DNA of 64,000 bases from Acidithiobacillus ferrooxidans ATCC 23270 (lineage in GTDB: Bacteria; Pseudomonadota; Gammaproteobacteria; Acidithiobacillales; Acidithiobacillaceae). The position numbers and the translations under genes were made by a program. Under the pieces are notes generated by a model. It ran no database searches. It saw only the letters and a program-made list of their open reading frames with translations, and had not been told where the DNA came from. Location: the NCBI RefSeq assembly GCF_000021485.1, contig NC_011761.1, forward strand, positions 650,001-714,000, given 5' to 3'. Within the stretch, counting starts at the first letter, position 1. Every line of letters begins with the position of its first letter. Shown piece after piece: positions 1-64,000 of the stretch.

Positions 1-806
1 ACAATAGGGTCATCCGCGCTGTTCAGAAGCAAAGTGGGCACCTGTATCTGCGGCAACAACGGCGCCGCCGAGCCCTCCTCCCAGAGATGCCGGGCGCCCG
101 AGAAACCATGTACTGGCGCCGTGAAATATTCATCGAAATCATACACGCTTTTTGCCGAAAAGACCCGTGGCCAATCCGCCATGTCCGGGTACTTGGCCTC
201 GTAACGGCGGACAGACGCCTTCATTTTCTGGAGAAAATACCGGTTGTAGAAGCGAAGATGACCGGATTGCAGATACTCTGCCGTCGCGACCAGATCAACT
301 GGGGCGCAGACCGCAGCCGCGGATTCCAGATTTTTATGCGCCTCGTCTCCTGCCTCGCCCAGATATTTGAGCAAGGCGTTGCCGCCGAGGGAAACACCGA
401 CGGCGTAGCGAGAGCGACGTGGAAACAGTGCAGTCGCGCGCTCCAGCATCCAGCGAATCTCGGCACTATCTCCCGCGTGGTAGCTGCGCGGCAGTAAGTT
501 GTCTATTCCTCCGCAACCGCGGAAATTGATAAAACAGCCTGCCCAGCCCCTCCGCCGCAGGCCTGCCGCGAGGGCGCGGGCATAATGTCCCCGCGAACTA
601 CTTGCCAGGCCATGAAAGAGCAGGACCACCGGCGCGGCGGCTGACGCGTCCACCCAGTCTACGGCGACCCGGTCGCCATCGGGCGTTTCCCAGATTTCCC
701 GGCGAAAATCGACAGGATCCGAGCGCGCAAAAAAGGGCGCCCAGATGGTCTGAAAGTCACCACCCCGCGACCACCAGGGCGGATGAAAAGCGCAGAAAGG
801 ATTCAA
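1..806 (-). CDS. YheT-like alpha/beta hydrolase (partial, runs off window start)
   Basis: Reading leftward from 806, about 268 residues are open to the window edge and resemble the YheT (UPF0017) alpha/beta hydrolase family, whose substrates are mostly unknown. Visible features are an N-terminal HPPWW segment, the oxyanion-type HGL at residues 65-67, the conserved INFRGCGG segment near 93-100 and the nucleophile elbow GVSLGG with Ser139. The acid and histidine of the triad would lie beyond the window. The start is a TTG: the only in-frame start after a stop codon, and it overlaps the TGA of the upstream ferredoxin gene as TTGA, suggesting translational coupling. Family call is firm; the TTG start is an inference from the overlap. 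Confidence 0.8.
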   Translation of the reverse strand, partial: MNPFCAFHPPWWSRGGDFQTIWAPFFARSDPVDFRREIWETPDGDRVAVDWVDASAAAPVVLLFHGLASSSRGHYARALAAGLRRRGWAGCFINFRGCGGIDNLLPRSYHAGDSAEIRWMLERATALFPRRSRYAVGVSLGGNALLKYLGEAGDEAHKNLESAAAVCAPVDLVATAEYLQSGHLRFYNRYFLQKMKASVRRYEAKYPDMADWPRVFSAKSVYDFDEYFTAPVHGFSGARHLWEEGSAAPLLPQIQVPTLLLNSADDPI

Positions 807-1012
807 TCCTCTAGGTAGGCGTCATGGCTGCGCAAGTAGGCTTCGAGATCGCCGATGCAACTGCCGCAACCAGCGCCACAGCCGGCGTGGACCATCAACA
901 GCTCCATAAAGGGCAGGGGATTGGCGCGCTGGCGCTCAAGTATTTCCTGAAAAGTGGCGGCCGAACAGCAGCAATAGGGGCTGTCATCGACTTCCTCGGG
1001 GACGGCGGACAT
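803..1012 (-). CDS. BFD-like [2Fe-2S]-binding protein
   Basis: A 69-residue cysteine-rich protein resembling bacterioferritin-associated ferredoxin (BFD-like [2Fe-2S] domain). Cys14-16 occur as a CCC run and the second cluster is CGAGCGSC (Cys45, 49, 52), matching the C-x-C...C-x2-C ligand pattern of the family with extra cysteines. The reading frame continues upstream to about 1216, but that part has no family resemblance, so I start at the ATG at 1012. It precedes and overlaps the YheT-like hydrolase. BFD proteins usually act in iron release from ferritin or as scaffold modules; no bacterioferritin gene is next to it here, so its partner is unknown. Confidence 0.75.
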   Translation of the reverse strand: MSAVPEEVDDSPYCCCSAATFQEILERQRANPLPFMELLMVHAGCGAGCGSCIGDLEAYLRSHDAYLED

Positions 1013-1357
1013 GACGGGACTTTCACCTCTGATACAGCGCAAAAAAGCAAAGGTATACAGTAGCCATTGAGAGCGTGTGGTGCAAGAGGCCCACCACGAT
1101 CCGTTCTGAAAACACCGTGACCGAAGGCGCGGGGCTGCTATTGTCCCTGTCATGATATAAAATGTCTGTATCGGCGTTGGCGCCCGATGCAACGGCCGCC
1201 ACAGAGAAGCCAACACCCTTCTGGTGAAGAGGTTCCCAGGTCTTTGAGCGTCAGCGGGTCGTTGTCACAAAAAGTTCATAACAGTGCCGCACTATTGTCA
1301 TATTTATGAGTCATAATGGGTAGAGATTTGCTATCGTTTTTGCACGGAGAACTCTGC
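1013..1357. other. Intergenic region between divergent genes
   Basis: About 345 bases separate the ferredoxin gene (leftward) from olsB (rightward). It should hold promoters for both. A CATAAT hexamer at 1312-1317 is a candidate -10 for olsB, but I could not pair it with a convincing -35. No RNA gene or repeat was seen. Confidence 0.4.
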
Positions 1358-2134
1358 ATGCTCAGCACTCAGTCTCACGGCAGTACCAGTCACGCCGCCA
1401 CCAGGAAAGAGCGCTCATTGCGACTCTATCTGGCGCGTCACCAGGATGACGTAGAAGCGGCGCAACGCCTGCGCTATGACGTGTTCAGCGCCGAGTATGG
1501 CGCGCAGCTCAGCGGTCGTCCCGGGCTGGACCAGGATGAATACGATCCATTTTGTGAGCATCTGATCGTCGAAGATGAGGCCCGTCAGGAGGTGGTCGGT
1601 ACTTATCGGCTCTTTCTTCCCGAGAAGGTCGCCCGGGTGGGCCGCTATTATGCCGAGACCGAGTTTGATCTCTCCCGTCTGCTGACCATGAATGCGCGGA
1701 TTATGGAGTTGGGACGGTCCTGCGTACATCCCGGATACCGTCAGGGCGCGGTGATCGCGCTGCTCTGGTCGGGGCTCGCCGAGGCAATGACGATGTGGCA
1801 GATTGATTATCTCATGGGATGCGCCAGTGTCCACAGCACGGATGGCCAGGCGGTCGGCGCCCTGTATCAGAGTCTCGGCACCCATCTTACGCCACTGGAA
1901 CAACGCGTATTCCCCTTGCGTTCCCTGCCCCATTTTGACGCGCAGGCGCAGGTCGAACCGGCGCCACTGCCGAGCTTGCTCAAGGGGTATTTGAGGGCCG
2001 GGGTGCGCCTCGGTGGTGAGCCCTTCTGGGATCCGCAATTCCATTGCGCGGATTTTTTCGTCTGGTGCGAGTCGACGCTGATCTCCCCACGCTACCAGCA
2101 GCGCTTCCTGGAACCGGTGGATGCGCGTAAATGA
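1358..2134 (+). CDS. olsB: L-ornithine N-alpha-acyltransferase (OlsB-like)
   Basis: A 258-residue GNAT-fold acyltransferase of the OlsB family, which transfers a 3-hydroxyacyl group from acyl-ACP to ornithine to make lyso-ornithine lipid at the membrane. Family hallmarks visible are the RYDVFSAEYG segment, the LDQDEYDPFCEHLIV block, GTYRLF and MELGRSCVHPGYR. I chose the ATG at 1358 because GGAGA at 1346-1350 lies 7 bases upstream; a start at 1316 is possible but lacks an obvious ribosome site. The stop overlaps the next gene (ATGATGA), and that gene encodes the second acyltransferase of the pathway, which supports the assignment. The two proteins together would make phosphorus-free ornithine lipids. 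Confidence 0.85.
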   Translation: MLSTQSHGSTSHAATRKERSLRLYLARHQDDVEAAQRLRYDVFSAEYGAQLSGRPGLDQDEYDPFCEHLIVEDEARQEVVGTYRLFLPEKVARVGRYYAETEFDLSRLLTMNARIMELGRSCVHPGYRQGAVIALLWSGLAEAMTMWQIDYLMGCASVHSTDGQAVGALYQSLGTHLTPLEQRVFPLRSLPHFDAQAQVEPAPLPSLLKGYLRAGVRLGGEPFWDPQFHCADFFVWCESTLISPRYQQRFLEPVDARK

Positions 2135-3033
2135 TGCGTCGTAAAAAACCCGCCCCGGTATTGGTGCCATATCCGGGGCGGCGCTGGCGTCGCTCGCGGC
2201 CCAAGGCTGTGCGGCGCATCTGGCGGCTGCCGGTGCTGGTATTTTATCTGCTTCTGGCCTTTCCGTTAGCGGTGTGGACCTGCGCCCGAAAGCCCGCACC
2301 GGACGCCGGTAGCTATCGGGCTTTTGCTTGGTGGAGTCGGCAGGCCCTGCGCATTTTTGGGATTCATCTTCGTGTGGATGGGGTCATCCCGGAAGTGCCG
2401 GTGCTGGTCGCCGCCAATCACGTTTCCTACCTCGACATTCTTGCGCTGGCGACCTTGATTCCCAGCCGTTTCGTAGCGAAGAAGGAAATGCGCGCATGGC
2501 CCTTTTTCGGGATTATGGGTGCGTGGTTGGGGACGCTTTTTATCGATCGCAGTGATGCCCGCGCCAGCCAGCGCATCCTGCGTCAGGCGGGTGAGATTCT
2601 GGCAGCCGGTACCAGCGTAACCATCTTTCCGGAGGGGACCACGAGCGACGGCAGGGAAGTCGGCGATTTTTTTGCAGCGCCTTTTGAGGCCGCCTGCTGG
2701 GCAGGGAGGCCCACCATACCGGTTGCACTGCGTTATGAAGACGTGCTCCGTCCCGGCCAGCCGGACGCACTCTGCCCCTTTGTCGGTGACGACAGCCTAT
2801 TCGGCCATCTCTGGCGACTGGCGGCGGCCGCACCCCTGACGCTGCGGCTGGAATTCCTGCCCGCACTGGCCCCCGGATTGGGACGCCGCGAGTTGGCGAC
2901 GACTGCTCGGCAGGCCATCACCGAGGCCCTGCAGCGGATGGAACAGGGGGCGTCTGTCACCTATCTGCGCGACCCCCGCCGTCATTCCCTACGGGGCGCC
3001 TGGGTGGCGTGGCGGCGGGGACATGGTGGATGA
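2131..3033 (+). CDS. olsA: Lyso-ornithine lipid O-acyltransferase (OlsA-like, PlsC family)
   Basis: A 300-residue PlsC-family acyltransferase. The catalytic H-x4-D motif is HVSYLD (His97, Asp102), and the glycerophosphate-type substrate motif FPEGT is at 166-170. A hydrophobic stretch near residues 33-50 is probably a membrane anchor. By sequence alone it could be a 1-acylglycerol-3-phosphate acyltransferase, but overlap with olsB by 4 bases favours the OlsA role, adding the second acyl chain to lyso-ornithine lipid. The basic N terminus (several Arg/Lys in the first 30 residues) is compatible with an inner-face membrane protein. It ends 20 bases before the convergent hemE. Confidence 0.8.
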   Translation: MMRRKKPAPVLVPYPGRRWRRSRPKAVRRIWRLPVLVFYLLLAFPLAVWTCARKPAPDAGSYRAFAWWSRQALRIFGIHLRVDGVIPEVPVLVAANHVSYLDILALATLIPSRFVAKKEMRAWPFFGIMGAWLGTLFIDRSDARASQRILRQAGEILAAGTSVTIFPEGTTSDGREVGDFFAAPFEAACWAGRPTIPVALRYEDVLRPGQPDALCPFVGDDSLFGHLWRLAAAAPLTLRLEFLPALAPGLGRRELATTARQAITEALQRMEQGASVTYLRDPRRHSLRGAWVAWRRGHGG

Positions 3034-3052
3034 GGAGATAGCCACAGGAGGA

Positions 3053-4117
3053 CTAGGCGGTCTTCGGTCGCCAGCTCTGCACGCTTTCGACAAGAATGGC
3101 AACATGTTCAACGGGGGTCTGCGGGGTGATGCCGTGGCCGAGGTTGAAGATATGACCGGTCCCCGATCCGTGGCTTTCCAGAATGCGCGTCGCTTCCCTG
3201 ACAATCCCTTCGGGGCTGCCGTAGAGGGCGATGGGGTCCATGTTACCTTGTAGCGCAACGCTGTTACCCAGACGCTGGCGGGCGTGGCCCAATTCCGTCG
3301 TCCAATCGAGGCCAAGTGCATCGGCGCCGCTCGCGGCCATGGCCTCGAGCCAGTTGCCTCCGCCCTTGGTAAAGAGTATGACCGGCACTCGGCGGTCTTC
3401 GGCTTCGCGCTGCAAAGCGGCGACGATCTCACTCATATAGGCGAGGGAGAACTCCGCATACGCAGGGGTACTGAGGCTGCCGCCCCAGGTATCGAAAATC
3501 ATTACCGCCTGGGCACCCGCGGCAATCTGAGCGTTGAGGTAGCTGGTCACCGACTGCGCCAGATGGCGCAGCAGCCGGTGCAGCAGCGCCGGATCGCTGT
3601 ACAGCAGCCCTTTGATGTGGATGAAATCGCGGCTGCCGCGCCCTTCGATCATATAGCAGGCGAGGGTCCACGGACTGCCTGCAAAACCGATGAGGGGCAC
3701 ACGTCCGTCGATCTCGCGGCGGATGAGCCGCACAGCGTCCATCACAAAGCGCAACTCCGTTTCCGGATCGGGCTGGCTGAGTGCGGAGATGTCGGCAGCG
3801 CTGCGCAAGGGGCGCGCAAAAACCGGACCTTCCCCTTCCTGAAATTCCAGCCCGAGTCCCATGACATAGGGGATGGTCAGGATATCCGAAAAAAGGATGG
3901 CGGCATCCAGGGGGAAGCGGTCGATGGGCTGTAAAGTGACCTCGCAGGCCAGTTCCGGCGTGGTGCAGAGGCTGAGAAAATCGCCAGCACGGGCGCGAGT
4001 GGCACGGTACTCCGGCAGGTACCGCCCGGCCTGACGCATCAGCCAGACGGGTACGTGATCCACCGGCTGACGCAGGCAGGCGCGCAGGAAATTGTCATTC
4101 TGCAGGGTGGCGGACAT
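3053..4117 (-). CDS. hemE: Uroporphyrinogen decarboxylase
   Basis: 354 residues, normal length for HemE, which removes four carboxyl groups from uroporphyrinogen III to give coproporphyrinogen III in cytoplasmic haem synthesis. The N-terminal signature [16 protein letters not shown] carries the arginines that grip substrate carboxylates, and [16 protein letters not shown] and LQGNMDP are typical downstream blocks. It is the last gene of a long minus-strand block and follows gltD with only 3 bases between them, an arrangement common in beta- and gamma-proteobacteria. No anomaly seen. Confidence 0.97.
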
Positions 4118-4120
4118 CGC

Positions 4121-5527
<1,407 letters not shown>

Positions 5528-5541
5528 TCAGGGTGACGCGG

Positions 5542-8500
5542 TCAGCTCGCTTCTTCGAGCAGGACATCCAGTTTGGCGGCCTTGGGCACCACCAGCCAGA
5601 CATCGCGGATAAAGTGGGTCCAGTCCTTGAGCAGCCCCGCGGCATAACCGCTGCCGGTGGCGGCCACATGAGCCTCGATATGGCGCCGCAGGAGGGCCTC
5701 GTAGCCGCGCATGGATTCGGTTTCGATCCCGTGATAATTCACCAGTTCACCATTCACTTGATCAGGGAACTGGCGGGCCTGATCGCGGACGAAGGCGAGG
5801 CCACCGGTCATGCCCGCCCCGAAATTCACACCGACCGGGCCGAGGATGACGATCTGACCACCGGTCATATATTCGCAGGCGTGATCTCCGGCGCCTTCGA
5901 TCACGGCGATGGCTCCTGAATTGCGCACCGCAAAGCGCTCACCGGCGCGTCCCGCGGCGTAGAGGCGTCCCCCGGTGGCTCCGTACAGGCAGGTGTTGCC
6001 GACGATGGCCGAGTCCCAGCTGGCATAAGTGACGCCAGCCGGCGGCGCGATGATGATCGTACCGCCATTCATGGCTTTGCCCACATAATCGTTGGCATCG
6101 CCATGCAGATGCAGGGTCATCCCCTGTACGCAGAAGGCACCAAAGGATTGGCCCGCGGTGCCCTGCAGGTCGACGTGTACCGCATCTTCCCGCAGCCCGG
6201 AATTCCCATAGCGGCGGGCGATTTCTCCGGCAAGGCGGGCGCCGATGGAGCGGTTCACGTTACGGATCGGGTAGTGCAGACGGGTGGGGATTTGCCCTTC
6301 CAGCGCGGGTCGGGCGTCCTTCACCATGGTTTCCGCCAGATCCCCCTTGTCGAAAGGCGGGTTGCGGTCCTGGGTCTGAATGTTGGTGTCGGCATTGTGC
6401 AGATCGGTGTTGCCCAGCAGCGGACGCAGATCCAGATGTGCCTGTTTTTCCGTCTGCGCCCCACCGATTTCCAGCATCTGGCTGGCGCCGACGAGGTCAT
6501 CGAAGCGACGGATGCCGAGTTGCGCCATGATTTCGCGGGCTTCTTCGGCGACGAAACGGAAGTAGTTGATGACCATTTCCGGCAGGCCGGTGAAATGTTT
6601 GCGCAGGGTCTCATCCTGGGTGGCGATGCCAGTGGCGCAGTTGTTGAGATGGCAGATGCGCAGATATTTGCAGCCCAGCGCGATCATCGGTGCGGTGCCG
6701 AAACCGAAGCTCTCCGCACCCAGCAGAGCGCCTTTGATCACGTCCAGCCCGGTTTTGAAGCCGCCGTCGGCCTGCAAACGCACCCGGTGCCGCAAGTGGT
6801 TGCGGCGCAGGGTGACCTGGGTTTCTGCCAACCCCAGTTCCCACGGCGAGCCGGCATATTTGACCGAACTCAGCGGACTGGCGCCGGTGCCACCGTCGTA
6901 ACCGGCGATGGTGATACGGTCGGCATAGGCCTTGGCCACGCCGGCGGCGATGGTGCCGACACCGGCTTCCGAGACCAGCTTCACGGAGACGTAGGCCTGT
7001 GGATTGACCTGCTTCAGGTCAAAAATGAGTTGGGCCAGATCCTCGATGGAATAGATGTCATGGTGCGGCGGCGGGCTGATGAGGGCGACGCCTTCCTTGG
7101 CGTAGCGCAGGCGGGCAATGATGCCGCTGACCTTGTGCCCCGGCAACTGACCGCCCTCTCCAGGCTTGGCGCCCTGTGCCACCTTGATCTGCAACTCTTC
7201 GGCGTTGACCGCATACTCCGGCGTCACACCAAAACGACCGGAGGCGATCTGCTTGATCTTGCTGACTTTATTGTTGTGGTAACGGGTCGGATCCTCACCG
7301 CCTTCGCCGGAATTGGAACGCCCGCCTATGGTATTCATGGCGATGGCCAGGGCCTCGTGGGCTTCCGGCGACAGGGCACCCAAAGACATGGCCGCCGTGT
7401 CGAAACGGCGGGTAATCGCTTCGATGGGCTCCACTTCGCTGAGTGGTATGGGCTGTGCTGCCGGGCGCAACTGCAGCAGATCGCGCAGGTTGGTGACAGG
7501 GCGATCGTTCACCAGCCCGGCAAAAACCCGGTAGTCGTCATAGCGCCCTGAACGGACCGCCGTTTGCAGGCTCTGGACGACATCCGGATGGTAGGCGTGA
7601 TATTCACCGCCGTTGACATATTTGAGCAGGCCGCCCAGTGGCAGCGCCTTTCGGGGCATATACGCATCGCGGACTTGCTGGCGGATGTCGTTTTCGAGAT
7701 GGCTGAACGACGCCCCGCCGATGCGGTTGACCGTCCCCTTGAAACAGCGCTCCACCACCATCTGATCCAGACCGAGCGCCTCGAAGAGCTGGGTGCTGCG
7801 GTACGATGCCAGGGTGGAAATCCCCATTTTCGAGAGGATCTTATAGAGGCCCTTGTCGATGCCCTTGCGATAATTTTCCAGTGCCTTGAGAGCCGTCACC
7901 GGCTGGCTGAAGGCGTGCCGTTCGGCCAGGCTGCGGATGATGGCATAGCTCAGGTAGGGGTAGATGGCAGTGGCGCCATAACCGATCAGGGTGGCGAACT
8001 GGTGGGGATCGCGGGCATGGGCCGTGGCTGCCACGATGTTGCAGCGGGTGCGCAGGCCGGCATCGATGAGGGCATGGTGGACGGCGCCCACCGCCATCAG
8101 CGCCGGGATGTAGAGCCGGTCACGCTCCAGGGCGTGATCCGAGAGCACCAGGATGACGGCCCCGTGCCGCACCGCCTCGATGACCGCCTCGCAGAGTGCC
8201 TCGATGGCCCCTCCCAGATTGCTGTCCGCAGCGGAATAGCAGAGATCGAAGGTCTGGCTGCGGAAGGCGGGTTCCGTGTGGCTGGTGAGGGCGCTGAAAA
8301 TGGCATCGGAGAGCACCGGGGAGTGTACTTCGATGCGCCGGGCATATTGGGGTCGCTCGGCAAACAGATTGCTTTCGCTGCCGATGACCGTGTTGAGGGA
8401 CATCACCAGCGCTTCGCGCAGGGGATCTATGGGGGGGTTGGTGACCTGGGCGAACTGCTGTCGGAAATAATCGGCGATGTGCCGGGTCTGCCGCGACAGG

Positions 8501-9969
8501 ACCGCCACGGGGGTATCGTCACCCATGGAACCGACGGCTTCCTGGGCACCCTCGGCGAGGACGCGGATCACCTGGTCTTCTTCCTCAAAGCTGACGCCAA
8601 AGGCCTTTTCACTGACCAGCAGGTCGTTCACCGGTAACGCCGGGGTGGCAGCCCGATCGTCGCTGTCAAGATGTTCGGCATACAGATCCAGCCATTCCCG
8701 GTAGGGGTGGCTGTTCTGGATTTGCGCGTCGATGTCCGCCGACTCCAGAAATTTTCCCGTGCCCATATCCACCGCCACCAGTTGCCCCGGCCCGACTCGC
8801 CCCTGCACGACGATGTCGCGGTGATCGTAGTCGAAGACGCCCACTTCGGAGGAGATGTTGATGATCCGGTCTTTGGTGATGACATAACGGGCCGGACGCA
8901 GTCCGTTGCGATCCAGTGCGCAGGCCGCGATGCGCCCGGTGTTGAGCACCAGTCCGGCGGGGCCGTCCCAGGCCTCCATGCGCATGGAGTGATATTCGTA
9001 GAAGGCACGCAGGGCGGGTTCAATGCGCGGGACATTATGCCAGGCGGGCGGTACCAGCAGGCGGATGGCCTTGAAAAAGTCCATGCCGCCCTGCACCAGC
9101 AGTTCCAGCATGTTGTCGAGACTGAAGGAATCACTGCCGCCGCCCACCGCTGGCAGCACCTCCGCCATGGGTAACAGGTCGGACTGGAGCTGCGCCTCGC
9201 GGGCCCTGGCCCACAGACGGTTGCCCTGCACGGTATTCAACTCGCCATTGTGGGCGAGGATGCGGAAGGGCTGGCACAGCCGCCATTCCGGCCAGGTATT
9301 GGTGGAAAAACGCTGGTGGTAGGTGACGAGGGCGGAGGCGAAGCGCGGGTCGCGGAGGTCGGGGTAAAAAACCGGGAGATTTTCCGGCAATACCATGCCT
9401 TTGTAGCCGATGGCCTGAGAGGAGCAGGTCACCGCAAAAAAACTGCCCTCGTCGGCAAAGCGTTTTTCTACCCGCCGCCGCAAGCGGTAGAGAAGGCGCT
9501 CCCGGTTGTCCGTATCCATACCGTCGGGGAGGCCCACAAACGCCTGCCAGATTCCCGGCAGACTCTGCAGGGCTTCTTCACCACAGGCGCCAAGGTCGGT
9601 AGGTACCTCGCGCCAGCCCAGGCAGCGCAGTCCGAGATCTTCCGCTTCAACACCCAGGGCTGTTCGAATAGTCTTTGCAACCGTTTCGTCCCGAGGCAGG
9701 AAAAACTGACCGATACCAAAGTGTGTACCGAGAGTGATGCCCTGTTCGGCGGCGATGGCGCGGAAAAAGGCCTCCGGCATCTGCAACAGCAGGCCGCAAC
9801 CGTCGCCGCTTTTGCCGTCGGCGGCTATGGCGCCGCGGTGGGTGAGCCGCGCCAATGAGACGATGGCCGTCGCGACGATGGCGTGACTGGCCTGGTTGTC
9901 CATCTGGGCAATCAGCCCGAAGCCACAGGAGTCCCGTTCAAAATCGGAGGAGTATAAGCTTTGCGTCAT
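5542..9969 (-). CDS. gltB: Glutamate synthase large subunit
   Basis: 1475 residues, the expected size for the GOGAT alpha subunit. The catalytic Ntn-type cysteine is Cys15 in DSCGFGL, so a 14-residue propeptide must be removed. The order is glutamine amidotransferase domain, central domain, FMN-binding synthase domain (GEGGEDPTRYHN, GAKPGEGGQLPG) and a C-terminal beta-helix with repeated glycine-rich motifs. The [3Fe-4S] cysteines are in CKYLRICHLNNC. It is the main ammonia-assimilating partner of glutamine synthetase. A good -10 (TATAAT) lies just upstream on the minus strand, so it probably has its own promoter within the block. Confidence 0.98.
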   Translation of the reverse strand: MTQSLYSSDFERDSCGFGLIAQMDNQASHAIVATAIVSLARLTHRGAIAADGKSGDGCGLLLQMPEAFFRAIAAEQGITLGTHFGIGQFFLPRDETVAKTIRTALGVEAEDLGLRCLGWREVPTDLGACGEEALQSLPGIWQAFVGLPDGMDTDNRERLLYRLRRRVEKRFADEGSFFAVTCSSQAIGYKGMVLPENLPVFYPDLRDPRFASALVTYHQRFSTNTWPEWRLCQPFRILAHNGELNTVQGNRLWARAREAQLQSDLLPMAEVLPAVGGGSDSFSLDNMLELLVQGGMDFFKAIRLLVPPAWHNVPRIEPALRAFYEYHSMRMEAWDGPAGLVLNTGRIAACALDRNGLRPARYVITKDRIINISSEVGVFDYDHRDIVVQGRVGPGQLVAVDMGTGKFLESADIDAQIQNSHPYREWLDLYAEHLDSDDRAATPALPVNDLLVSEKAFGVSFEEEDQVIRVLAEGAQEAVGSMGDDTPVAVLSRQTRHIADYFRQQFAQVTNPPIDPLREALVMSLNTVIGSESNLFAERPQYARRIEVHSPVLSDAIFSALTSHTEPAFRSQTFDLCYSAADSNLGGAIEALCEAVIEAVRHGAVILVLSDHALERDRLYIPALMAVGAVHHALIDAGLRTRCNIVAATAHARDPHQFATLIGYGATAIYPYLSYAIIRSLAERHAFSQPVTALKALENYRKGIDKGLYKILSKMGISTLASYRSTQLFEALGLDQMVVERCFKGTVNRIGGASFSHLENDIRQQVRDAYMPRKALPLGGLLKYVNGGEYHAYHPDVVQSLQTAVRSGRYDDYRVFAGLVNDRPVTNLRDLLQLRPAAQPIPLSEVEPIEAITRRFDTAAMSLGALSPEAHEALAIAMNTIGGRSNSGEGGEDPTRYHNNKVSKIKQIASGRFGVTPEYAVNAEELQIKVAQGAKPGEGGQLPGHKVSGIIARLRYAKEGVALISPPPHHDIYSIEDLAQLIFDLKQVNPQAYVSVKLVSEAGVGTIAAGVAKAYADRITIAGYDGGTGASPLSSVKYAGSPWELGLAETQVTLRRNHLRHRVRLQADGGFKTGLDVIKGALLGAESFGFGTAPMIALGCKYLRICHLNNCATGIATQDETLRKHFTGLPEMVINYFRFVAEEAREIMAQLGIRRFDDLVGASQMLEIGGAQTEKQAHLDLRPLLGNTDLHNADTNIQTQDRNPPFDKGDLAETMVKDARPALEGQIPTRLHYPIRNVNRSIGARLAGEIARRYGNSGLREDAVHVDLQGTAGQSFGAFCVQGMTLHLHGDANDYVGKAMNGGTIIIAPPAGVTYASWDSAIVGNTCLYGATGGRLYAAGRAGERFAVRNSGAIAVIEGAGDHACEYMTGGQIVILGPVGVNFGAGMTGGLAFVRDQARQFPDQVNGELVNYHGIETESMRGYEALLRRHIEAHVAATGSGYAAGLLKDWTHFIRDVWLVVPKAAKLDVLLEEAS

Positions 9970-10024
9970 ATCGTCACCTGGTCGTCACATCACCCTGTCG
10001 CCGGACTGCAAAGCAGGGCCGGGC

Positions 10025-10053
10025 ATTATAACGCGCTCATGGGTACCATCCAA
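10025..10053 (-). promoter_or_regulatory. Candidate sigma-70 promoter for gltBD
   Basis: On the minus strand a perfect TATAAT (10025-10030) is preceded by TTGGAT (10048-10053) with a 17-base spacer, about 55 bases upstream of the gltB ATG. The -35 matches only three of six consensus positions, so activation by a regulator is possible. Confidence 0.55.
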
Positions 10054-10106
10054 GGGTGCAAATGGATCATTCCCGGAATGTCGGGGTCGGATGGGCAAGA
10101 GAAGGT

Positions 10107-11279
10107 TCAGGCCTCGCCGTGCGGGTCAAACAGACGGTCATACTCGGCGATGGCAAAGCGGTCGGTCATGCCCGCCACATAGTCGGCAACGACACGCGCC
10201 TGACGCTTCGCTGCGCCGTCGCATTCATTGATGCGTACCTGGTATTTCAATGGCAGCAGCCGCGGATCTTCGAGCAGGGTATGGAACAGCTTGCGTACCA
10301 GGCGCTTGGCTTTTTCCGCCTGACGGTGCACCCGGGGGTGGCGATACATGCGCTGAAAGAGAAAGCGTTTGAGGGTGGCGACTTCGTGGGCGATGGCCGG
10401 ACTGTGGGCGGCGAGCGGCTGCGACGCGGCCCGCACTTCCCCTATGGTGGTGACGCCTTCGGCCGCGATGCGGCGCCGGGTCTCACTGACCAGATCGTGG
10501 ATGAGCAGATTGATGAGGCGGCGGCCGGTTTCGTGACGCAATATGGTCGCGGAAGCGTCGGGAAAGCGTTGCTGCACCTCGGCGAAAATCGTCCCGTATA
10601 ACGTGTTGGCGCAGAGTTCTTCGCGGTTCAGCAGACCGGCGCGCAGGCCGTCATCGATATCATGGTTGTTATAGGCGATCTCATCCGCGAGATTGGTGAT
10701 CTGCGCCTCCAGGCTGGGCTGGGAGCCCCGCAAAAAGCGTTCACCCACGTCGCCCAGGTCGTGGGCTTTATTTTTGGCGCAATGCTTGAGAATGCCCTCG
10801 CGGGTTTCGAAGGTCAGGTTCAGGCCTGGAAAGTCGCCGTAGCGCTTTTCCAGATGGTCCACGATTCGCAGGGACTGGATGTTGTGCTCGAAACCGCCTA
10901 GGCCGGCCATGCATTCCTGCAGGGCATCCTGTCCGGCGTGACCGAAAGGGGTGTGACCCAGATCGTGGGCCAGAGCGATGGCTTCGACCAGATCCTCGTT
11001 CAAGGCCAACTGACGGGCGATGGCGCGCCCCACCTGTCCGACTTCCAGGCTGTGGGTGAGGCGGGTGCGGTAGAGATCTCCCTCGTGATTCACAAAGACC
11101 TGGGTCTTGTATTCCAGACGGCGGAATGCGCCGGAGTGGATGACCCGGTCGCGGTCGCGCTGAAAGGCGCTGCGACCGGCGGGCGGCTCTTCTGCGTGTT
11201 TGCGGCCACGGCTCTGCGCGGGGTCGGCGGCGTATGGTGCCAAGCCCCCGGGCTGTCCCGGAGAGGCCAGATCAGGCAT
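10107..11279 (-). CDS. dgt: Deoxyguanosinetriphosphate triphosphohydrolase-like protein
   Basis: 390 residues of the HD-domain dNTPase family (Dgt type 2), which hydrolyses dNTPs to deoxynucleosides and triphosphate. The metal-binding HD residues are seen as LTHSLEV (His76) and LAHDLGHTPFGH (His105-Asp106). The start ATG at 11279 lies inside the end of thyX (8-base overlap, ATGCCTGA); an upstream extension of the frame has no family similarity. An N-terminal region with RDRDRVIHSGAFRRLEYKTQVF is characteristic. Neighbouring thyX also acts in deoxynucleotide metabolism, so the two may be coupled. Confidence 0.92.
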   Translation of the reverse strand: MPDLASPGQPGGLAPYAADPAQSRGRKHAEEPPAGRSAFQRDRDRVIHSGAFRRLEYKTQVFVNHEGDLYRTRLTHSLEVGQVGRAIARQLALNEDLVEAIALAHDLGHTPFGHAGQDALQECMAGLGGFEHNIQSLRIVDHLEKRYGDFPGLNLTFETREGILKHCAKNKAHDLGDVGERFLRGSQPSLEAQITNLADEIAYNNHDIDDGLRAGLLNREELCANTLYGTIFAEVQQRFPDASATILRHETGRRLINLLIHDLVSETRRRIAAEGVTTIGEVRAASQPLAAHSPAIAHEVATLKRFLFQRMYRHPRVHRQAEKAKRLVRKLFHTLLEDPRLLPLKYQVRINECDGAAKRQARVVADYVAGMTDRFAIAEYDRLFDPHGEA

Positions 11280-12114
11280 GCCCGGACGATTCCTGCGCCG
11301 CGGCACCGGCGGCCGCGGATTCGTCCAGCACCCGCTGCATGGTTTCGGCGAGTAGCGGCAGGCGCGCGGCGAACAGCGCGAAGGCCGCATCGGCATACTC
11401 GCGAATTTCATACTGGGCATCCTGCTTGCGCCGTAGTTTGAAAAAATTCATCAGGCTACGGAAGTTGACCGTCCAGTAGACGTCCGAGTAGGTGGCGACC
11501 GGCATCACATTGCGCAGCAGTTCACGGGCCCGGCCACGGTAAGGGTCGCGCCCACCCTCTTTGGGGGCCAGTTCACCGCATTCGCGCGCACCATCAATGC
11601 GGCTGCATGCCGCGCTATATTGTTTCTCATACCACGCGAAGAGTTGCGCCATCAGCGCTTCATATTCGTCTATGGCAGCCTCATCCAAAACCGCAAAGCC
11701 ATCCACCGTGCGCGCGGTGACATCGGGCACATAGGCGACGGAGATGGGCTTGCGATAGCGCATGGAAAACTCGTTCCAACTGGAAACGCGGTGTTTGACC
11801 CACTGGCGCAGCACGAAAATCGGCGCGATGAAGCGGAAACGGAAATAGACGGTCTCGAAGGGGGTGCCATGCTGATCGCGCAGCAACTGGTAAAGCAGGG
11901 CGCGGTCGCGATCCGTAAATTCGTGCCCGTTGGCGAGGCGCTGGTTGGTGGTGCTGATGCGCGCGGTGTTGATGATGGTGGCTTCATCACCCCAGGTTTC
12001 CTCCAGTTCGATGAAACCGAAGTTGCCGATGCGGCGGGTACCGCCGGGATTGAGTGCGCTACGCTGCGCCATTTCCTCCCGCAGTTCTGCGGTCGCCTTG
12101 TTGATCTCATGCAT
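11272..12114 (-). CDS. thyX: FAD-dependent thymidylate synthase
   Basis: 280 residues of the ThyX family, which makes dTMP from dUMP using methylene-tetrahydrofolate and FADH2. The ThyX motif (RHR-x7-S) appears as KHRVSSWNEFS at 107-117: the first arginine is lysine, while His108, Arg109 and Ser117 are kept. Upstream, the aroB stop overlaps this ATG by 8 bases, and downstream dgt overlaps its stop by 8 bases. The frame extends further upstream but that segment is the antisense-type shadow of aroB. Family call is firm; the lysine substitution is worth noting. Confidence 0.92.
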   Translation of the reverse strand: MHEINKATAELREEMAQRSALNPGGTRRIGNFGFIELEETWGDEATIINTARISTTNQRLANGHEFTDRDRALLYQLLRDQHGTPFETVYFRFRFIAPIFVLRQWVKHRVSSWNEFSMRYRKPISVAYVPDVTARTVDGFAVLDEAAIDEYEALMAQLFAWYEKQYSAACSRIDGARECGELAPKEGGRDPYRGRARELLRNVMPVATYSDVYWTVNFRSLMNFFKLRRKQDAQYEIREYADAAFALFAARLPLLAETMQRVLDESAAAGAAAQESSGHA

Positions 12115-13201
12115 GTCCGTGCTCCATGAACGCCTGAAGGGTTTGAGTGATAGCGGCCGGGGGAACCTCTCCGGTGATGACCGCACTCCCGATGCCGCGC
12201 AGCAGGATGAAGCGCACCCGCCCCCCCTCCGCTTTCTTGTCGACGCGCATGAAGCCGAGATAGTCGGCGACAGGGAGGGCCGGGGCCAGGGTGGGCAATC
12301 CGGTGGCTTCGACCAGGGCGTAGATGCGATCCTGCTCACTTTCCCGGATCAGATCCAGGCGACGCGACAGATCCGCCGCCATGACCATGCCGATGGCCAC
12401 CGCCTCACCGTGCAGGTACTGGCCGTAGCCCGTCGCCGCCTCGATGGCGTGACCAAAGGTGTGTCCAAGGTTGAGAATGGCCCTCAGCCCGCCTTCCAGT
12501 TCGTCGCGCGCCACGATATCCGCCTTGTCCTTGCAGGAGTGCCGGATCACTTTGGTCAGGGCGTCCGGCTCCCGGGCCAGCACTGCATCCATGTGATCTT
12601 CGAGCCAGGAGAAAAAGCCCTGATCGTTGATGAGGCCATATTTGATCACTTCTGCCAGGCCCGAACGGAATTCCCGTTCGGGCAGGCTGTCCAGGGTGTC
12701 GGTGTCGGCGATCACTGCCTGCGGTTGGTAAAAAGCGCCGATCATGTTCTTGCCGAGGGGGTGGTTGACCCCGGTCTTGCCGCCAACCGAGGAGTCCACC
12801 ATGGCGAGCAGGGTGGTCGGCACCTGAATGTAGGCCACCCCCCTCTGATAGACCGCCGCGGCAAAACCGGTGATGTCCCCCACGACCCCGCCGCCGAGGG
12901 CGCACAGGGTACAGTCGCGACCGTACCCTGCGCTCAACAGGCGTCCGGCGATTTCCTGGATGTTGTCCAGGGATTTGCTCTCTTCGCCAGCTGGCAGGAT
13001 GATGCTCAGCGACGGCTTGTCCAGGGCCTTGAGGGTCTTTTGCAGGGTCTCCAGATAGAGGGGCGCGACATTGCTGTCCGTGACGACCGCCACAGGACCT
13101 TTGCTCAGAGCTGGCGCAAAGAGCGCGGAGTCGGCGAGAATGCCTGTGCCGGTGTGAATGGGGTAACTGCGCTGACCCAGATCGACGCAAAGACTACGCA
13201 T
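12107..13201 (-). CDS. aroB: 3-dehydroquinate synthase
   Basis: 364 residues, normal for AroB, the second step of the shikimate pathway (DAHP to 3-dehydroquinate, NAD and metal dependent). The NAD-binding GGGVVGDITGFAAA and the active-site block VPTTLLAMVDSSVGGKTG are visible, as are the metal ligands in GLAEVIKYG and NLGHTFGHAIE. It follows aroK in the classic aroK-aroB order and overlaps thyX. Nothing unusual beyond the overlap. Confidence 0.97.
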   Translation of the reverse strand: MRSLCVDLGQRSYPIHTGTGILADSALFAPALSKGPVAVVTDSNVAPLYLETLQKTLKALDKPSLSIILPAGEESKSLDNIQEIAGRLLSAGYGRDCTLCALGGGVVGDITGFAAAVYQRGVAYIQVPTTLLAMVDSSVGGKTGVNHPLGKNMIGAFYQPQAVIADTDTLDSLPEREFRSGLAEVIKYGLINDQGFFSWLEDHMDAVLAREPDALTKVIRHSCKDKADIVARDELEGGLRAILNLGHTFGHAIEAATGYGQYLHGEAVAIGMVMAADLSRRLDLIRESEQDRIYALVEATGLPTLAPALPVADYLGFMRVDKKAEGGRVRFILLRGIGSAVITGEVPPAAITQTLQAFMEHGHA

Positions 13202-13306
13202 GGTATGTTTTCTCTTATGGACCGGTTATGTCCCATTGTTGTGGTTCTTTTGCGTTGAGGCAAGTGCGCCGCGCCATTGTGGTCGTTTGGCGCCGGTTTG
13301 ACCCCT

Positions 13307-13846
13307 CTACCCCCGGACGGGGGGGTGCCCTGCCCGCTGCTGGAGGTGGCGCAGTATCCGGCGCAGAACCTGATCCGAGCGCAGACCGTCCCCCACCACC
13401 CGCCAGTGGGCAGTCTCCCGGTACAGGGTATTACGCTGCTCCGCCAGTGTTTTCAGACGGCAATCAAGGTCCGTATTTTGCAGCAGTGGGCGGTTGCGGT
13501 CATGGCGAATACGTCTGAGTTGCTCGTCGACGCTGATATCCAGATGAATGACCTGGCCCATCTGCCGCAGATGATGTCGATTGGCCGGGTCGAGTATGGC
13601 GCCGCCGCCGGTGGCGAGTACCATCGGTTCGCTCCAGGTGGAGAGGTCGGCGATGATTTTGCGTTCCCGTTCGCGGAAACCCGATTCCCCCTCGATCTCA
13701 AAAATAGTGGGAATATCCACCCCCGTATGATGGACGATGAGCGCGTCGCTATCCACATAAGGAAGACGCAAGCGGGCGGCCAGAAGCCGCCCGATGGTCG
13801 ATTTGCCCGATCCCATGGGCCCGATGAGGATGATGCTGCCGGTCAT
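13307..13846 (-). CDS. aroK: Shikimate kinase
   Basis: 179 residues, an AroK/AroL P-loop kinase that phosphorylates shikimate. Walker A is GPMGSGKS (residues 9-16), followed by the shikimate-binding DSD (VDSDALI) and the glycine-rich LATGGGAIL. The ATG overlaps the pilQ stop as ATGA, so translation is likely coupled to the pilus genes, an arrangement widespread in proteobacteria. About 105 bases separate it from aroB; no promoter was clear there. Confidence 0.96.
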   Translation of the reverse strand: MTGSIILIGPMGSGKSTIGRLLAARLRLPYVDSDALIVHHTGVDIPTIFEIEGESGFRERERKIIADLSTWSEPMVLATGGGAILDPANRHHLRQMGQVIHLDISVDEQLRRIRHDRNRPLLQNTDLDCRLKTLAEQRNTLYRETAHWRVVGDGLRSDQVLRRILRHLQQRAGHPPVRG

Positions 13847-16197
13847 GTTCCCGGATTGCTGCCGGCGGAAGCGACGCCGAGTCCCCCTGGAGACTCGCCA
13901 CCGACGACCTTGGGGGTCAGGAAGACCAACAGTTCGGTCTTGGCCACACTGTTGATGTGGCTTTTGAAGAGCCAGCCCAGCAGGGGAATATCCCGGAGCA
14001 GCGGAACGCCGGTTTCATTCTGGGTGGTCGAGTCGGTGTAAATGCCGCCGATGACCACCGTTTGCCCATTATTGACCAGCAGCTTGGTTTTGACCTGCTG
14101 GGTGTTGATGGGAATACCGGAAGGCATGGCCTGAGCGTAGTTGGGTTGGTCATTGCGCGCATCCACATCCAGGGTGATCTTGCCGTTGGGCGAGATGTGC
14201 GGGGTGACGTCCAGGCTCAGCACCGCTTTTTTGAAAGACACGGCCGTCGCGCCGCTGCTGGTGGCCTGCTGATAGGGAATTTCCTGGCCCTGTTCGATGA
14301 CCGCTTTTTCATTGTCCTGCGTGAGGACTTTGGGGCTGGAGATGATCTTGGCGCGATTATCGGCCTGTAGAGCCTGTAGCTGCAGATTCAGGATCCGATT
14401 GCCGGCGGCGGTGCCCAGGGCAAAACCCAGTGATGCCGGGTTCATGCTGGCGAGGGCGGTGCCAGCGGTGGAAGGTACCAGATTCACCAGTGCCGGGGTG
14501 GTGAAGCCGGTTCCGGTGGTAGTGGTTGTTCCGGACATCGGGTAGGCGCCGCCCTGTGTCGAGGTAACCCCCGTAGCACCGGTGCCCGACAGGTTGACGA
14601 TGCCACCGCCACCGCCGCTGGTATAGGTGCCGCCCCAGTTTACGCCCAGGGACTGTGCCGCACTGGTGGTGACCTGGACGATGCGCGCTTCGATCAATAC
14701 CTGGGGGACCGGACGATCGATCTTGGCGATCAGGTGTTTGATATTGGCGATGTCCTGGGGGGTATCCCGGACCAGCAGGCTGTTGGTGCGAGTCACTACC
14801 GCCACGGAGCCGCGTGGGCCGAGCAGGGAATTACCGATGAGGCTGGAGTTGGGAATGCCCAGCGCACTGGCCAGTGCGGCATTCTGCGCCGGATTCATTT
14901 CGTTGCCGGTCTCTCCGCCGCCGGGTTCCTTGTTCTGGTCGAAACCCTGCAACAGCGAGGCGATCTCGGAGGCTTTGGCGTATCTGATCCGGATCAGTTC
15001 CGTCTCCAGCGGTTCCAGCTTGCGCTTGCTGGCGTCGGCCTTCAGTTGTGCCTCTTCCTGGCTGGTGATCTGGCTGGCGGGCGCCACCCAGAGAATATTG
15101 CCGATGTGTTTTACCGCCAGCCCCTGAGATTGCAGGATCACCTGGAAGGCCTGTTCCCACGGCTCATTCTTGAGGCGGATGGAAAGGCTGCCGGTCACAT
15201 TGTTGGAGACGACGATGTTCTGATGGGTGAAGTCGGCGATGACCTGCAGGGCATCGCGCACGCTGATGTTCTGGAAGTCCATGCTCAGGCGCGCGCCGGC
15301 GTTGGGATTGTCGACGGCCTCAGCGGCTTTGGGATGTACATCGATCAAGGTGCGCTGCCCCAGTTGATAAGCCGAATACTCGTAAGGACCATGAATGGCG
15401 AATACCAGACGGGTACTTCGCCCCAGGGGATAGCTATCCACATACTGAACCGGGGTGCCGAACTGACTGACGCCAAAGCGGTGAGTATAGCTGGACGGAA
15501 TGCCCGTGTCTTTGAGTTCGACGACGAGAGCACCGTTCTCGCGGGTGACGTTCATCTGCGGTTGCGGACCGGAGATGGAAAGATCGAGGATGCCGCCGCC
15601 GTTTTTGCCACGCTTGAAACTCAGGTCGTTGATTTGGGTGCCGGAAGCGGTGGTCGGTGCGGGCACAGGTAGTGCCGCGGCCGCCGGTGCGGGGGCCACG
15701 TTGCTGGTAGCGGGTACCGTCGAAGTACTCGCTGCAGAAGTCGCCGTGTTGCCTTTGTCGGCGACGAGCGCGAGTCGATAACCCTCGGGGGCGGGCTCCA
15801 TCATGATCGCCTGCGGCGACTTCAGCAGCAGATCAAGGCGGGCGTGGTGACCGATATTCTCGGTGAGTACATTTTGCACCGCGCCGCTGCCCGCGACGGC
15901 GCCCACGGAGTTCAGGAAGTGGGCATCACTGAAATCGATGCGTACGCGGTAGCCACCGTTGAGCGTATTCACATCATAGGCGGGGCGACTGTCACTGCGG
16001 ATGAGAAAGGCCGTGCCATGCTGATCCTGTACCGGCGTGATGCTGCTGATGAGGCTCTCCGCCCACGCGGCGCCAGAACTCAGGCAGAGGGCCGCCGCCA
16101 GAACGGCAAGGGTTGCCGGCCTCGGCAGCGGAAGCCGTGCGTGCGAACTTGCGGTGACACGGCGAGTGTGGCGGGAGGTACTGGATGCAGGGCTCAT
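13843..16197 (-). CDS. pilQ: Type IV pilus secretin PilQ
   Basis: 784 residues, an outer-membrane secretin forming the channel for the type IV pilus. A signal peptide ends near AAWA-ES. Order: two AMIN-type peptidoglycan-binding regions, a secretin/TonB N-terminal short domain, N1-type domain, then the secretin pore domain with VPLLRDIPLLGWLFKS near the C terminus. A Ser/Thr/Gly-rich stretch (about 540-600) interrupts the secretin domain. It is the last gene of pilMNOPQ and overlaps aroK by 4 bases. GAGGA upstream of the ATG supports the start. Confidence 0.96.
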   Translation of the reverse strand: MSPASSTSRHTRRVTASSHARLPLPRPATLAVLAAALCLSSGAAWAESLISSITPVQDQHGTAFLIRSDSRPAYDVNTLNGGYRVRIDFSDAHFLNSVGAVAGSGAVQNVLTENIGHHARLDLLLKSPQAIMMEPAPEGYRLALVADKGNTATSAASTSTVPATSNVAPAPAAAALPVPAPTTASGTQINDLSFKRGKNGGGILDLSISGPQPQMNVTRENGALVVELKDTGIPSSYTHRFGVSQFGTPVQYVDSYPLGRSTRLVFAIHGPYEYSAYQLGQRTLIDVHPKAAEAVDNPNAGARLSMDFQNISVRDALQVIADFTHQNIVVSNNVTGSLSIRLKNEPWEQAFQVILQSQGLAVKHIGNILWVAPASQITSQEEAQLKADASKRKLEPLETELIRIRYAKASEIASLLQGFDQNKEPGGGETGNEMNPAQNAALASALGIPNSSLIGNSLLGPRGSVAVVTRTNSLLVRDTPQDIANIKHLIAKIDRPVPQVLIEARIVQVTTSAAQSLGVNWGGTYTSGGGGGIVNLSGTGATGVTSTQGGAYPMSGTTTTTGTGFTTPALVNLVPSTAGTALASMNPASLGFALGTAAGNRILNLQLQALQADNRAKIISSPKVLTQDNEKAVIEQGQEIPYQQATSSGATAVSFKKAVLSLDVTPHISPNGKITLDVDARNDQPNYAQAMPSGIPINTQQVKTKLLVNNGQTVVIGGIYTDSTTQNETGVPLLRDIPLLGWLFKSHINSVAKTELLVFLTPKVVGGESPGGLGVASAGSNPGT

Positions 16198-16241
16198 CTT
16201 ATCGCTATCCTCTGTATTCTTTGGGGTTAGGCAAGTCGTGT

Positions 16242-16790
16242 TCAGTGGCTGTTCTGCATCTGCAGGACAGTCTGCTCTTTTTGGAATCCACCGAAGGCGT
16301 TGGGCATGAATTGTTCGACGGTAACCGACCGCTTCGTCATGCCGTCGTCAATATGTACGATGCGACCGTCATGGGTGCCGATGTAACTGCCGACCGTGGC
16401 GCGATACACCTTATGATCCGGTGTGAGGAGCACGGCCCAGAGCTTGCCCTGGCTGTCGCGGACGATGCCGGTCACGCTCAGGCTGGAAAGCGCGTACTTC
16501 TCCAGGGGTTGGAGTGGTCCATGACTGGCGGGACGTGGACCCGTGCTGGCGGCGGCGGCCTCCTTGCGAAGTAGCAGTTCCGAAAAGCTCGTGAAGGGGT
16601 CGCGATTCGTTGGATTTTCATAAGCCTTCGGCTGGTAAGCGGGGGTCTTGGGCAGCGGCGTGACGTGCGCGCTGATTTTCGGTCCGTTGGCTACAAAAGC
16701 CTGAAGATGACTGAGGTTGTCGCTCTCCGAGCAGCCGCCCAGCAACGCCATGCCGGTAAGCACCATCATGATACGGAAAGAACGCTTCAT
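16242..16790 (-). CDS. pilP: Type IV pilus lipoprotein PilP
   Basis: 182 residues with a lipoprotein signal peptide; the lipobox is LLGGC with Cys20. PilP sits in the periplasm, tethered to the inner membrane, and links the PilN/PilO dimer to the PilQ secretin. The C-terminal half (LEKYALSSLSVTGIVRDSQGKLWAVL...) matches the PilP beta-sandwich domain. It overlaps pilO by 4 bases (ATGA) and lies 44 bases before pilQ. Confidence 0.94.
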   Translation of the reverse strand: MKRSFRIMMVLTGMALLGGCSESDNLSHLQAFVANGPKISAHVTPLPKTPAYQPKAYENPTNRDPFTSFSELLLRKEAAAASTGPRPASHGPLQPLEKYALSSLSVTGIVRDSQGKLWAVLLTPDHKVYRATVGSYIGTHDGRIVHIDDGMTKRSVTVEQFMPNAFGGFQKEQTVLQMQNSH

Positions 16791-17440
16791 GACTTGCCCC
16801 CATTCTTGCCCCGGCCACCGGCATTGTCCCGGTTATCCAGGTAACGATAGGTGGTTGCCGTGCACTGCATGACCAGTTTCTGGGAAGCCTGCGCCTTGGC
16901 GAGACTGGTCGTACCCACATCAGGCATCCGCGCAATGTCGATATCGTTGATGGTGACGATACGGGGCATGGCGGCCACCGCAGCGGCGAAGCGGCCGATA
17001 TCATTGTAGGTACCGACCACTTTGAGCCTTACCGGTATCTTCGCGTAGAAGTTTTTGTTGACCTCACTGGTCGGCTGGAAGAGTTCGAAATCCAGCCCGC
17101 GGCTGCGTCCCGCCAGGGTCACGTCATCCAGCAAGGAGGGGATCTGGGTGCGGTTGGGCAACTGCTGCAGAAAGTCCTGAAAACGCCGGTTCATTTCTTT
17201 GATCTGGGCTTGGTAGGCGGGCAGGGAGGCGGCCAGCAACTGTTTTTGCCGCACCTGGGTCTTCAGGCTGTCTTCCTGGGTTTTTAGCTGATTGTATTGG
17301 TTGTTCTCGGGTGAGATGAACTCAAACCAGGCCAGGATACCGAATATGAGGACGATGATAACGATGGCGACGAGTTTGGTTTTGGCGGGCCAGCGGACGA
17401 TGTCGTCGATTTGCAGATTGCGGAGTTCGTCAAAGGTCAT
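16787..17440 (-). CDS. pilO: Type IV pilus inner-membrane platform protein PilO
   Basis: 217 residues with one N-terminal membrane helix (about 24-40, KLVAIVIIVLIFGILAWF), a coiled-coil stretch (about 45-95) and a ferredoxin-like periplasmic domain (about 95-185). It pairs with PilN in the pilus alignment complex. The start overlaps the pilN stop by 4 bases and the stop overlaps pilP by 4 bases. A basic/glycine-rich tail (NAGGRGKNGGKS) ends the protein. Confidence 0.94.
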   Translation of the reverse strand: MTFDELRNLQIDDIVRWPAKTKLVAIVIIVLIFGILAWFEFISPENNQYNQLKTQEDSLKTQVRQKQLLAASLPAYQAQIKEMNRRFQDFLQQLPNRTQIPSLLDDVTLAGRSRGLDFELFQPTSEVNKNFYAKIPVRLKVVGTYNDIGRFAAAVAAMPRIVTINDIDIARMPDVGTTSLAKAQASQKLVMQCTATTYRYLDNRDNAGGRGKNGGKS

Positions 17441-18030
17441 GGCCGGGTATCCTTATTCTGCGCAGGCGCGCCACTTTTATGCGCGGCGGTTGGCGTGCGG
17501 ATGCTCATCTGCAGCGTGAATTGCCCCACTTCTTCGTTACCCAGTTTGGATTTACTGATGATGTTGAGTTCCGGCTTCTCAAAAATCCTGGAGGCCTCGA
17601 TGTTGCGCATGAACGCCGCGACCTGATCGTTTGCCTGGGAATAGCCGTCGACGGTAATGCTGTCGCCTGCCTGCTTGAGGTGGGTCAGGAATACGCCATC
17701 GGGTGTAACCCTGGCCAGGGTGTTGAAGAGATGCACCACCATATCCCGCTGGTCCTGCAGGTCGGTGATGATGTCCTCGCGGGCGAGCAGTTGGTCGCGT
17801 TTCTTGCGCAGGTCGGCGACGGACGCGATTTTTTGATTCAGTTGGGTGGTGACGTTTTGCAGATACTGCACTTTTTGCTGTTCGGCGGAAACGCGTGCGC
17901 TGAAGATGCTGTAGATGCCGTAGTAGAACAGCGCGGTGAGCAGCAGGATGCCGACGAGAGCCAGCGCCAAAAGCTGGCTGCGCTGGACCCGCTGGGCCTC
18001 CCGATAAGGCAGCAGATTGATGCGGATCAT
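17437..18030 (-). CDS. pilN: Type IV pilus inner-membrane platform protein PilN
   Basis: 197 residues. The N terminus MIRINLLPYRE is the conserved cytoplasmic PilN motif that binds PilM, followed by a membrane helix (about 22-45), a coiled coil (about 50-95) and a periplasmic domain. It overlaps pilM and pilO by 4 bases at each end. The C-terminal tail is Thr/Ala/Lys-rich and probably disordered. Confidence 0.95.
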   Translation of the reverse strand: MIRINLLPYREAQRVQRSQLLALALVGILLLTALFYYGIYSIFSARVSAEQQKVQYLQNVTTQLNQKIASVADLRKKRDQLLAREDIITDLQDQRDMVVHLFNTLARVTPDGVFLTHLKQAGDSITVDGYSQANDQVAAFMRNIEASRIFEKPELNIISKSKLGNEEVGQFTLQMSIRTPTAAHKSGAPAQNKDTRP

Positions 18031-19091
18031 GCAGAAACCCTCCTTAGCGCCAACCCGCAGGCAACAGCCAGGGATGACCGGTCTGCATCCATGAAACGAC
18101 GACTGATCTGAGGGGCCATTTCCATGCCCGCAAAAGGATCTGGCACGTAGACCGGAAAGTTCACGAGCTGGCGCAACTGTTCGCCAAGTTGCGGAATCCG
18201 GGCTCCGACACCAAAGAGATGCACCGATCCCGCCGGAATATCCGGCATGCTGGCCTGAAAGAAGTCCAGAGAGCGAAACAATTCCTGCGCCATGCTCCGG
18301 GTAAAGGGGCTGAGCACATCACGCCCATAGTCCGGCGGTAGACCGCCGAAGCGCTCCATGCGTTGCGCATCGTTGAGGGCGAGGTCGTAGCGGCGCTGGA
18401 TCTCTTCGATCAGACGACTGAGACCGAAATTATGTTCTCGGGAGTAGACCGGGTGGCCTTCCTGAAAAGCGTAAATGTTCGTGGTGATGCTACCCATCTC
18501 CACCAGAATGACCGCACTGCCCGGAATATTGCGCTGTGGTGGGGACACACTGGCAAGGTGCTCATATAACAACCAGAGCGCAAAGGGCTTGACGTCGACA
18601 ATTTTGGGCTTGAGGCCGGCCTCTTCCAGCACCGCTGCGCGGTCTTCGACGGCTTCTTTTTTGCACGCCACCAACAATATATGGTTATACCCCCTTCTGT
18701 TGGCGTCCGGCCCGAGTACCGCGAAATCGAAATTGACGGCATCAATGCTGTAGGGAATATACTGGCCGCTTTCGAAGCGGATCTGCTCCTCCATACCCAC
18801 TTCATCGAGGTCTTCCGGAAGTGCTATGACCTTGACGATGGCGGCATTGGCGGGTAAGGCGGTCGCCACGGCCTTGGTGCGGATGCGGGATCGTTCCAGA
18901 ATGGCGCGCACTGCGCGCCTGACTGCCTCCGCGTCCAGGATGTCGCGATCATTGACGGCGCCTGGCGGAAGCGCTTCGGAGTCGGCGTGTTCGACGCGAA
19001 TTCCCCCCCGGGGCTTCGAGAGTTCCACGAGTTTTACCGCGTCCGGACTGATATCCAGGCCGAGCAAAGGAGGACTTGGTAGACGCAGCAC
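18027..19091 (-). CDS. pilM: Type IV pilus actin-like protein PilM
   Basis: 354 residues of the actin-like PilM family, a cytoplasmic ring that binds the PilN N terminus. The phosphate-1 loop LLGLDISPDAVKLVEL and the later VEMGSITTNIYAF and GVGARIPQL segments mark the ATPase fold. It is the first gene of pilMNOPQ; the 224 bases to the divergent tadA should carry the promoter. TATAAA about 15 bases before the ATG could be a -10 element. Confidence 0.95.
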   Translation of the reverse strand: MLRLPSPPLLGLDISPDAVKLVELSKPRGGIRVEHADSEALPPGAVNDRDILDAEAVRRAVRAILERSRIRTKAVATALPANAAIVKVIALPEDLDEVGMEEQIRFESGQYIPYSIDAVNFDFAVLGPDANRRGYNHILLVACKKEAVEDRAAVLEEAGLKPKIVDVKPFALWLLYEHLASVSPPQRNIPGSAVILVEMGSITTNIYAFQEGHPVYSREHNFGLSRLIEEIQRRYDLALNDAQRMERFGGLPPDYGRDVLSPFTRSMAQELFRSLDFFQASMPDIPAGSVHLFGVGARIPQLGEQLRQLVNFPVYVPDPFAGMEMAPQISRRFMDADRSSLAVACGLALRRVSA

Positions 19092-19315
19092 GTTTACTCC
19101 CTTTTTATAGTCTGACGGATACTACACCAATGCGATTTGCAAAAAGCCAACAGCGCTCGCGCAAGTTGTGAGGCTTTTGCGCAACTGGTGGGGGAAATTA
19201 GCCGCATTCCCGATTCTGTCAAGGCGGGTGGCGGCGGAAAATGGTTACCATGCACCGAAATGCCGGCGGTGCTGTGTGGCCACCCGGTCTTCAGTGAGGT
19301 GATCTGAGGAGTTTC

Positions 19316-19852
19316 ATGATGGTAACGGACGAAGACCCCGATTCCCGGGATGCCGCGTGGATGGCGCTGGCGCTGGACTATGCAGCGCGTGCGGCAGGGC
19401 AGGGTGAGGTGCCCGTGGGCGCTGTCCTGGTGGATGTCGGCGGCCATCTGCTGGCGGCGGCGCACAATACGCCGGTGCGGGACCACGACCCCAGCGCCCA
19501 CGCGGAAATGCGCGTACTGCGCCAAGCGGCCCGGTCCCTGCAAAACTACCGGTTGACCGGCACGACCCTCTACGTCACGCTGGAGCCGTGCGTGATGTGT
19601 GTGGGGGCGCTGCTGCACGCGCGGGTCGCGCGTCTCGTCTATGGCGCGCCGGACCCCAAAGCGGGTGCTGTGGAAAGTCTCTACCACCTGTTGGAAGATG
19701 ACCGCTTTAATCACCGCGTCATGGCGCAGGGTGGCTTGTTGGCGGGGCCGTCCGCAACTCTGCTGCGGGATTTTTTCCAGGCGCGGCGCCGTGGCAAGCG
19801 ATCCGGGAGTGCAGGCATTGCCGGGGCTGAGAAGCAGGGGGAAGAGGAATGA
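19316..19852 (+). CDS. tadA: tRNA-specific adenosine deaminase
   Basis: 178 residues of the cytidine/deoxycytidylate deaminase fold. The zinc site is HAE (His62, Glu64) with PCVMC (Cys92, Cys95). TadA converts A34 of tRNA-Arg(ACG) to inosine. Two adjacent ATGs begin the gene after GAGGAG. The C-terminal 20 residues are Arg/Gly/Ala/Glu-rich and poorly conserved. It overlaps the YjbQ gene by 4 bases. Confidence 0.93.
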   Translation: MMVTDEDPDSRDAAWMALALDYAARAAGQGEVPVGAVLVDVGGHLLAAAHNTPVRDHDPSAHAEMRVLRQAARSLQNYRLTGTTLYVTLEPCVMCVGALLHARVARLVYGAPDPKAGAVESLYHLLEDDRFNHRVMAQGGLLAGPSATLLRDFFQARRRGKRSGSAGIAGAEKQGEEE

Positions 19853-20280
19853 AGCAGTACAGCGGTGCATGGCAGATGGACAATGGTGGTCGCGGACTCT
19901 ACGATCTCACCCCGAAATTGCAGGAGTGGTTGGAGGAGGTGCGTGCCGGAGAGGGGTGGGTGAACCTCTTCGTCCCTCACACGTCGGCCAGTCTGTTGTT
20001 GCAGGAAAACGCTGATCCCGATGTGCAAAGGGATATCCTCGATTATTTTGCACGCATGGTTCCGGATGGTGATCCCGGCTTTCGCCATCGCAATGAAGGG
20101 CCGGATGATATGTCGGCACATCTGCGCAGCGCGCTGACTCAGAATAGTCTGATCATCCCGGTGCGGGAGGGGCGGGCGGGGCTGGGGGGCTGGCAGGGAG
20201 TTTTTCTGTTTGAACACCGGGTGCGACCAGTCAGCCGCCGGGTGCTGGTCAGCTTCCAGGGTGTTGCAAAGGAGGTGTGA
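19849..20280 (+). CDS. YjbQ family (UPF0047) protein
   Basis: 143 residues of the YjbQ/UPF0047 family. Conserved blocks are FVPHTSASLLLQENADPDV, GPDDMSAHLRSAL and WQGVFLFEHR; the histidines and the Glu are proposed to form a metal-binding active site in homologues. Members have shown weak thiamine-phosphate synthase activity, but the physiological role is unsettled. It lies between tadA and a short unknown gene with overlapping ends, so the three are probably one transcript. Confidence 0.9.
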   Translation: MKQYSGAWQMDNGGRGLYDLTPKLQEWLEEVRAGEGWVNLFVPHTSASLLLQENADPDVQRDILDYFARMVPDGDPGFRHRNEGPDDMSAHLRSALTQNSLIIPVREGRAGLGGWQGVFLFEHRVRPVSRRVLVSFQGVAKEV

Positions 20281-20705
20281 TGTCTGAATTCATGAAATTA
20301 TACAATGGCATGCTATACGGCATCCGGGACTGGACGCGCTGGGATACATTTCAGAAAACGCTGGTGGAACAGGCGGACGGCGGATGGTATGTGTATTTCG
20401 TCGGGGTGGATTTTCCGCAGGCGCCCCTGGACGCGGTGACCTTCCGCAAGGTACTGGGTGCGATCGATATATTGTTGCATCATGACCACAAAGAAAGATA
20501 TCTCGGCATCGTCTATGTGGATGATTTTGAACATCCGCAACTGGTCAAGATTTATGATCCCAACAATCTGGGTGCGTCCTGTGGCAGCAGCGGCAAAGTG
20601 GTTCCGGCCGGCTGGATACTCTCCCGGATTCCTCCCGAGCCTTTGGGGGAGTTCGTGGTGCCCGAAGGCCGCAAGCGCTGGTGGCGGGAGATTTTTCAGG
20701 ACTGA
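20280..20705 (+). CDS. Conserved hypothetical protein
   Basis: 141 residues, not recognised. No signal peptide or membrane segment is apparent. It is rich in aromatic residues (WDTF, GGWYVYFVGVDF, RKRWWREIF) and contains LHHDHKERYLGIVYVDDFEHPQ, acidic and histidine-rich, and a GASCGSSGK segment. AAGGAGG at 20269-20275 supports the ATG at 20280 rather than the GTG three bases earlier. The coding start touches the YjbQ stop. Same-direction neighbours tadA and the MutS2-like gene do not give a clear functional hint. Confidence 0.7.
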   Translation: MSEFMKLYNGMLYGIRDWTRWDTFQKTLVEQADGGWYVYFVGVDFPQAPLDAVTFRKVLGAIDILLHHDHKERYLGIVYVDDFEHPQLVKIYDPNNLGASCGSSGKVVPAGWILSRIPPEPLGEFVVPEGRKRWWREIFQD

Positions 20706-20767
20706 GCGGGTTGGCATTGCCGCCCCGCCTTTTACCCCTTTTTGCCAACCAATCACCAGGAGTACCC

Positions 20768-22306
20768 ATGGAAGCTGACCTCAAGCCCCTGGAATTCGAG
20801 GGTATCCGCCGGCTGCTCGAAAGGCTCTGCGCAACGCCTTTCGGGGCCGATGCCGCGCGCAATATTGCCCCCGCCCCAACGCTGATGGCCGCCCGCCAGT
20901 TGCAGGCGGCCATCGCCGCCGCCCGCCTGGGCCTGGAATCCGGTGAAGGCCCAGTCCTCCCGGATCTGCCGGATGTACGGGCTGCCATCCGCCAGGTGGC
21001 GTCGCCCGGGGCGGCGCTGGCCGGCACCGCCTTTCGCAACCTCGCACTGTTGTTGCGCGTCGGCGTGCAGTTGCGGCCTTACGTGGAAAACCGCCCGGCG
21101 CTTCTGCCCGCCGGCCCGGAGCGCCTGGATGCGGCAGCGGACCTGTTGCCGCGGATGGACGCCGTACTCCTGCCCAACGGCAACGTGCGCGAGGATGGTA
21201 ACGAGGCGCTGCGCCGACTGCATGGTGAACTGAGGGCGGAGCGCGAACAGATTCAGAAAACCCTGCAGGGACACCTGCGGGTAGCGGGAGCGAAGATCCA
21301 CTGGGCCGGTCAGCGTGCTTGCGTGCATTTGCCCGATGGGGCGGTGGACAATATTCGCGGAGTGCGGCGCGGCACAGGTCCTGGTGGGCATGGTGTCCTG
21401 GTAGAGCCGATGGAGATGGTGGCGGGCAACAACCGGCTGGAGAAGCTCGCCGGCGGTATCGAGCAGGAAAACCAGGCCGTCCTCCGTGCCCTCAGTGACG
21501 CGGCACGCGACCGTCTGAGCGGCCTGCAGCATCTGGTGGAGTCACTCACCTGGCTGGATCTCGCCATCGCGGGCGCGCAACTGTCCATCCATCTCCATGG
21601 CAAAGCGGCGGAGATGGTGGATGAGCCGGTGCTGTTGCTGGAAGGGGCTTATCATCCACAACTGATCCTCGCCTATGCGGAGAAGCATGGCCCCCAGCCC
21701 CGGCCGCTATCGGTGCATATCGATGCGGAGTGCCCGATTCTGGTGGTGACCGGACCCAATACGGGCGGCAAGAGCGTTTCGCTGAAGACGGTCGGATTGC
21801 TCACGGTGATGGCCCACTGCGGTTTGCACATTCCGGTAAGCGGGCGCGCCGTGGTCGGAAATTTCACCCGCATTTTTGTGGATATGGGCGATCCGCAGAG
21901 CGTCGCTTTTGCGTTGTCTACCTATTCCGGCCATGTAGAGGTTCTCAAGAGACTGCTTACGGATGCGGATGACCATACCCTTATCCTGCTCGACGAACTG
22001 GGTACTGGTACGGACCCGGAGGAGGGGGCTGCGCTGGCGATGGCGGTGCTCGACGACCTGGCGGGACGCGGAGTGCGCGGGATGGTGACGACCCATCTCA
22101 CGCCGCTCAAGGCCTTTGCGGATGCCCACTCTTGTCTGCGTAACGCCTCCATGCGCTTTGATCAGGAGCGCCTGGAGCCCACCTATGATCTGCAGATCGG
22201 CGTGCCGGGGTCTTCCATGGGGCTGGTCATCGCGGCTCGGCGCGGGCTACCTGATGCGTTGATCCGCAAGGCACGCGCTTATCTGGAGTCTCTGCACAAC
22301 CGGTAA
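20768..22306 (+). CDS. MutS2-like ATPase lacking the Smr nuclease domain
   Basis: 512 residues of the MutS/MutS2 family core and lever, followed directly by the ATPase: Walker A GPNTGGKS (329-336), Walker B LILLDELGTGTDPEEG and the switch histidine in TTHLTPLK. Full MutS2 is about 780 residues with a C-terminal KOW/coiled-coil/Smr endonuclease segment; here the protein ends about 20 residues after the ATPase (KARAYLESLHNR). The frame is intact, so this looks like a genuine short form. The ATG follows CCAGGAGT; an in-frame start at 20681 overlaps the previous gene and is less likely. Function (recombination or ribosome-related) cannot be fixed from sequence. Confidence 0.85.
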   Translation: MEADLKPLEFEGIRRLLERLCATPFGADAARNIAPAPTLMAARQLQAAIAAARLGLESGEGPVLPDLPDVRAAIRQVASPGAALAGTAFRNLALLLRVGVQLRPYVENRPALLPAGPERLDAAADLLPRMDAVLLPNGNVREDGNEALRRLHGELRAEREQIQKTLQGHLRVAGAKIHWAGQRACVHLPDGAVDNIRGVRRGTGPGGHGVLVEPMEMVAGNNRLEKLAGGIEQENQAVLRALSDAARDRLSGLQHLVESLTWLDLAIAGAQLSIHLHGKAAEMVDEPVLLLEGAYHPQLILAYAEKHGPQPRPLSVHIDAECPILVVTGPNTGGKSVSLKTVGLLTVMAHCGLHIPVSGRAVVGNFTRIFVDMGDPQSVAFALSTYSGHVEVLKRLLTDADDHTLILLDELGTGTDPEEGAALAMAVLDDLAGRGVRGMVTTHLTPLKAFADAHSCLRNASMRFDQERLEPTYDLQIGVPGSSMGLVIAARRGLPDALIRKARAYLESLHNR

Positions 22307-22345
22307 AACAAAGCACTGATGGCGCGTTATGATGCCATAACCCGC

Positions 22346-22371
22346 AAGCCGAGGGTGCAAAGGCTTTTTTA
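22346..22371 (+). terminator. Possible weak Rho-independent terminator
   Basis: AAGCC and GGCTT can pair around a 10-base loop and are followed by a T-rich run, just after the MutS2-like gene. The stem is short, so termination may be partial. Confidence 0.4.
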
Positions 22372-22372
22372 T

Positions 22373-22401
22373 TTGACCTCACCACAAAAAATGTCTAGCT
22401 T
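22373..22401 (+). promoter_or_regulatory. Candidate promoter for the acetolactate synthase operon
   Basis: TTGACC (22373-22378) and TAGCTT (22396-22401) are separated by 17 bases, 34 bases before the acetolactate synthase ATG. The -35 is good and the -10 is weak. I saw no leader peptide rich in branched-chain codons. Confidence 0.4.
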
Positions 22402-22434
22402 TTGCTGACACTTTGTTCCCAGAGGAGTATGACG

Positions 22435-24180
22435 ATGACGTCCCCGACGACCACGCAGGATCGCCCTGTTCCCGGACAGCAGACGGAAGAGCTGACGGGG
22501 GCGGAGATTGTAGTCCGTGCCTTGCGTGACGAAGGCGTGGAATATGTTTTCGGCTATCCGGGCGGCGCCGTGCTGTATATCTATGACAAATTGGCCCAGG
22601 AAGATGCCGTCAAGCATATTCTGGTGCGCCACGAGCAGGCGGCGGTGCATGCGGCGGATGCTTATTCCCGGGTGACCGGCAAGGTCGGTGTGGTGCTGGT
22701 CACCAGCGGCCCGGGTGCCACCAATGCGGTTACCGGCATTGCCACGGCGTACATGGATTCCGTGCCCCTGGTGGTGATCACCGGGCAGGTGCCCGTTGCG
22801 CTCATCGGTAATGACGCCTTCCAGGAAGTGGATACGGTGGGTATCACGCGGCCCTGCACCAAGCATAATTTTTTGGTGAAGGACGTTCGTGATCTGGCGA
22901 GCACCCTGAAGACCGCGTTTTATCTGGCGGCGACGGGGCGACCTGGGCCAGTGTTGGTGGACATCCCCAAAGATATCACCAGCCATAAGGCCGCCTATCA
23001 CTATCCCGAAAAAATCACTCTGCGTTCCTACAAACCGACGGTGAAAGGTCACTCGGGGCAGGTACGTAAGGCGATGCAGATCATTACCGGCGCGCAGCGG
23101 CCGATGTTCTATACCGGCGGTGGCATTATCCTTGGCAACGCCTCTGAGGCGCTTCGCAAGCTGGTCCGTACCCTGGGCGTGCCCATCACTCATACCCTCA
23201 TGGGGTTGGGCGCTTATCCGGCATCCGATCGCCAGTTCCTCGGGATGCTGGGCATGCATGGCACCTATGAGGCCAACATGGCGGTGCAGCATTGCGATGT
23301 GCTGGTGGCCCTGGGCGCGCGTTTTGATGATCGTGTCACGGGCAACCTCGCCAAATTCGCGCCGCACGCACGGATTGTGCATGTGGATGTCGACCCCTCC
23401 TCCATCTCCAAGAATGTGCGGGTGGATGTGCCCGTCGTTGGCGATTTGCAGCAGGTGCTGCTGGAGATGAATCATATGCTGGAGGAGAACGATCAGCGCA
23501 ACGATCCCCAAGCCATGCAGACCTGGTGGGCGCAGATCGAGGAGTGGAGGGGGCGTGACTGTCTGCACTATAACCAGGATGATCGTGTCATCAAGCCGCA
23601 GTTTGTGGTGCAGAAACTCTTTGAACTGACGGAAGGTAACGCCATCATCACCTCGGATGTGGGACAGCACCAGATGTGGGCGGCACAGTTTTATGGTTTT
23701 GACCGGCCACGGCGCTGGGTCAACAGCGGCGGGCTGGGCACCATGGGCTTCGGGCTCCCGGCGGCCATGGGCGCACAGGTTGCCGAGCCGGATTCGACGG
23801 TGGTCTGCATTACGGGCGACGGCAGTATCCAGATGAATATTCAGGAGTTGTCCACCTGCTTACAATATCGTTTGCCCGTCAAGGTGGCGTGTCTCAACAA
23901 TCATTATCTGGGGATGGTGCGCCAGTGGCAGGAGTTCTTCTATGAGAACCGTTACGCGATGAGTTATGTGGATGCCTTGCCGGATTTCGTCAAGTTGGCC
24001 GAAGCCTATGGGCACGTCGGTCTGCGCGCCCACACGCCCGCCGATGTGGAACCGGTGATCCGCGAGGCGCTGCGTCTGAAAGATCGGATGGTGTTCATGG
24101 ACTTCCAGGTGGACCCGACCGAGAACGTCTACCCCATGGTGCCTGCGGGTGCAGCCCTCTCCGAAATGATTCTGGTATGA
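22435..24180 (+). CDS. ilvB: Acetolactate synthase large subunit
   Basis: 581 residues of the thiamine diphosphate-dependent AHAS catalytic subunit, first common step of valine, leucine and isoleucine synthesis. Visible motifs are GYPGGAVLYIYD, the catalytic glutamate in VRHEQAAVHAADAY, and the ThDP/Mg-binding GDGSIQMNIQEL...NNHYLGMVRQW. AGAGGAG at 22421-22427 is 7 bases before the ATG at 22435; an ATG at 22429 is too close to it. The stop overlaps the small-subunit start (ATGA). The symbol could equally be ilvI or ilvG; the isozyme type is not decided by sequence here. Confidence 0.93.
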   Translation: MTSPTTTQDRPVPGQQTEELTGAEIVVRALRDEGVEYVFGYPGGAVLYIYDKLAQEDAVKHILVRHEQAAVHAADAYSRVTGKVGVVLVTSGPGATNAVTGIATAYMDSVPLVVITGQVPVALIGNDAFQEVDTVGITRPCTKHNFLVKDVRDLASTLKTAFYLAATGRPGPVLVDIPKDITSHKAAYHYPEKITLRSYKPTVKGHSGQVRKAMQIITGAQRPMFYTGGGIILGNASEALRKLVRTLGVPITHTLMGLGAYPASDRQFLGMLGMHGTYEANMAVQHCDVLVALGARFDDRVTGNLAKFAPHARIVHVDVDPSSISKNVRVDVPVVGDLQQVLLEMNHMLEENDQRNDPQAMQTWWAQIEEWRGRDCLHYNQDDRVIKPQFVVQKLFELTEGNAIITSDVGQHQMWAAQFYGFDRPRRWVNSGGLGTMGFGLPAAMGAQVAEPDSTVVCITGDGSIQMNIQELSTCLQYRLPVKVACLNNHYLGMVRQWQEFFYENRYAMSYVDALPDFVKLAEAYGHVGLRAHTPADVEPVIREALRLKDRMVFMDFQVDPTENVYPMVPAGAALSEMILV

Positions 24181-24668
24181 CCATGCGCCATATCATTTCC
24201 ATTCTGCTGGAAAACGAGGCGGGAGCCCTGTCTCGGGTGGCGGGGTTGTTCTCGGCGCGTGGCTATAACATCGAGGCGATGACGGTCGCGCCGACCCATG
24301 ACCCGAGTATCTCGCGGATGACCGTGGCTACCCGCGGCTCCGACGAGATCATGGAACAGGTCCTCAAGCAGTTGAACAAGCTGGTGGAAGTGGTCCGCGT
24401 CCATGACCTGACCGAAGGACCGCATATCGAGCGTGAGTTGATGCTCGTCAAGGTCCATGCCATGGGGCCGGATCGCGAGGAAGTCAAAAGGCTGTCGGAT
24501 ATTTTCCGGGGGCGCATCATCGACGTGACGGACCGCTCCTATACCATGGAACTGACTGGTACCGGCGAGAAGCTGGATGCTTTTATCCAGTCTCTTGATC
24601 CCGGCATGGTCATCGAAGTGGTGCGCAGCGGGGCCAGCGCCATCAGTCGCGGCGCCAAGGCCATATAG
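24177..24668 (+). CDS. ilvH: Acetolactate synthase small (regulatory) subunit
   Basis: 163 residues with an N-terminal ACT domain (MRHIISILLENEAGALSRVAGLF) and the C-terminal ALS_ss domain. It activates the catalytic subunit and gives valine feedback sensitivity. The ATG overlaps the large-subunit TGA; a second ATG lies 6 bases further on. About 50 bases separate it from ilvC. Confidence 0.95.
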   Translation: MTMRHIISILLENEAGALSRVAGLFSARGYNIEAMTVAPTHDPSISRMTVATRGSDEIMEQVLKQLNKLVEVVRVHDLTEGPHIERELMLVKVHAMGPDREEVKRLSDIFRGRIIDVTDRSYTMELTGTGEKLDAFIQSLDPGMVIEVVRSGASAISRGAKAI

Positions 24669-24698
24669 GATCGGAACAATCCGTTTATAATCCCTTAA

Positions 24699-25736
<1,038 letters not shown>

Positions 25737-25768
25737 GTTCGCAACCAGGATCAGCGGCGATCTGCATG

Positions 25769-25824
25769 GGGCGGAATAGCTGTGGGCAAAAACGCAATTT
25801 GCCTGTGGCGATTCCGCCCTTTTA
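25769..25824 (+). terminator. Rho-independent terminator after ilvC
   Basis: A 9-bp perfect stem, GGGCGGAAT (25769-25777) with ATTCCGCCC (25811-25819), encloses a second pairing GGCAAA/TTTGCC and is followed by TTTTAT. It lies 32 bases after the ilvC stop and ends the branched-chain operon. Confidence 0.8.
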
Positions 25825-25854
25825 TCGTTGCCCGGCTCCTGATACGCTCCGCGC

Positions 25855-26517
25855 ATGAAAACAGACTATCCATATCCGGTGCTGGCGCGCGAGGGCTGGC
25901 CTTTTATCGCGCTCTTTCTGGGCGTGGCCATCGTGCTCCAGGTGCTCACCAACAGTTGGTGGGCATTGCCCTTCTATCTGCTTTTTCTCTTCAGTCTCCA
26001 GTTTTTCCGTGACCCGCGGCGACCGTTGCCCACCTTGTCGGAGCGATCGGTGCTGTGCCCGGCCGACGGCAAGGTAATCGCCATTGAGCAGGTCGAAGAC
26101 CCCTATCTTTCCCGTCCCGCGCTCAAGATCAGCATTTTTATGAACGTGTTCGATGTGCACGTCAATCGCATGCCGGTCAGTGGACAGGTGCAGAAAGTCT
26201 GGTATTTCCCGGGTAAGTTCTTCAATGCCGCGCTTGACAAGGCATCTCTGGAGAACGAACGCAACGCCCTGTGGGTCAGGACGGGCGACGGCAGCGATGT
26301 GACCGTCGTGCAGGTGGCAGGCCTGGTCGCGCGACGTATCGTCTGTTATGTCGCTGCCGATGCGGCAGTGGTGTCGGGGCAGCGCTTCGGCTTTATCCGC
26401 TTCGGTTCGCGGGTGGACACCTACTTGCCGCTGGGTGCCCAGCCTTTGGTGGCCATAGGAGAGCGGGTCCGTTCTGGCGCCCAGTGTATTGCGACCTTGG
26501 GCGTGCGGCAGGCATGA
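25855..26517 (+). CDS. psd: Phosphatidylserine decarboxylase (short form) proenzyme
   Basis: 220 residues of the short PSD-A type. Two hydrophobic segments near the N terminus (about 14-32 and 37-48) anchor it to the inner membrane. The self-cleavage site that creates the pyruvoyl group is the Gly-Ser pair in RFGSRVDTYLP near the C terminus; the family histidines are in VFDVHVNRMP. It makes phosphatidylethanolamine from phosphatidylserine, the product of the overlapping downstream gene. Confidence 0.95.
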   Translation: MKTDYPYPVLAREGWPFIALFLGVAIVLQVLTNSWWALPFYLLFLFSLQFFRDPRRPLPTLSERSVLCPADGKVIAIEQVEDPYLSRPALKISIFMNVFDVHVNRMPVSGQVQKVWYFPGKFFNAALDKASLENERNALWVRTGDGSDVTVVQVAGLVARRIVCYVAADAAVVSGQRFGFIRFGSRVDTYLPLGAQPLVAIGERVRSGAQCIATLGVRQA

Positions 26518-27266
26518 ATCCCAGATATCCGCGCCGTGGCGTTTATGTCCTGCCCAATCTCTTTACCACGGCCAGCCTTTTTGCGGGTTTCTACTCCATC
26601 ATCGCTTCCATTAATGGCCACTACCGAGTGGCGGCCATGGTCATCTTCATCGCGATGATGCTCGATGGGCTGGATGGGCGTGTGGCACGGATGACTCATA
26701 CGGAAAGCGCATTCGGCGCGGAATATGATTCATTGGCGGATGTGATCGCTTTTGGTATGGCACCGGCCATTCTGGTTTTTCTGTGGGGGCTGCGGGATTT
26801 CGGCAATTTTGGCTGGCTGGGGGCCTTTGTTTATACGGCCTGTGGCGCCCTGCGCCTGGCCCGCTTCAATACCCAGATACATAGTGCATCCAAGCGCTAC
26901 TTCCAGGGTTTGCCCATACCTACGGCAGCGGCCGTGTTGGCCAGTCTGGTTTGGGTGGCGGTAGGGGAGGGGTACCCCTGGCTGACGCAGATCAGCGAAT
27001 ATCTGGCCCTGGGACTGGTCTACGCGCTGGGTCTGCTGATGGTCAGCAATGTTCGCTTCCGCAGTTTCAAGGATTTCGATCTGCACGGGCGGGTGCCCTT
27101 TGCGTTGGCGATTCTGGTGGTGCTGGCGGTCGCCCTGGTAGCCGTGCATCCGCCGCTGGTCCTGTTTATCGCCGTGATTTCCTATGTAGCGATAGGACTG
27201 TTGCAGACCCTGTGGCAAATCCGCAGCCGCCGTATTCAGCGTCAGCGCGGTGGTTCCGGCCATTGA
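26514..27266 (+). CDS. pssA: CDP-diacylglycerol-serine O-phosphatidyltransferase
   Basis: 250 residues, a polytopic CDP-alcohol phosphatidyltransferase. The signature D-G-x2-A-R-x8-G-x3-D-x3-D is seen as DGLDGRVARMT...GAEYDSLAD (about 45-70). Six or more hydrophobic segments follow. The ATG overlaps the psd stop (ATGA), so PS synthesis and decarboxylation are coupled. Its 3' end overlaps the convergent pyruvate kinase-like gene by 25 bases. Confidence 0.95.
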   Translation: MNPRYPRRGVYVLPNLFTTASLFAGFYSIIASINGHYRVAAMVIFIAMMLDGLDGRVARMTHTESAFGAEYDSLADVIAFGMAPAILVFLWGLRDFGNFGWLGAFVYTACGALRLARFNTQIHSASKRYFQGLPIPTAAAVLASLVWVAVGEGYPWLTQISEYLALGLVYALGLLMVSNVRFRSFKDFDLHGRVPFALAILVVLAVALVAVHPPLVLFIAVISYVAIGLLQTLWQIRSRRIQRQRGGSGH

Positions 27267-29116
27267 TCCGGCGGTTCCCCCGACGCGCCCCAGTGCAGGG
27301 CGCGTAACCGGCTGAATTTTTTGTGTTGGTGTGCCTGCATACGGGTGAGAATGTCGTTCAGGGTATGCACCGCCTCCACGGCGTACGGGCCTTTGTTGAG
27401 CATCACGCACTCGGCGCGCACCCCCATGGCCGCGTCGGTGAATTCGGGCCGGGAGATGACGCCCTTTTTGGTGAGTTGTTCCAGCACCTGAGTGGCCCAG
27501 ATGACGGGCAGATGCGCCGCCTCCGCCAGCCAGAGTATCTCTTCCTGGACTTCTGCCAGTCGTTCTGGCCCCACCTCGACAGCCAGATCACCGCGCGCGA
27601 TCATTACGCCCATCGGTTGGCGCCCGAGCGCGGCAAGCAGGATCTCGGGCAAGTGGTGAAAGGCGCTGGCCGTTTCTATTTTCGCGATGACACCCAAGTG
27701 TTCGCCTTGCCGCTGACGCAGGGCCTCCAGCATGCTGCGCATGTTCCCGGCGTTCTCCACAAATGAAAAACCGACGAGATCCGCCAAGGGAACAATGGTG
27801 CCCAGATCGTCCAGGTCTTTGGCGCTGAGAGCCGGAAGTTCCAAGGCGAGGCCGGGAAAATTGAGCCCCCGGTCCGGCAGCAGGCGGGCGCCTCCTGGTT
27901 TGGTTTTGGTGATGCGCAGTAGCGCTCCTGCGGAGGTCTGTTCCAACACCACGGCGGCGATCTTTCCATCGTCCATCCACACCGGCTGACCGATGGGCAA
28001 CTGGGGAATGACCTCCGGGACGGTGCAGGAAATCCTGGCCGGCAGCCCGTTCAGGGCGGGCCCGCCGGGTCCGCCCTGACTTTGCAGCAGGAGCGAATCG
28101 CCGATTTCCAGATGCAGGGGGACGAAGCTTTGGGGAATGCCCGCGAAGTATCCCTGCACATGGCGGCGGCGCCGGCTCCGGCAACGGTTTCCGGCGATGA
28201 AATAACAGCCCTGCGTGGCTTGCAGCGTGATCATCTCGTTTTCAACACGTTCCACCACCAGCACACGCTCCTTGCCGCGGGCGTCGTGGCAGAGCAGGTC
28301 TTCGCCCTGCTGGGGCATGGCACTGCCGGATACCAGGAGGAGCAGGCAGTCCGCTCCCGGAGGCAGCGAGGAATGCGCCTGATGGCAGGCCATCGCGGTC
28401 ATGCGCGCCGGATCCAGCAGACGGCCGAGGCGGTCCCGTTCGGGACGCAGATGGATCACTCCCGGTGCATCGGGAAGGGGGCCGGTGCGGATCTTATGCC
28501 CGGCGAGGTCAGCGAGAATTCGGCAGGGCTGGCCCGTATCCCGACTCGCGGTACGGACCTGTTCGGCGAGCCTCCGCCATATGCCTGGGCTATCATGGGC
28601 GCAGTTGATCCGCGCGATGTTCATGCCGGCAGTCAAGAGTCTGCGGAAAAAATCGGCATCATCGGCGCGATCGCCGGACAGGGTCACCATGATGTGGGTG
28701 CTGCGCTGGCGCGGCGGACTGCCGAGCAGGGCCAGGGTGTTGTCCGTAAGCGCCCGCTGACCCTGCTCCCGCGTGATGGCCGTGGCGTCGCTGAAGTCGG
28801 CAGGTGGCATTTGCAGGGCAGCATATAATATCTGCAGGGTACACTGCACGCTGTCGAGCACGTGACTTTCGGCGCGGCCGAGGGAAGAGAGCCCAGCGTC
28901 TGACAGGGCCTCCTGCAGGGGGCGCAAATCGACGCTGCGCAGGGCCAGGTAGTGCAGCATGTTACGGATGCCGAGGTGCCACGGCAGGCTGGGGTCCTGC
29001 TGCTCCAAAAGAGGAAGTTGGGTCGCTTCACTCTGGACAATCCGCGTGCGAAGCCCTTCAAGGGCTTCCCGAAGGTCCTGCCATGCCTTGTTCATGCGTT
29101 TGGTCCGCTGCGTCAT
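27242..29116 (-). CDS. Pyruvate kinase-like protein with N-terminal extension and no C-terminal domain
   Basis: 624 residues. From about residue 135 on it matches pyruvate kinase: HIMVTLSGDRADDADFFRRLLTAGMNIARINCAH, the catalytic lysine in VIAKIET, MIARGDLAVEVG and WATQVLEQL. The first 130 residues (MTQRTKRMNKAW...) are an extension not found in standard enzymes, and the protein ends about 50 residues after the barrel, so the allosteric PK_C domain is missing. The usual SFVR segment is FSFVENAGN. The start ATG at 29116 is favoured; 29095 is an alternative. It could be a divergent pyruvate kinase or a relative with another phosphoryl acceptor. Confidence 0.75.
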   Translation of the reverse strand: MTQRTKRMNKAWQDLREALEGLRTRIVQSEATQLPLLEQQDPSLPWHLGIRNMLHYLALRSVDLRPLQEALSDAGLSSLGRAESHVLDSVQCTLQILYAALQMPPADFSDATAITREQGQRALTDNTLALLGSPPRQRSTHIMVTLSGDRADDADFFRRLLTAGMNIARINCAHDSPGIWRRLAEQVRTASRDTGQPCRILADLAGHKIRTGPLPDAPGVIHLRPERDRLGRLLDPARMTAMACHQAHSSLPPGADCLLLLVSGSAMPQQGEDLLCHDARGKERVLVVERVENEMITLQATQGCYFIAGNRCRSRRRRHVQGYFAGIPQSFVPLHLEIGDSLLLQSQGGPGGPALNGLPARISCTVPEVIPQLPIGQPVWMDDGKIAAVVLEQTSAGALLRITKTKPGGARLLPDRGLNFPGLALELPALSAKDLDDLGTIVPLADLVGFSFVENAGNMRSMLEALRQRQGEHLGVIAKIETASAFHHLPEILLAALGRQPMGVMIARGDLAVEVGPERLAEVQEEILWLAEAAHLPVIWATQVLEQLTKKGVISRPEFTDAAMGVRAECVMLNKGPYAVEAVHTLNDILTRMQAHQHKKFSRLRALHWGASGEPPDQWPEPPR

Positions 29117-29282
29117 AGTCGAAGTATATCCGGTAAATATTGCAGTATAATGACAGTATGGCTTCGCTTGGAAAGAGGTTATGCTGAATCCTCTATATGG
29201 GGGCAGTCCTGCATGGCAGGTGCCAGTGATCGCGGTTGATCGTGAACCCGTGGGAGGCCGAAGGAGAAGGGAGGTTTGGCAG

Positions 29283-29708
29283 ATGTTTAACCAGATATTA
29301 CTGGCGGCGGACGGGAGCGATGCCTCCGCAGCCGCGGTGGCGACCGCCATTGGACTGGCGCGGGAGCAGCGGGCCCAGTTGCTGGTCGTGCATGTCGTCG
29401 ATGTCTACGCCATGTATTTCGCAACACCTGAGTCCATCGACTTTCTGGTGGCTGCCGGCGAAGGCATCCTCAAGGCGGTGCAGGACCAGGCGCTCCAGTC
29501 GGGCGTGGTGGCCCACACCAAACTGCTGCAGTCGGATGTGGGCGGACGTCATATCAGCGAATTGATCATCGACGAAAGTAACGCTTGGCCGGCCGACCTG
29601 GTTATCATCGGCAGTCATGGCCGGCGCGGCCTGAACCATTTTTTGATCGGCAGCGTTGCGGAAGGGGTTTGTCAGCGCGCCAGAACGCCGGTACTTTTGT
29701 CGCGATAG
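29283..29708 (+). CDS. Universal stress protein (UspA family)
   Basis: 141 residues, single Usp domain. The ATP-binding G-x2-G-x9-G-S motif is seen as GSHGRRGLNHFLIGSVAEGV, with the N-terminal ILLAADGSDAS. The ATG follows a purine-rich AAGGAGAAGGGAGG tract. It is divergent from the pyruvate kinase-like gene across 166 bases, in which a TATAAT at 29146-29151 is the best -10 candidate. Its specific role is not predictable. Confidence 0.92.
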   Translation: MFNQILLAADGSDASAAAVATAIGLAREQRAQLLVVHVVDVYAMYFATPESIDFLVAAGEGILKAVQDQALQSGVVAHTKLLQSDVGGRHISELIIDESNAWPADLVIIGSHGRRGLNHFLIGSVAEGVCQRARTPVLLSR

Positions 29709-29796
29709 TGAAGCCCTGCGCGGCGGTAGTCCGGTAGGAAGGGTTTTTTCCGTTGACGGCGTTTATTGGGACGGTGGGCAGCGCATGGGCGGCCCG

Positions 29797-30222
29797 TCAG
29801 TGGCCCGGCTGGTGTTGTGCCCAGCGCACGGTTGGCAATTGACCGAGTATGTCGGGATTCTGCCAGCCGGGCTGACGATGTTCGATGAGCACATCGGTGG
29901 TGATACCGCCGCGTACGTACCAGCGTCCCAGCAGGCGCAGATAGCGCGGGTTGATCAAGCCGATCAGATCGTCGGCGATGCGGTTGGTCATCGCCTCGTG
30001 AAAGGCGCCCTCGTCGCGGAAGCTCCAGAGGTAGAGTTTGAGGGACTTCAGTTCGACATTGTGCTGATCCGGGATAAAATCCAGCATGAAATGCGCAAAG
30101 TCGGGTTGTCCCGTCAGGGGGCAGAGGCAGGTAAATTCGGGCAGATCCATGTGCACCACATAGTCCCGCTCGGGGTGGGGATTGGAAAAACGCTCTAATT
30201 CCCTGCTGGGTTGACTGGGCAT
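29797..30222 (-). CDS. queF: NADPH-dependent 7-cyano-7-deazaguanine reductase
   Basis: 141 residues, the short single-domain QueF of the tunnelling fold that reduces preQ0 to preQ1 for queuosine tRNA modification. The nucleophilic cysteine is in TCLCPLTGQPDFA and the QueF signature is ELKSLKLYLWSFRDEGAFHE. GAGGAG lies 6 bases before the ATG at 30222; a TTG two codons earlier is less likely. Divergent from smc. Confidence 0.95.
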   Translation of the reverse strand: MPSQPSRELERFSNPHPERDYVVHMDLPEFTCLCPLTGQPDFAHFMLDFIPDQHNVELKSLKLYLWSFRDEGAFHEAMTNRIADDLIGLINPRYLRLLGRWYVRGGITTDVLIEHRQPGWQNPDILGQLPTVRWAQHQPGH

Positions 30223-30282
30223 TCGCAACTCCTCATCATCGGTGCTTCATCAATTCGGCATACTATAGCAAAACACCCTTTC

Positions 30283-33200
30283 ATGCGCCTCTCGGCCATC
30301 ATCCTACAGGGCTTCAAATCCTTTCGCGAAAGTACGCGCATTCAGTTCAATGCCAATCCGGTGGTGATCATTGGCCCCAATGGCTGCGGGAAATCCAACA
30401 CCGTTGATGCCGTGCGCTGGGTACTCGGTGAATCCTCGGCACGCCAACTGCGCGGTGGCACCCTCAGTGACGTGATCTCCAATGGCGGCGGCAGTCGGCC
30501 GGCCGCATCGGTGGCGACAGTCGAACTGCGCTTCGATAACAGTGATGGGGCGGCACCGGGTGCCTTTGCCGGGGCGGCTGAAATCAGCGTCCGACGCAGT
30601 CTGGACCGCAAGGGCGATGGCCATTACCGAATCAACGGCGCCCGCTGCCGGCGACGCGATGTGGCGGATCTGTTTCTCGGTACGGGACTCGGCGGCAATG
30701 CTTATGCCATCGTTGAGCAGGGGACCATCGGGCGCATCGTCGATGCGCGACCGGACGATCTGCGCGCCATTCTCGAAGAGGCGGGGGGCATCAGCCGATA
30801 TAAGGAGCGTCGGCGGGAGACCACACAACGCATCGCCGAAACGCGGGAGCACCTTCAGCGCTTGTATGATATCCACGGTGAGATGGATGGCCAGTGGCAG
30901 CGCCTGCAGCGGCAGGCAGAGTCTGCGCAAAGACTGCGCGCCCTACGGGTGGAGGAGCGCCAATGGCAGTGGTGGAGTCTGGCCCTGCGCGTGGATGCCC
31001 TGGAAGCAGAGCGCCGGCAGAGCCTGGAGCAGCGCTCCCGGCTGCAGGACGAATACCGAAGGGAGGAGCGCCTTCTCGATGCGGTGACCCAGTCCCTGGA
31101 TCAACTCCGTGCGGAGGACCGGCGCATGCAGGAAGACATCGCCGCGGCACAGGGTGAACTGTATGCGGTGCAGGCCCGGCAGAGCGATATGGAACATCAG
31201 CTGCGAGAGCAGCAAGCTGCCCTTCAGCGCGTGCAGACCAGTCTGGACCAGGGCCAGGCACAGCAGCAGAAAGTCCGGTCTGAGCAGATATGCCAGGCGG
31301 AAGACGAAAACCAGCGGCAGCAACGTTTGCAGGATTTGGCTGTGCGACGGCAGGCACTGAGCGGCGAGGAGGACAGTGCCCGACGCTTGCGGCGGGAAGC
31401 GGAGCGGGGGCTCGAAAAACAGGATGAGGAACGTCAGAACCAGCAACAGGCTCTGGCCGAAATGCGTCGCAAACGGGATGTGACGATGGCGCAAATCCGC
31501 GAACTGGAGCCTCGCTTGGAGGACATCGAACGCCGCCTGCAGCGGCAGTCCGCGAACATACCCTCGGAGCGCGCCGCCATGCAAGCCCTGGCGGCGCGTT
31601 GCGGTACCACAGAAACCGTGTTGGCGGAAGCCGCATCGGAGCTTCGGGCACATCGGGAAGCGCTGGAAACCCTCCAGAACCGGATCGCCGTTTTGCGAAA
31701 TGCCCGCGACGACACCCGGGCCAAGGCGCAGGAATATGGTGCCCGGCAGAAGGCGCTGGAGGGCCTGCTGCAGCGGCTGCAAAAACCGCAGGCGCAAAAT
31801 GACCCCGCCGGCTCCCGGCTGGTGGATCAGATGCGCGTGCAGCCCGGCTGGGAGCGGGCGCTGGAGGAGGTCTTGGGCGAGCGCCTGAACGCTCTGGTGA
31901 TGGAGGGCAACAACATGGTCACCCAGGGCAGCATGTTGTGGGTGAGCACGGTCATGCCGGCCGAACTGCCGTCGGACACGTTGCTGCAGGTCTTGGAAAT
32001 GCCCGAGTCTTTAACTTTGGGATTGAGTGACTGGCTGTGGGGGCTGCGCATGGCGCCCGACTTGGCCTCTGCCCTCGATCAACGTCACCAGCTACGGGCG
32101 GGAGAGGCCTGGATTACGCCGCAGGGGGTGCTGGTGCATCGTTCCGGGGTCGCGTATCCGGAGCATGAAGACGGAGCCAGCCTGCTCCAGTGCCGCCGTG
32201 AATTGGCGGAAAATTGGGAGTGTTTCCAGCGGGCGCAGGCGGATGCAGCCGCTGCCCATGCCGCTTTGATCGCGGCGGAACAACAGGCGCGCACCCTGCA
32301 GGAGCAGGTCAGAACGGCAGATGCCCGCTGGCAGGACATGAGCCGGCAAAGCGCCCGGGAGCGGGAGTCTCTGGCTCGTCTGCGCAGCCGGGTAGAGACA
32401 GAAGAGCAGCAGCGCGCGGAAAGGGCGGCTGAGTCCCAGCGCCTCGACGTCGAACGCAACGCCCTGGAAACTCGCTTGCATGGACTCCGTCAGGAACTGG
32501 CGGCTGACGAAAGCGGATGGCAGGCCCTCGAGCAGGTGGTGCTGGACTCCCAACGGAGGACGGATACGTTGCGTCGCCGGGTGGACGAACTGCGCGGAAT
32601 TCATGGACGCGTGCGGGGGGAATATCAGACGCTGGAACTCCGGCAGCAGCGCCTGCAGGCCGAATCGGAAGCAGCCATAACCCGTGCCGAAGACCTGCAA
32701 CAGCAGTGGGACCAGCTTGCTGCCACTGTCGCCGAGAATGAAGGGGAACTGCTTCGGCTACAGGCCGCCCTGCCGGAAATGCTCAAGGCGCGAGATGCGG
32801 TGGGAGCATTGCGGGCAGGTCGTAGCGTGCATCTGGAGGTCTTGCAGTCGGCGGCACAGACTGCAGGGCAGCAGATTCGCGAACATGAAAGCCAGCGCCA
32901 TGCCCTGGACAAGGGGTTGCGCGCCTTGCAGAAGTCCGAGGCCGCCGTCGAACAGCAGCTCGCAGGCCTACAGGCGCGTCTGGATGAACTGCAGCAGCGT
33001 GCCGCAGTGCTTGCGCAGGATTTAGGCGACGATCCGGGGCCTTGCCCGGATGCGACACGCTGCGAAGAGAGTCTTACCCGAATCGGCGCGGCCATCGCCA
33101 GCCTTGGCAACGTGAATCTCGCCGCCGAAGACGAGTTGCGGGAACTGGAGGGGCGCCGCGGTAACCTGCTGGCTCAGGTGGAAGATGTGGAATCTGCTCT

Positions 33201-33735
33201 GTACAGGCTGGCGGAGGCTATGGCGGCCATGGATCTGGAGACGACGGTTCGTTTTCGAGACACCCTCGATAAGGTCAATCAGGCCTTGCAGGAACTCTTT
33301 GCCGTTCTTTTTGGCGGTGGACAGGCGCAACTCAGTCTGGTTGGCGAGGATGTTCTGGAAGCTGGACTGGTGCTGCGTGCCCAGCCTCCGGGCAAGCGTA
33401 ACGCCACTCTGCAGCAGCTTTCCGGTGGCGAAAAGGCACTCACCGCCATCGCGCTGGTGTTTGCCCTGTTCCACCTGAACCCCGCGCCCTTCTGTATATT
33501 GGATGAAGTGGATGCGCCACTGGACGACGCAAATGTGGGGAGATTCTGTCATCTGGTGCAGAAAATGGCGGCGCAGACCCAGTTTTTGATTGTGACCCAC
33601 CGCAGCCTGACCATGCAGGTCGCCGAGCAACTGGTGGGCGTCACCATGACCGAACCGGGTGTCTCCCGTGTCGTACGAGTGGATGTGGCGGATACCCTGG
33701 CACAGACAGCCACCCATGAGGGAACTACGCCCTAG
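30283..33735 (+). CDS. smc: Chromosome segregation protein SMC
   Basis: 1150 residues. N-terminal ATP head with Walker A GPNGCGKS (31-38), long coiled coils rich in Gln/Arg/Glu/Ala (about 165-490 and 650-1000), a central hinge (about 500-640), and a C-terminal head with the ABC signature LSGGEKALTAIAL and Walker B FCILDEVDAPLDDANV. SMC dimers load with ScpAB to organise and segregate the chromosome. The ATG at 30283 begins the conserved MRLSAIILQGFKSF; the upstream extension overlaps queF and has no similarity. Confidence 0.96.
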   Translation: MRLSAIILQGFKSFRESTRIQFNANPVVIIGPNGCGKSNTVDAVRWVLGESSARQLRGGTLSDVISNGGGSRPAASVATVELRFDNSDGAAPGAFAGAAEISVRRSLDRKGDGHYRINGARCRRRDVADLFLGTGLGGNAYAIVEQGTIGRIVDARPDDLRAILEEAGGISRYKERRRETTQRIAETREHLQRLYDIHGEMDGQWQRLQRQAESAQRLRALRVEERQWQWWSLALRVDALEAERRQSLEQRSRLQDEYRREERLLDAVTQSLDQLRAEDRRMQEDIAAAQGELYAVQARQSDMEHQLREQQAALQRVQTSLDQGQAQQQKVRSEQICQAEDENQRQQRLQDLAVRRQALSGEEDSARRLRREAERGLEKQDEERQNQQQALAEMRRKRDVTMAQIRELEPRLEDIERRLQRQSANIPSERAAMQALAARCGTTETVLAEAASELRAHREALETLQNRIAVLRNARDDTRAKAQEYGARQKALEGLLQRLQKPQAQNDPAGSRLVDQMRVQPGWERALEEVLGERLNALVMEGNNMVTQGSMLWVSTVMPAELPSDTLLQVLEMPESLTLGLSDWLWGLRMAPDLASALDQRHQLRAGEAWITPQGVLVHRSGVAYPEHEDGASLLQCRRELAENWECFQRAQADAAAAHAALIAAEQQARTLQEQVRTADARWQDMSRQSARERESLARLRSRVETEEQQRAERAAESQRLDVERNALETRLHGLRQELAADESGWQALEQVVLDSQRRTDTLRRRVDELRGIHGRVRGEYQTLELRQQRLQAESEAAITRAEDLQQQWDQLAATVAENEGELLRLQAALPEMLKARDAVGALRAGRSVHLEVLQSAAQTAGQQIREHESQRHALDKGLRALQKSEAAVEQQLAGLQARLDELQQRAAVLAQDLGDDPGPCPDATRCEESLTRIGAAIASLGNVNLAAEDELRELEGRRGNLLAQVEDVESALYRLAEAMAAMDLETTVRFRDTLDKVNQALQELFAVLFGGGQAQLSLVGEDVLEAGLVLRAQPPGKRNATLQQLSGGEKALTAIALVFALFHLNPAPFCILDEVDAPLDDANVGRFCHLVQKMAAQTQFLIVTHRSLTMQVAEQLVGVTMTEPGVSRVVRVDVADTLAQTATHEGTTP

Positions 33736-33994
33736 TGCGGATTCCGGCTGGAATCGATGGTTCCGGATATTAGTACAACACCATATCAACATGCTATAGT
33801 ATTGATTCTATGTTCCCCGGACGCCAAGCAAAAATGCTGAGCGCAAAATTTTCCGTACCCGGATGTGGATGTTCCGGTTCGCGGCGTGGAGCAGGTACGG
33901 AAAATCAAGGTGTTTTTGTGTTTCACATGGGCGAACGATACTCTATTTATATGTTGGCATGATATACCTATACTGCCACAGTATGGAGAGTGAT
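33736..33994 (+). other. AT-rich intergenic region upstream of the globin sensor
   Basis: About 260 bases between smc and the sensor gene, clearly richer in A+T than the flanks. GATTCCGGCTGGAATC just after smc can form a 6-bp hairpin but has no T-tract. No gene was recognised. Confidence 0.4.
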
Positions 33995-34963
33995 ATGGAT
34001 ACTGATTTGCTACCATATGCTGCATATAATAATCGGGCTATAGAGTTGTTGTCCCGTATGCAGGCCATAATCTCTGAACAGGCGAATGATGCTGTCGAGT
34101 CGTTCTATCGTTCTTTAAATGATATTCCTGAAGCGCAAAGCATAATATCCATACTCTCGGAAGATGATTTTGCTTTTCTCAAGCGTAAACAGGTTCAGCA
34201 TCTTTTGCTACTGTTGTCGCCTGGCATCGCAATGACGGATCAGGCTCTTTTATCACGGTCAGCAGGATATAGACATGCATCCATAGGCGTTGACCAGATC
34301 GTTCTAAAGAAGGCAAGCGAACACTATTTGAAGTACTTGTTGAATTCTATAGAGAGGCATGATTTTTCTATTTTCTATCAATTGGTAACCATGCGCCTTG
34401 CATTTGATATCAAATCTCAAATAGATGGATACAAGGATTATGAGCTATATTACATAAATGCTATAGATGGGCTTGGTGTTGATCCGGAATGCATCGGCCC
34501 TGTCGCAGATGTTAATGCCTGCGCGCGTGATATGGCAAGAAGATTAGTGCAGATTCCGTTTGTTGAAGGAGTGGTAATCGGTAATGTCAATGGTGAGGCC
34601 GTGGATATATTTTACCGCCTTGGCATAACTCCAGGCGTTGATCGCCGTACAAAAAGAATGCGTCTGGAATTGTTAAAAATCGTTACCTCTGTTTGGAAGG
34701 ACAGGAATCCTGTATATATTCAAAATGTAGAGAATTGTCCATTATTGGATGGGCATGATATGCGTCGGTGTTTGTCCGCCGGCGTCCGGTCAATCGGGGT
34801 CTGGCCGTGTCAGGGGGCGGGTGGGCACGTTGAAGGTTATTTGATGATATTTTTTAAGTACCCAGGTGCCATGCATGGCGAGCAGAACATTATATACTGG
34901 TCTACCATTTCCCAAAAAGTTGGTTCGGCGTTGGCGGCTGCAATGGCCAGGCGTATCACCTGA
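33995..34963 (+). CDS. Globin-coupled sensor with GAF-like domain, no output domain
   Basis: 323 residues. Residues about 10-150 match sensor globins: FYRSLNDIPEAQ, LKRKQVQHLLLLLSP and GYRHASIGVDQIVLKKASEHYLKYL, where His94 sits at the expected haem-ligand (proximal) position. Residues about 165-320 look like a GAF domain (VNACARDMARRLVQIPFVEGVVIG...). Related sensors usually continue into GGDEF, EAL or methyl-accepting output, which is absent here. GGAG 6 bases before the ATG at 33995 decides the start. The gene is much more A+T-rich than its neighbours, suggesting horizontal acquisition. Ligand (O2, NO, CO) and partner are unknown. Confidence 0.7.
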   Translation: MDTDLLPYAAYNNRAIELLSRMQAIISEQANDAVESFYRSLNDIPEAQSIISILSEDDFAFLKRKQVQHLLLLLSPGIAMTDQALLSRSAGYRHASIGVDQIVLKKASEHYLKYLLNSIERHDFSIFYQLVTMRLAFDIKSQIDGYKDYELYYINAIDGLGVDPECIGPVADVNACARDMARRLVQIPFVEGVVIGNVNGEAVDIFYRLGITPGVDRRTKRMRLELLKIVTSVWKDRNPVYIQNVENCPLLDGHDMRRCLSAGVRSIGVWPCQGAGGHVEGYLMIFFKYPGAMHGEQNIIYWSTISQKVGSALAAAMARRIT

Positions 34964-34968
34964 CAGGT

Positions 34969-38311
<3,343 letters not shown>

Positions 38312-38336
38312 CGGCTCCGGGCCGGGTATGGGGCCG

Positions 38337-38978
38337 ATGGACGCCGCCGCCTATGACGCCTGGTATGATACCCCTCGCGGGCGCTGGATCGGCATGGCGG
38401 AGTTCCGCCTGCTTTCCAGGCTCCTGCAGACGCAGCCGGGGAACACACTTCTGGACGTGGGCTGTGGTACCGGCTGGTTCACCCGCCGCTTTGCCGAAGA
38501 GGGCCTCCTCGTCACTGGCCTGGATCCCAACCCGGACTGGCTTGCCTTCGCCCGTGCCAAGGGCCCCCCTGAGATCCGCTGGATAGCCGGAGATGCTCGC
38601 GCACTGTCTTTTCCCGACCGCAGTTTCGACCAGGTGGTTTCTGTTGCGGCACTGTGTTTTGTGGACGATGAGCGGCGGGCCGTGGCCGAGATCGTGCGGG
38701 TGGCGCGCCGGCGTTTCGCCATCGGCTGGCTCAACCGGACGAGCCTGCTCTATGCACAGAAAGGGCAGGGCGGTGGAAGCGGGGCTTACCATGGGGCGCG
38801 CTGGCATCGTCCCGACGAGTTGCTCGATTTTTTCTCCGGCTTGCCGGTACGTCGACTGGCGGTGCATTCCGCCATATTTTTTCCTGCCGGGAACGGGGTG
38901 GCGCGAACGCTGGAACGGCTGCTGCCCCACACGTTGCCTTGGGGCGGCCTGATAGTCATTTCGGGGGAGACGGAATAG
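38337..38978 (+). CDS. Class I SAM-dependent methyltransferase
   Basis: 213 residues. The SAM-binding motif I is LLDVGCGTGWFT, motif II follows in VTGLDPNP, and DARALSFPDRSFDQVV corresponds to motifs Post-I/IV of UbiE-type enzymes. The substrate is unknown. The ATG at 38337 begins a conserved-looking AAAYDAWYDTPRGRW; an ATG at 38328 is three codons earlier. It follows the epsilon-like gene by 25 bases and may be co-transcribed with ligA. Confidence 0.85.
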   Translation: MDAAAYDAWYDTPRGRWIGMAEFRLLSRLLQTQPGNTLLDVGCGTGWFTRRFAEEGLLVTGLDPNPDWLAFARAKGPPEIRWIAGDARALSFPDRSFDQVVSVAALCFVDDERRAVAEIVRVARRRFAIGWLNRTSLLYAQKGQGGGSGAYHGARWHRPDELLDFFSGLPVRRLAVHSAIFFPAGNGVARTLERLLPHTLPWGGLIVISGETE

Positions 38979-38998
38979 TCCCGCCGTGGGAGTGGTGC

Positions 38999-39105
38999 AT
39001 CGGTTGGATCACCGGCGTCTACGGGGCCATCTGAGGGCTCTCGCAACTCTGGACCGGCTATCTGGCCAATCGTATCGGCCGCAAGGCCCCATTGCCAGCA
39101 GTTTC
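38999..39105 (+). pseudogene. Remnant of a major facilitator superfamily transporter
   Basis: In one plus-strand frame the sequence reads IGWITGVYGAI-stop-GLSQLWTGYLANRIGRK, an MFS helix and loop (GxxADRxGRK type). The stop is a TGA at 39032-39034 where the family has Trp, so TGG to TGA is the likely change. Only about 35 codons remain, between the methyltransferase and the metalloprotease. Clear as a fragment, not functional. Confidence 0.6.
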
Positions 39106-39121
39106 TTCCTTATGCGTCATT

Positions 39122-39856
39122 TCAGCCGCCCGTTGGTTCAGATGTTGCCAACGGTACGCCTCTTTTCAGAACCGCCCGCACGGCCCGCCAATCCGGCATT
39201 GCCTGATCCAGAATGCCCTTGAAGCGGTCATTGTGCAGGCGCTCCCGCAGGTGCGCCATTTCGTGGACCACCACGTATTCCAGGCATTCCACGTCGTAAT
39301 GCACCAGTTCCAGATTCAGCCAGATTCGGCGTGCCCGGATATTGCAGGTGCCCCAACGGGTTCGCATGCGTTTGACGCCCCACTCAGCGACTCTGACATC
39401 CATGATGGGCTCGTAATGGGCAATGAGCGCCGGGATGCGTTCCTTCAGCGTCTGCCGATGCCAGTCTTCGATAACCCGTGCCTTGTGGTCGCGGCTGGCC
39501 CCTTCCCGCACATGGAGATCCAGGTAATAGCCCTGCTGGCAGGCGATATGGGCGGCCTGTGTCGTAGGATATACCCGCAACTGGTAACGTCTGCCCAGGT
39601 AATAATGGCTTTCTCCGGATACATACTCCCGTGGCGAGAGCCGGTCTTGCCGGGCGAAGTTCTGCTGATGTTTTTTAATCCACTGCAGGCGAACCAGTAC
39701 GGCGGCACGGATGGCTTCTTCACTGAGATGCCAGGGCGCCGCTACCCGGACCCTGCCCTCCGGCGGATATACTCCCAGACGCAGATTTTTGATCCGTTTC
39801 CGCACCACCTGCACGGTCAGGTCGTTGACTTCCAGCGTGTAGGTCTCAGTAATCAC
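39122..39856 (-). CDS. YgjP-like M48-type metallopeptidase (DUF45)
   Basis: 244 residues of the YgjP/WLM metallopeptidase family. The zinc motif HExxH is HEMAH (in YVVVHEMAHLRERLHN), preceded by the family block MRTRWGTCNIRARRIWLNLELV. No signal peptide, so cytoplasmic. Such genes often travel with type I restriction systems or prophages; here the neighbours are relics of transport and transposase genes and, 5 kb away, a restriction-subunit remnant. The cellular substrate is unknown. Confidence 0.88.
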   Translation of the reverse strand: MITETYTLEVNDLTVQVVRKRIKNLRLGVYPPEGRVRVAAPWHLSEEAIRAAVLVRLQWIKKHQQNFARQDRLSPREYVSGESHYYLGRRYQLRVYPTTQAAHIACQQGYYLDLHVREGASRDHKARVIEDWHRQTLKERIPALIAHYEPIMDVRVAEWGVKRMRTRWGTCNIRARRIWLNLELVHYDVECLEYVVVHEMAHLRERLHNDRFKGILDQAMPDWRAVRAVLKRGVPLATSEPTGG

Positions 39857-39910
39857 ACGGTTCCTTGACCAGGGCGATGTTGAATTTATAGGTGTGAATA
39901 TAACCCCCGA

Positions 39911-40090
39911 AGATCAGCAGTTGCATCGTGGCGTTTCACCAGTGTGCCTGAACTCATCCGGGCAATTGTGGGCTACATTACCCGTCACAATACCAACCCC
40001 TTCATCTGGATCAAAACCGTGCGGGATATCCTGCAAAAGGTCATCCGCGCTAACGGCCAATTAAACAGCAAACAGAATTCAACACTACAC
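39911..40090 (+). pseudogene. IS630-family transposase C-terminal remnant
   Basis: The plus strand reads FTSVPELIRAIVGYITRHN, then TNPFIWIKTVRDILQKVIR, the C-terminal region typical of IS630-type transposases. Upstream, DQQLHRGV is in a different frame, so one frameshift has occurred near 39932. The N terminus and both end repeats are missing. It abuts the lysR 3' end and marks the left edge of the purine island. Confidence 0.6.
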
Positions 40091-40100
40091 TGGCTCTATA

Positions 40101-41009
40101 TTATTCCATGATATTCATATTATTTAGCTCCTCGGCTAGATAATTGGAAAAACGGGCGGCAGAGACCGAAATCCCTCGGTTTTTGAGTTGCGCACATACT
40201 AATGGTACGGGGCGTATGTCCACGGCAGAAATTGGCCGATAGACGATATTTTCGTTGATGCGATTTTTGGGTATCCCCGTTGAAATGACAAAGCCAATGT
40301 TTTGCGTGCCGTACAGCAGGCCACGCATGACCTCATAGGAGTTGCTCTCGGCGGCGATATGAGTTTCTGATCGTCGACCGTGGAGCACGGACTCCAGCAT
40401 TTCGCGTGAGGTAAGCCCCGGTGCCGGCAACACCAAAGGATACTGGATGCAATCACTCAAGCGAAGTGTACCTTGGCTGGCAAGAGGGTGCGCGCGATCC
40501 ATCGCCGCTACCAGAGGCTGCTCGGATATAGCAAGGTCGATGACGTCTGGGTGTCTGGGCGGTGCCACGATGACCACCAGATCGGCTTCAAATGCTAACA
40601 ACGCACGAATCGCATCGCTATGTTTCGCTACGGTCACCGAGAAGGAAACCCCAGGATACTGCTCTCTGAATGTATTAATAATTCGCGGGATGAAATCGGC
40701 CGCCAATGCGGGGCTGACGGCGAGGGCAACATGGCCGCGGCGAAGTCCGTTGAGGCTATCAATTTCTGAGCGTAGGCGCTGCATGTCGGAAAGGTGCCGG
40801 CGTATATAACCCAGAAAAACTTCGCCTGCGGCCGAGAGACGCATCCCGCGCGGGTGCCGCTCGAAAATGCCAGTACCCAGTTCTTCTTCCAGATCCTGAA
40901 CGCGGCGATCCAGTGCCGACGCCGTGATATGCAGCTTTTCGGCAGCGCGACGGACCGAGCCTTCCCTGACAATCGTGTCAATGTAGTTAAACAAGCGCAG
41001 GTGTTTCAT
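40101..41009 (-). CDS. LysR-type transcriptional regulator
   Basis: 302 residues. N-terminal winged helix-turn-helix (residues about 3-62, FNYIDTIVREGSVRRAAEKLHITASALDRRVQDLEEELG) and a LysR substrate-binding domain. The ATG at 41009 follows AAGGA; an upstream in-frame start adds 14 residues without support. It is divergent from the TonB-dependent receptor, a typical layout for a LysR regulator and target. It may sense a purine-related ligand, but no inducer can be read from the sequence. Confidence 0.85.
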   Translation of the reverse strand: MKHLRLFNYIDTIVREGSVRRAAEKLHITASALDRRVQDLEEELGTGIFERHPRGMRLSAAGEVFLGYIRRHLSDMQRLRSEIDSLNGLRRGHVALAVSPALAADFIPRIINTFREQYPGVSFSVTVAKHSDAIRALLAFEADLVVIVAPPRHPDVIDLAISEQPLVAAMDRAHPLASQGTLRLSDCIQYPLVLPAPGLTSREMLESVLHGRRSETHIAAESNSYEVMRGLLYGTQNIGFVISTGIPKNRINENIVYRPISAVDIRPVPLVCAQLKNRGISVSAARFSNYLAEELNNMNIME

Positions 41010-41166
41010 GGACAATCCTTCAAGGCGTTGTGTTTTATGTAACGCATTCACAACAAAATAACACTTTAATCATACATTGTATATGGTCAGTATGTCCTAG
41101 CAGACAAGATGCACAGAATCATAAGGTGATAGTTGGTGCCTCGTTTTTGGGCAGAGAATATCGGTA

Positions 41167-41183
41167 TGCACCATTCTGGTGCG
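41167..41183 (+). promoter_or_regulatory. NtrC-type binding site upstream of the TonB-dependent receptor
   Basis: TGCACCATTCTGGTGCG matches the NtrC dyad TGCACCA-N3-TGGTGCA at 13 of 14 arm positions. It lies 51 bases upstream of the sigma-54 element, closer than most enhancers. Confidence 0.7.
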
Positions 41184-41234
41184 GATAAGGAAAGGATACC
41201 TTACGTGTCGTACAAAAATACGGGTAGATCGGCA

Positions 41235-41250
41235 TGGTATGGATATTGCG
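41235..41250 (+). promoter_or_regulatory. Sigma-54 (RpoN) promoter of the TonB-dependent receptor
   Basis: TGGTATGGATATTGCG matches the -24/-12 consensus TGGCACG-N4-TTGCA with GG and GC exactly 10 bases apart. The -12 ends 34 bases before the receptor ATG, a sensible leader length. Confidence 0.7.
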
Positions 41251-41284
41251 TATATGTAAAGCAGTATAACCTCTGGAGTCTACA

Positions 41285-43621
41285 ATGAACAAATCAAATA
41301 AACACCTTTTAAGGCAGAGCCTGTTGGTAGCAACAGGACTACTGGGCAGTTCACTTCTACCGGTCTACGCAGAAGTGGCCACCCCCACACCGCCTCCGGC
41401 CAAAAAAGTATATAAGATTAAGTCGGTTTCTAAGAATTTGCTGAGAATCGTCGAGAAGGCGGCGCTTACCCAGGTCAAACCGGTCTATGGTGCAGAAACC
41501 GCTCTCATCCCCCAAAAGTTTTTGGAGGGCCAGGAGTCTACCCAGAATGCCTCGACCATTCTAAGTTTTGTGCCTGGGGTCAATGCCACCAGCACGAACC
41601 CCATTGGTGTCAAGACCCATATTTCCGTACGTGGTTTCTCTCAGACACAAGTAGGCTACACCTTTGATAATTTGCCCATTGCTGATTTGTTCAATGGCGG
41701 TTTATCCGGAGGTAATAACAATTATGCGGATTTGACGAATCTCATCCCGGTTACGCTGGGTGAAACCTCCGGCATCCGGGTGACCTATGGTACACCATCG
41801 CCAGATATCAACGCCGTCGGCGCTATTGGTGGGAATATTGATTATCTGCCGAAGATTCCATCGGCAAAACGTTACGAGTCAGTATTTGCCGGTTATGGTT
41901 CCTTTAACACGCGCAGCTATGGCGCCGAGATCAACACCGGCGCAAACCCTGGTTATGGCAACCTCCTGTTGAGATTTTCTTCGCGCCAGACCGCAGGCTA
42001 CCTGGACCACAGCCCGGATCGCGAATATTCCTACTATGCGGCCTATGACTTGCCACAAATTTCGCCGACTTCCAAGTGGTCAGTCATATTTTTACTGAAC
42101 AAGAATCAGGGCGCGACCGCGGCGCGAATGCCGGTCGCACTGTTGCAGCAATATGGACCCTATTACCAATGGCCGCTGTCTGTTACCTATGCGAATGGTA
42201 CGGCGGAACATATGATGGCTATTGTGCAGAATAAAACGCTTATCTCATCTCACGCCGTTTTTGGTTTCAAGGGATTTTATGCCTTTACCAACTCCAATCG
42301 TTTGGAGTATGTGAATCCCAGTGTCAATATGCCTTATAACAGCTTTGTTACCTTTTATCTCAATCCGGCACAAACTGTCTGCCAGTATTCTGGAAATGAT
42401 TTTGCCGGTAATAATTCTGCGGCATGTCAGGCCCAAACTATTAACGGAGATAATTATCATAGTTACAGCTATACTACGAATACGTTCGGATTTAATCCTT
42501 CCGTCGAGTGGCTCAGCCATTATGTGGACTTGAAAGTCGGAGGGTTAGGTGCATTCTCTCTGTATCATTCGCAGAACTATGTTTATGGAAGCCGGAATGT
42601 CCCCGAAGTGGCCGGTTACAACGACCTTTGGAATGAGCACGCATGGCGCCTGTACGGTAAGCTCTATGCGCAAGCCAAAATCAAGCCGACGCGCTCTTTG
42701 GCCATCACCCCCGGTCTGAAATATGAGACGGTGAGCACGCATATAAATGACGTGCCAGGTTACTACTACGCCGTAGGTGCGAGCAGTGGCCGCTCTTACG
42801 GTGAGGTGAGTCCATACGCCGGTATCCAGTATAAGCCGACAAAAGCGGTAACTCTGTATGCCAACTATGCGGTTGGGTACAAATATCCGAATATCACCGC
42901 GTTCTATGCGGCTGATAGCAATGCCACATCGACATCGCCATCGACGCCAGTGACCATAAAGCCGGAGCAAGTCAACACGTATCAGTTTGGGGTCGCTTAC
43001 AAGCATGATGGTCTTGATGCGAGTATTTCTTTATATCGTTCAGACTTCACACATACATTCAGTTCCTACTATGATACAACAACAGGGTTGACTTATGAGT
43101 ACAATATCGGTTCTTCATCGTATCAAGGCATAAACATTGCCACTGCTTACGCATTAGATAATTATATATCGATTTATGGGAACTACTCGCTTCAGGACGC
43201 ACATTACACCTCAAACTCGTCAAGTGCCTATGGAGTTGCCACCAGCATTGGAGAGCCGCGGGCCAATACCCCAACTTATCTTGCGGGTGTGGGGATAGAA
43301 GGTCATTACATGGGTACGCGCGCCCGATTGTACGGCAATCTGGTCGGCCCGCAATATATTGAGGCCAGTACGGGTGCACCAACTTCTATCAGTATGCCCG
43401 CCTATGCGACCATGAACTTCAACCTTGCGCATACCTTTCGAATACATCGGTACGGGTTTAAAAATGTGACGTTCAGTCTGAGCGGGGTGAACCTATTGAA
43501 CTCCGAAGCGTCGGTTCTCGAAAAGCAGTTCCCCTATATTAATAATCAGCCTGGCAACTACCTCGTTGCAGAGCCTATGATGCCACGCTCGTTCTTTGGG
43601 ACGGTGAAAATAGTATTTTAA
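41285..43621 (+). CDS. TonB-dependent outer-membrane receptor
   Basis: 778 residues. Signal peptide ending near LLPVYA-EV, then a Pro-rich linker, a plug domain (about 65-190: ALIPQKFLEGQESTQNASTIL, HISVRGFSQTQ, GAIGGNIDY) and a 22-strand-type barrel rich in Tyr, Ser, Thr and Asn. The last residue is Phe, as in outer-membrane barrels. No clear TonB box was found. The substrate is not given by sequence; the shared NtrC/sigma-54 control with exbB-exbD-tonB and purine genes points to a nitrogen-containing compound rather than iron. A divergent LysR regulator lies upstream. Confidence 0.88.
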   Translation: MNKSNKHLLRQSLLVATGLLGSSLLPVYAEVATPTPPPAKKVYKIKSVSKNLLRIVEKAALTQVKPVYGAETALIPQKFLEGQESTQNASTILSFVPGVNATSTNPIGVKTHISVRGFSQTQVGYTFDNLPIADLFNGGLSGGNNNYADLTNLIPVTLGETSGIRVTYGTPSPDINAVGAIGGNIDYLPKIPSAKRYESVFAGYGSFNTRSYGAEINTGANPGYGNLLLRFSSRQTAGYLDHSPDREYSYYAAYDLPQISPTSKWSVIFLLNKNQGATAARMPVALLQQYGPYYQWPLSVTYANGTAEHMMAIVQNKTLISSHAVFGFKGFYAFTNSNRLEYVNPSVNMPYNSFVTFYLNPAQTVCQYSGNDFAGNNSAACQAQTINGDNYHSYSYTTNTFGFNPSVEWLSHYVDLKVGGLGAFSLYHSQNYVYGSRNVPEVAGYNDLWNEHAWRLYGKLYAQAKIKPTRSLAITPGLKYETVSTHINDVPGYYYAVGASSGRSYGEVSPYAGIQYKPTKAVTLYANYAVGYKYPNITAFYAADSNATSTSPSTPVTIKPEQVNTYQFGVAYKHDGLDASISLYRSDFTHTFSSYYDTTTGLTYEYNIGSSSYQGINIATAYALDNYISIYGNYSLQDAHYTSNSSSAYGVATSIGEPRANTPTYLAGVGIEGHYMGTRARLYGNLVGPQYIEASTGAPTSISMPAYATMNFNLAHTFRIHRYGFKNVTFSLSGVNLLNSEASVLEKQFPYINNQPGNYLVAEPMMPRSFFGTVKIVF

Positions 43622-43847
43622 GACCGGACACTACCGATCTATGCCTAAACTTGTGAGTAACGGCACCACGTTGGAGATTCACCATCTGCAACCCTTTGGA
43701 GTGGCGCCAGTCCTCAACCGGGGACCGGTGCATGCGCCCCAGTATGCTCTTCCTGATCGGGGTGTTGGGGTCCGCCTTGGCGACGACGCCCGTAATCGGC
43801 TTGCCCCTTCATGGGATAGCGCGATGCCTTCAGGACTCTAAATAACG
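43622..43847. other. Intergenic region between the receptor and TauE/SafE genes
   Basis: About 226 bases. A 66-codon plus-strand frame and a roughly 50-codon minus-strand frame (GVVAKADPNTPIRKSILGR) exist, but I could assign neither. It may be a decayed gene. Confidence 0.3.
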
Positions 43848-44654
43848 ATGGGTACGAGCATGAACATCGTCTGGCTTTATTTGTTTTCCGGAGCAGTCGC
43901 GGGCATAATTTCAGGAATGCTAGGAGTTGGCGGCGGGATCGTCCTGGTCCCTATCCTGATTTTTATCTTTGGTGTTCTCGCCATACCCGTAGGCATGGCA
44001 GCACATATGGCAATCGGGACGTCCCTGTCAACAATTATATTTACCTCCATGTCGGCAATACATGCTCAGCACAGACGAAAAGCAATTGACTGGAATCTGG
44101 TCAGAAAGCTTGCTCCGGCGACCATTCTCGGGAGCCTCATCAGCGGTTATCTGGCAGGGCTGATTCCCGGACAGGCATTGAAAGCAATATTCGGCGTATT
44201 TTTAGCGGCGGCGGCGGTGCAAATGTTTTTTGAATGGCGGCCGGCGCCCTATCGTACCCTGCCTGGCCCCTTGGCCCTTTTGGGCATTGGTACGGGTATT
44301 GGTGCGCTCTCCGCGATGTTGGGGATTGGCGGTGGCACGCTCACGGTTCCATTCTTCAATTGGTGTAACGTGGACTTGCGTCGGGCCATAGCCACGTCAA
44401 CGACTTTGGGGTTTGGGCTGGCGATCTTTGGCACCATTGGTTTCATTGTATCCGGATTTCAGCGGCCCGGATTGCCGTCGGCCAGTTTTGGCTATGTTTC
44501 CTTGCCGGCTATGCTGGGAATAGCGAGTACCGCAGTGCTATTCGCGCCGTTTGGCGTTCATTTATCATATCGTCTTCCCGTGCGCCGACTCAAACGCATA
44601 TTCGCTTTGCTCCTCCTCTGCCTTGCGTTTAATATACTCCTGAATTTCATATAG
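43848..44654 (+). CDS. TauE/SafE (TSUP) family membrane transporter
   Basis: 268 residues, about eight hydrophobic helices. The duplicated family motif appears as GMLGVGGGIVLVPIL in the first half and AMLGIGGGTLTVPFF in the second. TSUP proteins export or import small anions such as sulfite, sulfoacetate or taurine-derived compounds; the substrate here is unknown. It lies in the island downstream of the TonB receptor but 226 bases away, so co-transcription is uncertain. Start ATG at 43848 or 43860. Confidence 0.88.
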   Translation: MGTSMNIVWLYLFSGAVAGIISGMLGVGGGIVLVPILIFIFGVLAIPVGMAAHMAIGTSLSTIIFTSMSAIHAQHRRKAIDWNLVRKLAPATILGSLISGYLAGLIPGQALKAIFGVFLAAAAVQMFFEWRPAPYRTLPGPLALLGIGTGIGALSAMLGIGGGTLTVPFFNWCNVDLRRAIATSTTLGFGLAIFGTIGFIVSGFQRPGLPSASFGYVSLPAMLGIASTAVLFAPFGVHLSYRLPVRRLKRIFALLLLCLAFNILLNFI

Positions 44655-45216
44655 CTATGGAATATATGATTTGACCATCAGCTGGGAGTAGCTTTCCCTA
44701 CACCTGGATTCTGATCTGGTAACCGGGCAGCCACTGAAGTCGACCAGGAAGAACTCACAGGCTACCTTAAACGTGCTGGCGGATACGGAGAAATCCGTCT
44801 ACGAGCACGTGGTGTACGACTCTGCCACCGAGCGAGATTTTGCCGATGCGCTGGAGAAGAATGACGCCATTGAACTGTATGCCTAACCCTCCGTCTGGTT
44901 CAAGGCGCTTGCGCCCCTAGCAGCAATAATGTTTAGTTGAAAAAATCATTGGGCATCGATCACATGTCATCCGCAACGGATCTCTCCTCTCTCTGATTAG
45001 GTATGAACTCATTTTCTGCGTATTCCGCGCGGGTTACGCGTACCACGACTGGTAACGGCGCAGCCGGAAGCGTTTGAGAAGCCGTCAATAGCGAGCCAGA
45101 CAGGTCTTTAAACTGTTGCGTTTTATGAATACCTATCACACCAAAAAAGAACTTTACCGTATCCAAAGATGCGCTCATCATGATTATGAAAGAACTTTGT
45201 GGATGGATACGAGGGC
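44655..45216. other. Largely gene-free stretch with a restriction-subunit remnant
   Basis: Between the TauE/SafE gene and the NtrC site only the type III restriction fragment is recognisable. A 73-codon minus-strand frame at 44960-45181 has no known relatives to me. A 13-base direct repeat CACCAAAAAAGAA occurs at 45139 and again at 45249 in the promoter region. Confidence 0.4.
44761..44905 (+). pseudogene. Remnant of a type III restriction enzyme Res subunit
   Basis: One plus frame reads LADTEKSVYEHVVYDSA, then ERDFADALEKNDAIELYA, then TAA at 44884, then PSVWFK. This matches the C-terminal nuclease region of type III Res proteins, where YAKLPxWFK is expected, so AAG to TAA is the likely lesion. 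No methylase or specificity gene is nearby. Confidence 0.6.
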
Positions 45217-45233
45217 TGCACCATTATAGTGCA
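45217..45233 (+). promoter_or_regulatory. NtrC-type binding site upstream of exbB
   Basis: TGCACCATTATAGTGCA fits TGCAC-N7-GTGCA exactly and the longer dyad at 13 of 14 arm positions. It lies 93 bases upstream of the sigma-54 element, a usual enhancer distance. A half-site, TGCACCA, follows at 45247-45253. Confidence 0.75.
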
Positions 45234-45326
45234 ATACAGCATTATCTGCACCAAAAAAGAAGTTGCCAACTTATCGGTCTTTGACAAGTGCATGATTTTA
45301 ATGGCGGTATATTCAATGGGTGTCAA

Positions 45327-45342
45327 TGGCATGTTTTATGCC
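45327..45342 (+). promoter_or_regulatory. Sigma-54 (RpoN) promoter of the exbB-led operon
   Basis: TGGCATGTTTTATGCC matches TGGCACG-N4-TTGC with GG and GC 10 bases apart. The -12 ends 46 bases before the exbB ATG. It would drive the purine-catabolism array. Confidence 0.7.
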
Positions 45343-45388
45343 TAGTCTATGCCAGAGCGTTTGTTAATCACCTTGTGATGGAGTTTAT

Positions 45389-46093
45389 ATGATCTCGTTC
45401 AGTTATCTCGTGCACCTTGCCAACTACTCAGATGGCGTTCTGTACATCTTGATGTTCCTTCTCGTGGTCGAGCTTGCCGTGATCTTCGATCGGGCCTGGT
45501 ATCTTCGTAACGCCATCAGCAGAGGTAAGAAAATTCTTTGGGGAATATCCGCCCGTGGCAAGTTGCGGCGCCCTGACCTGGAAGATCTGGTGGTTTTGTC
45601 GAAGGGGCTTCCCGAAGAATCTCTGCTGGGTGTAGCGCTCCGACATTTCAATTTGATTCATCACTACGGCAGCGCGCGTGGTGAAGCCTTCGCGAACCGT
45701 TTGGACGAAGCTATTTTCCTGACGACGCCAAGCCTGGATAAGCGCCTTTGGATATTGGACACCATTGTCACCCTGGCGCCCCTTCTGGGCCTGTTCGGTA
45801 CCATTCTCGGCATGTTTCACGCGTTCTCCATTCTCGCGGCGCCTGGTCATAATCCTGCGTCCGTTACCGGCGGTGTCGCGGATGCGCTGATTGCCACCGC
45901 GTCTGGACTTTTTATCGCCATGATCGGCTTGCTGAGCTTTAACGCATTCAACAACGCCATCGAGAAAACCATTTTCCAGCTCGAGTCGTTGAAGGTGGTG
46001 CTCATGAACCGCTTGGATGGCGCGCCCGTGGTATTAGAGGAGACGGCAGTCAGCGCCCCGTCATCAGCAACGGCGTCTGAAATGACCGCATGA
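45389..46093 (+). CDS. exbB: ExbB/TolQ-type proton channel protein
   Basis: 234 residues, MotA/TolQ/ExbB family, with three membrane helices (about 16-35, 130-152, 165-190). The conserved block LDTIVTLAPLLGLFGTILGMFHAF and the later TASGLFIAMIGLLSFN are typical. It forms the proton channel that energises TonB with ExbD. First gene of the array; GGAG lies 6-7 bases before the ATG. A Tol-Pal role is unlikely because exbD and a Pro-rich tonB follow. Confidence 0.92.
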   Translation: MISFSYLVHLANYSDGVLYILMFLLVVELAVIFDRAWYLRNAISRGKKILWGISARGKLRRPDLEDLVVLSKGLPEESLLGVALRHFNLIHHYGSARGEAFANRLDEAIFLTTPSLDKRLWILDTIVTLAPLLGLFGTILGMFHAFSILAAPGHNPASVTGGVADALIATASGLFIAMIGLLSFNAFNNAIEKTIFQLESLKVVLMNRLDGAPVVLEETAVSAPSSATASEMTA

Positions 46094-46140
46094 TGTTTCG
46101 GAAGATTTTTCACTCTGCCAGGCAAAGTAAGGAGTAAAGC

Positions 46141-46539
46141 ATGTTACCCCAACGCCGGCCCCGCAAAAAAGGGCGTGTCGAAATCATTCCGATGATTGAC
46201 GTTATGCTGTTCCTGCTGGTTTTTTTCATCATGATTACTTTGCAGATGATTACGGATAAGGGGTTAAAACTGGACTTGCCCACATCCAGTGAGACGAAAG
46301 TACTGCCGCATCCGCATTTCGTGCTCAATATCGTGAAGGATGGCGGTGTTGTGGTGAAGGGCAAAAAAATGAGCCTGGATCAATTGCAGAATTTTCTTGT
46401 CGGCGATGGCGATGCCAAGCACACGCAGGTGACGATCGCTGCTGATAAAATGGTTCCTTTTAAAGATTTTGTGCATGTGATGGATGCTTGTCAAAAAGCG
46501 GGTGTAACCAGCATTGGTATTGCGGCGAAGCCCGCGTGA
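46141..46539 (+). CDS. exbD: ExbD/TolR-type protein
   Basis: 132 residues with a single N-terminal membrane helix containing the conserved aspartate (MIDVMLFLLVFFIMITL) and a periplasmic domain ending KAGVTSIGIAAKPA. The Asp takes part in proton translocation with ExbB. It lies 47 bases after exbB. Short and normal for the family. Confidence 0.93.
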   Translation: MLPQRRPRKKGRVEIIPMIDVMLFLLVFFIMITLQMITDKGLKLDLPTSSETKVLPHPHFVLNIVKDGGVVVKGKKMSLDQLQNFLVGDGDAKHTQVTIAADKMVPFKDFVHVMDACQKAGVTSIGIAAKPA

Positions 46540-46628
46540 GTAGTTGCGTCTTATTTGGGGCAACCTGTGCGAACGTCAAACATACAGTTGGTGAGCGCGA
46601 CAACGCTCGAAAATGGGAATGAATTTAT

Positions 46629-47387
46629 ATGACTACCACGATGCCTAGGGCCACAAATTATTTACTTATGCCGGAGCCGAAGGAACGCCATTTTAAGTAT
46701 GCCGTGGGCGGGGCGGTGGCGGTTGAAGTCCTGCTCGTGCTCGGCTTGGTTTGGTATGGGCACAGTAGACCTCCGATAAACGCCGTCAAGCCCAAGGATC
46801 ACGTCATTGCGGTACAAATGATGACTTTGCCGCAACCACCGCCGAAGGTGTTGCCCAAGCCTCTTCCAAAGCCGGTTCCTCCCAAACCGGTGCTGCATCA
46901 TGTGACGCCGCCACCGCCACCGCCGCACCCGAAGATGGCGATTCCGCCAAAACTGGCACCGACGCCGCCCGCGCCACCGGTTAAGACGGCGACGCCACCA
47001 ACGCAGATCCCTCAATCAGTAGCGACGCCAGCGCCTAAGCCGCTAGTGACGCCACCTCCTGCCCCGCCGCCCATGTCGGCCCAGCAGACGGCCTCGTTGA
47101 TGGGGCGTTATGTCGGGCTGTTGCGGCCAATGATTCAGCAGAATCTGCATGTGCCCGCAGAGTTAAAAGCGATGGGCATGAGCGGCAAGGCGACCGTTGA
47201 GTTTGAGATCTCGCCTACGGGCCAGTTGCTTTGGGCAAAAATTATCCAGTCTAGTCCATTGAGTGCGGTAAATCGTGCAGCACTTGCAGCAGTAAAGGAT
47301 GGTGGCTTCCCACCATTTCTCAAAAAGATGCCTAAACAGAATACGGTATTTCAAATCGACGTTGAAGTGGGTGCCGGATCAAGTTAG
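46629..47387 (+). CDS. tonB: TonB energy-transducing protein
   Basis: 252 residues: a membrane helix (about 25-45, YAVGGAVAVEVLLVLGLVWYG), a long Pro-rich periplasmic spacer (about 65-150, repeated PPPK/PKP), and a C-terminal TonB domain (GRYVGLLRPMIQQNLHVPAEL...SGKATVEFEISPTGQLLW). It contacts TonB-dependent receptors. Being encoded with exbBD at the head of the array, it is probably dedicated to the upstream receptor. Confidence 0.93.
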   Translation: MTTTMPRATNYLLMPEPKERHFKYAVGGAVAVEVLLVLGLVWYGHSRPPINAVKPKDHVIAVQMMTLPQPPPKVLPKPLPKPVPPKPVLHHVTPPPPPPHPKMAIPPKLAPTPPAPPVKTATPPTQIPQSVATPAPKPLVTPPPAPPPMSAQQTASLMGRYVGLLRPMIQQNLHVPAELKAMGMSGKATVEFEISPTGQLLWAKIIQSSPLSAVNRAALAAVKDGGFPPFLKKMPKQNTVFQIDVEVGAGSS

Positions 47388-47444
47388 CGTTCTATGCAAG
47401 GTATTTTAATTCCAATGATTTTGTAACACTGCGGGAGAAAAGTG

Positions 47445-48869
47445 ATGGGTGACAGGCATTCGATTAGTGCCACGACAGAGGCGGAGCGCACGAGTTCAGC
47501 GCCGCGGGTCGCTTTGATCTGGCTAGCGGCGACCATGACCGCCTCTAGCTTGCCGGTCGGCGTTTTGATCGCCCAGTTGTTTCCTATGGCGCCATTTCTG
47601 TGGGTAGTTCTGCTGGCATCTGCGCTTTTTGCTGCCGTGGGTATCATCAGTATACCGGGATTTGTCTACGGTATTCCGACCATGGCGGTTTCTGCGCGCG
47701 TTTTTGGGAGGTCGGTCAATAAACTGATTTCGTTGAGTAACTGGATGTCCCAGTTGGGTTGGCAGGCCGTGGTGTTAGTGCTTGTGGTTTATATCCTTCG
47801 CAGTGTCTTTGATAGTTACAGTTTTTTACCTGCAAATACTAGTATTTATTACGCGCTGGTATTGGCTGTGTTTGGTAATTTTGTGGTGCCAATTATCGGG
47901 TATAGGGCCATCGTGACGGCGCAGACGGTGGGGGCGCTATTTCTCGCGCTGTTTGCGATGGCCATACTGGTATATCTACATGGCGGGCAGGCTCTTTCGA
48001 TGACGCATGCTCTAGGCCGTTTTGACGGACTTCAAACCCTGGGTGGAATTGCCTTGGCGCTCATGGGTGGTGCGTTCTCCTGGACGATGTTTGCTTCGGA
48101 TTATTCGCGGTATGTGCGGCGTGACACGAGCCTGACGCAAATGGCGTTATGGCCGAGCCTCGGCGGATTTGCAGGCGGCGGCCTTATTCTCGCATTAGCG
48201 ATTACGCTGTATGTGCATGGTGGTGTCCAGGTAGGACCTGCCGGAATAAGCATCACGGCGACCGGGCTGGGCACTTCGGTACTGTATTTAGGCTTTTGCA
48301 CTTTTGCGATATTGGGGTTGTTGGCATCCAATTTCCTGAACTCCTACAGTTCCGCTTTCAGTCTCGCGGTGGTAATAGGTAAAGATCTGGATCGCAAGAA
48401 ATTTACGGTTCTGGATGCCCTGCTGGCAACGTTCGTCGGTACCTATATGCTTTTTGTGGCGCCGTCATTCTGGGAATCTTTTCAAACCTTCCTGGATTTG
48501 CTGATTATTGTCGCGGCGCCGTGGACCGGTGTGATGATCATCTACGTGCTGTGGGACGTGCTTCCGGAAGCACGCGGAGGGTTGAACAGACAGTTAGCTA
48601 GGCGTGCTAATGTATGGGTTCTCGCCATGGGGATCGCGGTTACCGTATTGTTCTCCAATAATCCGATTTGGGAGGGATATGGAGCGCATCTATTGCATGG
48701 TACAGATATATCTCCATTGGTGGGTGTCGCGACGACGATTGTGGCATCAATACTCTACCGGGTTTTGTTTTGTCACTATACGGCCGCTGATGAGCAGGGG
48801 CAGGTGTGCGCGTTATCCATACCGGTTGTTAGTAAAATTACCGATGAAGGTGCCAACGGGTACAGATGA
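47445..48869 (+). CDS. NCS1 family nucleobase permease (CodB-like)
   Basis: 474 residues, about 12 hydrophobic helices of the NCS1 (purine/cytosine) transporter family. Typical blocks are TASSLPVGVLIA, NWMSQLGWQA and SWTMFASDYSRYVRRDT. The ATG at 47445 follows GGGAGA; a GTG at 47442 is adjacent. It overlaps guaD by 4 bases. Substrate is inferred to be a purine base (or cytosine or a ureide) from the surrounding deaminase genes; NCS1 members also carry allantoin and hydantoin. Confidence 0.88.
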   Translation: MGDRHSISATTEAERTSSAPRVALIWLAATMTASSLPVGVLIAQLFPMAPFLWVVLLASALFAAVGIISIPGFVYGIPTMAVSARVFGRSVNKLISLSNWMSQLGWQAVVLVLVVYILRSVFDSYSFLPANTSIYYALVLAVFGNFVVPIIGYRAIVTAQTVGALFLALFAMAILVYLHGGQALSMTHALGRFDGLQTLGGIALALMGGAFSWTMFASDYSRYVRRDTSLTQMALWPSLGGFAGGGLILALAITLYVHGGVQVGPAGISITATGLGTSVLYLGFCTFAILGLLASNFLNSYSSAFSLAVVIGKDLDRKKFTVLDALLATFVGTYMLFVAPSFWESFQTFLDLLIIVAAPWTGVMIIYVLWDVLPEARGGLNRQLARRANVWVLAMGIAVTVLFSNNPIWEGYGAHLLHGTDISPLVGVATTIVASILYRVLFCHYTAADEQGQVCALSIPVVSKITDEGANGYR

Positions 48870-50095
48870 TGGAAAAAATATTTAGAGCGCCGATACTTAA
48901 CCCGATAGATGCGAATACCTGGAGATTTTATCAGGATGGTGCTTTAGGTATCGACCGCGGCATCATTGTGCGTATGGGTGATTTCGCTACGGTGTTGAAT
49001 CAGGTCGACGCTGATGTGGAAGTAGATGAGTTGGATGGTGTTATCGTTCCAGGCTTTGTCGATGTCCATTTGCATTGGGTACAACATCGAGTCAAAGGAC
49101 GTTTCTCTGGCGAACTCCTGACCTGGTTGCAAGGGCATATCTGGCCAGAGGAGGCGCGCTATGTCGATACTGATTTGGCCCAGTCTGCGGCGACGCGGTT
49201 CTATAGCGATGTATTGCGTGCAGGGACCGTGATGGGCATGAGTTATTCCAGCCCGCATGCCGATGCCACGCAGATTGCGCTGGCGTTGATGCGTGGTGAT
49301 TGGGTCATTGGTAACGTGCTGATGGCGATTCATGCGCCCAGTACATTGACTGATTACAGCTTACATGATCCTGATGCGTTGCATGCATTTATGCGCCAAA
49401 TGAATATGACAAACTATGCACTGACTCCTCGTTTTGCACCGAATTTGTCGGCAGCTTCGCTGAAGGCATTGGGACAGATTGCCGCCGAGGCTCCATGTTT
49501 AATTCAGACACATCTCGCTGAGTCTAACGCGGAGCTGCAATGGGTGAAAGAACTGTTTCCGGATGCAGCGCACTATACTGAGGTGTATGACCGCGCTGGT
49601 CTTCTGACACCCCGGACGATATTAGGCCACTGCATTGAAATGCGAGACGAGGAATGGCGCTGTCTTCGGGCACGTGGCTCCTGGGTGGCGCATTGCCCTA
49701 CCAGTAATGAGGCGCTCGGCAACCGACGCATGCCTTTAGAACAAGTACGTGCTTATAACATTCCATTTGCACTGGCGAGTGACATAGGTGGTGGCCCCAG
49801 TCATAGCATGCTGCATGTCATGCAGCGATTTCTGGGTGTACATCGGGAAGCGGGCGTTTCGGTTGCGCCTCAAGAGGCATTGTATCGTTCTACCAAGGCG
49901 GGGGCCGAATGTATGGGCAGAGGATCTATCGGCGGTGATCTGACGGCGGGAAAACGTGCCGATTTCGTGCTTTTGCCGCAGAAGCCCGCCGCGGATTCTG
50001 TAGAGGCCTGGTTTGAGGAATGCTTAAGTGGTAAATCGGCCGATCTGGAACAACGCACTTTGGGAACCTGGCTCAAGGGTGAGCGGGCGGCCTAG
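48866..50095 (+). CDS. guaD: Guanine deaminase
   Basis: 409 residues of the amidohydrolase superfamily. The metal site begins at HLH (His68, His70) in PGFVDVHLHWVQHRVKG; other ligands are in QTHLAES, LGHCIEM and LASDIGGGPSHSML, and the segment EARYVD fits guanine deaminase. It converts guanine to xanthine plus ammonia. Start overlaps the permease stop (ATGATGG). It could also be a cytosine- or 8-oxoguanine-type deaminase, but the GGGxSxSML block favours GuaD. Confidence 0.85.
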   Translation: MMEKIFRAPILNPIDANTWRFYQDGALGIDRGIIVRMGDFATVLNQVDADVEVDELDGVIVPGFVDVHLHWVQHRVKGRFSGELLTWLQGHIWPEEARYVDTDLAQSAATRFYSDVLRAGTVMGMSYSSPHADATQIALALMRGDWVIGNVLMAIHAPSTLTDYSLHDPDALHAFMRQMNMTNYALTPRFAPNLSAASLKALGQIAAEAPCLIQTHLAESNAELQWVKELFPDAAHYTEVYDRAGLLTPRTILGHCIEMRDEEWRCLRARGSWVAHCPTSNEALGNRRMPLEQVRAYNIPFALASDIGGGPSHSMLHVMQRFLGVHREAGVSVAPQEALYRSTKAGAECMGRGSIGGDLTAGKRADFVLLPQKPAADSVEAWFEECLSGKSADLEQRTLGTWLKGERAA

Positions 50096-50141
50096 GAGAT
50101 GTATATGCACAGCCTTATAAAATATACGGAGCAACATCTTT

Positions 50142-51185
50142 ATGGAAACCATAACAAACACTAAAGGAATGCTGGCTGATTTTGTGGAGGAATTGCCCAA
50201 GGTAGAGCTGCATTTGCATATTGAGGGCACTCTGGAGCCGGAATTACTTATCGCGCTGGCCCAGCGTAACGGCGTGGATATTCCCTATAAGACGATAGAG
50301 GCGGCACGGGCGGCGTATCAATTCGAGGATCTGCAAAGTTTTCTGAATGTCTATTATCTGGGGGCGTCGGTATTGCGGGAAGAGCGGGACTTTTATGAAC
50401 TGACCCTGGCCTATATGTCCCGCTGTAAGGCCCAGCAGATTCGTCATACGGAACTGTTTTTTGATCCGCAGACGCATCTTGCCAATGGCGTGGCATTGGC
50501 GGCGGTGATGGGTGGCATCAACGCCGCCTTGCGGGACGCCGAGCGTGACTGGCATATCTCCAGCGCGCTGATTCTTTGCATTGAGCGGGACCGCGATCCG
50601 CAACCCGCGGTGGCGCTGTTGGAGCGTGCTTGTGCTTTGGGAGGCATCGCGGGCATCGGTCTCGACTCCGCTGAATTGGGCAATCCCCCAGAAAAGTTTC
50701 AGGAAGTGTTCAAGGTGGCCAAGTCCATGGGTCTGCATCGTGTTGCCCATGCCGGGGAGGAGGGGCCGCCCGCCTATATCTGGCAGGCACTGGATGTGCT
50801 TGATGTCGAGCGCATAGATCACGGGGTTCGCTGTTTGGAGGATCCGGCACTGGTGCGTCGTCTGGTGGATGACCGGATCCCGCTGACGGTCTGTCCATTC
50901 TCCAACGTCGCACTCAAAGTGTTCAGCCGGTTATCTGAACATAATCTGGGGCGATTGTTGAAAGCAGGTTTGTTGGCGACGATTCATTCGGATGACCCGG
51001 CGTACTTCGGTGGATACCTGAGCGAAAACATCATCGAGACACTTTCCGATCTGGATTTAACAGCGGAGGACGCATTACTTCTTGAGCGTAACGCCGTTGA
51101 AGCGGCTTTTTGTACGGATCAACGAAAGCAGTCCCTGCTCAGGGATCTGGATCAGTACGGAGCATCATATCGGAATCTATTATGA
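50142..51185 (+). CDS. Adenine deaminase (adenosine/AMP deaminase fold)
   Basis: 347 residues of the adenosine deaminase family, with zinc ligands in ELHLHIEG, RVAHAGEEG and ATIHSDDPAYFGG. The segment RHTELFFDPQTHLANG is typical of the bacterial adenine deaminase subgroup rather than adenosine deaminases, so adenine to hypoxanthine plus ammonia is the likely reaction. It lies 46 bases after guaD and its stop overlaps the next gene. The base versus nucleoside preference needs biochemical proof. Confidence 0.82.
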   Translation: METITNTKGMLADFVEELPKVELHLHIEGTLEPELLIALAQRNGVDIPYKTIEAARAAYQFEDLQSFLNVYYLGASVLREERDFYELTLAYMSRCKAQQIRHTELFFDPQTHLANGVALAAVMGGINAALRDAERDWHISSALILCIERDRDPQPAVALLERACALGGIAGIGLDSAELGNPPEKFQEVFKVAKSMGLHRVAHAGEEGPPAYIWQALDVLDVERIDHGVRCLEDPALVRRLVDDRIPLTVCPFSNVALKVFSRLSEHNLGRLLKAGLLATIHSDDPAYFGGYLSENIIETLSDLDLTAEDALLLERNAVEAAFCTDQRKQSLLRDLDQYGASYRNLL

Positions 51186-52210
51186 AAAACTCACCAGGGA
51201 GAATGCTCGTGAAGAAAAACACGGTTTGGAAGCATACGATGTTGTATGGTGCGGTCGGCTTCTCATTGATGACGCCGCTGGCCTACGCCCAGGCTATACC
51301 GGCGGCGGCGAAAATGCGTCCGAAAGTGATCGTGCTGACAGCATTTCCGCCAGAATGGCAAGCATGGACGGTGGAAAAATCTTTTCAGCATCAGGTGTTG
51401 CATGTGCCAGGTCTCATCAAGCCCCTGATCTGCGACAGTAAAGACGTCTGCGTTACGGAAACCGGGGAGGGGGAAATCAACGCCGCAGTCACCGTCACCA
51501 GTCTGGTGAAAGACGCGGCTCTGGATGTGAAGAAGACCATTTTTATTCGTAGCGGCATTGCCGGCGGTGTGGACGAAGAGAACTCCGCATTGGGCAGTGT
51601 GTATATCAATAATTGGGTAATCTCCTGGGCTTTTGGACATCATTACCTGAGTGATCAAAAGCAGTTGGCATGGTCCCCCCCGGGCTGCACAGATTATGCC
51701 ACGCCAGGCCACTGCGGAAATTACACTCGGAATATCATGGAAAATCTGGCATATAAAATCAATCCGGCACTGCTGAACATGGCGGTAAATGCCTCGGCCC
51801 ATGTCGCGCTGGAAAACTCAACAGAAGCGAAGAAACTGGATAAAACGTTCGCTATCTCTGCGGTGCCGAAGGTGATGGTGGGCGCCACTATCACCGGCAA
51901 TGATTTCTGGATCGGTAAAGCGAATCAGGCCATTGCCGAACAGATTGTGCGTCGCTATACCCATGGAGAGGCGAAATATACCAATACTGCCATGGAGGAT
52001 CTCGGGGATGTGGCCGCGCTTTCGCGTTTTGGTTTGGCGGATCATTATCTGTCCATCCGGGGCATCTCTGACGTGGATGTTCCGCCCCCCGGTAAAACCG
52101 AAGAGGAAATCTGGAAAACAGGCGATTTATATGCCAGCGCTCTCGCCGAGCGTAATGCCGTGATCGTCACCGAGGCCGTTATCGCACACCTGTTAAAGGG
52201 CACTGCATGA
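51182..52210 (+). CDS. Purine nucleoside permease-family protein (NUP), exported
   Basis: 342 residues with a Sec signal peptide (LYGAVGFSLMTPLAYAQA). The mature part, from RPKVIVLTAFPPEWQAW onward, matches the NUP family, which has a phosphorylase-like fold: RSGIAGGVDEE, NTAMEDLGD and RGISDVDVPPPG. Despite the name the protein lacks the many membrane helices of a permease, so a periplasmic nucleoside-binding or nucleoside-cleaving role is plausible. The ATG at 51182 overlaps the ade stop (ATGA); a GTG at 51209 is an alternative. Its place between uptake and deaminase genes supports a role in purine capture. Confidence 0.8.
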   Translation: MKNSPGRMLVKKNTVWKHTMLYGAVGFSLMTPLAYAQAIPAAAKMRPKVIVLTAFPPEWQAWTVEKSFQHQVLHVPGLIKPLICDSKDVCVTETGEGEINAAVTVTSLVKDAALDVKKTIFIRSGIAGGVDEENSALGSVYINNWVISWAFGHHYLSDQKQLAWSPPGCTDYATPGHCGNYTRNIMENLAYKINPALLNMAVNASAHVALENSTEAKKLDKTFAISAVPKVMVGATITGNDFWIGKANQAIAEQIVRRYTHGEAKYTNTAMEDLGDVAALSRFGLADHYLSIRGISDVDVPPPGKTEEEIWKTGDLYASALAERNAVIVTEAVIAHLLKGTA

Positions 52211-52271
52211 CCATACGGGTCATCGATGTATCCGCTGGTGCGTTTCTAGCCCGGGAGCAAGGAGTGTCGCC

Positions 52272-54530
52272 GTGTCTTTGACCTTGGTGAAGCAGCGACC
52301 TGGCCAACAGACGGCGAGCCCCCGCCGTGTCGACGGTGTCGCCAAAGTCAGAGGAGCGGCGCTCTATGTCGATGACCTGCCCTGTGCAGATGTGCTCCAT
52401 GGAGCGACGGTGCGCACTACTGAGGCTGGTGGAACGCTGCAGGAGGTGGTTTTTGATCCGGCCATAGACTGGTCCGAATTTGTGGTGGTCACGGCGCGAG
52501 ATATTCCGGGTATGAATGCCGTAAAGCTCCTGGAGAACGATCAGGTAGTGCTCGTTGATCGTGCATTTCGGCACGCCGGGGAGGCGGTGGTATTGTTGGC
52601 CCATGCGGATCCGGAGAAACTTAGAATGGCGCAGAAGGGTGTTTCTTTGGTGGAGTTGCCCAATGCCACGCCGATTTTTGACATCGATGAGGCACTCGCT
52701 GCGCAACACGAAATCATACCCGGCAATATTTATACGGATTATCTTCTGGATCGTGGTGATATTGCGGAGGGAGAGCATCTTGCCGATGTCGTCATTGAAG
52801 AGTGCTTTCTCACGCCGTCCCAGGAGCAACTCTATATTGAGCCGCAAGGGATGCTGGCGCATTTGCAGAAAGACGGCAGTATTCTGGTAGAAGGTTCCAT
52901 GCAGTGTCCCTACTACGTGCTGGACGCATTGGTTCAGTGTATGGGGATGGACAAGGACCATCTGCGGGTGGTGCAAAGTACCACCGGTGGAGCCTTTGGC
53001 GGCAAGGAGGATTACCCCTCGGTGATTGCCTGCCATGCGGCGTTGCTGGCGCTCAAAGCGGGTGGCCGTTCGGTAAAACTCGTTTATGAGCGGGGGGAGG
53101 ATTTGCGGGTGACGCCTAAGCGTCATCCTTCCCGTACCCTGATTCGTTTGGGGGCCAATCAGGCCGGAGAATTGCAGTTTATCGATATGGATTTCGCCAT
53201 TGATGGTGGGGCTTATCGTACCCTCAGCCCGGTAGTGCTCTCCCGTGGTGTTATTCATGCACCGGGACCATATAAGTGCCCCCACATTCGGGTCAGGGGG
53301 CGCGCCGTCGCGACCAACCATCCGCCCTTTGGTGCATTTCGCGGATTTGGTGCGCCGCAAAGCATTTTTGCGATGGAAGTAGCCATGGATCGGTTGGCGA
53401 GGAAACTGGCTATGGACCCTGCCGAATTGCGCCGGATAAATTTGTTGCGTACCGGGGATGTGAATCCCACGGGCGATGTGATGGGTGCTGACTGCTTTGC
53501 CCATGCCGCACTCGATACGGCATTGGAACACACGCATTATTACCACCGGCTGGCAGAGTATAGGGCCTGGAATGCGGCCGGACACCAGACCCGCAAAGGC
53601 ATTGGCCTGGCTACCTTTGCCCATGGTGCCGGTTTTACCGGCAATGGCGAATTGCATCTGGCGTCCCGGGTTTCTTTGCAAGCCCTGGCCAATGGCCATG
53701 TCGAAATTCTCTGTTCCAATACCGAAATGGGGCAGGGTGCGGCGACCACGCTGGTCCAAATTGCGGCTGACGCGCTGGGTTTGCCCATGGATCGCGTGCA
53801 TCTGGCGCAGGCGGATACCTCCAGGGTGCCAAATTCCGGACCGACGGTCGCCTCCCGCACCTGTATGGTAGTCGGGGATCTCATCCACAAGGCGGCGGGG
53901 CAATTATTGCAACGGCTGCGGGAAACGGCGGCGTTGGCGGCGACCCATGACGCAGAAAGTTTTGCTGCAGCCTGTACCCGGCTTTGTGCAGCCGCCGGGG
54001 ATACGCTGGTGACCGCACATTACCAGCCGCCGGCGGACATGCGTTGGGATGAGCAGGCCTTTTTGGGGCGGGCTTACGCCAGCTATGCCTGGGCGGCTTA
54101 CATTGCCGAAGTGGAAGTGGATGTGTTGACGCTCGCAACGCGGGTGCTTGATTTTACCGCGGTACAGGAAATCGGCAATGCGGTGCATCCGGTGATTGTG
54201 CAGGGCCAGATCGAGGGGGGCGTCGCCCAGGGAATTGGTTATGCCCTCTATGAGGATGTGCTCTGGAATGAGCGCGGGGTCATGGCCAATGACCGTCTGA
54301 CCAATTACATCATCCCCACTAGCGCGGATTTGGGATCTATTCACGTAGTGTTGCTGGAAGGTGGGCTGGGAGCAGGTCCCAAAGGGGCAAAGGGCGTCGG
54401 TGAATTGCCCATGGATGGTCCGGCGCCCGCTATCGTCAATGCGATTCAGCAAGCCTTGGATATCGATATTCGCCAGATTCCGGTCAGGCCCGAAATGCTG
54501 CTGGAGCTGACGGTGAGCGGAGGGAATTGA
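52272..54530 (+). CDS. Xanthine dehydrogenase-type molybdopterin-binding subunit
   Basis: 752 residues of the molybdenum hydroxylase large subunit. Landmarks are RVDGVAKVRGAALYVDDL, GAFGGKEDYPSVIACHAALLA, FRGFGAPQS, EMGQGAATTLVQI and the catalytic glutamate in KGVGELPMDGPAPAI. It is one of three subunits (Mo, 2Fe-2S, FAD) that would oxidise hypoxanthine to xanthine and urate. GTG start with AAGGAG 8 bases upstream. Other hydroxylases share the fold, so the substrate is inferred from the flanking adenine and guanine deaminases and xdhC. Confidence 0.85.
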   Translation: MSLTLVKQRPGQQTASPRRVDGVAKVRGAALYVDDLPCADVLHGATVRTTEAGGTLQEVVFDPAIDWSEFVVVTARDIPGMNAVKLLENDQVVLVDRAFRHAGEAVVLLAHADPEKLRMAQKGVSLVELPNATPIFDIDEALAAQHEIIPGNIYTDYLLDRGDIAEGEHLADVVIEECFLTPSQEQLYIEPQGMLAHLQKDGSILVEGSMQCPYYVLDALVQCMGMDKDHLRVVQSTTGGAFGGKEDYPSVIACHAALLALKAGGRSVKLVYERGEDLRVTPKRHPSRTLIRLGANQAGELQFIDMDFAIDGGAYRTLSPVVLSRGVIHAPGPYKCPHIRVRGRAVATNHPPFGAFRGFGAPQSIFAMEVAMDRLARKLAMDPAELRRINLLRTGDVNPTGDVMGADCFAHAALDTALEHTHYYHRLAEYRAWNAAGHQTRKGIGLATFAHGAGFTGNGELHLASRVSLQALANGHVEILCSNTEMGQGAATTLVQIAADALGLPMDRVHLAQADTSRVPNSGPTVASRTCMVVGDLIHKAAGQLLQRLRETAALAATHDAESFAAACTRLCAAAGDTLVTAHYQPPADMRWDEQAFLGRAYASYAWAAYIAEVEVDVLTLATRVLDFTAVQEIGNAVHPVIVQGQIEGGVAQGIGYALYEDVLWNERGVMANDRLTNYIIPTSADLGSIHVVLLEGGLGAGPKGAKGVGELPMDGPAPAIVNAIQQALDIDIRQIPVRPEMLLELTVSGGN

Positions 54531-54532
54531 TC

Positions 54533-54982
54533 ATGACGACGATGCGTATCAACGGTAAGGTATTTCAGAGCAGCTCAGCGCCGAACGCCCGTTTACTGGA
54601 TGTATTGCGTAATGAATGCGACCTCAAGGGGGCCAAAGAAGGCTGCGGCGAAGGAGAGTGTGGTGCCTGCGCGGTACTGGTGAATGGCAGGCTGGTGAAT
54701 AGCTGTCTGGTTCCTCTCGGGCAGATGGAGCAGGCAGAGATTACCACGGTGGAGGGCCTTCCCGAAGATAGTGCCCTGGCACGGGCCTTTGTTCACTGCG
54801 GCGCCACCCAATGCGGGATTTGTACGCCGGGTATGATGCTCGCGGCGACCGCCCTGTTGGCGGAGCACGCGACCCCGACCCTGGAGGAGATTCGCTGGGG
54901 CCTGAGCGGCAATCTCTGTCGCTGTACCGGGTATGGGCGCATTTATGCAGCCATCGTCCAGGCCGCCGGAGGGGGCTGCTGA
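54533..54982 (+). CDS. Xanthine dehydrogenase-type [2Fe-2S] subunit
   Basis: 149 residues. Plant-type [2Fe-2S] domain with Cys38, 43, 46 and 58 (GCGEGECGACAVLVNG), and the second [2Fe-2S] helical domain with CGIC (Cys94, 97) and CRC (Cys129, 131). It carries electrons from the Mo site to FAD. GGAGGG precedes the ATG at 54533; a TTG six bases earlier also lies in frame. It sits 2 bases after the Mo subunit and overlaps the FAD subunit by 1 base. Confidence 0.93.
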   Translation: MTTMRINGKVFQSSSAPNARLLDVLRNECDLKGAKEGCGEGECGACAVLVNGRLVNSCLVPLGQMEQAEITTVEGLPEDSALARAFVHCGATQCGICTPGMMLAATALLAEHATPTLEEIRWGLSGNLCRCTGYGRIYAAIVQAAGGGC

Positions 54983-55848
54983 TGCCTGAGTGGATAAGGC
55001 CGCGACATTTGCCGGAAGCCCTGGAGATATTGGCGGCAGCCCCCCGCCCATATCGGGTGATTTCGGGTGGGACCGATCTTATGGTGGAGAGTCATCTCGC
55101 CCCGGAACGGCGCCCGGAGTCCTGGCTGGACATCAGCGGACTGCAGGAGTTGCAGGGGCTGCAGATTACGGAAGAGGGTATCCGGATTGGCGCGGCTACT
55201 TCCCTGGAAGCGATTCGCCGGCATGCGGAAGTGGTCGCCCACTGGCCGATGCTGGCAGCCTCGGCGGCGGTGACCGGGGCGCCGCCCATTCAAAACCGCG
55301 CCACGCTGGGTGGCAACGTTTGCAATGCATCACCTGCGGCGGACAACGCGCCGGTGCTGCTGGCTTATGGCGCACGTCTGGAGATCGCCCATCATCATGG
55401 TTCGCGTTGGTTGCCTTATGGAGATTTCCATCAGGGGTATCGTAAGACGGCCTTGCGAGCTGGAGAGTTGCTCAGCGCGTTCTGGATTCCTTACCCCCCC
55501 AAACGCAGCCATGGCTATTTTCGGAAAGTCGGAACACGGGCAGCGCAAGCTATTGCCAAGGTGAGTATCGCGGCGCTCATCGAAGAAGATAGGGGGGGAA
55601 TTATTCAGAGTGCGCGTTTCGGCGTGGCGAGTGTAGCGGCGACTCCCTGCACCTTGCCAACCGTGAGCCAATATCTGCTGGGACGTGCGTTGCGTGATAT
55701 CACCGACGCGCAGGTGCGTCAGAGGGTAGGGCAGGATATTGCACCCATTCAGGATATCCGCTCAACGGCGGCATATCGTTTGGAGATAGCTTCCCGGCTG
55801 GTGCTGGACGCCATACATGGACGTGGTGAATCGAAAAAGGAGGATTAG
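54982..55848 (+). CDS. Xanthine dehydrogenase-type FAD-binding subunit
   Basis: 288 residues of the CO/xanthine dehydrogenase medium subunit family. FAD-binding segments are VISGGTDLMVES and ATLGGNVCNASPAADNAPVLLA. The start ATG shares a base with the preceding stop (TGATG). Upstream frame sequence has no similarity. With the previous two it makes a Mo-FeS-FAD order. AAGGAGG at its 3' end serves the next gene. Confidence 0.93.
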   Translation: MPEWIRPRHLPEALEILAAAPRPYRVISGGTDLMVESHLAPERRPESWLDISGLQELQGLQITEEGIRIGAATSLEAIRRHAEVVAHWPMLAASAAVTGAPPIQNRATLGGNVCNASPAADNAPVLLAYGARLEIAHHHGSRWLPYGDFHQGYRKTALRAGELLSAFWIPYPPKRSHGYFRKVGTRAAQAIAKVSIAALIEEDRGGIIQSARFGVASVAATPCTLPTVSQYLLGRALRDITDAQVRQRVGQDIAPIQDIRSTAAYRLEIASRLVLDAIHGRGESKKED

Positions 55849-55851
55849 AAT

Positions 55852-56436
55852 ATGGATACCTATGCAAAGCAGACAGAGGCGGTTTATGTAGATGTCCCAT
55901 TGCTGGACGCTACCCCGGAGAACCTCGCGGAATACGGCGTGATGATTGGCGAGGCGGTACACCGGCCGGGACTTTCGATTCCCTTTTATAAGGGGACTGT
56001 GGAAGAGGGGCAAAATCTCGATTTTGAATATACCGGTCGCGCGGTGGTCCGCACGGCCCGGATATCGCACCGTAACCCCGAGATTACCTGGCTGGAACGG
56101 CACCTCAATATGACGCAGATTTTTGTCGGGCTGGGCAGCATTCCCTTCGCCATGGTGCTGGGTAAACCCAATCAGGGCAGCGGGGAAAATGTCCCCCGTC
56201 TGGAGGACGTCCGCGCTTTTCGCATTCCGGCGGGGCAGGGGGTGATGATTCATGCGGGTACCTGGCACGATTTTCCCATGTCCATTGGCGATCCGGTGAC
56301 GGTGATGACCATGAATTCTGACGAGGTGGTCACTGCTTTGGCGAACGCTCAGGCAGCAGATGAGATGGACGATGGGGACGTGTACAAGATCGACATCCAA
56401 CGTCGCACCGGGCGGGTGCTCCGGGTTCCCTTTTAA
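55852..56436 (+). CDS. Ureidoglycolate lyase (AllA family)
   Basis: 194 residues resembling the AllA cupin family, which splits ureidoglycolate into glyoxylate and urea. Visible blocks are NMTQIFVGLGSIPFAMVLG, RAFRIPAGQGVMIHAGTWHDFP and the following VTVMTMNSDE. It is longer than the usual 160-170 residues at both ends. It lies 3 bases after the FAD subunit with AAGGAGG before the ATG. In a classical purine route it acts last, after uricase, allantoinase and allantoicase, none of which is seen here. Confidence 0.82.
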   Translation: MDTYAKQTEAVYVDVPLLDATPENLAEYGVMIGEAVHRPGLSIPFYKGTVEEGQNLDFEYTGRAVVRTARISHRNPEITWLERHLNMTQIFVGLGSIPFAMVLGKPNQGSGENVPRLEDVRAFRIPAGQGVMIHAGTWHDFPMSIGDPVTVMTMNSDEVVTALANAQAADEMDDGDVYKIDIQRRTGRVLRVPF

Positions 56437-56454
56437 TCGCAGAGGGCGAAGACC

Positions 56455-57546
56455 ATGCGTACCTCCGTCTACCGGTTTTTTACGACAGACCCTGCCGACG
56501 TTTCCGGACTGGTCCGGGCGATTGCCGAGGGGGTGATAAATCCCCAGAGCATCGTCGCGATTATTGGTAAAACCGAGGGTAACGGCGGCATGAACGACTT
56601 TACCCGGACTTTGGCGATGATGGCTGTGAGCCAAGTGCTGGCAACGCATCTGGATTGCCGTCCAGAGTTGGTGGAAGAACGCGTGGTGTTGTCCTTTTCG
56701 GGAGGTAGTGAAGGGGTTGCGGCGCCGCATATTCTGGTGTTTGCGGTATCAGGCCGGGCGGCGGAGCAAGCCTATCCGATAAAACGTCTGGCGCTTGCAT
56801 CCGCCCATACGCGCCCTTTCAGCGCGCAGGAAGTGGGGCGGATGGCGATGGTGCGGGAGACCGCCCGCGCGGTGACCCGGCTCATGCATACCTTGCAGGT
56901 CGAGCCTGCGGATGTGCATCTGGTGCAGATCAAAGGGGCGATTCCAGCGCCGGACTCTACAACGACCGGAAATGTCCGTGACGAGCACCTGCGCTGTGAC
57001 ATGGCCTGGTCGCGCGGCGCTTCTGCCTTGGGGGTGGCCCTCGCTCTGGGTGAGGTCACTGAATCCGAACTGTCGGATGACGTCATCAACCAGGATTGGT
57101 CCTTGTACTCCAGTCGGGCCAGCGTTTCCGCCAAACCCTTATTGCAGCGCTCCGAAATGGTGCTCTTCGCCAATTCGTGCTGGTGGGAAGGTGATCTGGT
57201 CATCGCCCATGGGGTGATGCAGGACATCATCGATGTGCCGGCGATTCATGCCGTGCTGAATCAGCTGGGACTGCAGCCCGTCAACGGGCAGTTGGCAGAT
57301 GTCGATACGAAGAAGGTGCTGGCGGTCTTCGCCAAATCCGATGCCGACCCGCGGGGCCATATCCGTCATCGTCGTCATACCATGTGGACGGACGCGGATA
57401 TCTCCGATATGCGCTATTCCCGCTGTGTAGTCTCAGCCTTGTTGGCTGGAATCACCGGGGAAACCGGCGTTTATGTCTCGACGCGCGCGGAGCATCAGGG
57501 TCCCCAGGGGGGCGGGCCGGTGGCCGTGATCGGGTACGCATCATGA
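56455..57546 (+). CDS. Ring-opening amidohydrolase of the AtzD/barbiturase family
   Basis: 363 residues of the cyanuric acid hydrolase/barbiturase family, which has a three-repeat fold with Ser-Lys dyads. The three conserved blocks are LSFSGGSEGVAAPH, SLYSSRASVSAKPL and VYVSTRAEHQGPQGGGPVAVIG. Known members open cyanuric acid (AtzD/TrzD) or barbiturate (Bar). Here it sits between allA and xdhC, so the natural substrate may be a cyclic ureide or imide from purine breakdown. No triazine-specific genes (atzA-C) are present. The ATG lies 18 bases after allA; the stop overlaps xdhC. Confidence 0.82.
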   Translation: MRTSVYRFFTTDPADVSGLVRAIAEGVINPQSIVAIIGKTEGNGGMNDFTRTLAMMAVSQVLATHLDCRPELVEERVVLSFSGGSEGVAAPHILVFAVSGRAAEQAYPIKRLALASAHTRPFSAQEVGRMAMVRETARAVTRLMHTLQVEPADVHLVQIKGAIPAPDSTTTGNVRDEHLRCDMAWSRGASALGVALALGEVTESELSDDVINQDWSLYSSRASVSAKPLLQRSEMVLFANSCWWEGDLVIAHGVMQDIIDVPAIHAVLNQLGLQPVNGQLADVDTKKVLAVFAKSDADPRGHIRHRRHTMWTDADISDMRYSRCVVSALLAGITGETGVYVSTRAEHQGPQGGGPVAVIGYAS

Positions 57547-58484
57547 ATGCCATCGCCAGTCGTCAGCGGCCCTTGCTTCCGGTCCGGGAAGCCGTCGTGA
57601 CCAGGGTGCGGGGGTCTGCGCCCACGGCGGTCGGGGCCAGCATGTGTCTCTTGGAAGACGGCTCCCTGTTGGGCACGGTAGGTGGTGGCCGTATGGAATA
57701 TCAGGTCTGTCAGGTGTTGTGCTCTCCCCGTTCTGAAGCACCTCCGGCATTACTGAGTTTTACCCTGGGTACGGCGGATGATCAGTGCTGCGGTGGGCAG
57801 GTGGAAATCTGTGTGTTGGATGTGCCCCTATTTTTTTCCGAGCTGTACCAGCCTGGCGCCTCTCGTCTCTATCAAAGAGATTCAGCAGGCCGGTTGCGGC
57901 TCGTAGCCGGGATGACCCGTCTGGGACGGGAAATCGGTTCCTTTGATGCCTTGACTGTGCTTCTGCGCGCCAACGCTCCGGGTATGGATGTCGAGGAGCG
58001 GCACTTCGCGCTGCCAGCCCCCCATCATCAGCCGCTATGGATTTTTGGAGCGGGGCATGTAGGGCGGGCGATCGCCAGCATGGCCCACAAATTGGATTTC
58101 GCGTCGTCCGTATTCGATCAGCGCCCCGAATGGGCCGATCCTGCCGCCTTTCCGCCGGAAGTTACCCTGGTGGACACTTGGACCTGGGCCGATCTGCAGG
58201 CCCCGGCAACCGATGCCATGGTGCTCATCATGACCTACAGCCACGCCATGGATTACGCGTTGCTGGAGCATTTTATCGGGGAACCCTTGGCTTATCTCGG
58301 AGTAATTGCCAGCCGGTCCAAAGCGGCGCGTTTCAGTCACGCACTGTCCCGCGCCGGACATGACATTCCGGACTATTTGCACATGCCCATGGGTTTGCCA
58401 GGAATGGGTAAAAAGCCCCCAGAAATCGCGATCAGCGTGTTGGCAGAATTGCTGCAATTACGGCACAAAAAAACTGATTTTTAA
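57543..58484 (+). CDS. xdhC: XdhC-type molybdenum cofactor maturation protein
   Basis: 313 residues of the XdhC/CoxI family: an N-terminal XdhC domain (VVTRVRGSAPTAVGASM, GTVGGGRMEYQV, GTADDQCCGGQVEI) and a Rossmann domain (IFGAGHVGRAIASMA). XdhC binds the molybdenum cofactor and inserts its sulfurated form into xanthine dehydrogenase. Its presence supports the hydroxylase being of the xanthine dehydrogenase type. The ATG overlaps the preceding TGA (ATGA). Confidence 0.92.
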   Translation: MNAIASRQRPLLPVREAVVTRVRGSAPTAVGASMCLLEDGSLLGTVGGGRMEYQVCQVLCSPRSEAPPALLSFTLGTADDQCCGGQVEICVLDVPLFFSELYQPGASRLYQRDSAGRLRLVAGMTRLGREIGSFDALTVLLRANAPGMDVEERHFALPAPHHQPLWIFGAGHVGRAIASMAHKLDFASSVFDQRPEWADPAAFPPEVTLVDTWTWADLQAPATDAMVLIMTYSHAMDYALLEHFIGEPLAYLGVIASRSKAARFSHALSRAGHDIPDYLHMPMGLPGMGKKPPEIAISVLAELLQLRHKKTDF

Positions 58485-58500
58485 TAAAAGGAAAAGCAGA

Positions 58501-58701
58501 ATGAATCCGCCCGGAACAGATGCTGAAACGCCCGTGGATACGTATATGAACTATCTCTTCGATTCTTTTGGGCTCACTGTACGCGAAGAATGGCGTGCGG
58601 ACGTGAAGTATTATTTCATGCTGAGTACGCGGATGGCCAAGATGCTGGAAGCGCACCCGCTGGATATGACGGAAGATTTGGCCCCGGTATTCCGCCCATG
58701 A
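58501..58701 (+). CDS. atzG: AtzG/HpxX-like small subunit (DUF4089)
   Basis: 66 residues, resembling the small partner of AtzE-type amidases: YMNYLFDSFGLTVREEWRADVKYYFMLSTRMAKMLE. In the cyanuric acid pathway AtzG forms a tight complex with AtzE and stabilises it, and in Klebsiella-type purine loci the equivalent is HpxX. It directly precedes and overlaps (ATGA) the amidase gene, as expected. AAGGAAAA precedes the ATG at 58501. The protein ends APVFRP. Confidence 0.85.
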   Translation: MNPPGTDAETPVDTYMNYLFDSFGLTVREEWRADVKYYFMLSTRMAKMLEAHPLDMTEDLAPVFRP

Positions 58702-60095
58702 AGCCAGAGAACGACGCATTTCCGCAGGCGCAGGAAATTGCGCAGCGGGTCCGTAGCGGCGAGTGGCGCGCAGTGGAGGTGGTGCAGGATACACTCCGGC
58801 ATATCCACGCCAGGAACGGCGAGATCAATGCCTTCACCTGCGTCACGGAAGCGCGTGCCCTACGGGAAGCGGAGGCAGTGGACCAGAAGGTGGCGCGGGG
58901 CGAAGACCCTGGGCCTCTGGCGGGGGTGCCCTTTGCGGTCAAAAATCTTTTCGATTTGCAGGGCGAGATTACCCTCGCCGGGTCCAAGATCAATCGAAAA
59001 GATGCCCTCGCCGTGGCGGACGCCACCGCCGTAAGACGGCTCACGGCAGCGGGCGCCGTCCTGGTGGGCGCTCTCAATATGGGCGAGTATGCCTACGATT
59101 TTACGGGTGAAAACATTCACTATGGGCCTTCCCGTAATCCCCATGACCGTTTGCGGATGACAGGCGGGTCCAGTGGCGGCAGTGGTGCCGCCGTAGCGGC
59201 AGGCATGGTGCCCATCGCCCTGGGTTCTGACACCAATGGTTCTATTCGGGTGCCGTCTTCCCTCTGCGGTATTTTTGGACTGAAGCCGACCTATGGCCGC
59301 TTGTCCCGGGCTGGAGCCTTTCCTTTCTGTCCCAGCCTCGATCATGTCGGCCCGCTGGCACGTAGCGTGGCGGATCTCGCTCTCGCCTATGATGCCATGC
59401 AAGGGGCGGATGCTGCGGACCCCGTTTGTGCGGATAGGGCGACTGAGCCGGTCAGTGGAAGTCTGGCAGACGGTGTCGCCGGCCTGAAAATCGCCATTGC
59501 CGCCGGCTATTTCATGCAACAGGCGACGTCAGCAGCGGAGCAGGCACTGGCGCGGGTCGCGGCGGCGCTGAATGTGACGGATCTCGTCGAAATTCCCGGC
59601 ACGGCGCAGGCGCGTGCCGCCGCCTATCTCATCACCAATGCCGAAAGCAGCAATCTGCATCTGGATCGTTTGCGTCATCACGCCGCCGACTATGACCCGG
59701 ACGTGCGGGATCGCATGCTGGCCGGTACGCTATTGCCCGCGTCCTGGAATATCCAGGCTCAGCGTTTCCGGCGCTGGTATCGGGCGGAAGTACTCAAGGT
59801 TTTCGCGCGCTATGACCTGTTGCTGGCACCGGCCACGCCCATGTCGGCGCCCGCCATCGGGCAGCGATATATGGAACTGGACGGGGAGCAAATGATGGTG
59901 CGACCGCATTTGGGTTTGTACACCCAACCCCTCTCCTTCATTGGCCTCCCGGTGGTGGTGGTGCCCGTAGCCAGCGCAGGGGCGATGCCTATCGGGGTCC
60001 AGATTATTGCTGCACCCTGGCAGGAGGCGCGAATATTTAAAGTCGCAAGAGAGCTTGAGTTGCACGGATTTACCAGTCCAATCCCCGCTCGCTAA
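58698..60095 (+). CDS. atzE: AtzE/HpxY-like amidase
   Basis: 465 residues of the amidase signature family. The Ser-cisSer-Lys triad is visible: Lys82 in PFAVKNLFD, Ser158/159 in TGGSSGGS and Ser183 in [12 protein letters not shown]. AtzE hydrolyses 1-carboxybiuret in the cyanuric acid pathway; the close relative HpxY is tied to oxalurate use. Both readings fit the neighbours, since a ring-opening amidohydrolase precedes it and HpxZ/HpxW homologues follow. Starts within the atzG stop. Confidence 0.88.
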
Positions 60096-60108
60096 GAGGA
60101 AAAATCCC

Positions 60109-60495
60109 ATGGTTCACACCGAAATCAATGCGCCCGAAGTCTTACAAGAAATGCAGGCAGCTTTTTTTCGTTATGAAAAAGCATTGGTGGAAAACGATGT
60201 TCATGTATTGGACGAATTATTTTGGAATAGTGTACACACGCTGCGCTACGGAGTGGCAGAAAATCTCTACGGCTATGCGGCCATTGCCGAGTTTCGGGCA
60301 TCCCGTCCAGCCCCTGCGCTGAATCGGGAGTTGGTCAATACGACGATCACCACCTATGGACAGAGTTTTGCGACTGCCAACACGGAGTTCCGGCGCGAAC
60401 AGGTGCATGGCCGACAAAGTCAGACCTGGATACGCACGCCAGAGGGTTGGCGTATCGTCGCGGCGCATGTGAGCCTGATGCCGACGGCAACTTAG
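60109..60495 (+). CDS. hpxZ: HpxZ/AtzH-like protein (DUF3225)
   Basis: 128 residues with an NTF2/SnoaL-like fold ([42 protein letters not shown]...[12 protein letters not shown]). It is called HpxZ in oxalurate-utilisation loci and AtzH in cyanuric acid clusters, where AtzH has been linked to decarboxylation of an intermediate. AGAGGA lies 8 bases before the ATG. Sits between amidase and the MobA-like gene. Confidence 0.85.
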
Positions 60496-60503
60496 GCTGT
60501 AGC

Positions 60504-61112
60504 ATGGATGCAGCCATCATTCTGGCGGGTGGCCGGTCCCGGCGCTCGGGGCGACAGCACAAAGCGTGCAGGCGTGTGCCCGGTGATGGCCGGAACTGGA
60601 TTGACCGGCAGGTGGATATCCTGCGGCAGGCGGGGTTCGCGCCAGTGTATCTGGTGACAGGGTATCGGCCACGGCGGATTTTGGCTTGCCTGCATCGTCG
60701 TGCCATGAAACGGCATAACTTTCGGGCAAGGCGTGGGCCTTTCTCGACGCTTCAGGTAGGGTTGCATAATCTATCTGGCCCTGCGTTGGTGGTGCAGGTA
60801 GATACGACTTTGCCGCCCGTGCTATGGCTCAGGCGGCTGCGGCGCCTTGCACACGCTCGGAATGTTGCGGCGGTAAGTCCGATAGATCGCTGGGGTAGCG
60901 GCGGGCATCCGCTGATGGTATCGCAGAGTTGGCTACCATCACTCTGCGCAGTACCTTTGGGTGCAGCTGATGCAAGGCTAGATCGACAACTGGGTTATTT
61001 GTCGGCGGTAGAGCATATTCGCTTGCCGTGGAATCACTATTTGCGTTATTCCCGGCTGAATACCCGCCAGGAATGGTGTTCAGCGCGTCGCAAACTGAGG
61101 TCCATTCTGTGA
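60504..61112 (+). CDS. MobA/MocA-like nucleotidyltransferase (degenerate motif)
   Basis: 202 residues. The N terminus AIILAGGRSRRSGRQHK recalls the LAGGxSxRMGxxK nucleotide-binding motif of molybdenum cofactor nucleotidyltransferases, but the spacing to the lysine is one residue longer and the Met is missing. The protein is very rich in Arg and Leu. It may modify the cofactor of the hydroxylase or have lost activity. It overlaps the HpxW-like gene by 4 bases (GTGA), so it belongs to the same transcript. Low-confidence function. Confidence 0.6.
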   Translation: MDAAIILAGGRSRRSGRQHKACRRVPGDGRNWIDRQVDILRQAGFAPVYLVTGYRPRRILACLHRRAMKRHNFRARRGPFSTLQVGLHNLSGPALVVQVDTTLPPVLWLRRLRRLAHARNVAAVSPIDRWGSGGHPLMVSQSWLPSLCAVPLGAADARLDRQLGYLSAVEHIRLPWNHYLRYSRLNTRQEWCSARRKLRSIL

Positions 61113-62728
61113 AACCCGGTCAGATCTCCTTGTCGGCGAGTTCGGAGAGGGGTGCCGTGAGTGCTCCGCACGCCCTGGCGGCCGAGGCCGGGGCCGCTAT
61201 TTTGCGCAGCGGTGGTAATGCCATAGAGGCGGGTATCGCGGTGGCATCGACCCTCTCTGTGGTCTATCCCCACATGAACGGGCTGGGGGGCGACGGGTTC
61301 TGGCTGATCTCGGACGGCGATGCGCACACGGTGCGCGGACTGGCCGCTGCTGGTCCATCAGGACGACGCTATTCGGCAGCACTGTTTCATGATCGTGGGC
61401 TACGCGAGATTCCGTTCCGTGGCGGCTTATCCGCTTTGACAGTGCCTGGTGCGGTGGGCGGCTGGGGAGCAGCATTTGGGTTCTCCAGGGATCGCTGGCG
61501 GGGCCGTAAGTCCTGGTCCGATTTGCTGGAGAGCGCTTATTGCCACGCCGCCACCGGTTTTCCGCTCAGCCCTAACCAGAGCCATACCCTCACGAGATTT
61601 GGTGACGCACTCCGTCAGCAGCCGGGTTTCGCAGCGCATTACATGCCGGGGGGAGAGATAATGCCAACCGGGCGACTGTGGAGTCAACGGGCGCTGGCAC
61701 AAACGCTCGGGACTCTGGCGGAGAATGGTGCAGAGGCTTTTTATCACGGTCCGCTCGCCTGGCAAATGGCGAAGGGTCTCAAAGCCGCTGGCAGTCTGCT
61801 GACAGAAGCCGATTTGCAGGCCTTCGAGCCCCGCTGGGTGGAGCCGGTGCGCACCGCCTTCGGCGTCGGCGAAGCCATCAATATGCCGCCGCCCACCCAG
61901 GGGGTAGCCTCGCTCATGATCCTCGCCCTGCTCAATCGCGTTGGACTCAACGGCGGGGACCATCTGGGCTCGGAACTGATTCATAACACGGTAGAAATCA
62001 CCAAACTGGCCTTCAAGTACCGGGACCAGCTCATCGCTGATCCCGACTTTTGCGATGTGGACATTGCGTCATTGCTGAATCCGGATTTCCTGGATGACTG
62101 CGCCAGAGAGATACATCCCCTTATCGCGATGCCACTGCCACCCATTGGACCCGCCAAAGGCGATACGGTCTGGTTCGGGGTGGTGGATGGGCAAGGGCGG
62201 ATGGTGAGTGTGATTCAGAGTCTCTACCACGAGTTCGGCACTGGCGTGGTGGCGGGCAATACTGGGGTGTTGTGGAATAATCGCGGCTGCGCCTTTTCTC
62301 TGGAGCCGGGACACGTCAATGTGTTGGTGCCGGGGAAACGCCCCTTTCATACCCTTAATCCAGCGCTCTATGCCGAGCAGGGGCGGGTGCAACTCGCCTA
62401 CGGCAGTATGGGGGGAGATGGCCAGCCCCAAACCCAGGCGGCACTGCTCATGCGCGTCAAGCACTATGGGCTTTCCCTCGCCGAGTCAGTAGCCAGTCCG
62501 CGCTGGCTGTATGGGAGGACCTGGGGAGAGATCTCGGCCGGTTTGCGTCTGGAGCAGCGCTATTCCCGGACTGTTTTTGAGGATTTGCAGCGCTGGGGGC
62601 ATCAAGTGTCATGGGTTCCGGGTTACAGTGATTTCATGGGTCATGCGGGCATGGTCGCGCGTGACCTGGAGGGTGGATTTGCCGGTGCCGCTGATCCCCG
62701 CAGTGATGGGAGCGTGGCAATGCCGTAG
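61109..62728 (+). CDS. HpxW-like gamma-glutamyltransferase-family Ntn hydrolase
   Basis: 539 residues of the gamma-glutamyltranspeptidase family (Ntn hydrolases). The autocatalytic threonine is expected in GDTVWFGVVDGQGRMVSVIQ. Other blocks are AAEAGAAILRSGGNAIEAGIA and GGDGQPQTQAALLMR. HpxW in Klebsiella is an oxamate amidohydrolase in the uric-acid degradation pathway, next to hpxXYZ as here; true glutathione transpeptidases usually carry a signal peptide, which is absent. GTG start with TGAGG 8 bases upstream, overlapping the previous stop. Last gene of the array. Confidence 0.8.
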   Translation: MKPGQISLSASSERGAVSAPHALAAEAGAAILRSGGNAIEAGIAVASTLSVVYPHMNGLGGDGFWLISDGDAHTVRGLAAAGPSGRRYSAALFHDRGLREIPFRGGLSALTVPGAVGGWGAAFGFSRDRWRGRKSWSDLLESAYCHAATGFPLSPNQSHTLTRFGDALRQQPGFAAHYMPGGEIMPTGRLWSQRALAQTLGTLAENGAEAFYHGPLAWQMAKGLKAAGSLLTEADLQAFEPRWVEPVRTAFGVGEAINMPPPTQGVASLMILALLNRVGLNGGDHLGSELIHNTVEITKLAFKYRDQLIADPDFCDVDIASLLNPDFLDDCAREIHPLIAMPLPPIGPAKGDTVWFGVVDGQGRMVSVIQSLYHEFGTGVVAGNTGVLWNNRGCAFSLEPGHVNVLVPGKRPFHTLNPALYAEQGRVQLAYGSMGGDGQPQTQAALLMRVKHYGLSLAESVASPRWLYGRTWGEISAGLRLEQRYSRTVFEDLQRWGHQVSWVPGYSDFMGHAGMVARDLEGGFAGAADPRSDGSVAMP

Positions 62729-62779
62729 GATGCCTATTTAGATAGTAACTATTCACCAAGGGCGCAGTCACCCCATGGC

Positions 62780-63020
62780 AGGCTGCGGGGTTTCTCCCTG
62801 AAAGGACGGACCAATGCGTGCAGCAGATCATCGCGCTGCTTGCGTAGGGTTTCCGGAAAGGATCAGCTCGTGCAGAAGGCGGCAGCCCTATCAAATCGCT
62901 TGCTTGCCGCGGCGTCATTGCCCCAAGCGCCCGTTCCACAGGATTGTTATCGATGCGGAGTTGTCCTTTTTCGAGATTTAAGATGAGCGCGTAACCGTCT
63001 AAGCGACCCTGATTTGCGCA
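62780..63020 (-). mobile_element. Degenerate IS66-like transposase fragment
   Basis: The minus strand reads DGYALILNLEKGQLRIDNNPVERALG around 62999-62900, similar to the IS66 transposase block with IDNNxVERA. The remaining sequence is broken in frame and no ends or repeats were found. It marks the right edge of the purine island. Moderate confidence only. Confidence 0.45.
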
Positions 63021-63159
63021 CTGCAAGGAGGGGTGGATGTGACGAAGGGTAAGAAAGTCGCTTTTTGGCTCTTGAATGTGTGACGAAAGCGGTCGGGAAC
63101 CGTTTTTGTAGAGTAGGCCATCGTCCGCTGGGTCATACCTACGCCTGACAGAGCGATGG

Positions 63160-63684
63160 CTATGGCGCTTGTTCCAGTCCGGGCCCCTTCCGGAGATTGT
63201 CCGGTCCAATCGGGGTGATGGAATCGCCCTTTAGGAGATAGGCGCCTCCGAATCCCGCGATATAACGCCCGGATAAGGGATCGAGGCCGAACAGGCGAAA
63301 GTCCGGTAATTGGAATAACAGTTCCATGATGCCGCCGAACTTGGCCTTGAACTGCTCGTAGAGCATATGACAAATTTCGGTTTCCCTGAAGATTTCATGG
63401 ACGTCACACGTATAGCTCACGCGCTTTCTGCCAAGCACCTGAGGGGCACCCTGTTCATCCGTGATGATCATTATCCCGACGGGTTTTTTGGCCGCTAGAT
63501 AGGCCGTATGTGGGGAAAGTCCGCTCACGGCGGTATAAAACTGACGGGTTGCCGCATCATGAATAAATGGTGCCATAGACGCCTCCGGGACACCTGCTGA
63601 ATCGAGTGTGGCCAGAGTCATGGTTTGTGTATTGGCTATCAGATAGTTTATTTCAGCAGCTACGATCTCTATTTTTTCCATCAT
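63160..63684 (-). CDS. HugZ/HutZ-like pyridoxamine phosphate oxidase-fold protein
   Basis: 174 residues of the split-barrel flavin/haem-binding fold, resembling HugZ/HutZ haem-utilisation proteins: QTMTLATLDSAGVPEASMAPF, HTAYLAAKKPVGIMII and GRYIAGFGGAYLL. It is shorter than full HugZ and lacks an obvious C-terminal haem-ligand region, so another oxidase role is possible. GAGGTG lies a few bases before the first ATG. It is transcribed opposite to the purine array. Confidence 0.75.
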   Translation of the reverse strand: MMEKIEIVAAEINYLIANTQTMTLATLDSAGVPEASMAPFIHDAATRQFYTAVSGLSPHTAYLAAKKPVGIMIITDEQGAPQVLGRKRVSYTCDVHEIFRETEICHMLYEQFKAKFGGIMELLFQLPDFRLFGLDPLSGRYIAGFGGAYLLKGDSITPIGPDNLRKGPGLEQAP

Positions 63685-63992
63685 ATGCTCACCTCATTCG
63701 GCGGATTGTTCAGTTAAGCCAATACGCGGCGAAATGGTTCATCACTGCCGCATCTTCACGGTTGGGGCGGTTCTGTCCGAGACCGATCAACAAATATACA
63801 AAAGACGATGCGTCCCCGGATCTTGCGCCCCTCCCTGTGCCACCAGTGGTCCGGTGGGTGAATATTCGTTCCGACGACTTGCTGGGAAGCATCTACCATG
63901 CCACACTTTCCACCGAAGCGGTAGCGGACCGATCGGGTACCTTAACGAACACGCCAACAGCAGCGAAACGATATACTTTGGAGGTTGTTTCC
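63685..63992. other. Gap upstream of HugZ-like gene and last gene
   Basis: About 300 bases. It should carry the promoters of both flanking genes. No clear gene: one plus-strand frame stays open to the end of the window but shows no recognisable motif, and a 60-codon minus frame is probably spurious. Confidence 0.3.
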
Positions 63993-64000
63993 ATGGAGTA
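63993..64000 (+). CDS. Start of an unidentified gene (truncated by window end)
   Basis: An ATG at 63993 is preceded by GGAGG (63980-63984) with an 8-base spacer, the best ribosome site in the area. Only two full codons are inside the window, so the product is unknown. Confidence 0.3.

Follow-up and report, generated by a model that had tools for sequence, protein, structure and literature searches.

The window, that is, the whole stretch of 64,000 nucleotides of Acidithiobacillus ferrooxidans ATCC 23270 DNA that was analysed, carries a gene for a TonB-dependent outer membrane receptor and an array of exactly 18 genes at 45389-62728, the number given in an earlier note on this DNA; all of the parts named there are present where it had placed them. 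The one array gene that it had left unnamed is mobA-like, and the LysR and TauE-type genes flanking the receptor gene were absent from it.

40101-41051, - strand: gene of a LysR-type regulator, divergent from the receptor gene (Pfam HTH_1/LysR_substrate)
41167-41183, no strand given: putative NtrC-type palindrome TGCACCATTCTGGTGCG, upstream of the receptor gene
41235-41249, + strand: putative sigma-54-type -24/-12 site TGGTATGGATATTGC, receptor gene
41285-43621, + strand: TonB-dependent outer membrane receptor, 778 aa (Pfam TonB_dep_Rec_b-barrel 101 bits, Plug 34.5 bits)
43848-44654, + strand: TauE-type permease gene, not constant in the system (Pfam TauE 183 bits)
45217-45233, no strand given: putative NtrC-type palindrome TGCACCATTATAGTGCA, upstream of the array
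45327-45341, + strand: putative sigma-54-type -24/-12 site TGGCATGTTTTATGC, array
45389-46093, + strand: exbB (Pfam MotA_ExbB)
46141-46539, + strand: exbD (Pfam ExbD)
46629-47387, + strand: tonB (Pfam TonB_C; TIGR01352 above cut-off)
47442-48869, + strand: NCS1-family nucleobase permease (Pfam Transp_cyt_pur 54 bits)
48866-50095, + strand: guanine-deaminase-like amidohydrolase (GuaD; top families guanine deaminase, under cut-off at 320.5/351 and 307/375.4 bits)
50142-51185, + strand: adenine-deaminase-type enzyme of the adenosine deaminase family (NF006850 480.6 bits, cut-off 419)
51182-52210, + strand: NUP-family protein, nucleosidase/phosphorylase-like (Pfam NUP 165 bits, PNP_UDP_1 28 bits)
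52272-54530, + strand: molybdenum hydroxylase large subunit, XDH type (MoCoBD_1/2)
54527-54982, + strand: molybdenum hydroxylase 2Fe-2S subunit (Fer2_2)
54982-55848, + strand: molybdenum hydroxylase FAD subunit (FAD_binding_5, CO_deh_flav_C)
55852-56436, + strand: AllA-like protein, tied to the variant AtzD (PF04115 47.7 bits, Pfam cut-off 23)
56455-57546, + strand: AtzD-family (Toblerone fold) ring-opening amidohydrolase, Group IV type (PF09663 428 bits)
57543-58484, + strand: xdhC, molybdenum enzyme maturation (XdhC_C, XdhC_CoxI; NCBIfam XdhC under cut-off, 150.1/161.6)
58501-58701, + strand: AtzG/HpxX small subunit (PF13318 37.5 bits, cut-off 24)
58698-60095, + strand: AtzE/HpxY amidase (TIGR02715 686 bits, cut-off 426; top PDB match 6c62, 492 bits)
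60109-60495, + strand: AtzH/HpxZ (NF033625 197 bits, cut-off 135; top PDB match AtzH 6bjt, 164 bits)
60504-61112, + strand: MobA/MocA-like nucleotidyltransferase (weak NTP transferase matches, all under cut-off)
61109-62728, + strand: HpxW-like gamma-glutamyltransferase-family hydrolase (PF01019 419 bits; TIGR00066 359.2, cut-off 357.85)

Neighbouring genes of the array are separated by -4 to 89 bp with the hpxW start set at GTG 61109, which by our own reading of the sequence overlaps the mobA stop and is preferred to a start at 61028. Scans of the array for promoters (14 matches, 11.5 in shuffled sequence) and for terminators (12 against 17.5) gave about what shuffled sequence gives.

The receptor gene and the array are each preceded by the same two elements, a sigma-54 (-24/-12) site and an NtrC-type palindrome, just as had been claimed. 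The -24/-12 elements at 41235 and 45327, each ahead of the first gene, have their GG and GC spaced by 10 bases, and a half site TGCACC lies at 45247, 30 bp downstream of the array palindrome. The two -24/-12 elements are the sole forward-strand matches of our looser pattern. The window holds two cases of a palindrome with at most one mismatch followed at 25-150 bp by such a match, and none of 60 first-order Markov simulations of it gave two or more (mean 0.08), with patterns that had been picked or relaxed when the two sites were already known. Only these palindromes and the looser -24/-12 pattern stand out in the window, where a stricter fixed sigma-54 consensus with up to two mismatches (13 matches, 13.9 expected) and an NtrC scan with three mismatches (44 matches, 43.6 expected) stay at chance level. 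Because the patterns were fitted post hoc and the other scans are at chance, the stronger evidence, taken here as the test, is recurrence in relatives set against other gene starts. With up to two mismatches, a palindrome at -116 to -152 and a sigma-54 match precede the receptor gene in 8 of 10 loci (three mismatch-free), and the pair precedes exbB in 7 of 9 (six mismatch-free); it is missed before exbB in two genomes (G002 and G021 by our labels) and before the receptor gene in G021 and G023. The sigma-54 match falls at -50 to -53 of the receptor gene in 7 of 10 loci and at -55 to -65 of exbB in 7 of 9. Of 246 other gene starts, a single one, which opens its operon, has the same pair before it; at three mismatches nine do. 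Across the genome there are 11 NtrC-type palindromes (two with the reversed pattern), and five of the nine outside this locus precede ntrBC, amtB (both named by eye), a porin gene, an ATP-grasp gene and, 615 bp off, the gene of a TonB plug protein; the remaining four have neither such a neighbour nor a sigma-54 match within 250 bases, and the amtB palindrome has no sigma-54 match by the pattern used. Predicted sites, their recurrence in relatives and the palindromes before ntrBC and amtB together support the proposed NtrC/sigma-54 nitrogen control of receptor and array at the level of sequence.

The linkage of receptor and array, likewise part of the earlier note, also holds in relatives: receptor gene, LysR gene and array adjoin in 10 of the 13 loci of the family, a count in which the downstream side of G005 and G014 lies outside coverage and the linkage in G010 is not found within the 2.8 kb covered. 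The TauE-type permease gene sits at the same place only here and in G003. Array order is kept in 12 of 13 family genomes as far as the stretches reach, G022 among them without five genes. G010 retains just the xdhB-hpxW part, beside an empty 14 kb, and carries an additional, separate canonical AtzD; A. caldus SM-1 has an IS-broken array on a megaplasmid. The core xdh-nup-allA-atzD-xdhC-hpxX/Y/Z-mobA is found again in two genera of another family, with hpxW away from it in G668 and G758. G022 has no XDH at all yet retains the rest, and urate therefore need not be the substrate for ring opening.

A receptor with plug and barrel is accompanied here by ExbB, ExbD and TonB, the set expected of TonB-dependent transport; its link to purines is genomic association with the array. 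Purine chemistry at the entry of the pathway is supported by the sequences of the enzymes. The best PDB matches of the adenine-deaminase-type enzyme are 3ou8 (with 3pan, 3pao and 3pbm) at 355 bits and 3rys at 345, the next standing at 138. A Glu and an Arg of the molybdenum hydroxylase large subunit, kept in 15 of 15 sequences, align with E232 and R310 of 1jro chain B, which we take to be the catalytic Glu and the purine-binding Arg of the molybdenum subunit. This large subunit lies below every equivalog cut-off listed, all XDH models included. The NUP-family protein has no match in the PDB and is probably exported, as judged by eye from a signal-like N-terminus.

The AtzD-family enzyme keeps the three Ser-Lys dyads and three Arg of its family, passes the NCBI cyanuric acid hydrolase model (389 bits, cut-off 360), and its predicted structure (pLDDT 88.4) best matches 5t13 (TM 0.92). 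Its active site is a variant one, seen in 17 of 17 AtzDs that adjoin an AllA-like gene and in none of 19 canonical homologues. All 17 have Thr-Arg at 345-346, where cyanuric acid hydrolase has Gly345-Gly346 (positions as in PMC3758960), carry a further Lys-Pro signature and have lost the residue equivalent to Glu230, and they form a clade with 100/100 support. This is Group IV of the AtzD/barbiturase family, which Peat et al. (2013, PMC3758960) describe from A. caldus SM-1, A. ferrooxidans and others by its Thr345-Arg346 signature; in their account of the group no activity is assigned and a role peculiar to how these particular acidophiles live is proposed. Three more genomes, from two other families, are added to the group here. 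The AllA-like gene adjoins AtzD also in G151, G668 and G758, and in G151 the two stand alone, which marks the pair as a unit. Relatives of the AllA-like protein (about 34%) occur on five Novosphingobium plasmids; on the two examined, no further array genes lie within 16-20 kb. The AllA-like protein itself is modelled with low confidence (pLDDT 38.9), and an assignment as ureidoglycolate lyase is rejected, the best NCBIfam score (37.9, cut-off 260 bits) lying far under all such cut-offs listed. Downstream, the small subunit, amidase and AtzH are recognisable as HpxX/Y/Z, but they are equally AtzG/E/H, in the pADP-1 order D-G-E-H, and Tyr22 and Arg46, the catalytic residues of AtzH according to PMC6219798, are kept in 16 of 16. 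The HpxW-like protein matches 2nlz (241 bits), 2i3o (231 bits) and two separate chains of 5hft, presumably Klebsiella HpxW, which at 223 and 213 bits jointly span it.

The earlier note implied that the pathway ends in the HPX manner, and this part of its purine system finds no support in that form. Uricase PF01014 is found neither in this genome nor in any of 28 genomes, a set without G021-G023, G668, G758 and G151 (controls positive in 2 of 14). PuuD (PF06181) and HIU hydrolase (PF00576) are likewise missing from this genome and from all 17 genomes searched, with controls positive in 1 and 4 of 14. PF01014 and PuuD are the urate-oxidising classes that were searched; the FAD-type urate hydroxylase (HpxO), allantoinase and OHCU decarboxylase lie outside that search, and neither allantoinase nor allantoate amidohydrolase is among the matches listed for the array proteins. 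No urease is found in this genome, and urease occurs in 5 of 17 without tracking the array; nor does allophanate hydrolase (AtzF) track it, with none above cut-off here and one in 5 of the 11 array-bearing genomes searched.

We propose, partly as conjecture and with a probability of about 55%, that the locus is an NtrC-controlled purine scavenging system induced by nitrogen stress, with the Group IV AtzD as ring opener. Under ammonium limitation, NtrC and sigma-54 RNA polymerase would bind the predicted sites and activate both the receptor gene and the array. Judging by their families, the receptor and its own ExbBD-TonB would import a purine compound, the exported NUP-family protein would free the base and the NCS1 permease would bring it inward. 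Adenine and guanine would be deaminated and the molybdenum enzyme would form urate, as family and residue evidence suggests. The Group IV AtzD may then act on xanthine, urate or one of their derivatives, hydrolysing a cyclic imide in the purine ring to leave a ureido group, which by analogy AtzG/E would deaminate and AtzH decarboxylate, as in the series cyanuric acid, 1-carboxybiuret, 1,3-dicarboxyurea, allophanate. Further steps, by the AllA-like protein and by the HpxW-like hydrolase, may free more nitrogen. The narrower proposal, that the Group IV Toblerone enzyme and its AllA-like partner open the six-membered ring directly, with AtzG/E/H stripping the ureido group and no uricase involved, is tentative and held at somewhat under even odds. 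Several points speak against the main proposal: HpxW suggests oxamate, no obvious product of the opening of a purine imide; the AtzD passes the cyanuric acid hydrolase cut-off; the molybdenum enzyme and GuaD fall under all specific cut-offs; G022 does without XDH; and some promoter pairs are missed in relatives.

In a conventional uricolytic pathway of the HPX type, an unrecognised urate hydroxylase would lead through allantoin, allantoate and ureidoglycolate to oxalurate, HpxX/Y/Z/W would free the last ammonia via oxamate, and AtzD would be accessory. The HpxZ equivalog, AtzE/HpxY above its cut-off, the match to both 5hft chains, the AllA-like gene and the XDH residues would all fit, and the K. 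oxytoca operon described in PMC3560190 holds hpxW with hpxY and hpxZ. We nevertheless consider this unlikely and do not file the locus as HPX, since the tested uricase classes and HIU hydrolase are missing. The genome also lacks urease, the array matches include no allantoinase or allantoate amidohydrolase, the AllA-like protein is remote and hpxW leaves the core in two genomes. The constant partner is AtzD, which according to the account of these clusters in PMC6219798 is rarely found with atzG-atzE-atzH. Were the substrate cyanuric acid instead, from a natural source such as the chemical oxidation of uric acid, which PMC7948467 indicates can occur, the purine genes would be mere neighbours; the AtzD score, the D-G-E-H order and a LysR protein 41% identical (BLASTP 234 bits) to the one adjoining atzD on pADP-1 point that way. 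This filing is rejected for its Group IV active site (PMC3758960) and missing AtzF; with a separate canonical AtzD in G010 and allophanate hydrolase in under half of the array-bearing genomes searched, we regard it as very improbable.

Equally improbable is oxidative pyrimidine use, in which the molybdenum enzyme would yield a barbiturate-like imide and AtzD would open it as a barbiturase or orotic acid hydrolase would. Barbiturase belongs to the AtzD family, as does an entry titled orotic acid hydrolase, and the permease family, by its name, also carries cytosine and uracil, but in sequence the enzyme resembles cyanuric acid hydrolases (293 bits) more than it does 5hwe, a barbiturase (189), or the protein of 5hy0 (152), and adenine and guanine deaminase-type genes, NUP and the XDH residues indicate purines. 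As for the receptor, PMC2621215 places tdrK (AFE0763), exbB (AFE0768), exbD (AFE0769) and tonB (AFE0770) under Fe(III) uptake, and from order and position these are probably the genes of this locus. That receptor and exbBD-tonB serve ferric siderophore uptake, with the purine genes only adjacent, seems to us a slim chance, given the NtrC/sigma-54 sites, the conserved linkage to the array, and receptor scores under the transferrin subfamily cut-off and far under those for siderophore (73.6/223.5 bits) and heme (53.7/316.9 bits).

Purine scavenging through a Group IV AtzD would give a testable role to an enzyme group left without an assigned substrate in the 2013 structural study (PMC3758960). 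It suggests what atzD-G-E-H genes did prior to man-made triazines and, if true, would relate the natural purine D-G-E-H set to the pool of genes that gave rise to the cyanuric acid operon. In addition, A. ferrooxidans lives surrounded by soluble iron and has many TonB receptors, and one of them would gain a part in nitrogen scavenging where siderophore uptake was the published guess (PMC2621215). One may speculate on why a route free of uricase would be sensible there. Uricase makes hydrogen peroxide, a product that an iron oxidiser could ill afford.

Among known systems, the pADP-1 atz operon (a LysR gene with atzD-atzG-atzE-atzH-atzF; cyanuric acid use) has in common with the array the D-G-E-H order and the neighbouring LysR gene. 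The atz genes, too, are under nitrogen control, as is predicted for the array. Unlike that operon, the array lacks atzF, has a Group IV AtzD, carries xdhC between D and G, and adds the molybdenum hydroxylase, deaminases, permease, TonB parts and HpxW-like gene. With the Klebsiella hpxWXYZ oxalurate operon it shares HpxX/Y/Z homologues and an HpxW-like gamma-glutamyltransferase, but here AtzD is present, the tested uricase classes and HIU hydrolase are not found, and HpxW lies off the core in G668 and G758. Clostridia and Bacilli have a xanthinase pathway that, like the reductive uric acid pathway (PMC12507026), opens the six-membered purine ring independently of uricase, as we propose here, though both are described for anaerobic metabolism and the passages describing them mention no AtzD-family enzyme. 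Where PMC2621215 assigns A. ferrooxidans tdrK/exbBD/tonB to Fe(III)-siderophore uptake, the evidence here favours nitrogen scavenging. The Group IV AtzD of PMC3758960 comes from the same organisms and has the same Thr345-Arg346 signature; beyond that description, the enzyme is placed here in a predicted NtrC/sigma-54 purine array.

Very probably the locus is a TonB-linked system of NtrC/sigma-54 type for obtaining nitrogen from purines, with a ring-opening step that is unusual and hypothetical. This reading draws on promoter sites, an operon-like order, family assignments, retained residues and co-conservation, all read at the sequence level. The window covers 650001-714000 of a single-contig genome of 2,982,397 bases, and reading frames together with family matches bear out the receptor and 18-gene array that the earlier note had listed. 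The genes at the locus are:

Divergent LysR gene, first before the array
41285-43621, plus strand, TonB receptor gene
TauE-type permease gene, last before the array
45389-62728, plus strand, array genes 1-7: exbB, exbD, tonB, NCS1 permease, guanine-deaminase-like, adenine-deaminase-type and NUP genes
Same strand, array genes 8-12: three molybdenum hydroxylase subunits, AllA-like and AtzD genes
Same strand, array genes 13-18: xdhC, AtzG/HpxX, AtzE/HpxY, AtzH/HpxZ, MobA/MocA-like and HpxW-like genes

Gaps between array genes run from -4 to 89 bp, taking 61109, our own placement, as the hpxW start. We infer that the locus probably includes the genes published, in the available part of the source, as the iron-uptake genes tdrK, exbB, exbD and tonB (PMC2621215).

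Scores exceed the NCBIfam cut-offs for adenosine/adenine deaminase (480.6 vs 419), AtzE (686 vs 426), HpxZ (197 vs 135) and AtzD, the last both as cyanuric acid hydrolase (389 vs 360) and as ring-opening amidohydrolase (339 vs 153). The names guanine deaminase, XdhC and MobA/MocA carry scores below their cut-offs, the molybdenum hydroxylase falls below the cut-off for every xanthine dehydrogenase (XDH) equivalog among the matches listed, and the AllA-like protein lies far under that of ureidoglycolate lyase. For the deaminase at 50142 the best PDB rows are 3ou8 (with 3pan, 3pao and 3pbm; 355 bits) and 3rys (345 bits), all presumably adenine deaminases, the next row reaching 138 bits. The HpxW-like protein passes an NCBIfam cut-off only as gamma-glutamyltransferase, by a margin of 1.3 bits; among PDB entries it matches 2nlz (241 bits) and 2i3o (231 bits), and 5hft, which we take to be the Klebsiella oxamate amidohydrolase, scores 223 and 213 bits by separate chains and is the better match when both chains are taken together. 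The molybdenum subunit has a Glu and an Arg aligning with E232 and R310 of R. capsulatus XDH, kept in 15/15 loci. The same genome encodes another molybdenum hydroxylase large subunit at G000:C1:736273-738462, which is only distantly related (30-32% identity).

Two NtrC-type palindromes and two -24/-12 sites are present, one set before the receptor and one before exbB, which confirms the two shared upstream elements claimed earlier. The pattern YGCACYN5RGTGCR occurs at 11 places in the genome and its reversed control at 2. Besides the receptor and array sites, five palindromes precede ntrBC and amtB (identified by eye), porin, ATP-grasp and TonB plug genes; the remaining four are without such neighbours and without a sigma-54 match within 250 bases. 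Four strict palindromes fall inside 14 kb (G000:C1:2579890-2593850, stretches L053-L056), at ntrBC/amtB (by eye), a BBP2 porin and ATP-grasp. The porin palindrome has a sigma-54 match 98 bp further on, the circularly permuted ATP-grasp gene has both elements upstream, and by these sites the two look like further nitrogen-regulated genes. The TonB plug protein gene, with a strict palindrome 615 bp off and, upstream, about 490 bp between the palindrome and a TGGCAC-N5-TTGCT site (G000:C1:2686310-2686816, L057), is a candidate second nitrogen-regulated receptor.

The pair, defined as a -24/-12 match lying 25-150 bp beyond a palindrome whose mismatches are counted, recurs in relatives. At up to 0, 1 and 2 mismatches it precedes the receptor in 3/10, 6/10 and 8/10 loci and exbB in 6/9, 7/9 and 7/9, these counts omitting rows whose match starts past residue 25 or has less than 300 bases upstream, and the patterns being tuned on the window sites themselves. 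Before other genes it is found in 1/246 cases at each of these settings and in 9/246 at 3 mismatches; the single case up to 2 mismatches is xdhB of G668, a genome of another family, where it is first in its operon. We did not find the pair before exbB in G002 and G021, nor before the receptor in G021 and G023. Simulated sequence gave at least two pairs in 0 of 60 runs.

Of 29 family genomes, 14 have an AtzD orthologue, the closest named relatives being Acidithiobacillus (A. ferrivorans, 94% protein identity; A. ferrianus, 82%). Array order is retained, within the stretches fetched, in 12 of the 13 neighbourhoods read, those of G001, G005, G013, G014 and G015 stopping within the array or short of its flanks. 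In the fourteenth genome, G011, the contig stops right after atzD, and a matching named contig (L019) carries ncs1-atzD in the same order. G010 holds only xdhB-hpxW, and the seven upstream genes were not found in the 14 kb adjoining. In G022 (L042, L043), counted among the 12, the molybdenum module is naturally knocked out: xdhC, mobA and all three hydroxylase genes are absent, the other array genes are present, and there is no XDH match anywhere else in that genome. In G003, a complete genome of 2.92 Mb (L028, L029), ncs1 is matched as two fragments and hpxW as three, the last of which is set apart by roughly 1.6 kb.

LysR and receptor sit next to the array at 10 of 13 loci, upstream in the window genome and G003 and immediately downstream of hpxW in eight, the downstream side of G005 and G014 lying outside the stretches covered; they were not found in the 2.8 kb beside the G010 array. 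In A. caldus SM-1 the receptor, hydroxylase-to-hpxW genes and LysR are on a megaplasmid among IS elements. The receptor has thus changed position without leaving the array, and this speaks for a single system. Between the parts of the A. caldus copy (L083, NC_015851.1) lie IS5, IS21 and ISNCY. In the window, a frame at 44741-44886, between tauE and exbB, resembles by eye the end of a restriction/helicase protein, possibly a scar of the rearrangement that placed the receptor upstream.

Among 369 genomes of the class, close AllA-like matches (58-100%) occur in four, the window genome, G668, G758 and G151; 11 others are remote. G668 and G758, which represent two genera of a different family, share the core xdhB-nup-FeS-FAD-allA-atzD-xdhC-hpxX-hpxY-hpxZ-mobA at identities from 34% (hpxX) to 78% (hpxZ), with hpxW and TonB genes absent beside it. 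A BMP-type ABC protein and an adenine-deaminase-type gene lie near the G668 core, an NCS1 permease near that of G758, and in G151 adjoining AllA-like and AtzD genes are the only array genes in the 20 kb read. As neighbours differ, uptake modules vary; the constant part is the hydroxylase, AllA-like, AtzD and AtzG/E/H, and its kernel is the AllA-like/AtzD pair.

The 17 AtzDs adjoining an AllA-like gene all retain the three Ser-Lys dyads and three Arg, and carry Ser-(Ala/Ser)-Lys-Pro vs the canonical Ser-(Ala/Ser)-Gly-(Ile/Val/Gly), and Ser-Thr-Arg vs Ser-Gly-Gly in 19/19 canonical homologues compared. A maximum-likelihood tree with 36 rows places these Group IV variants together on one side of a branch with support 100/100. 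The model of the window AtzD (56455-57543; pLDDT 88.4) best matches cyanuric acid hydrolases (TM 0.92) and, at TM 0.90, also an entry whose title is orotic acid hydrolase, so that the fold serves other cyclic substrates as well. G010 carries a second, canonical AtzD (L044, G010:C46; 38% identity, Gly-Gly and Glu signature) beside its Group IV one.

The purine nitrogen-scavenging reading of the earlier note is supported in part: the NtrC/sigma-54-type, TonB-linked system is very probable, but the textbook urate route lacks enzymes among those searched for. Uricase PF01014 was found in 0/28 genomes, 11 of them array-bearing, and PuuD and HIU hydrolase each in 0/17. Urease occurs in 5/17, the window genome not among them, and allophanate hydrolase scores above cut-off in 10/28 (5/11 array-bearing), again not in the window genome. 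With these enzymes missing, the genes found do not suffice to complete either route, the textbook one through urate or the one through cyanuric acid. In the purine nitrogen system we favour, NtrC would bind the upstream palindromes, a purine would be imported, the NUP protein would free the base, and deamination would precede urate formation; the case of G022 indicates that XDH may be dispensable for entry, with xanthine or an already oxidised external compound as the starting point. Group IV AtzD might then open a cyclic imide in the purine ring, after which AtzG/E could take the end of the ureido group off as ammonia and AtzH decarboxylate, steps modelled on those proposed, in the accessible part of PMC6219798, from the reconstituted cyanuric acid pathway.

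Group IV with its Thr345-Arg346 was already known from Acidithiobacillus and Sulfobacillus and, in the part of the source available, was assigned no activity (PMC3758960), so its divergence is not new; against the openly licensed PMC literature, the apparent novelties are its purine context, nitrogen control and occurrence in other families. Glu230 of the Azorhizobium enzyme is called absolutely conserved across the family in the available text of PMC4051656, whereas our alignment disagrees for Group IV, since all 17 AllA-linked AtzDs are without an equivalent glutamate. The three studied purine pathways, as the accessible part of PMC12507026 presents them, all open the pyrimidine ring first; direct xanthine hydrolysis is known there, albeit slow, and hydrolytic ring opening is thus chemically precedented.
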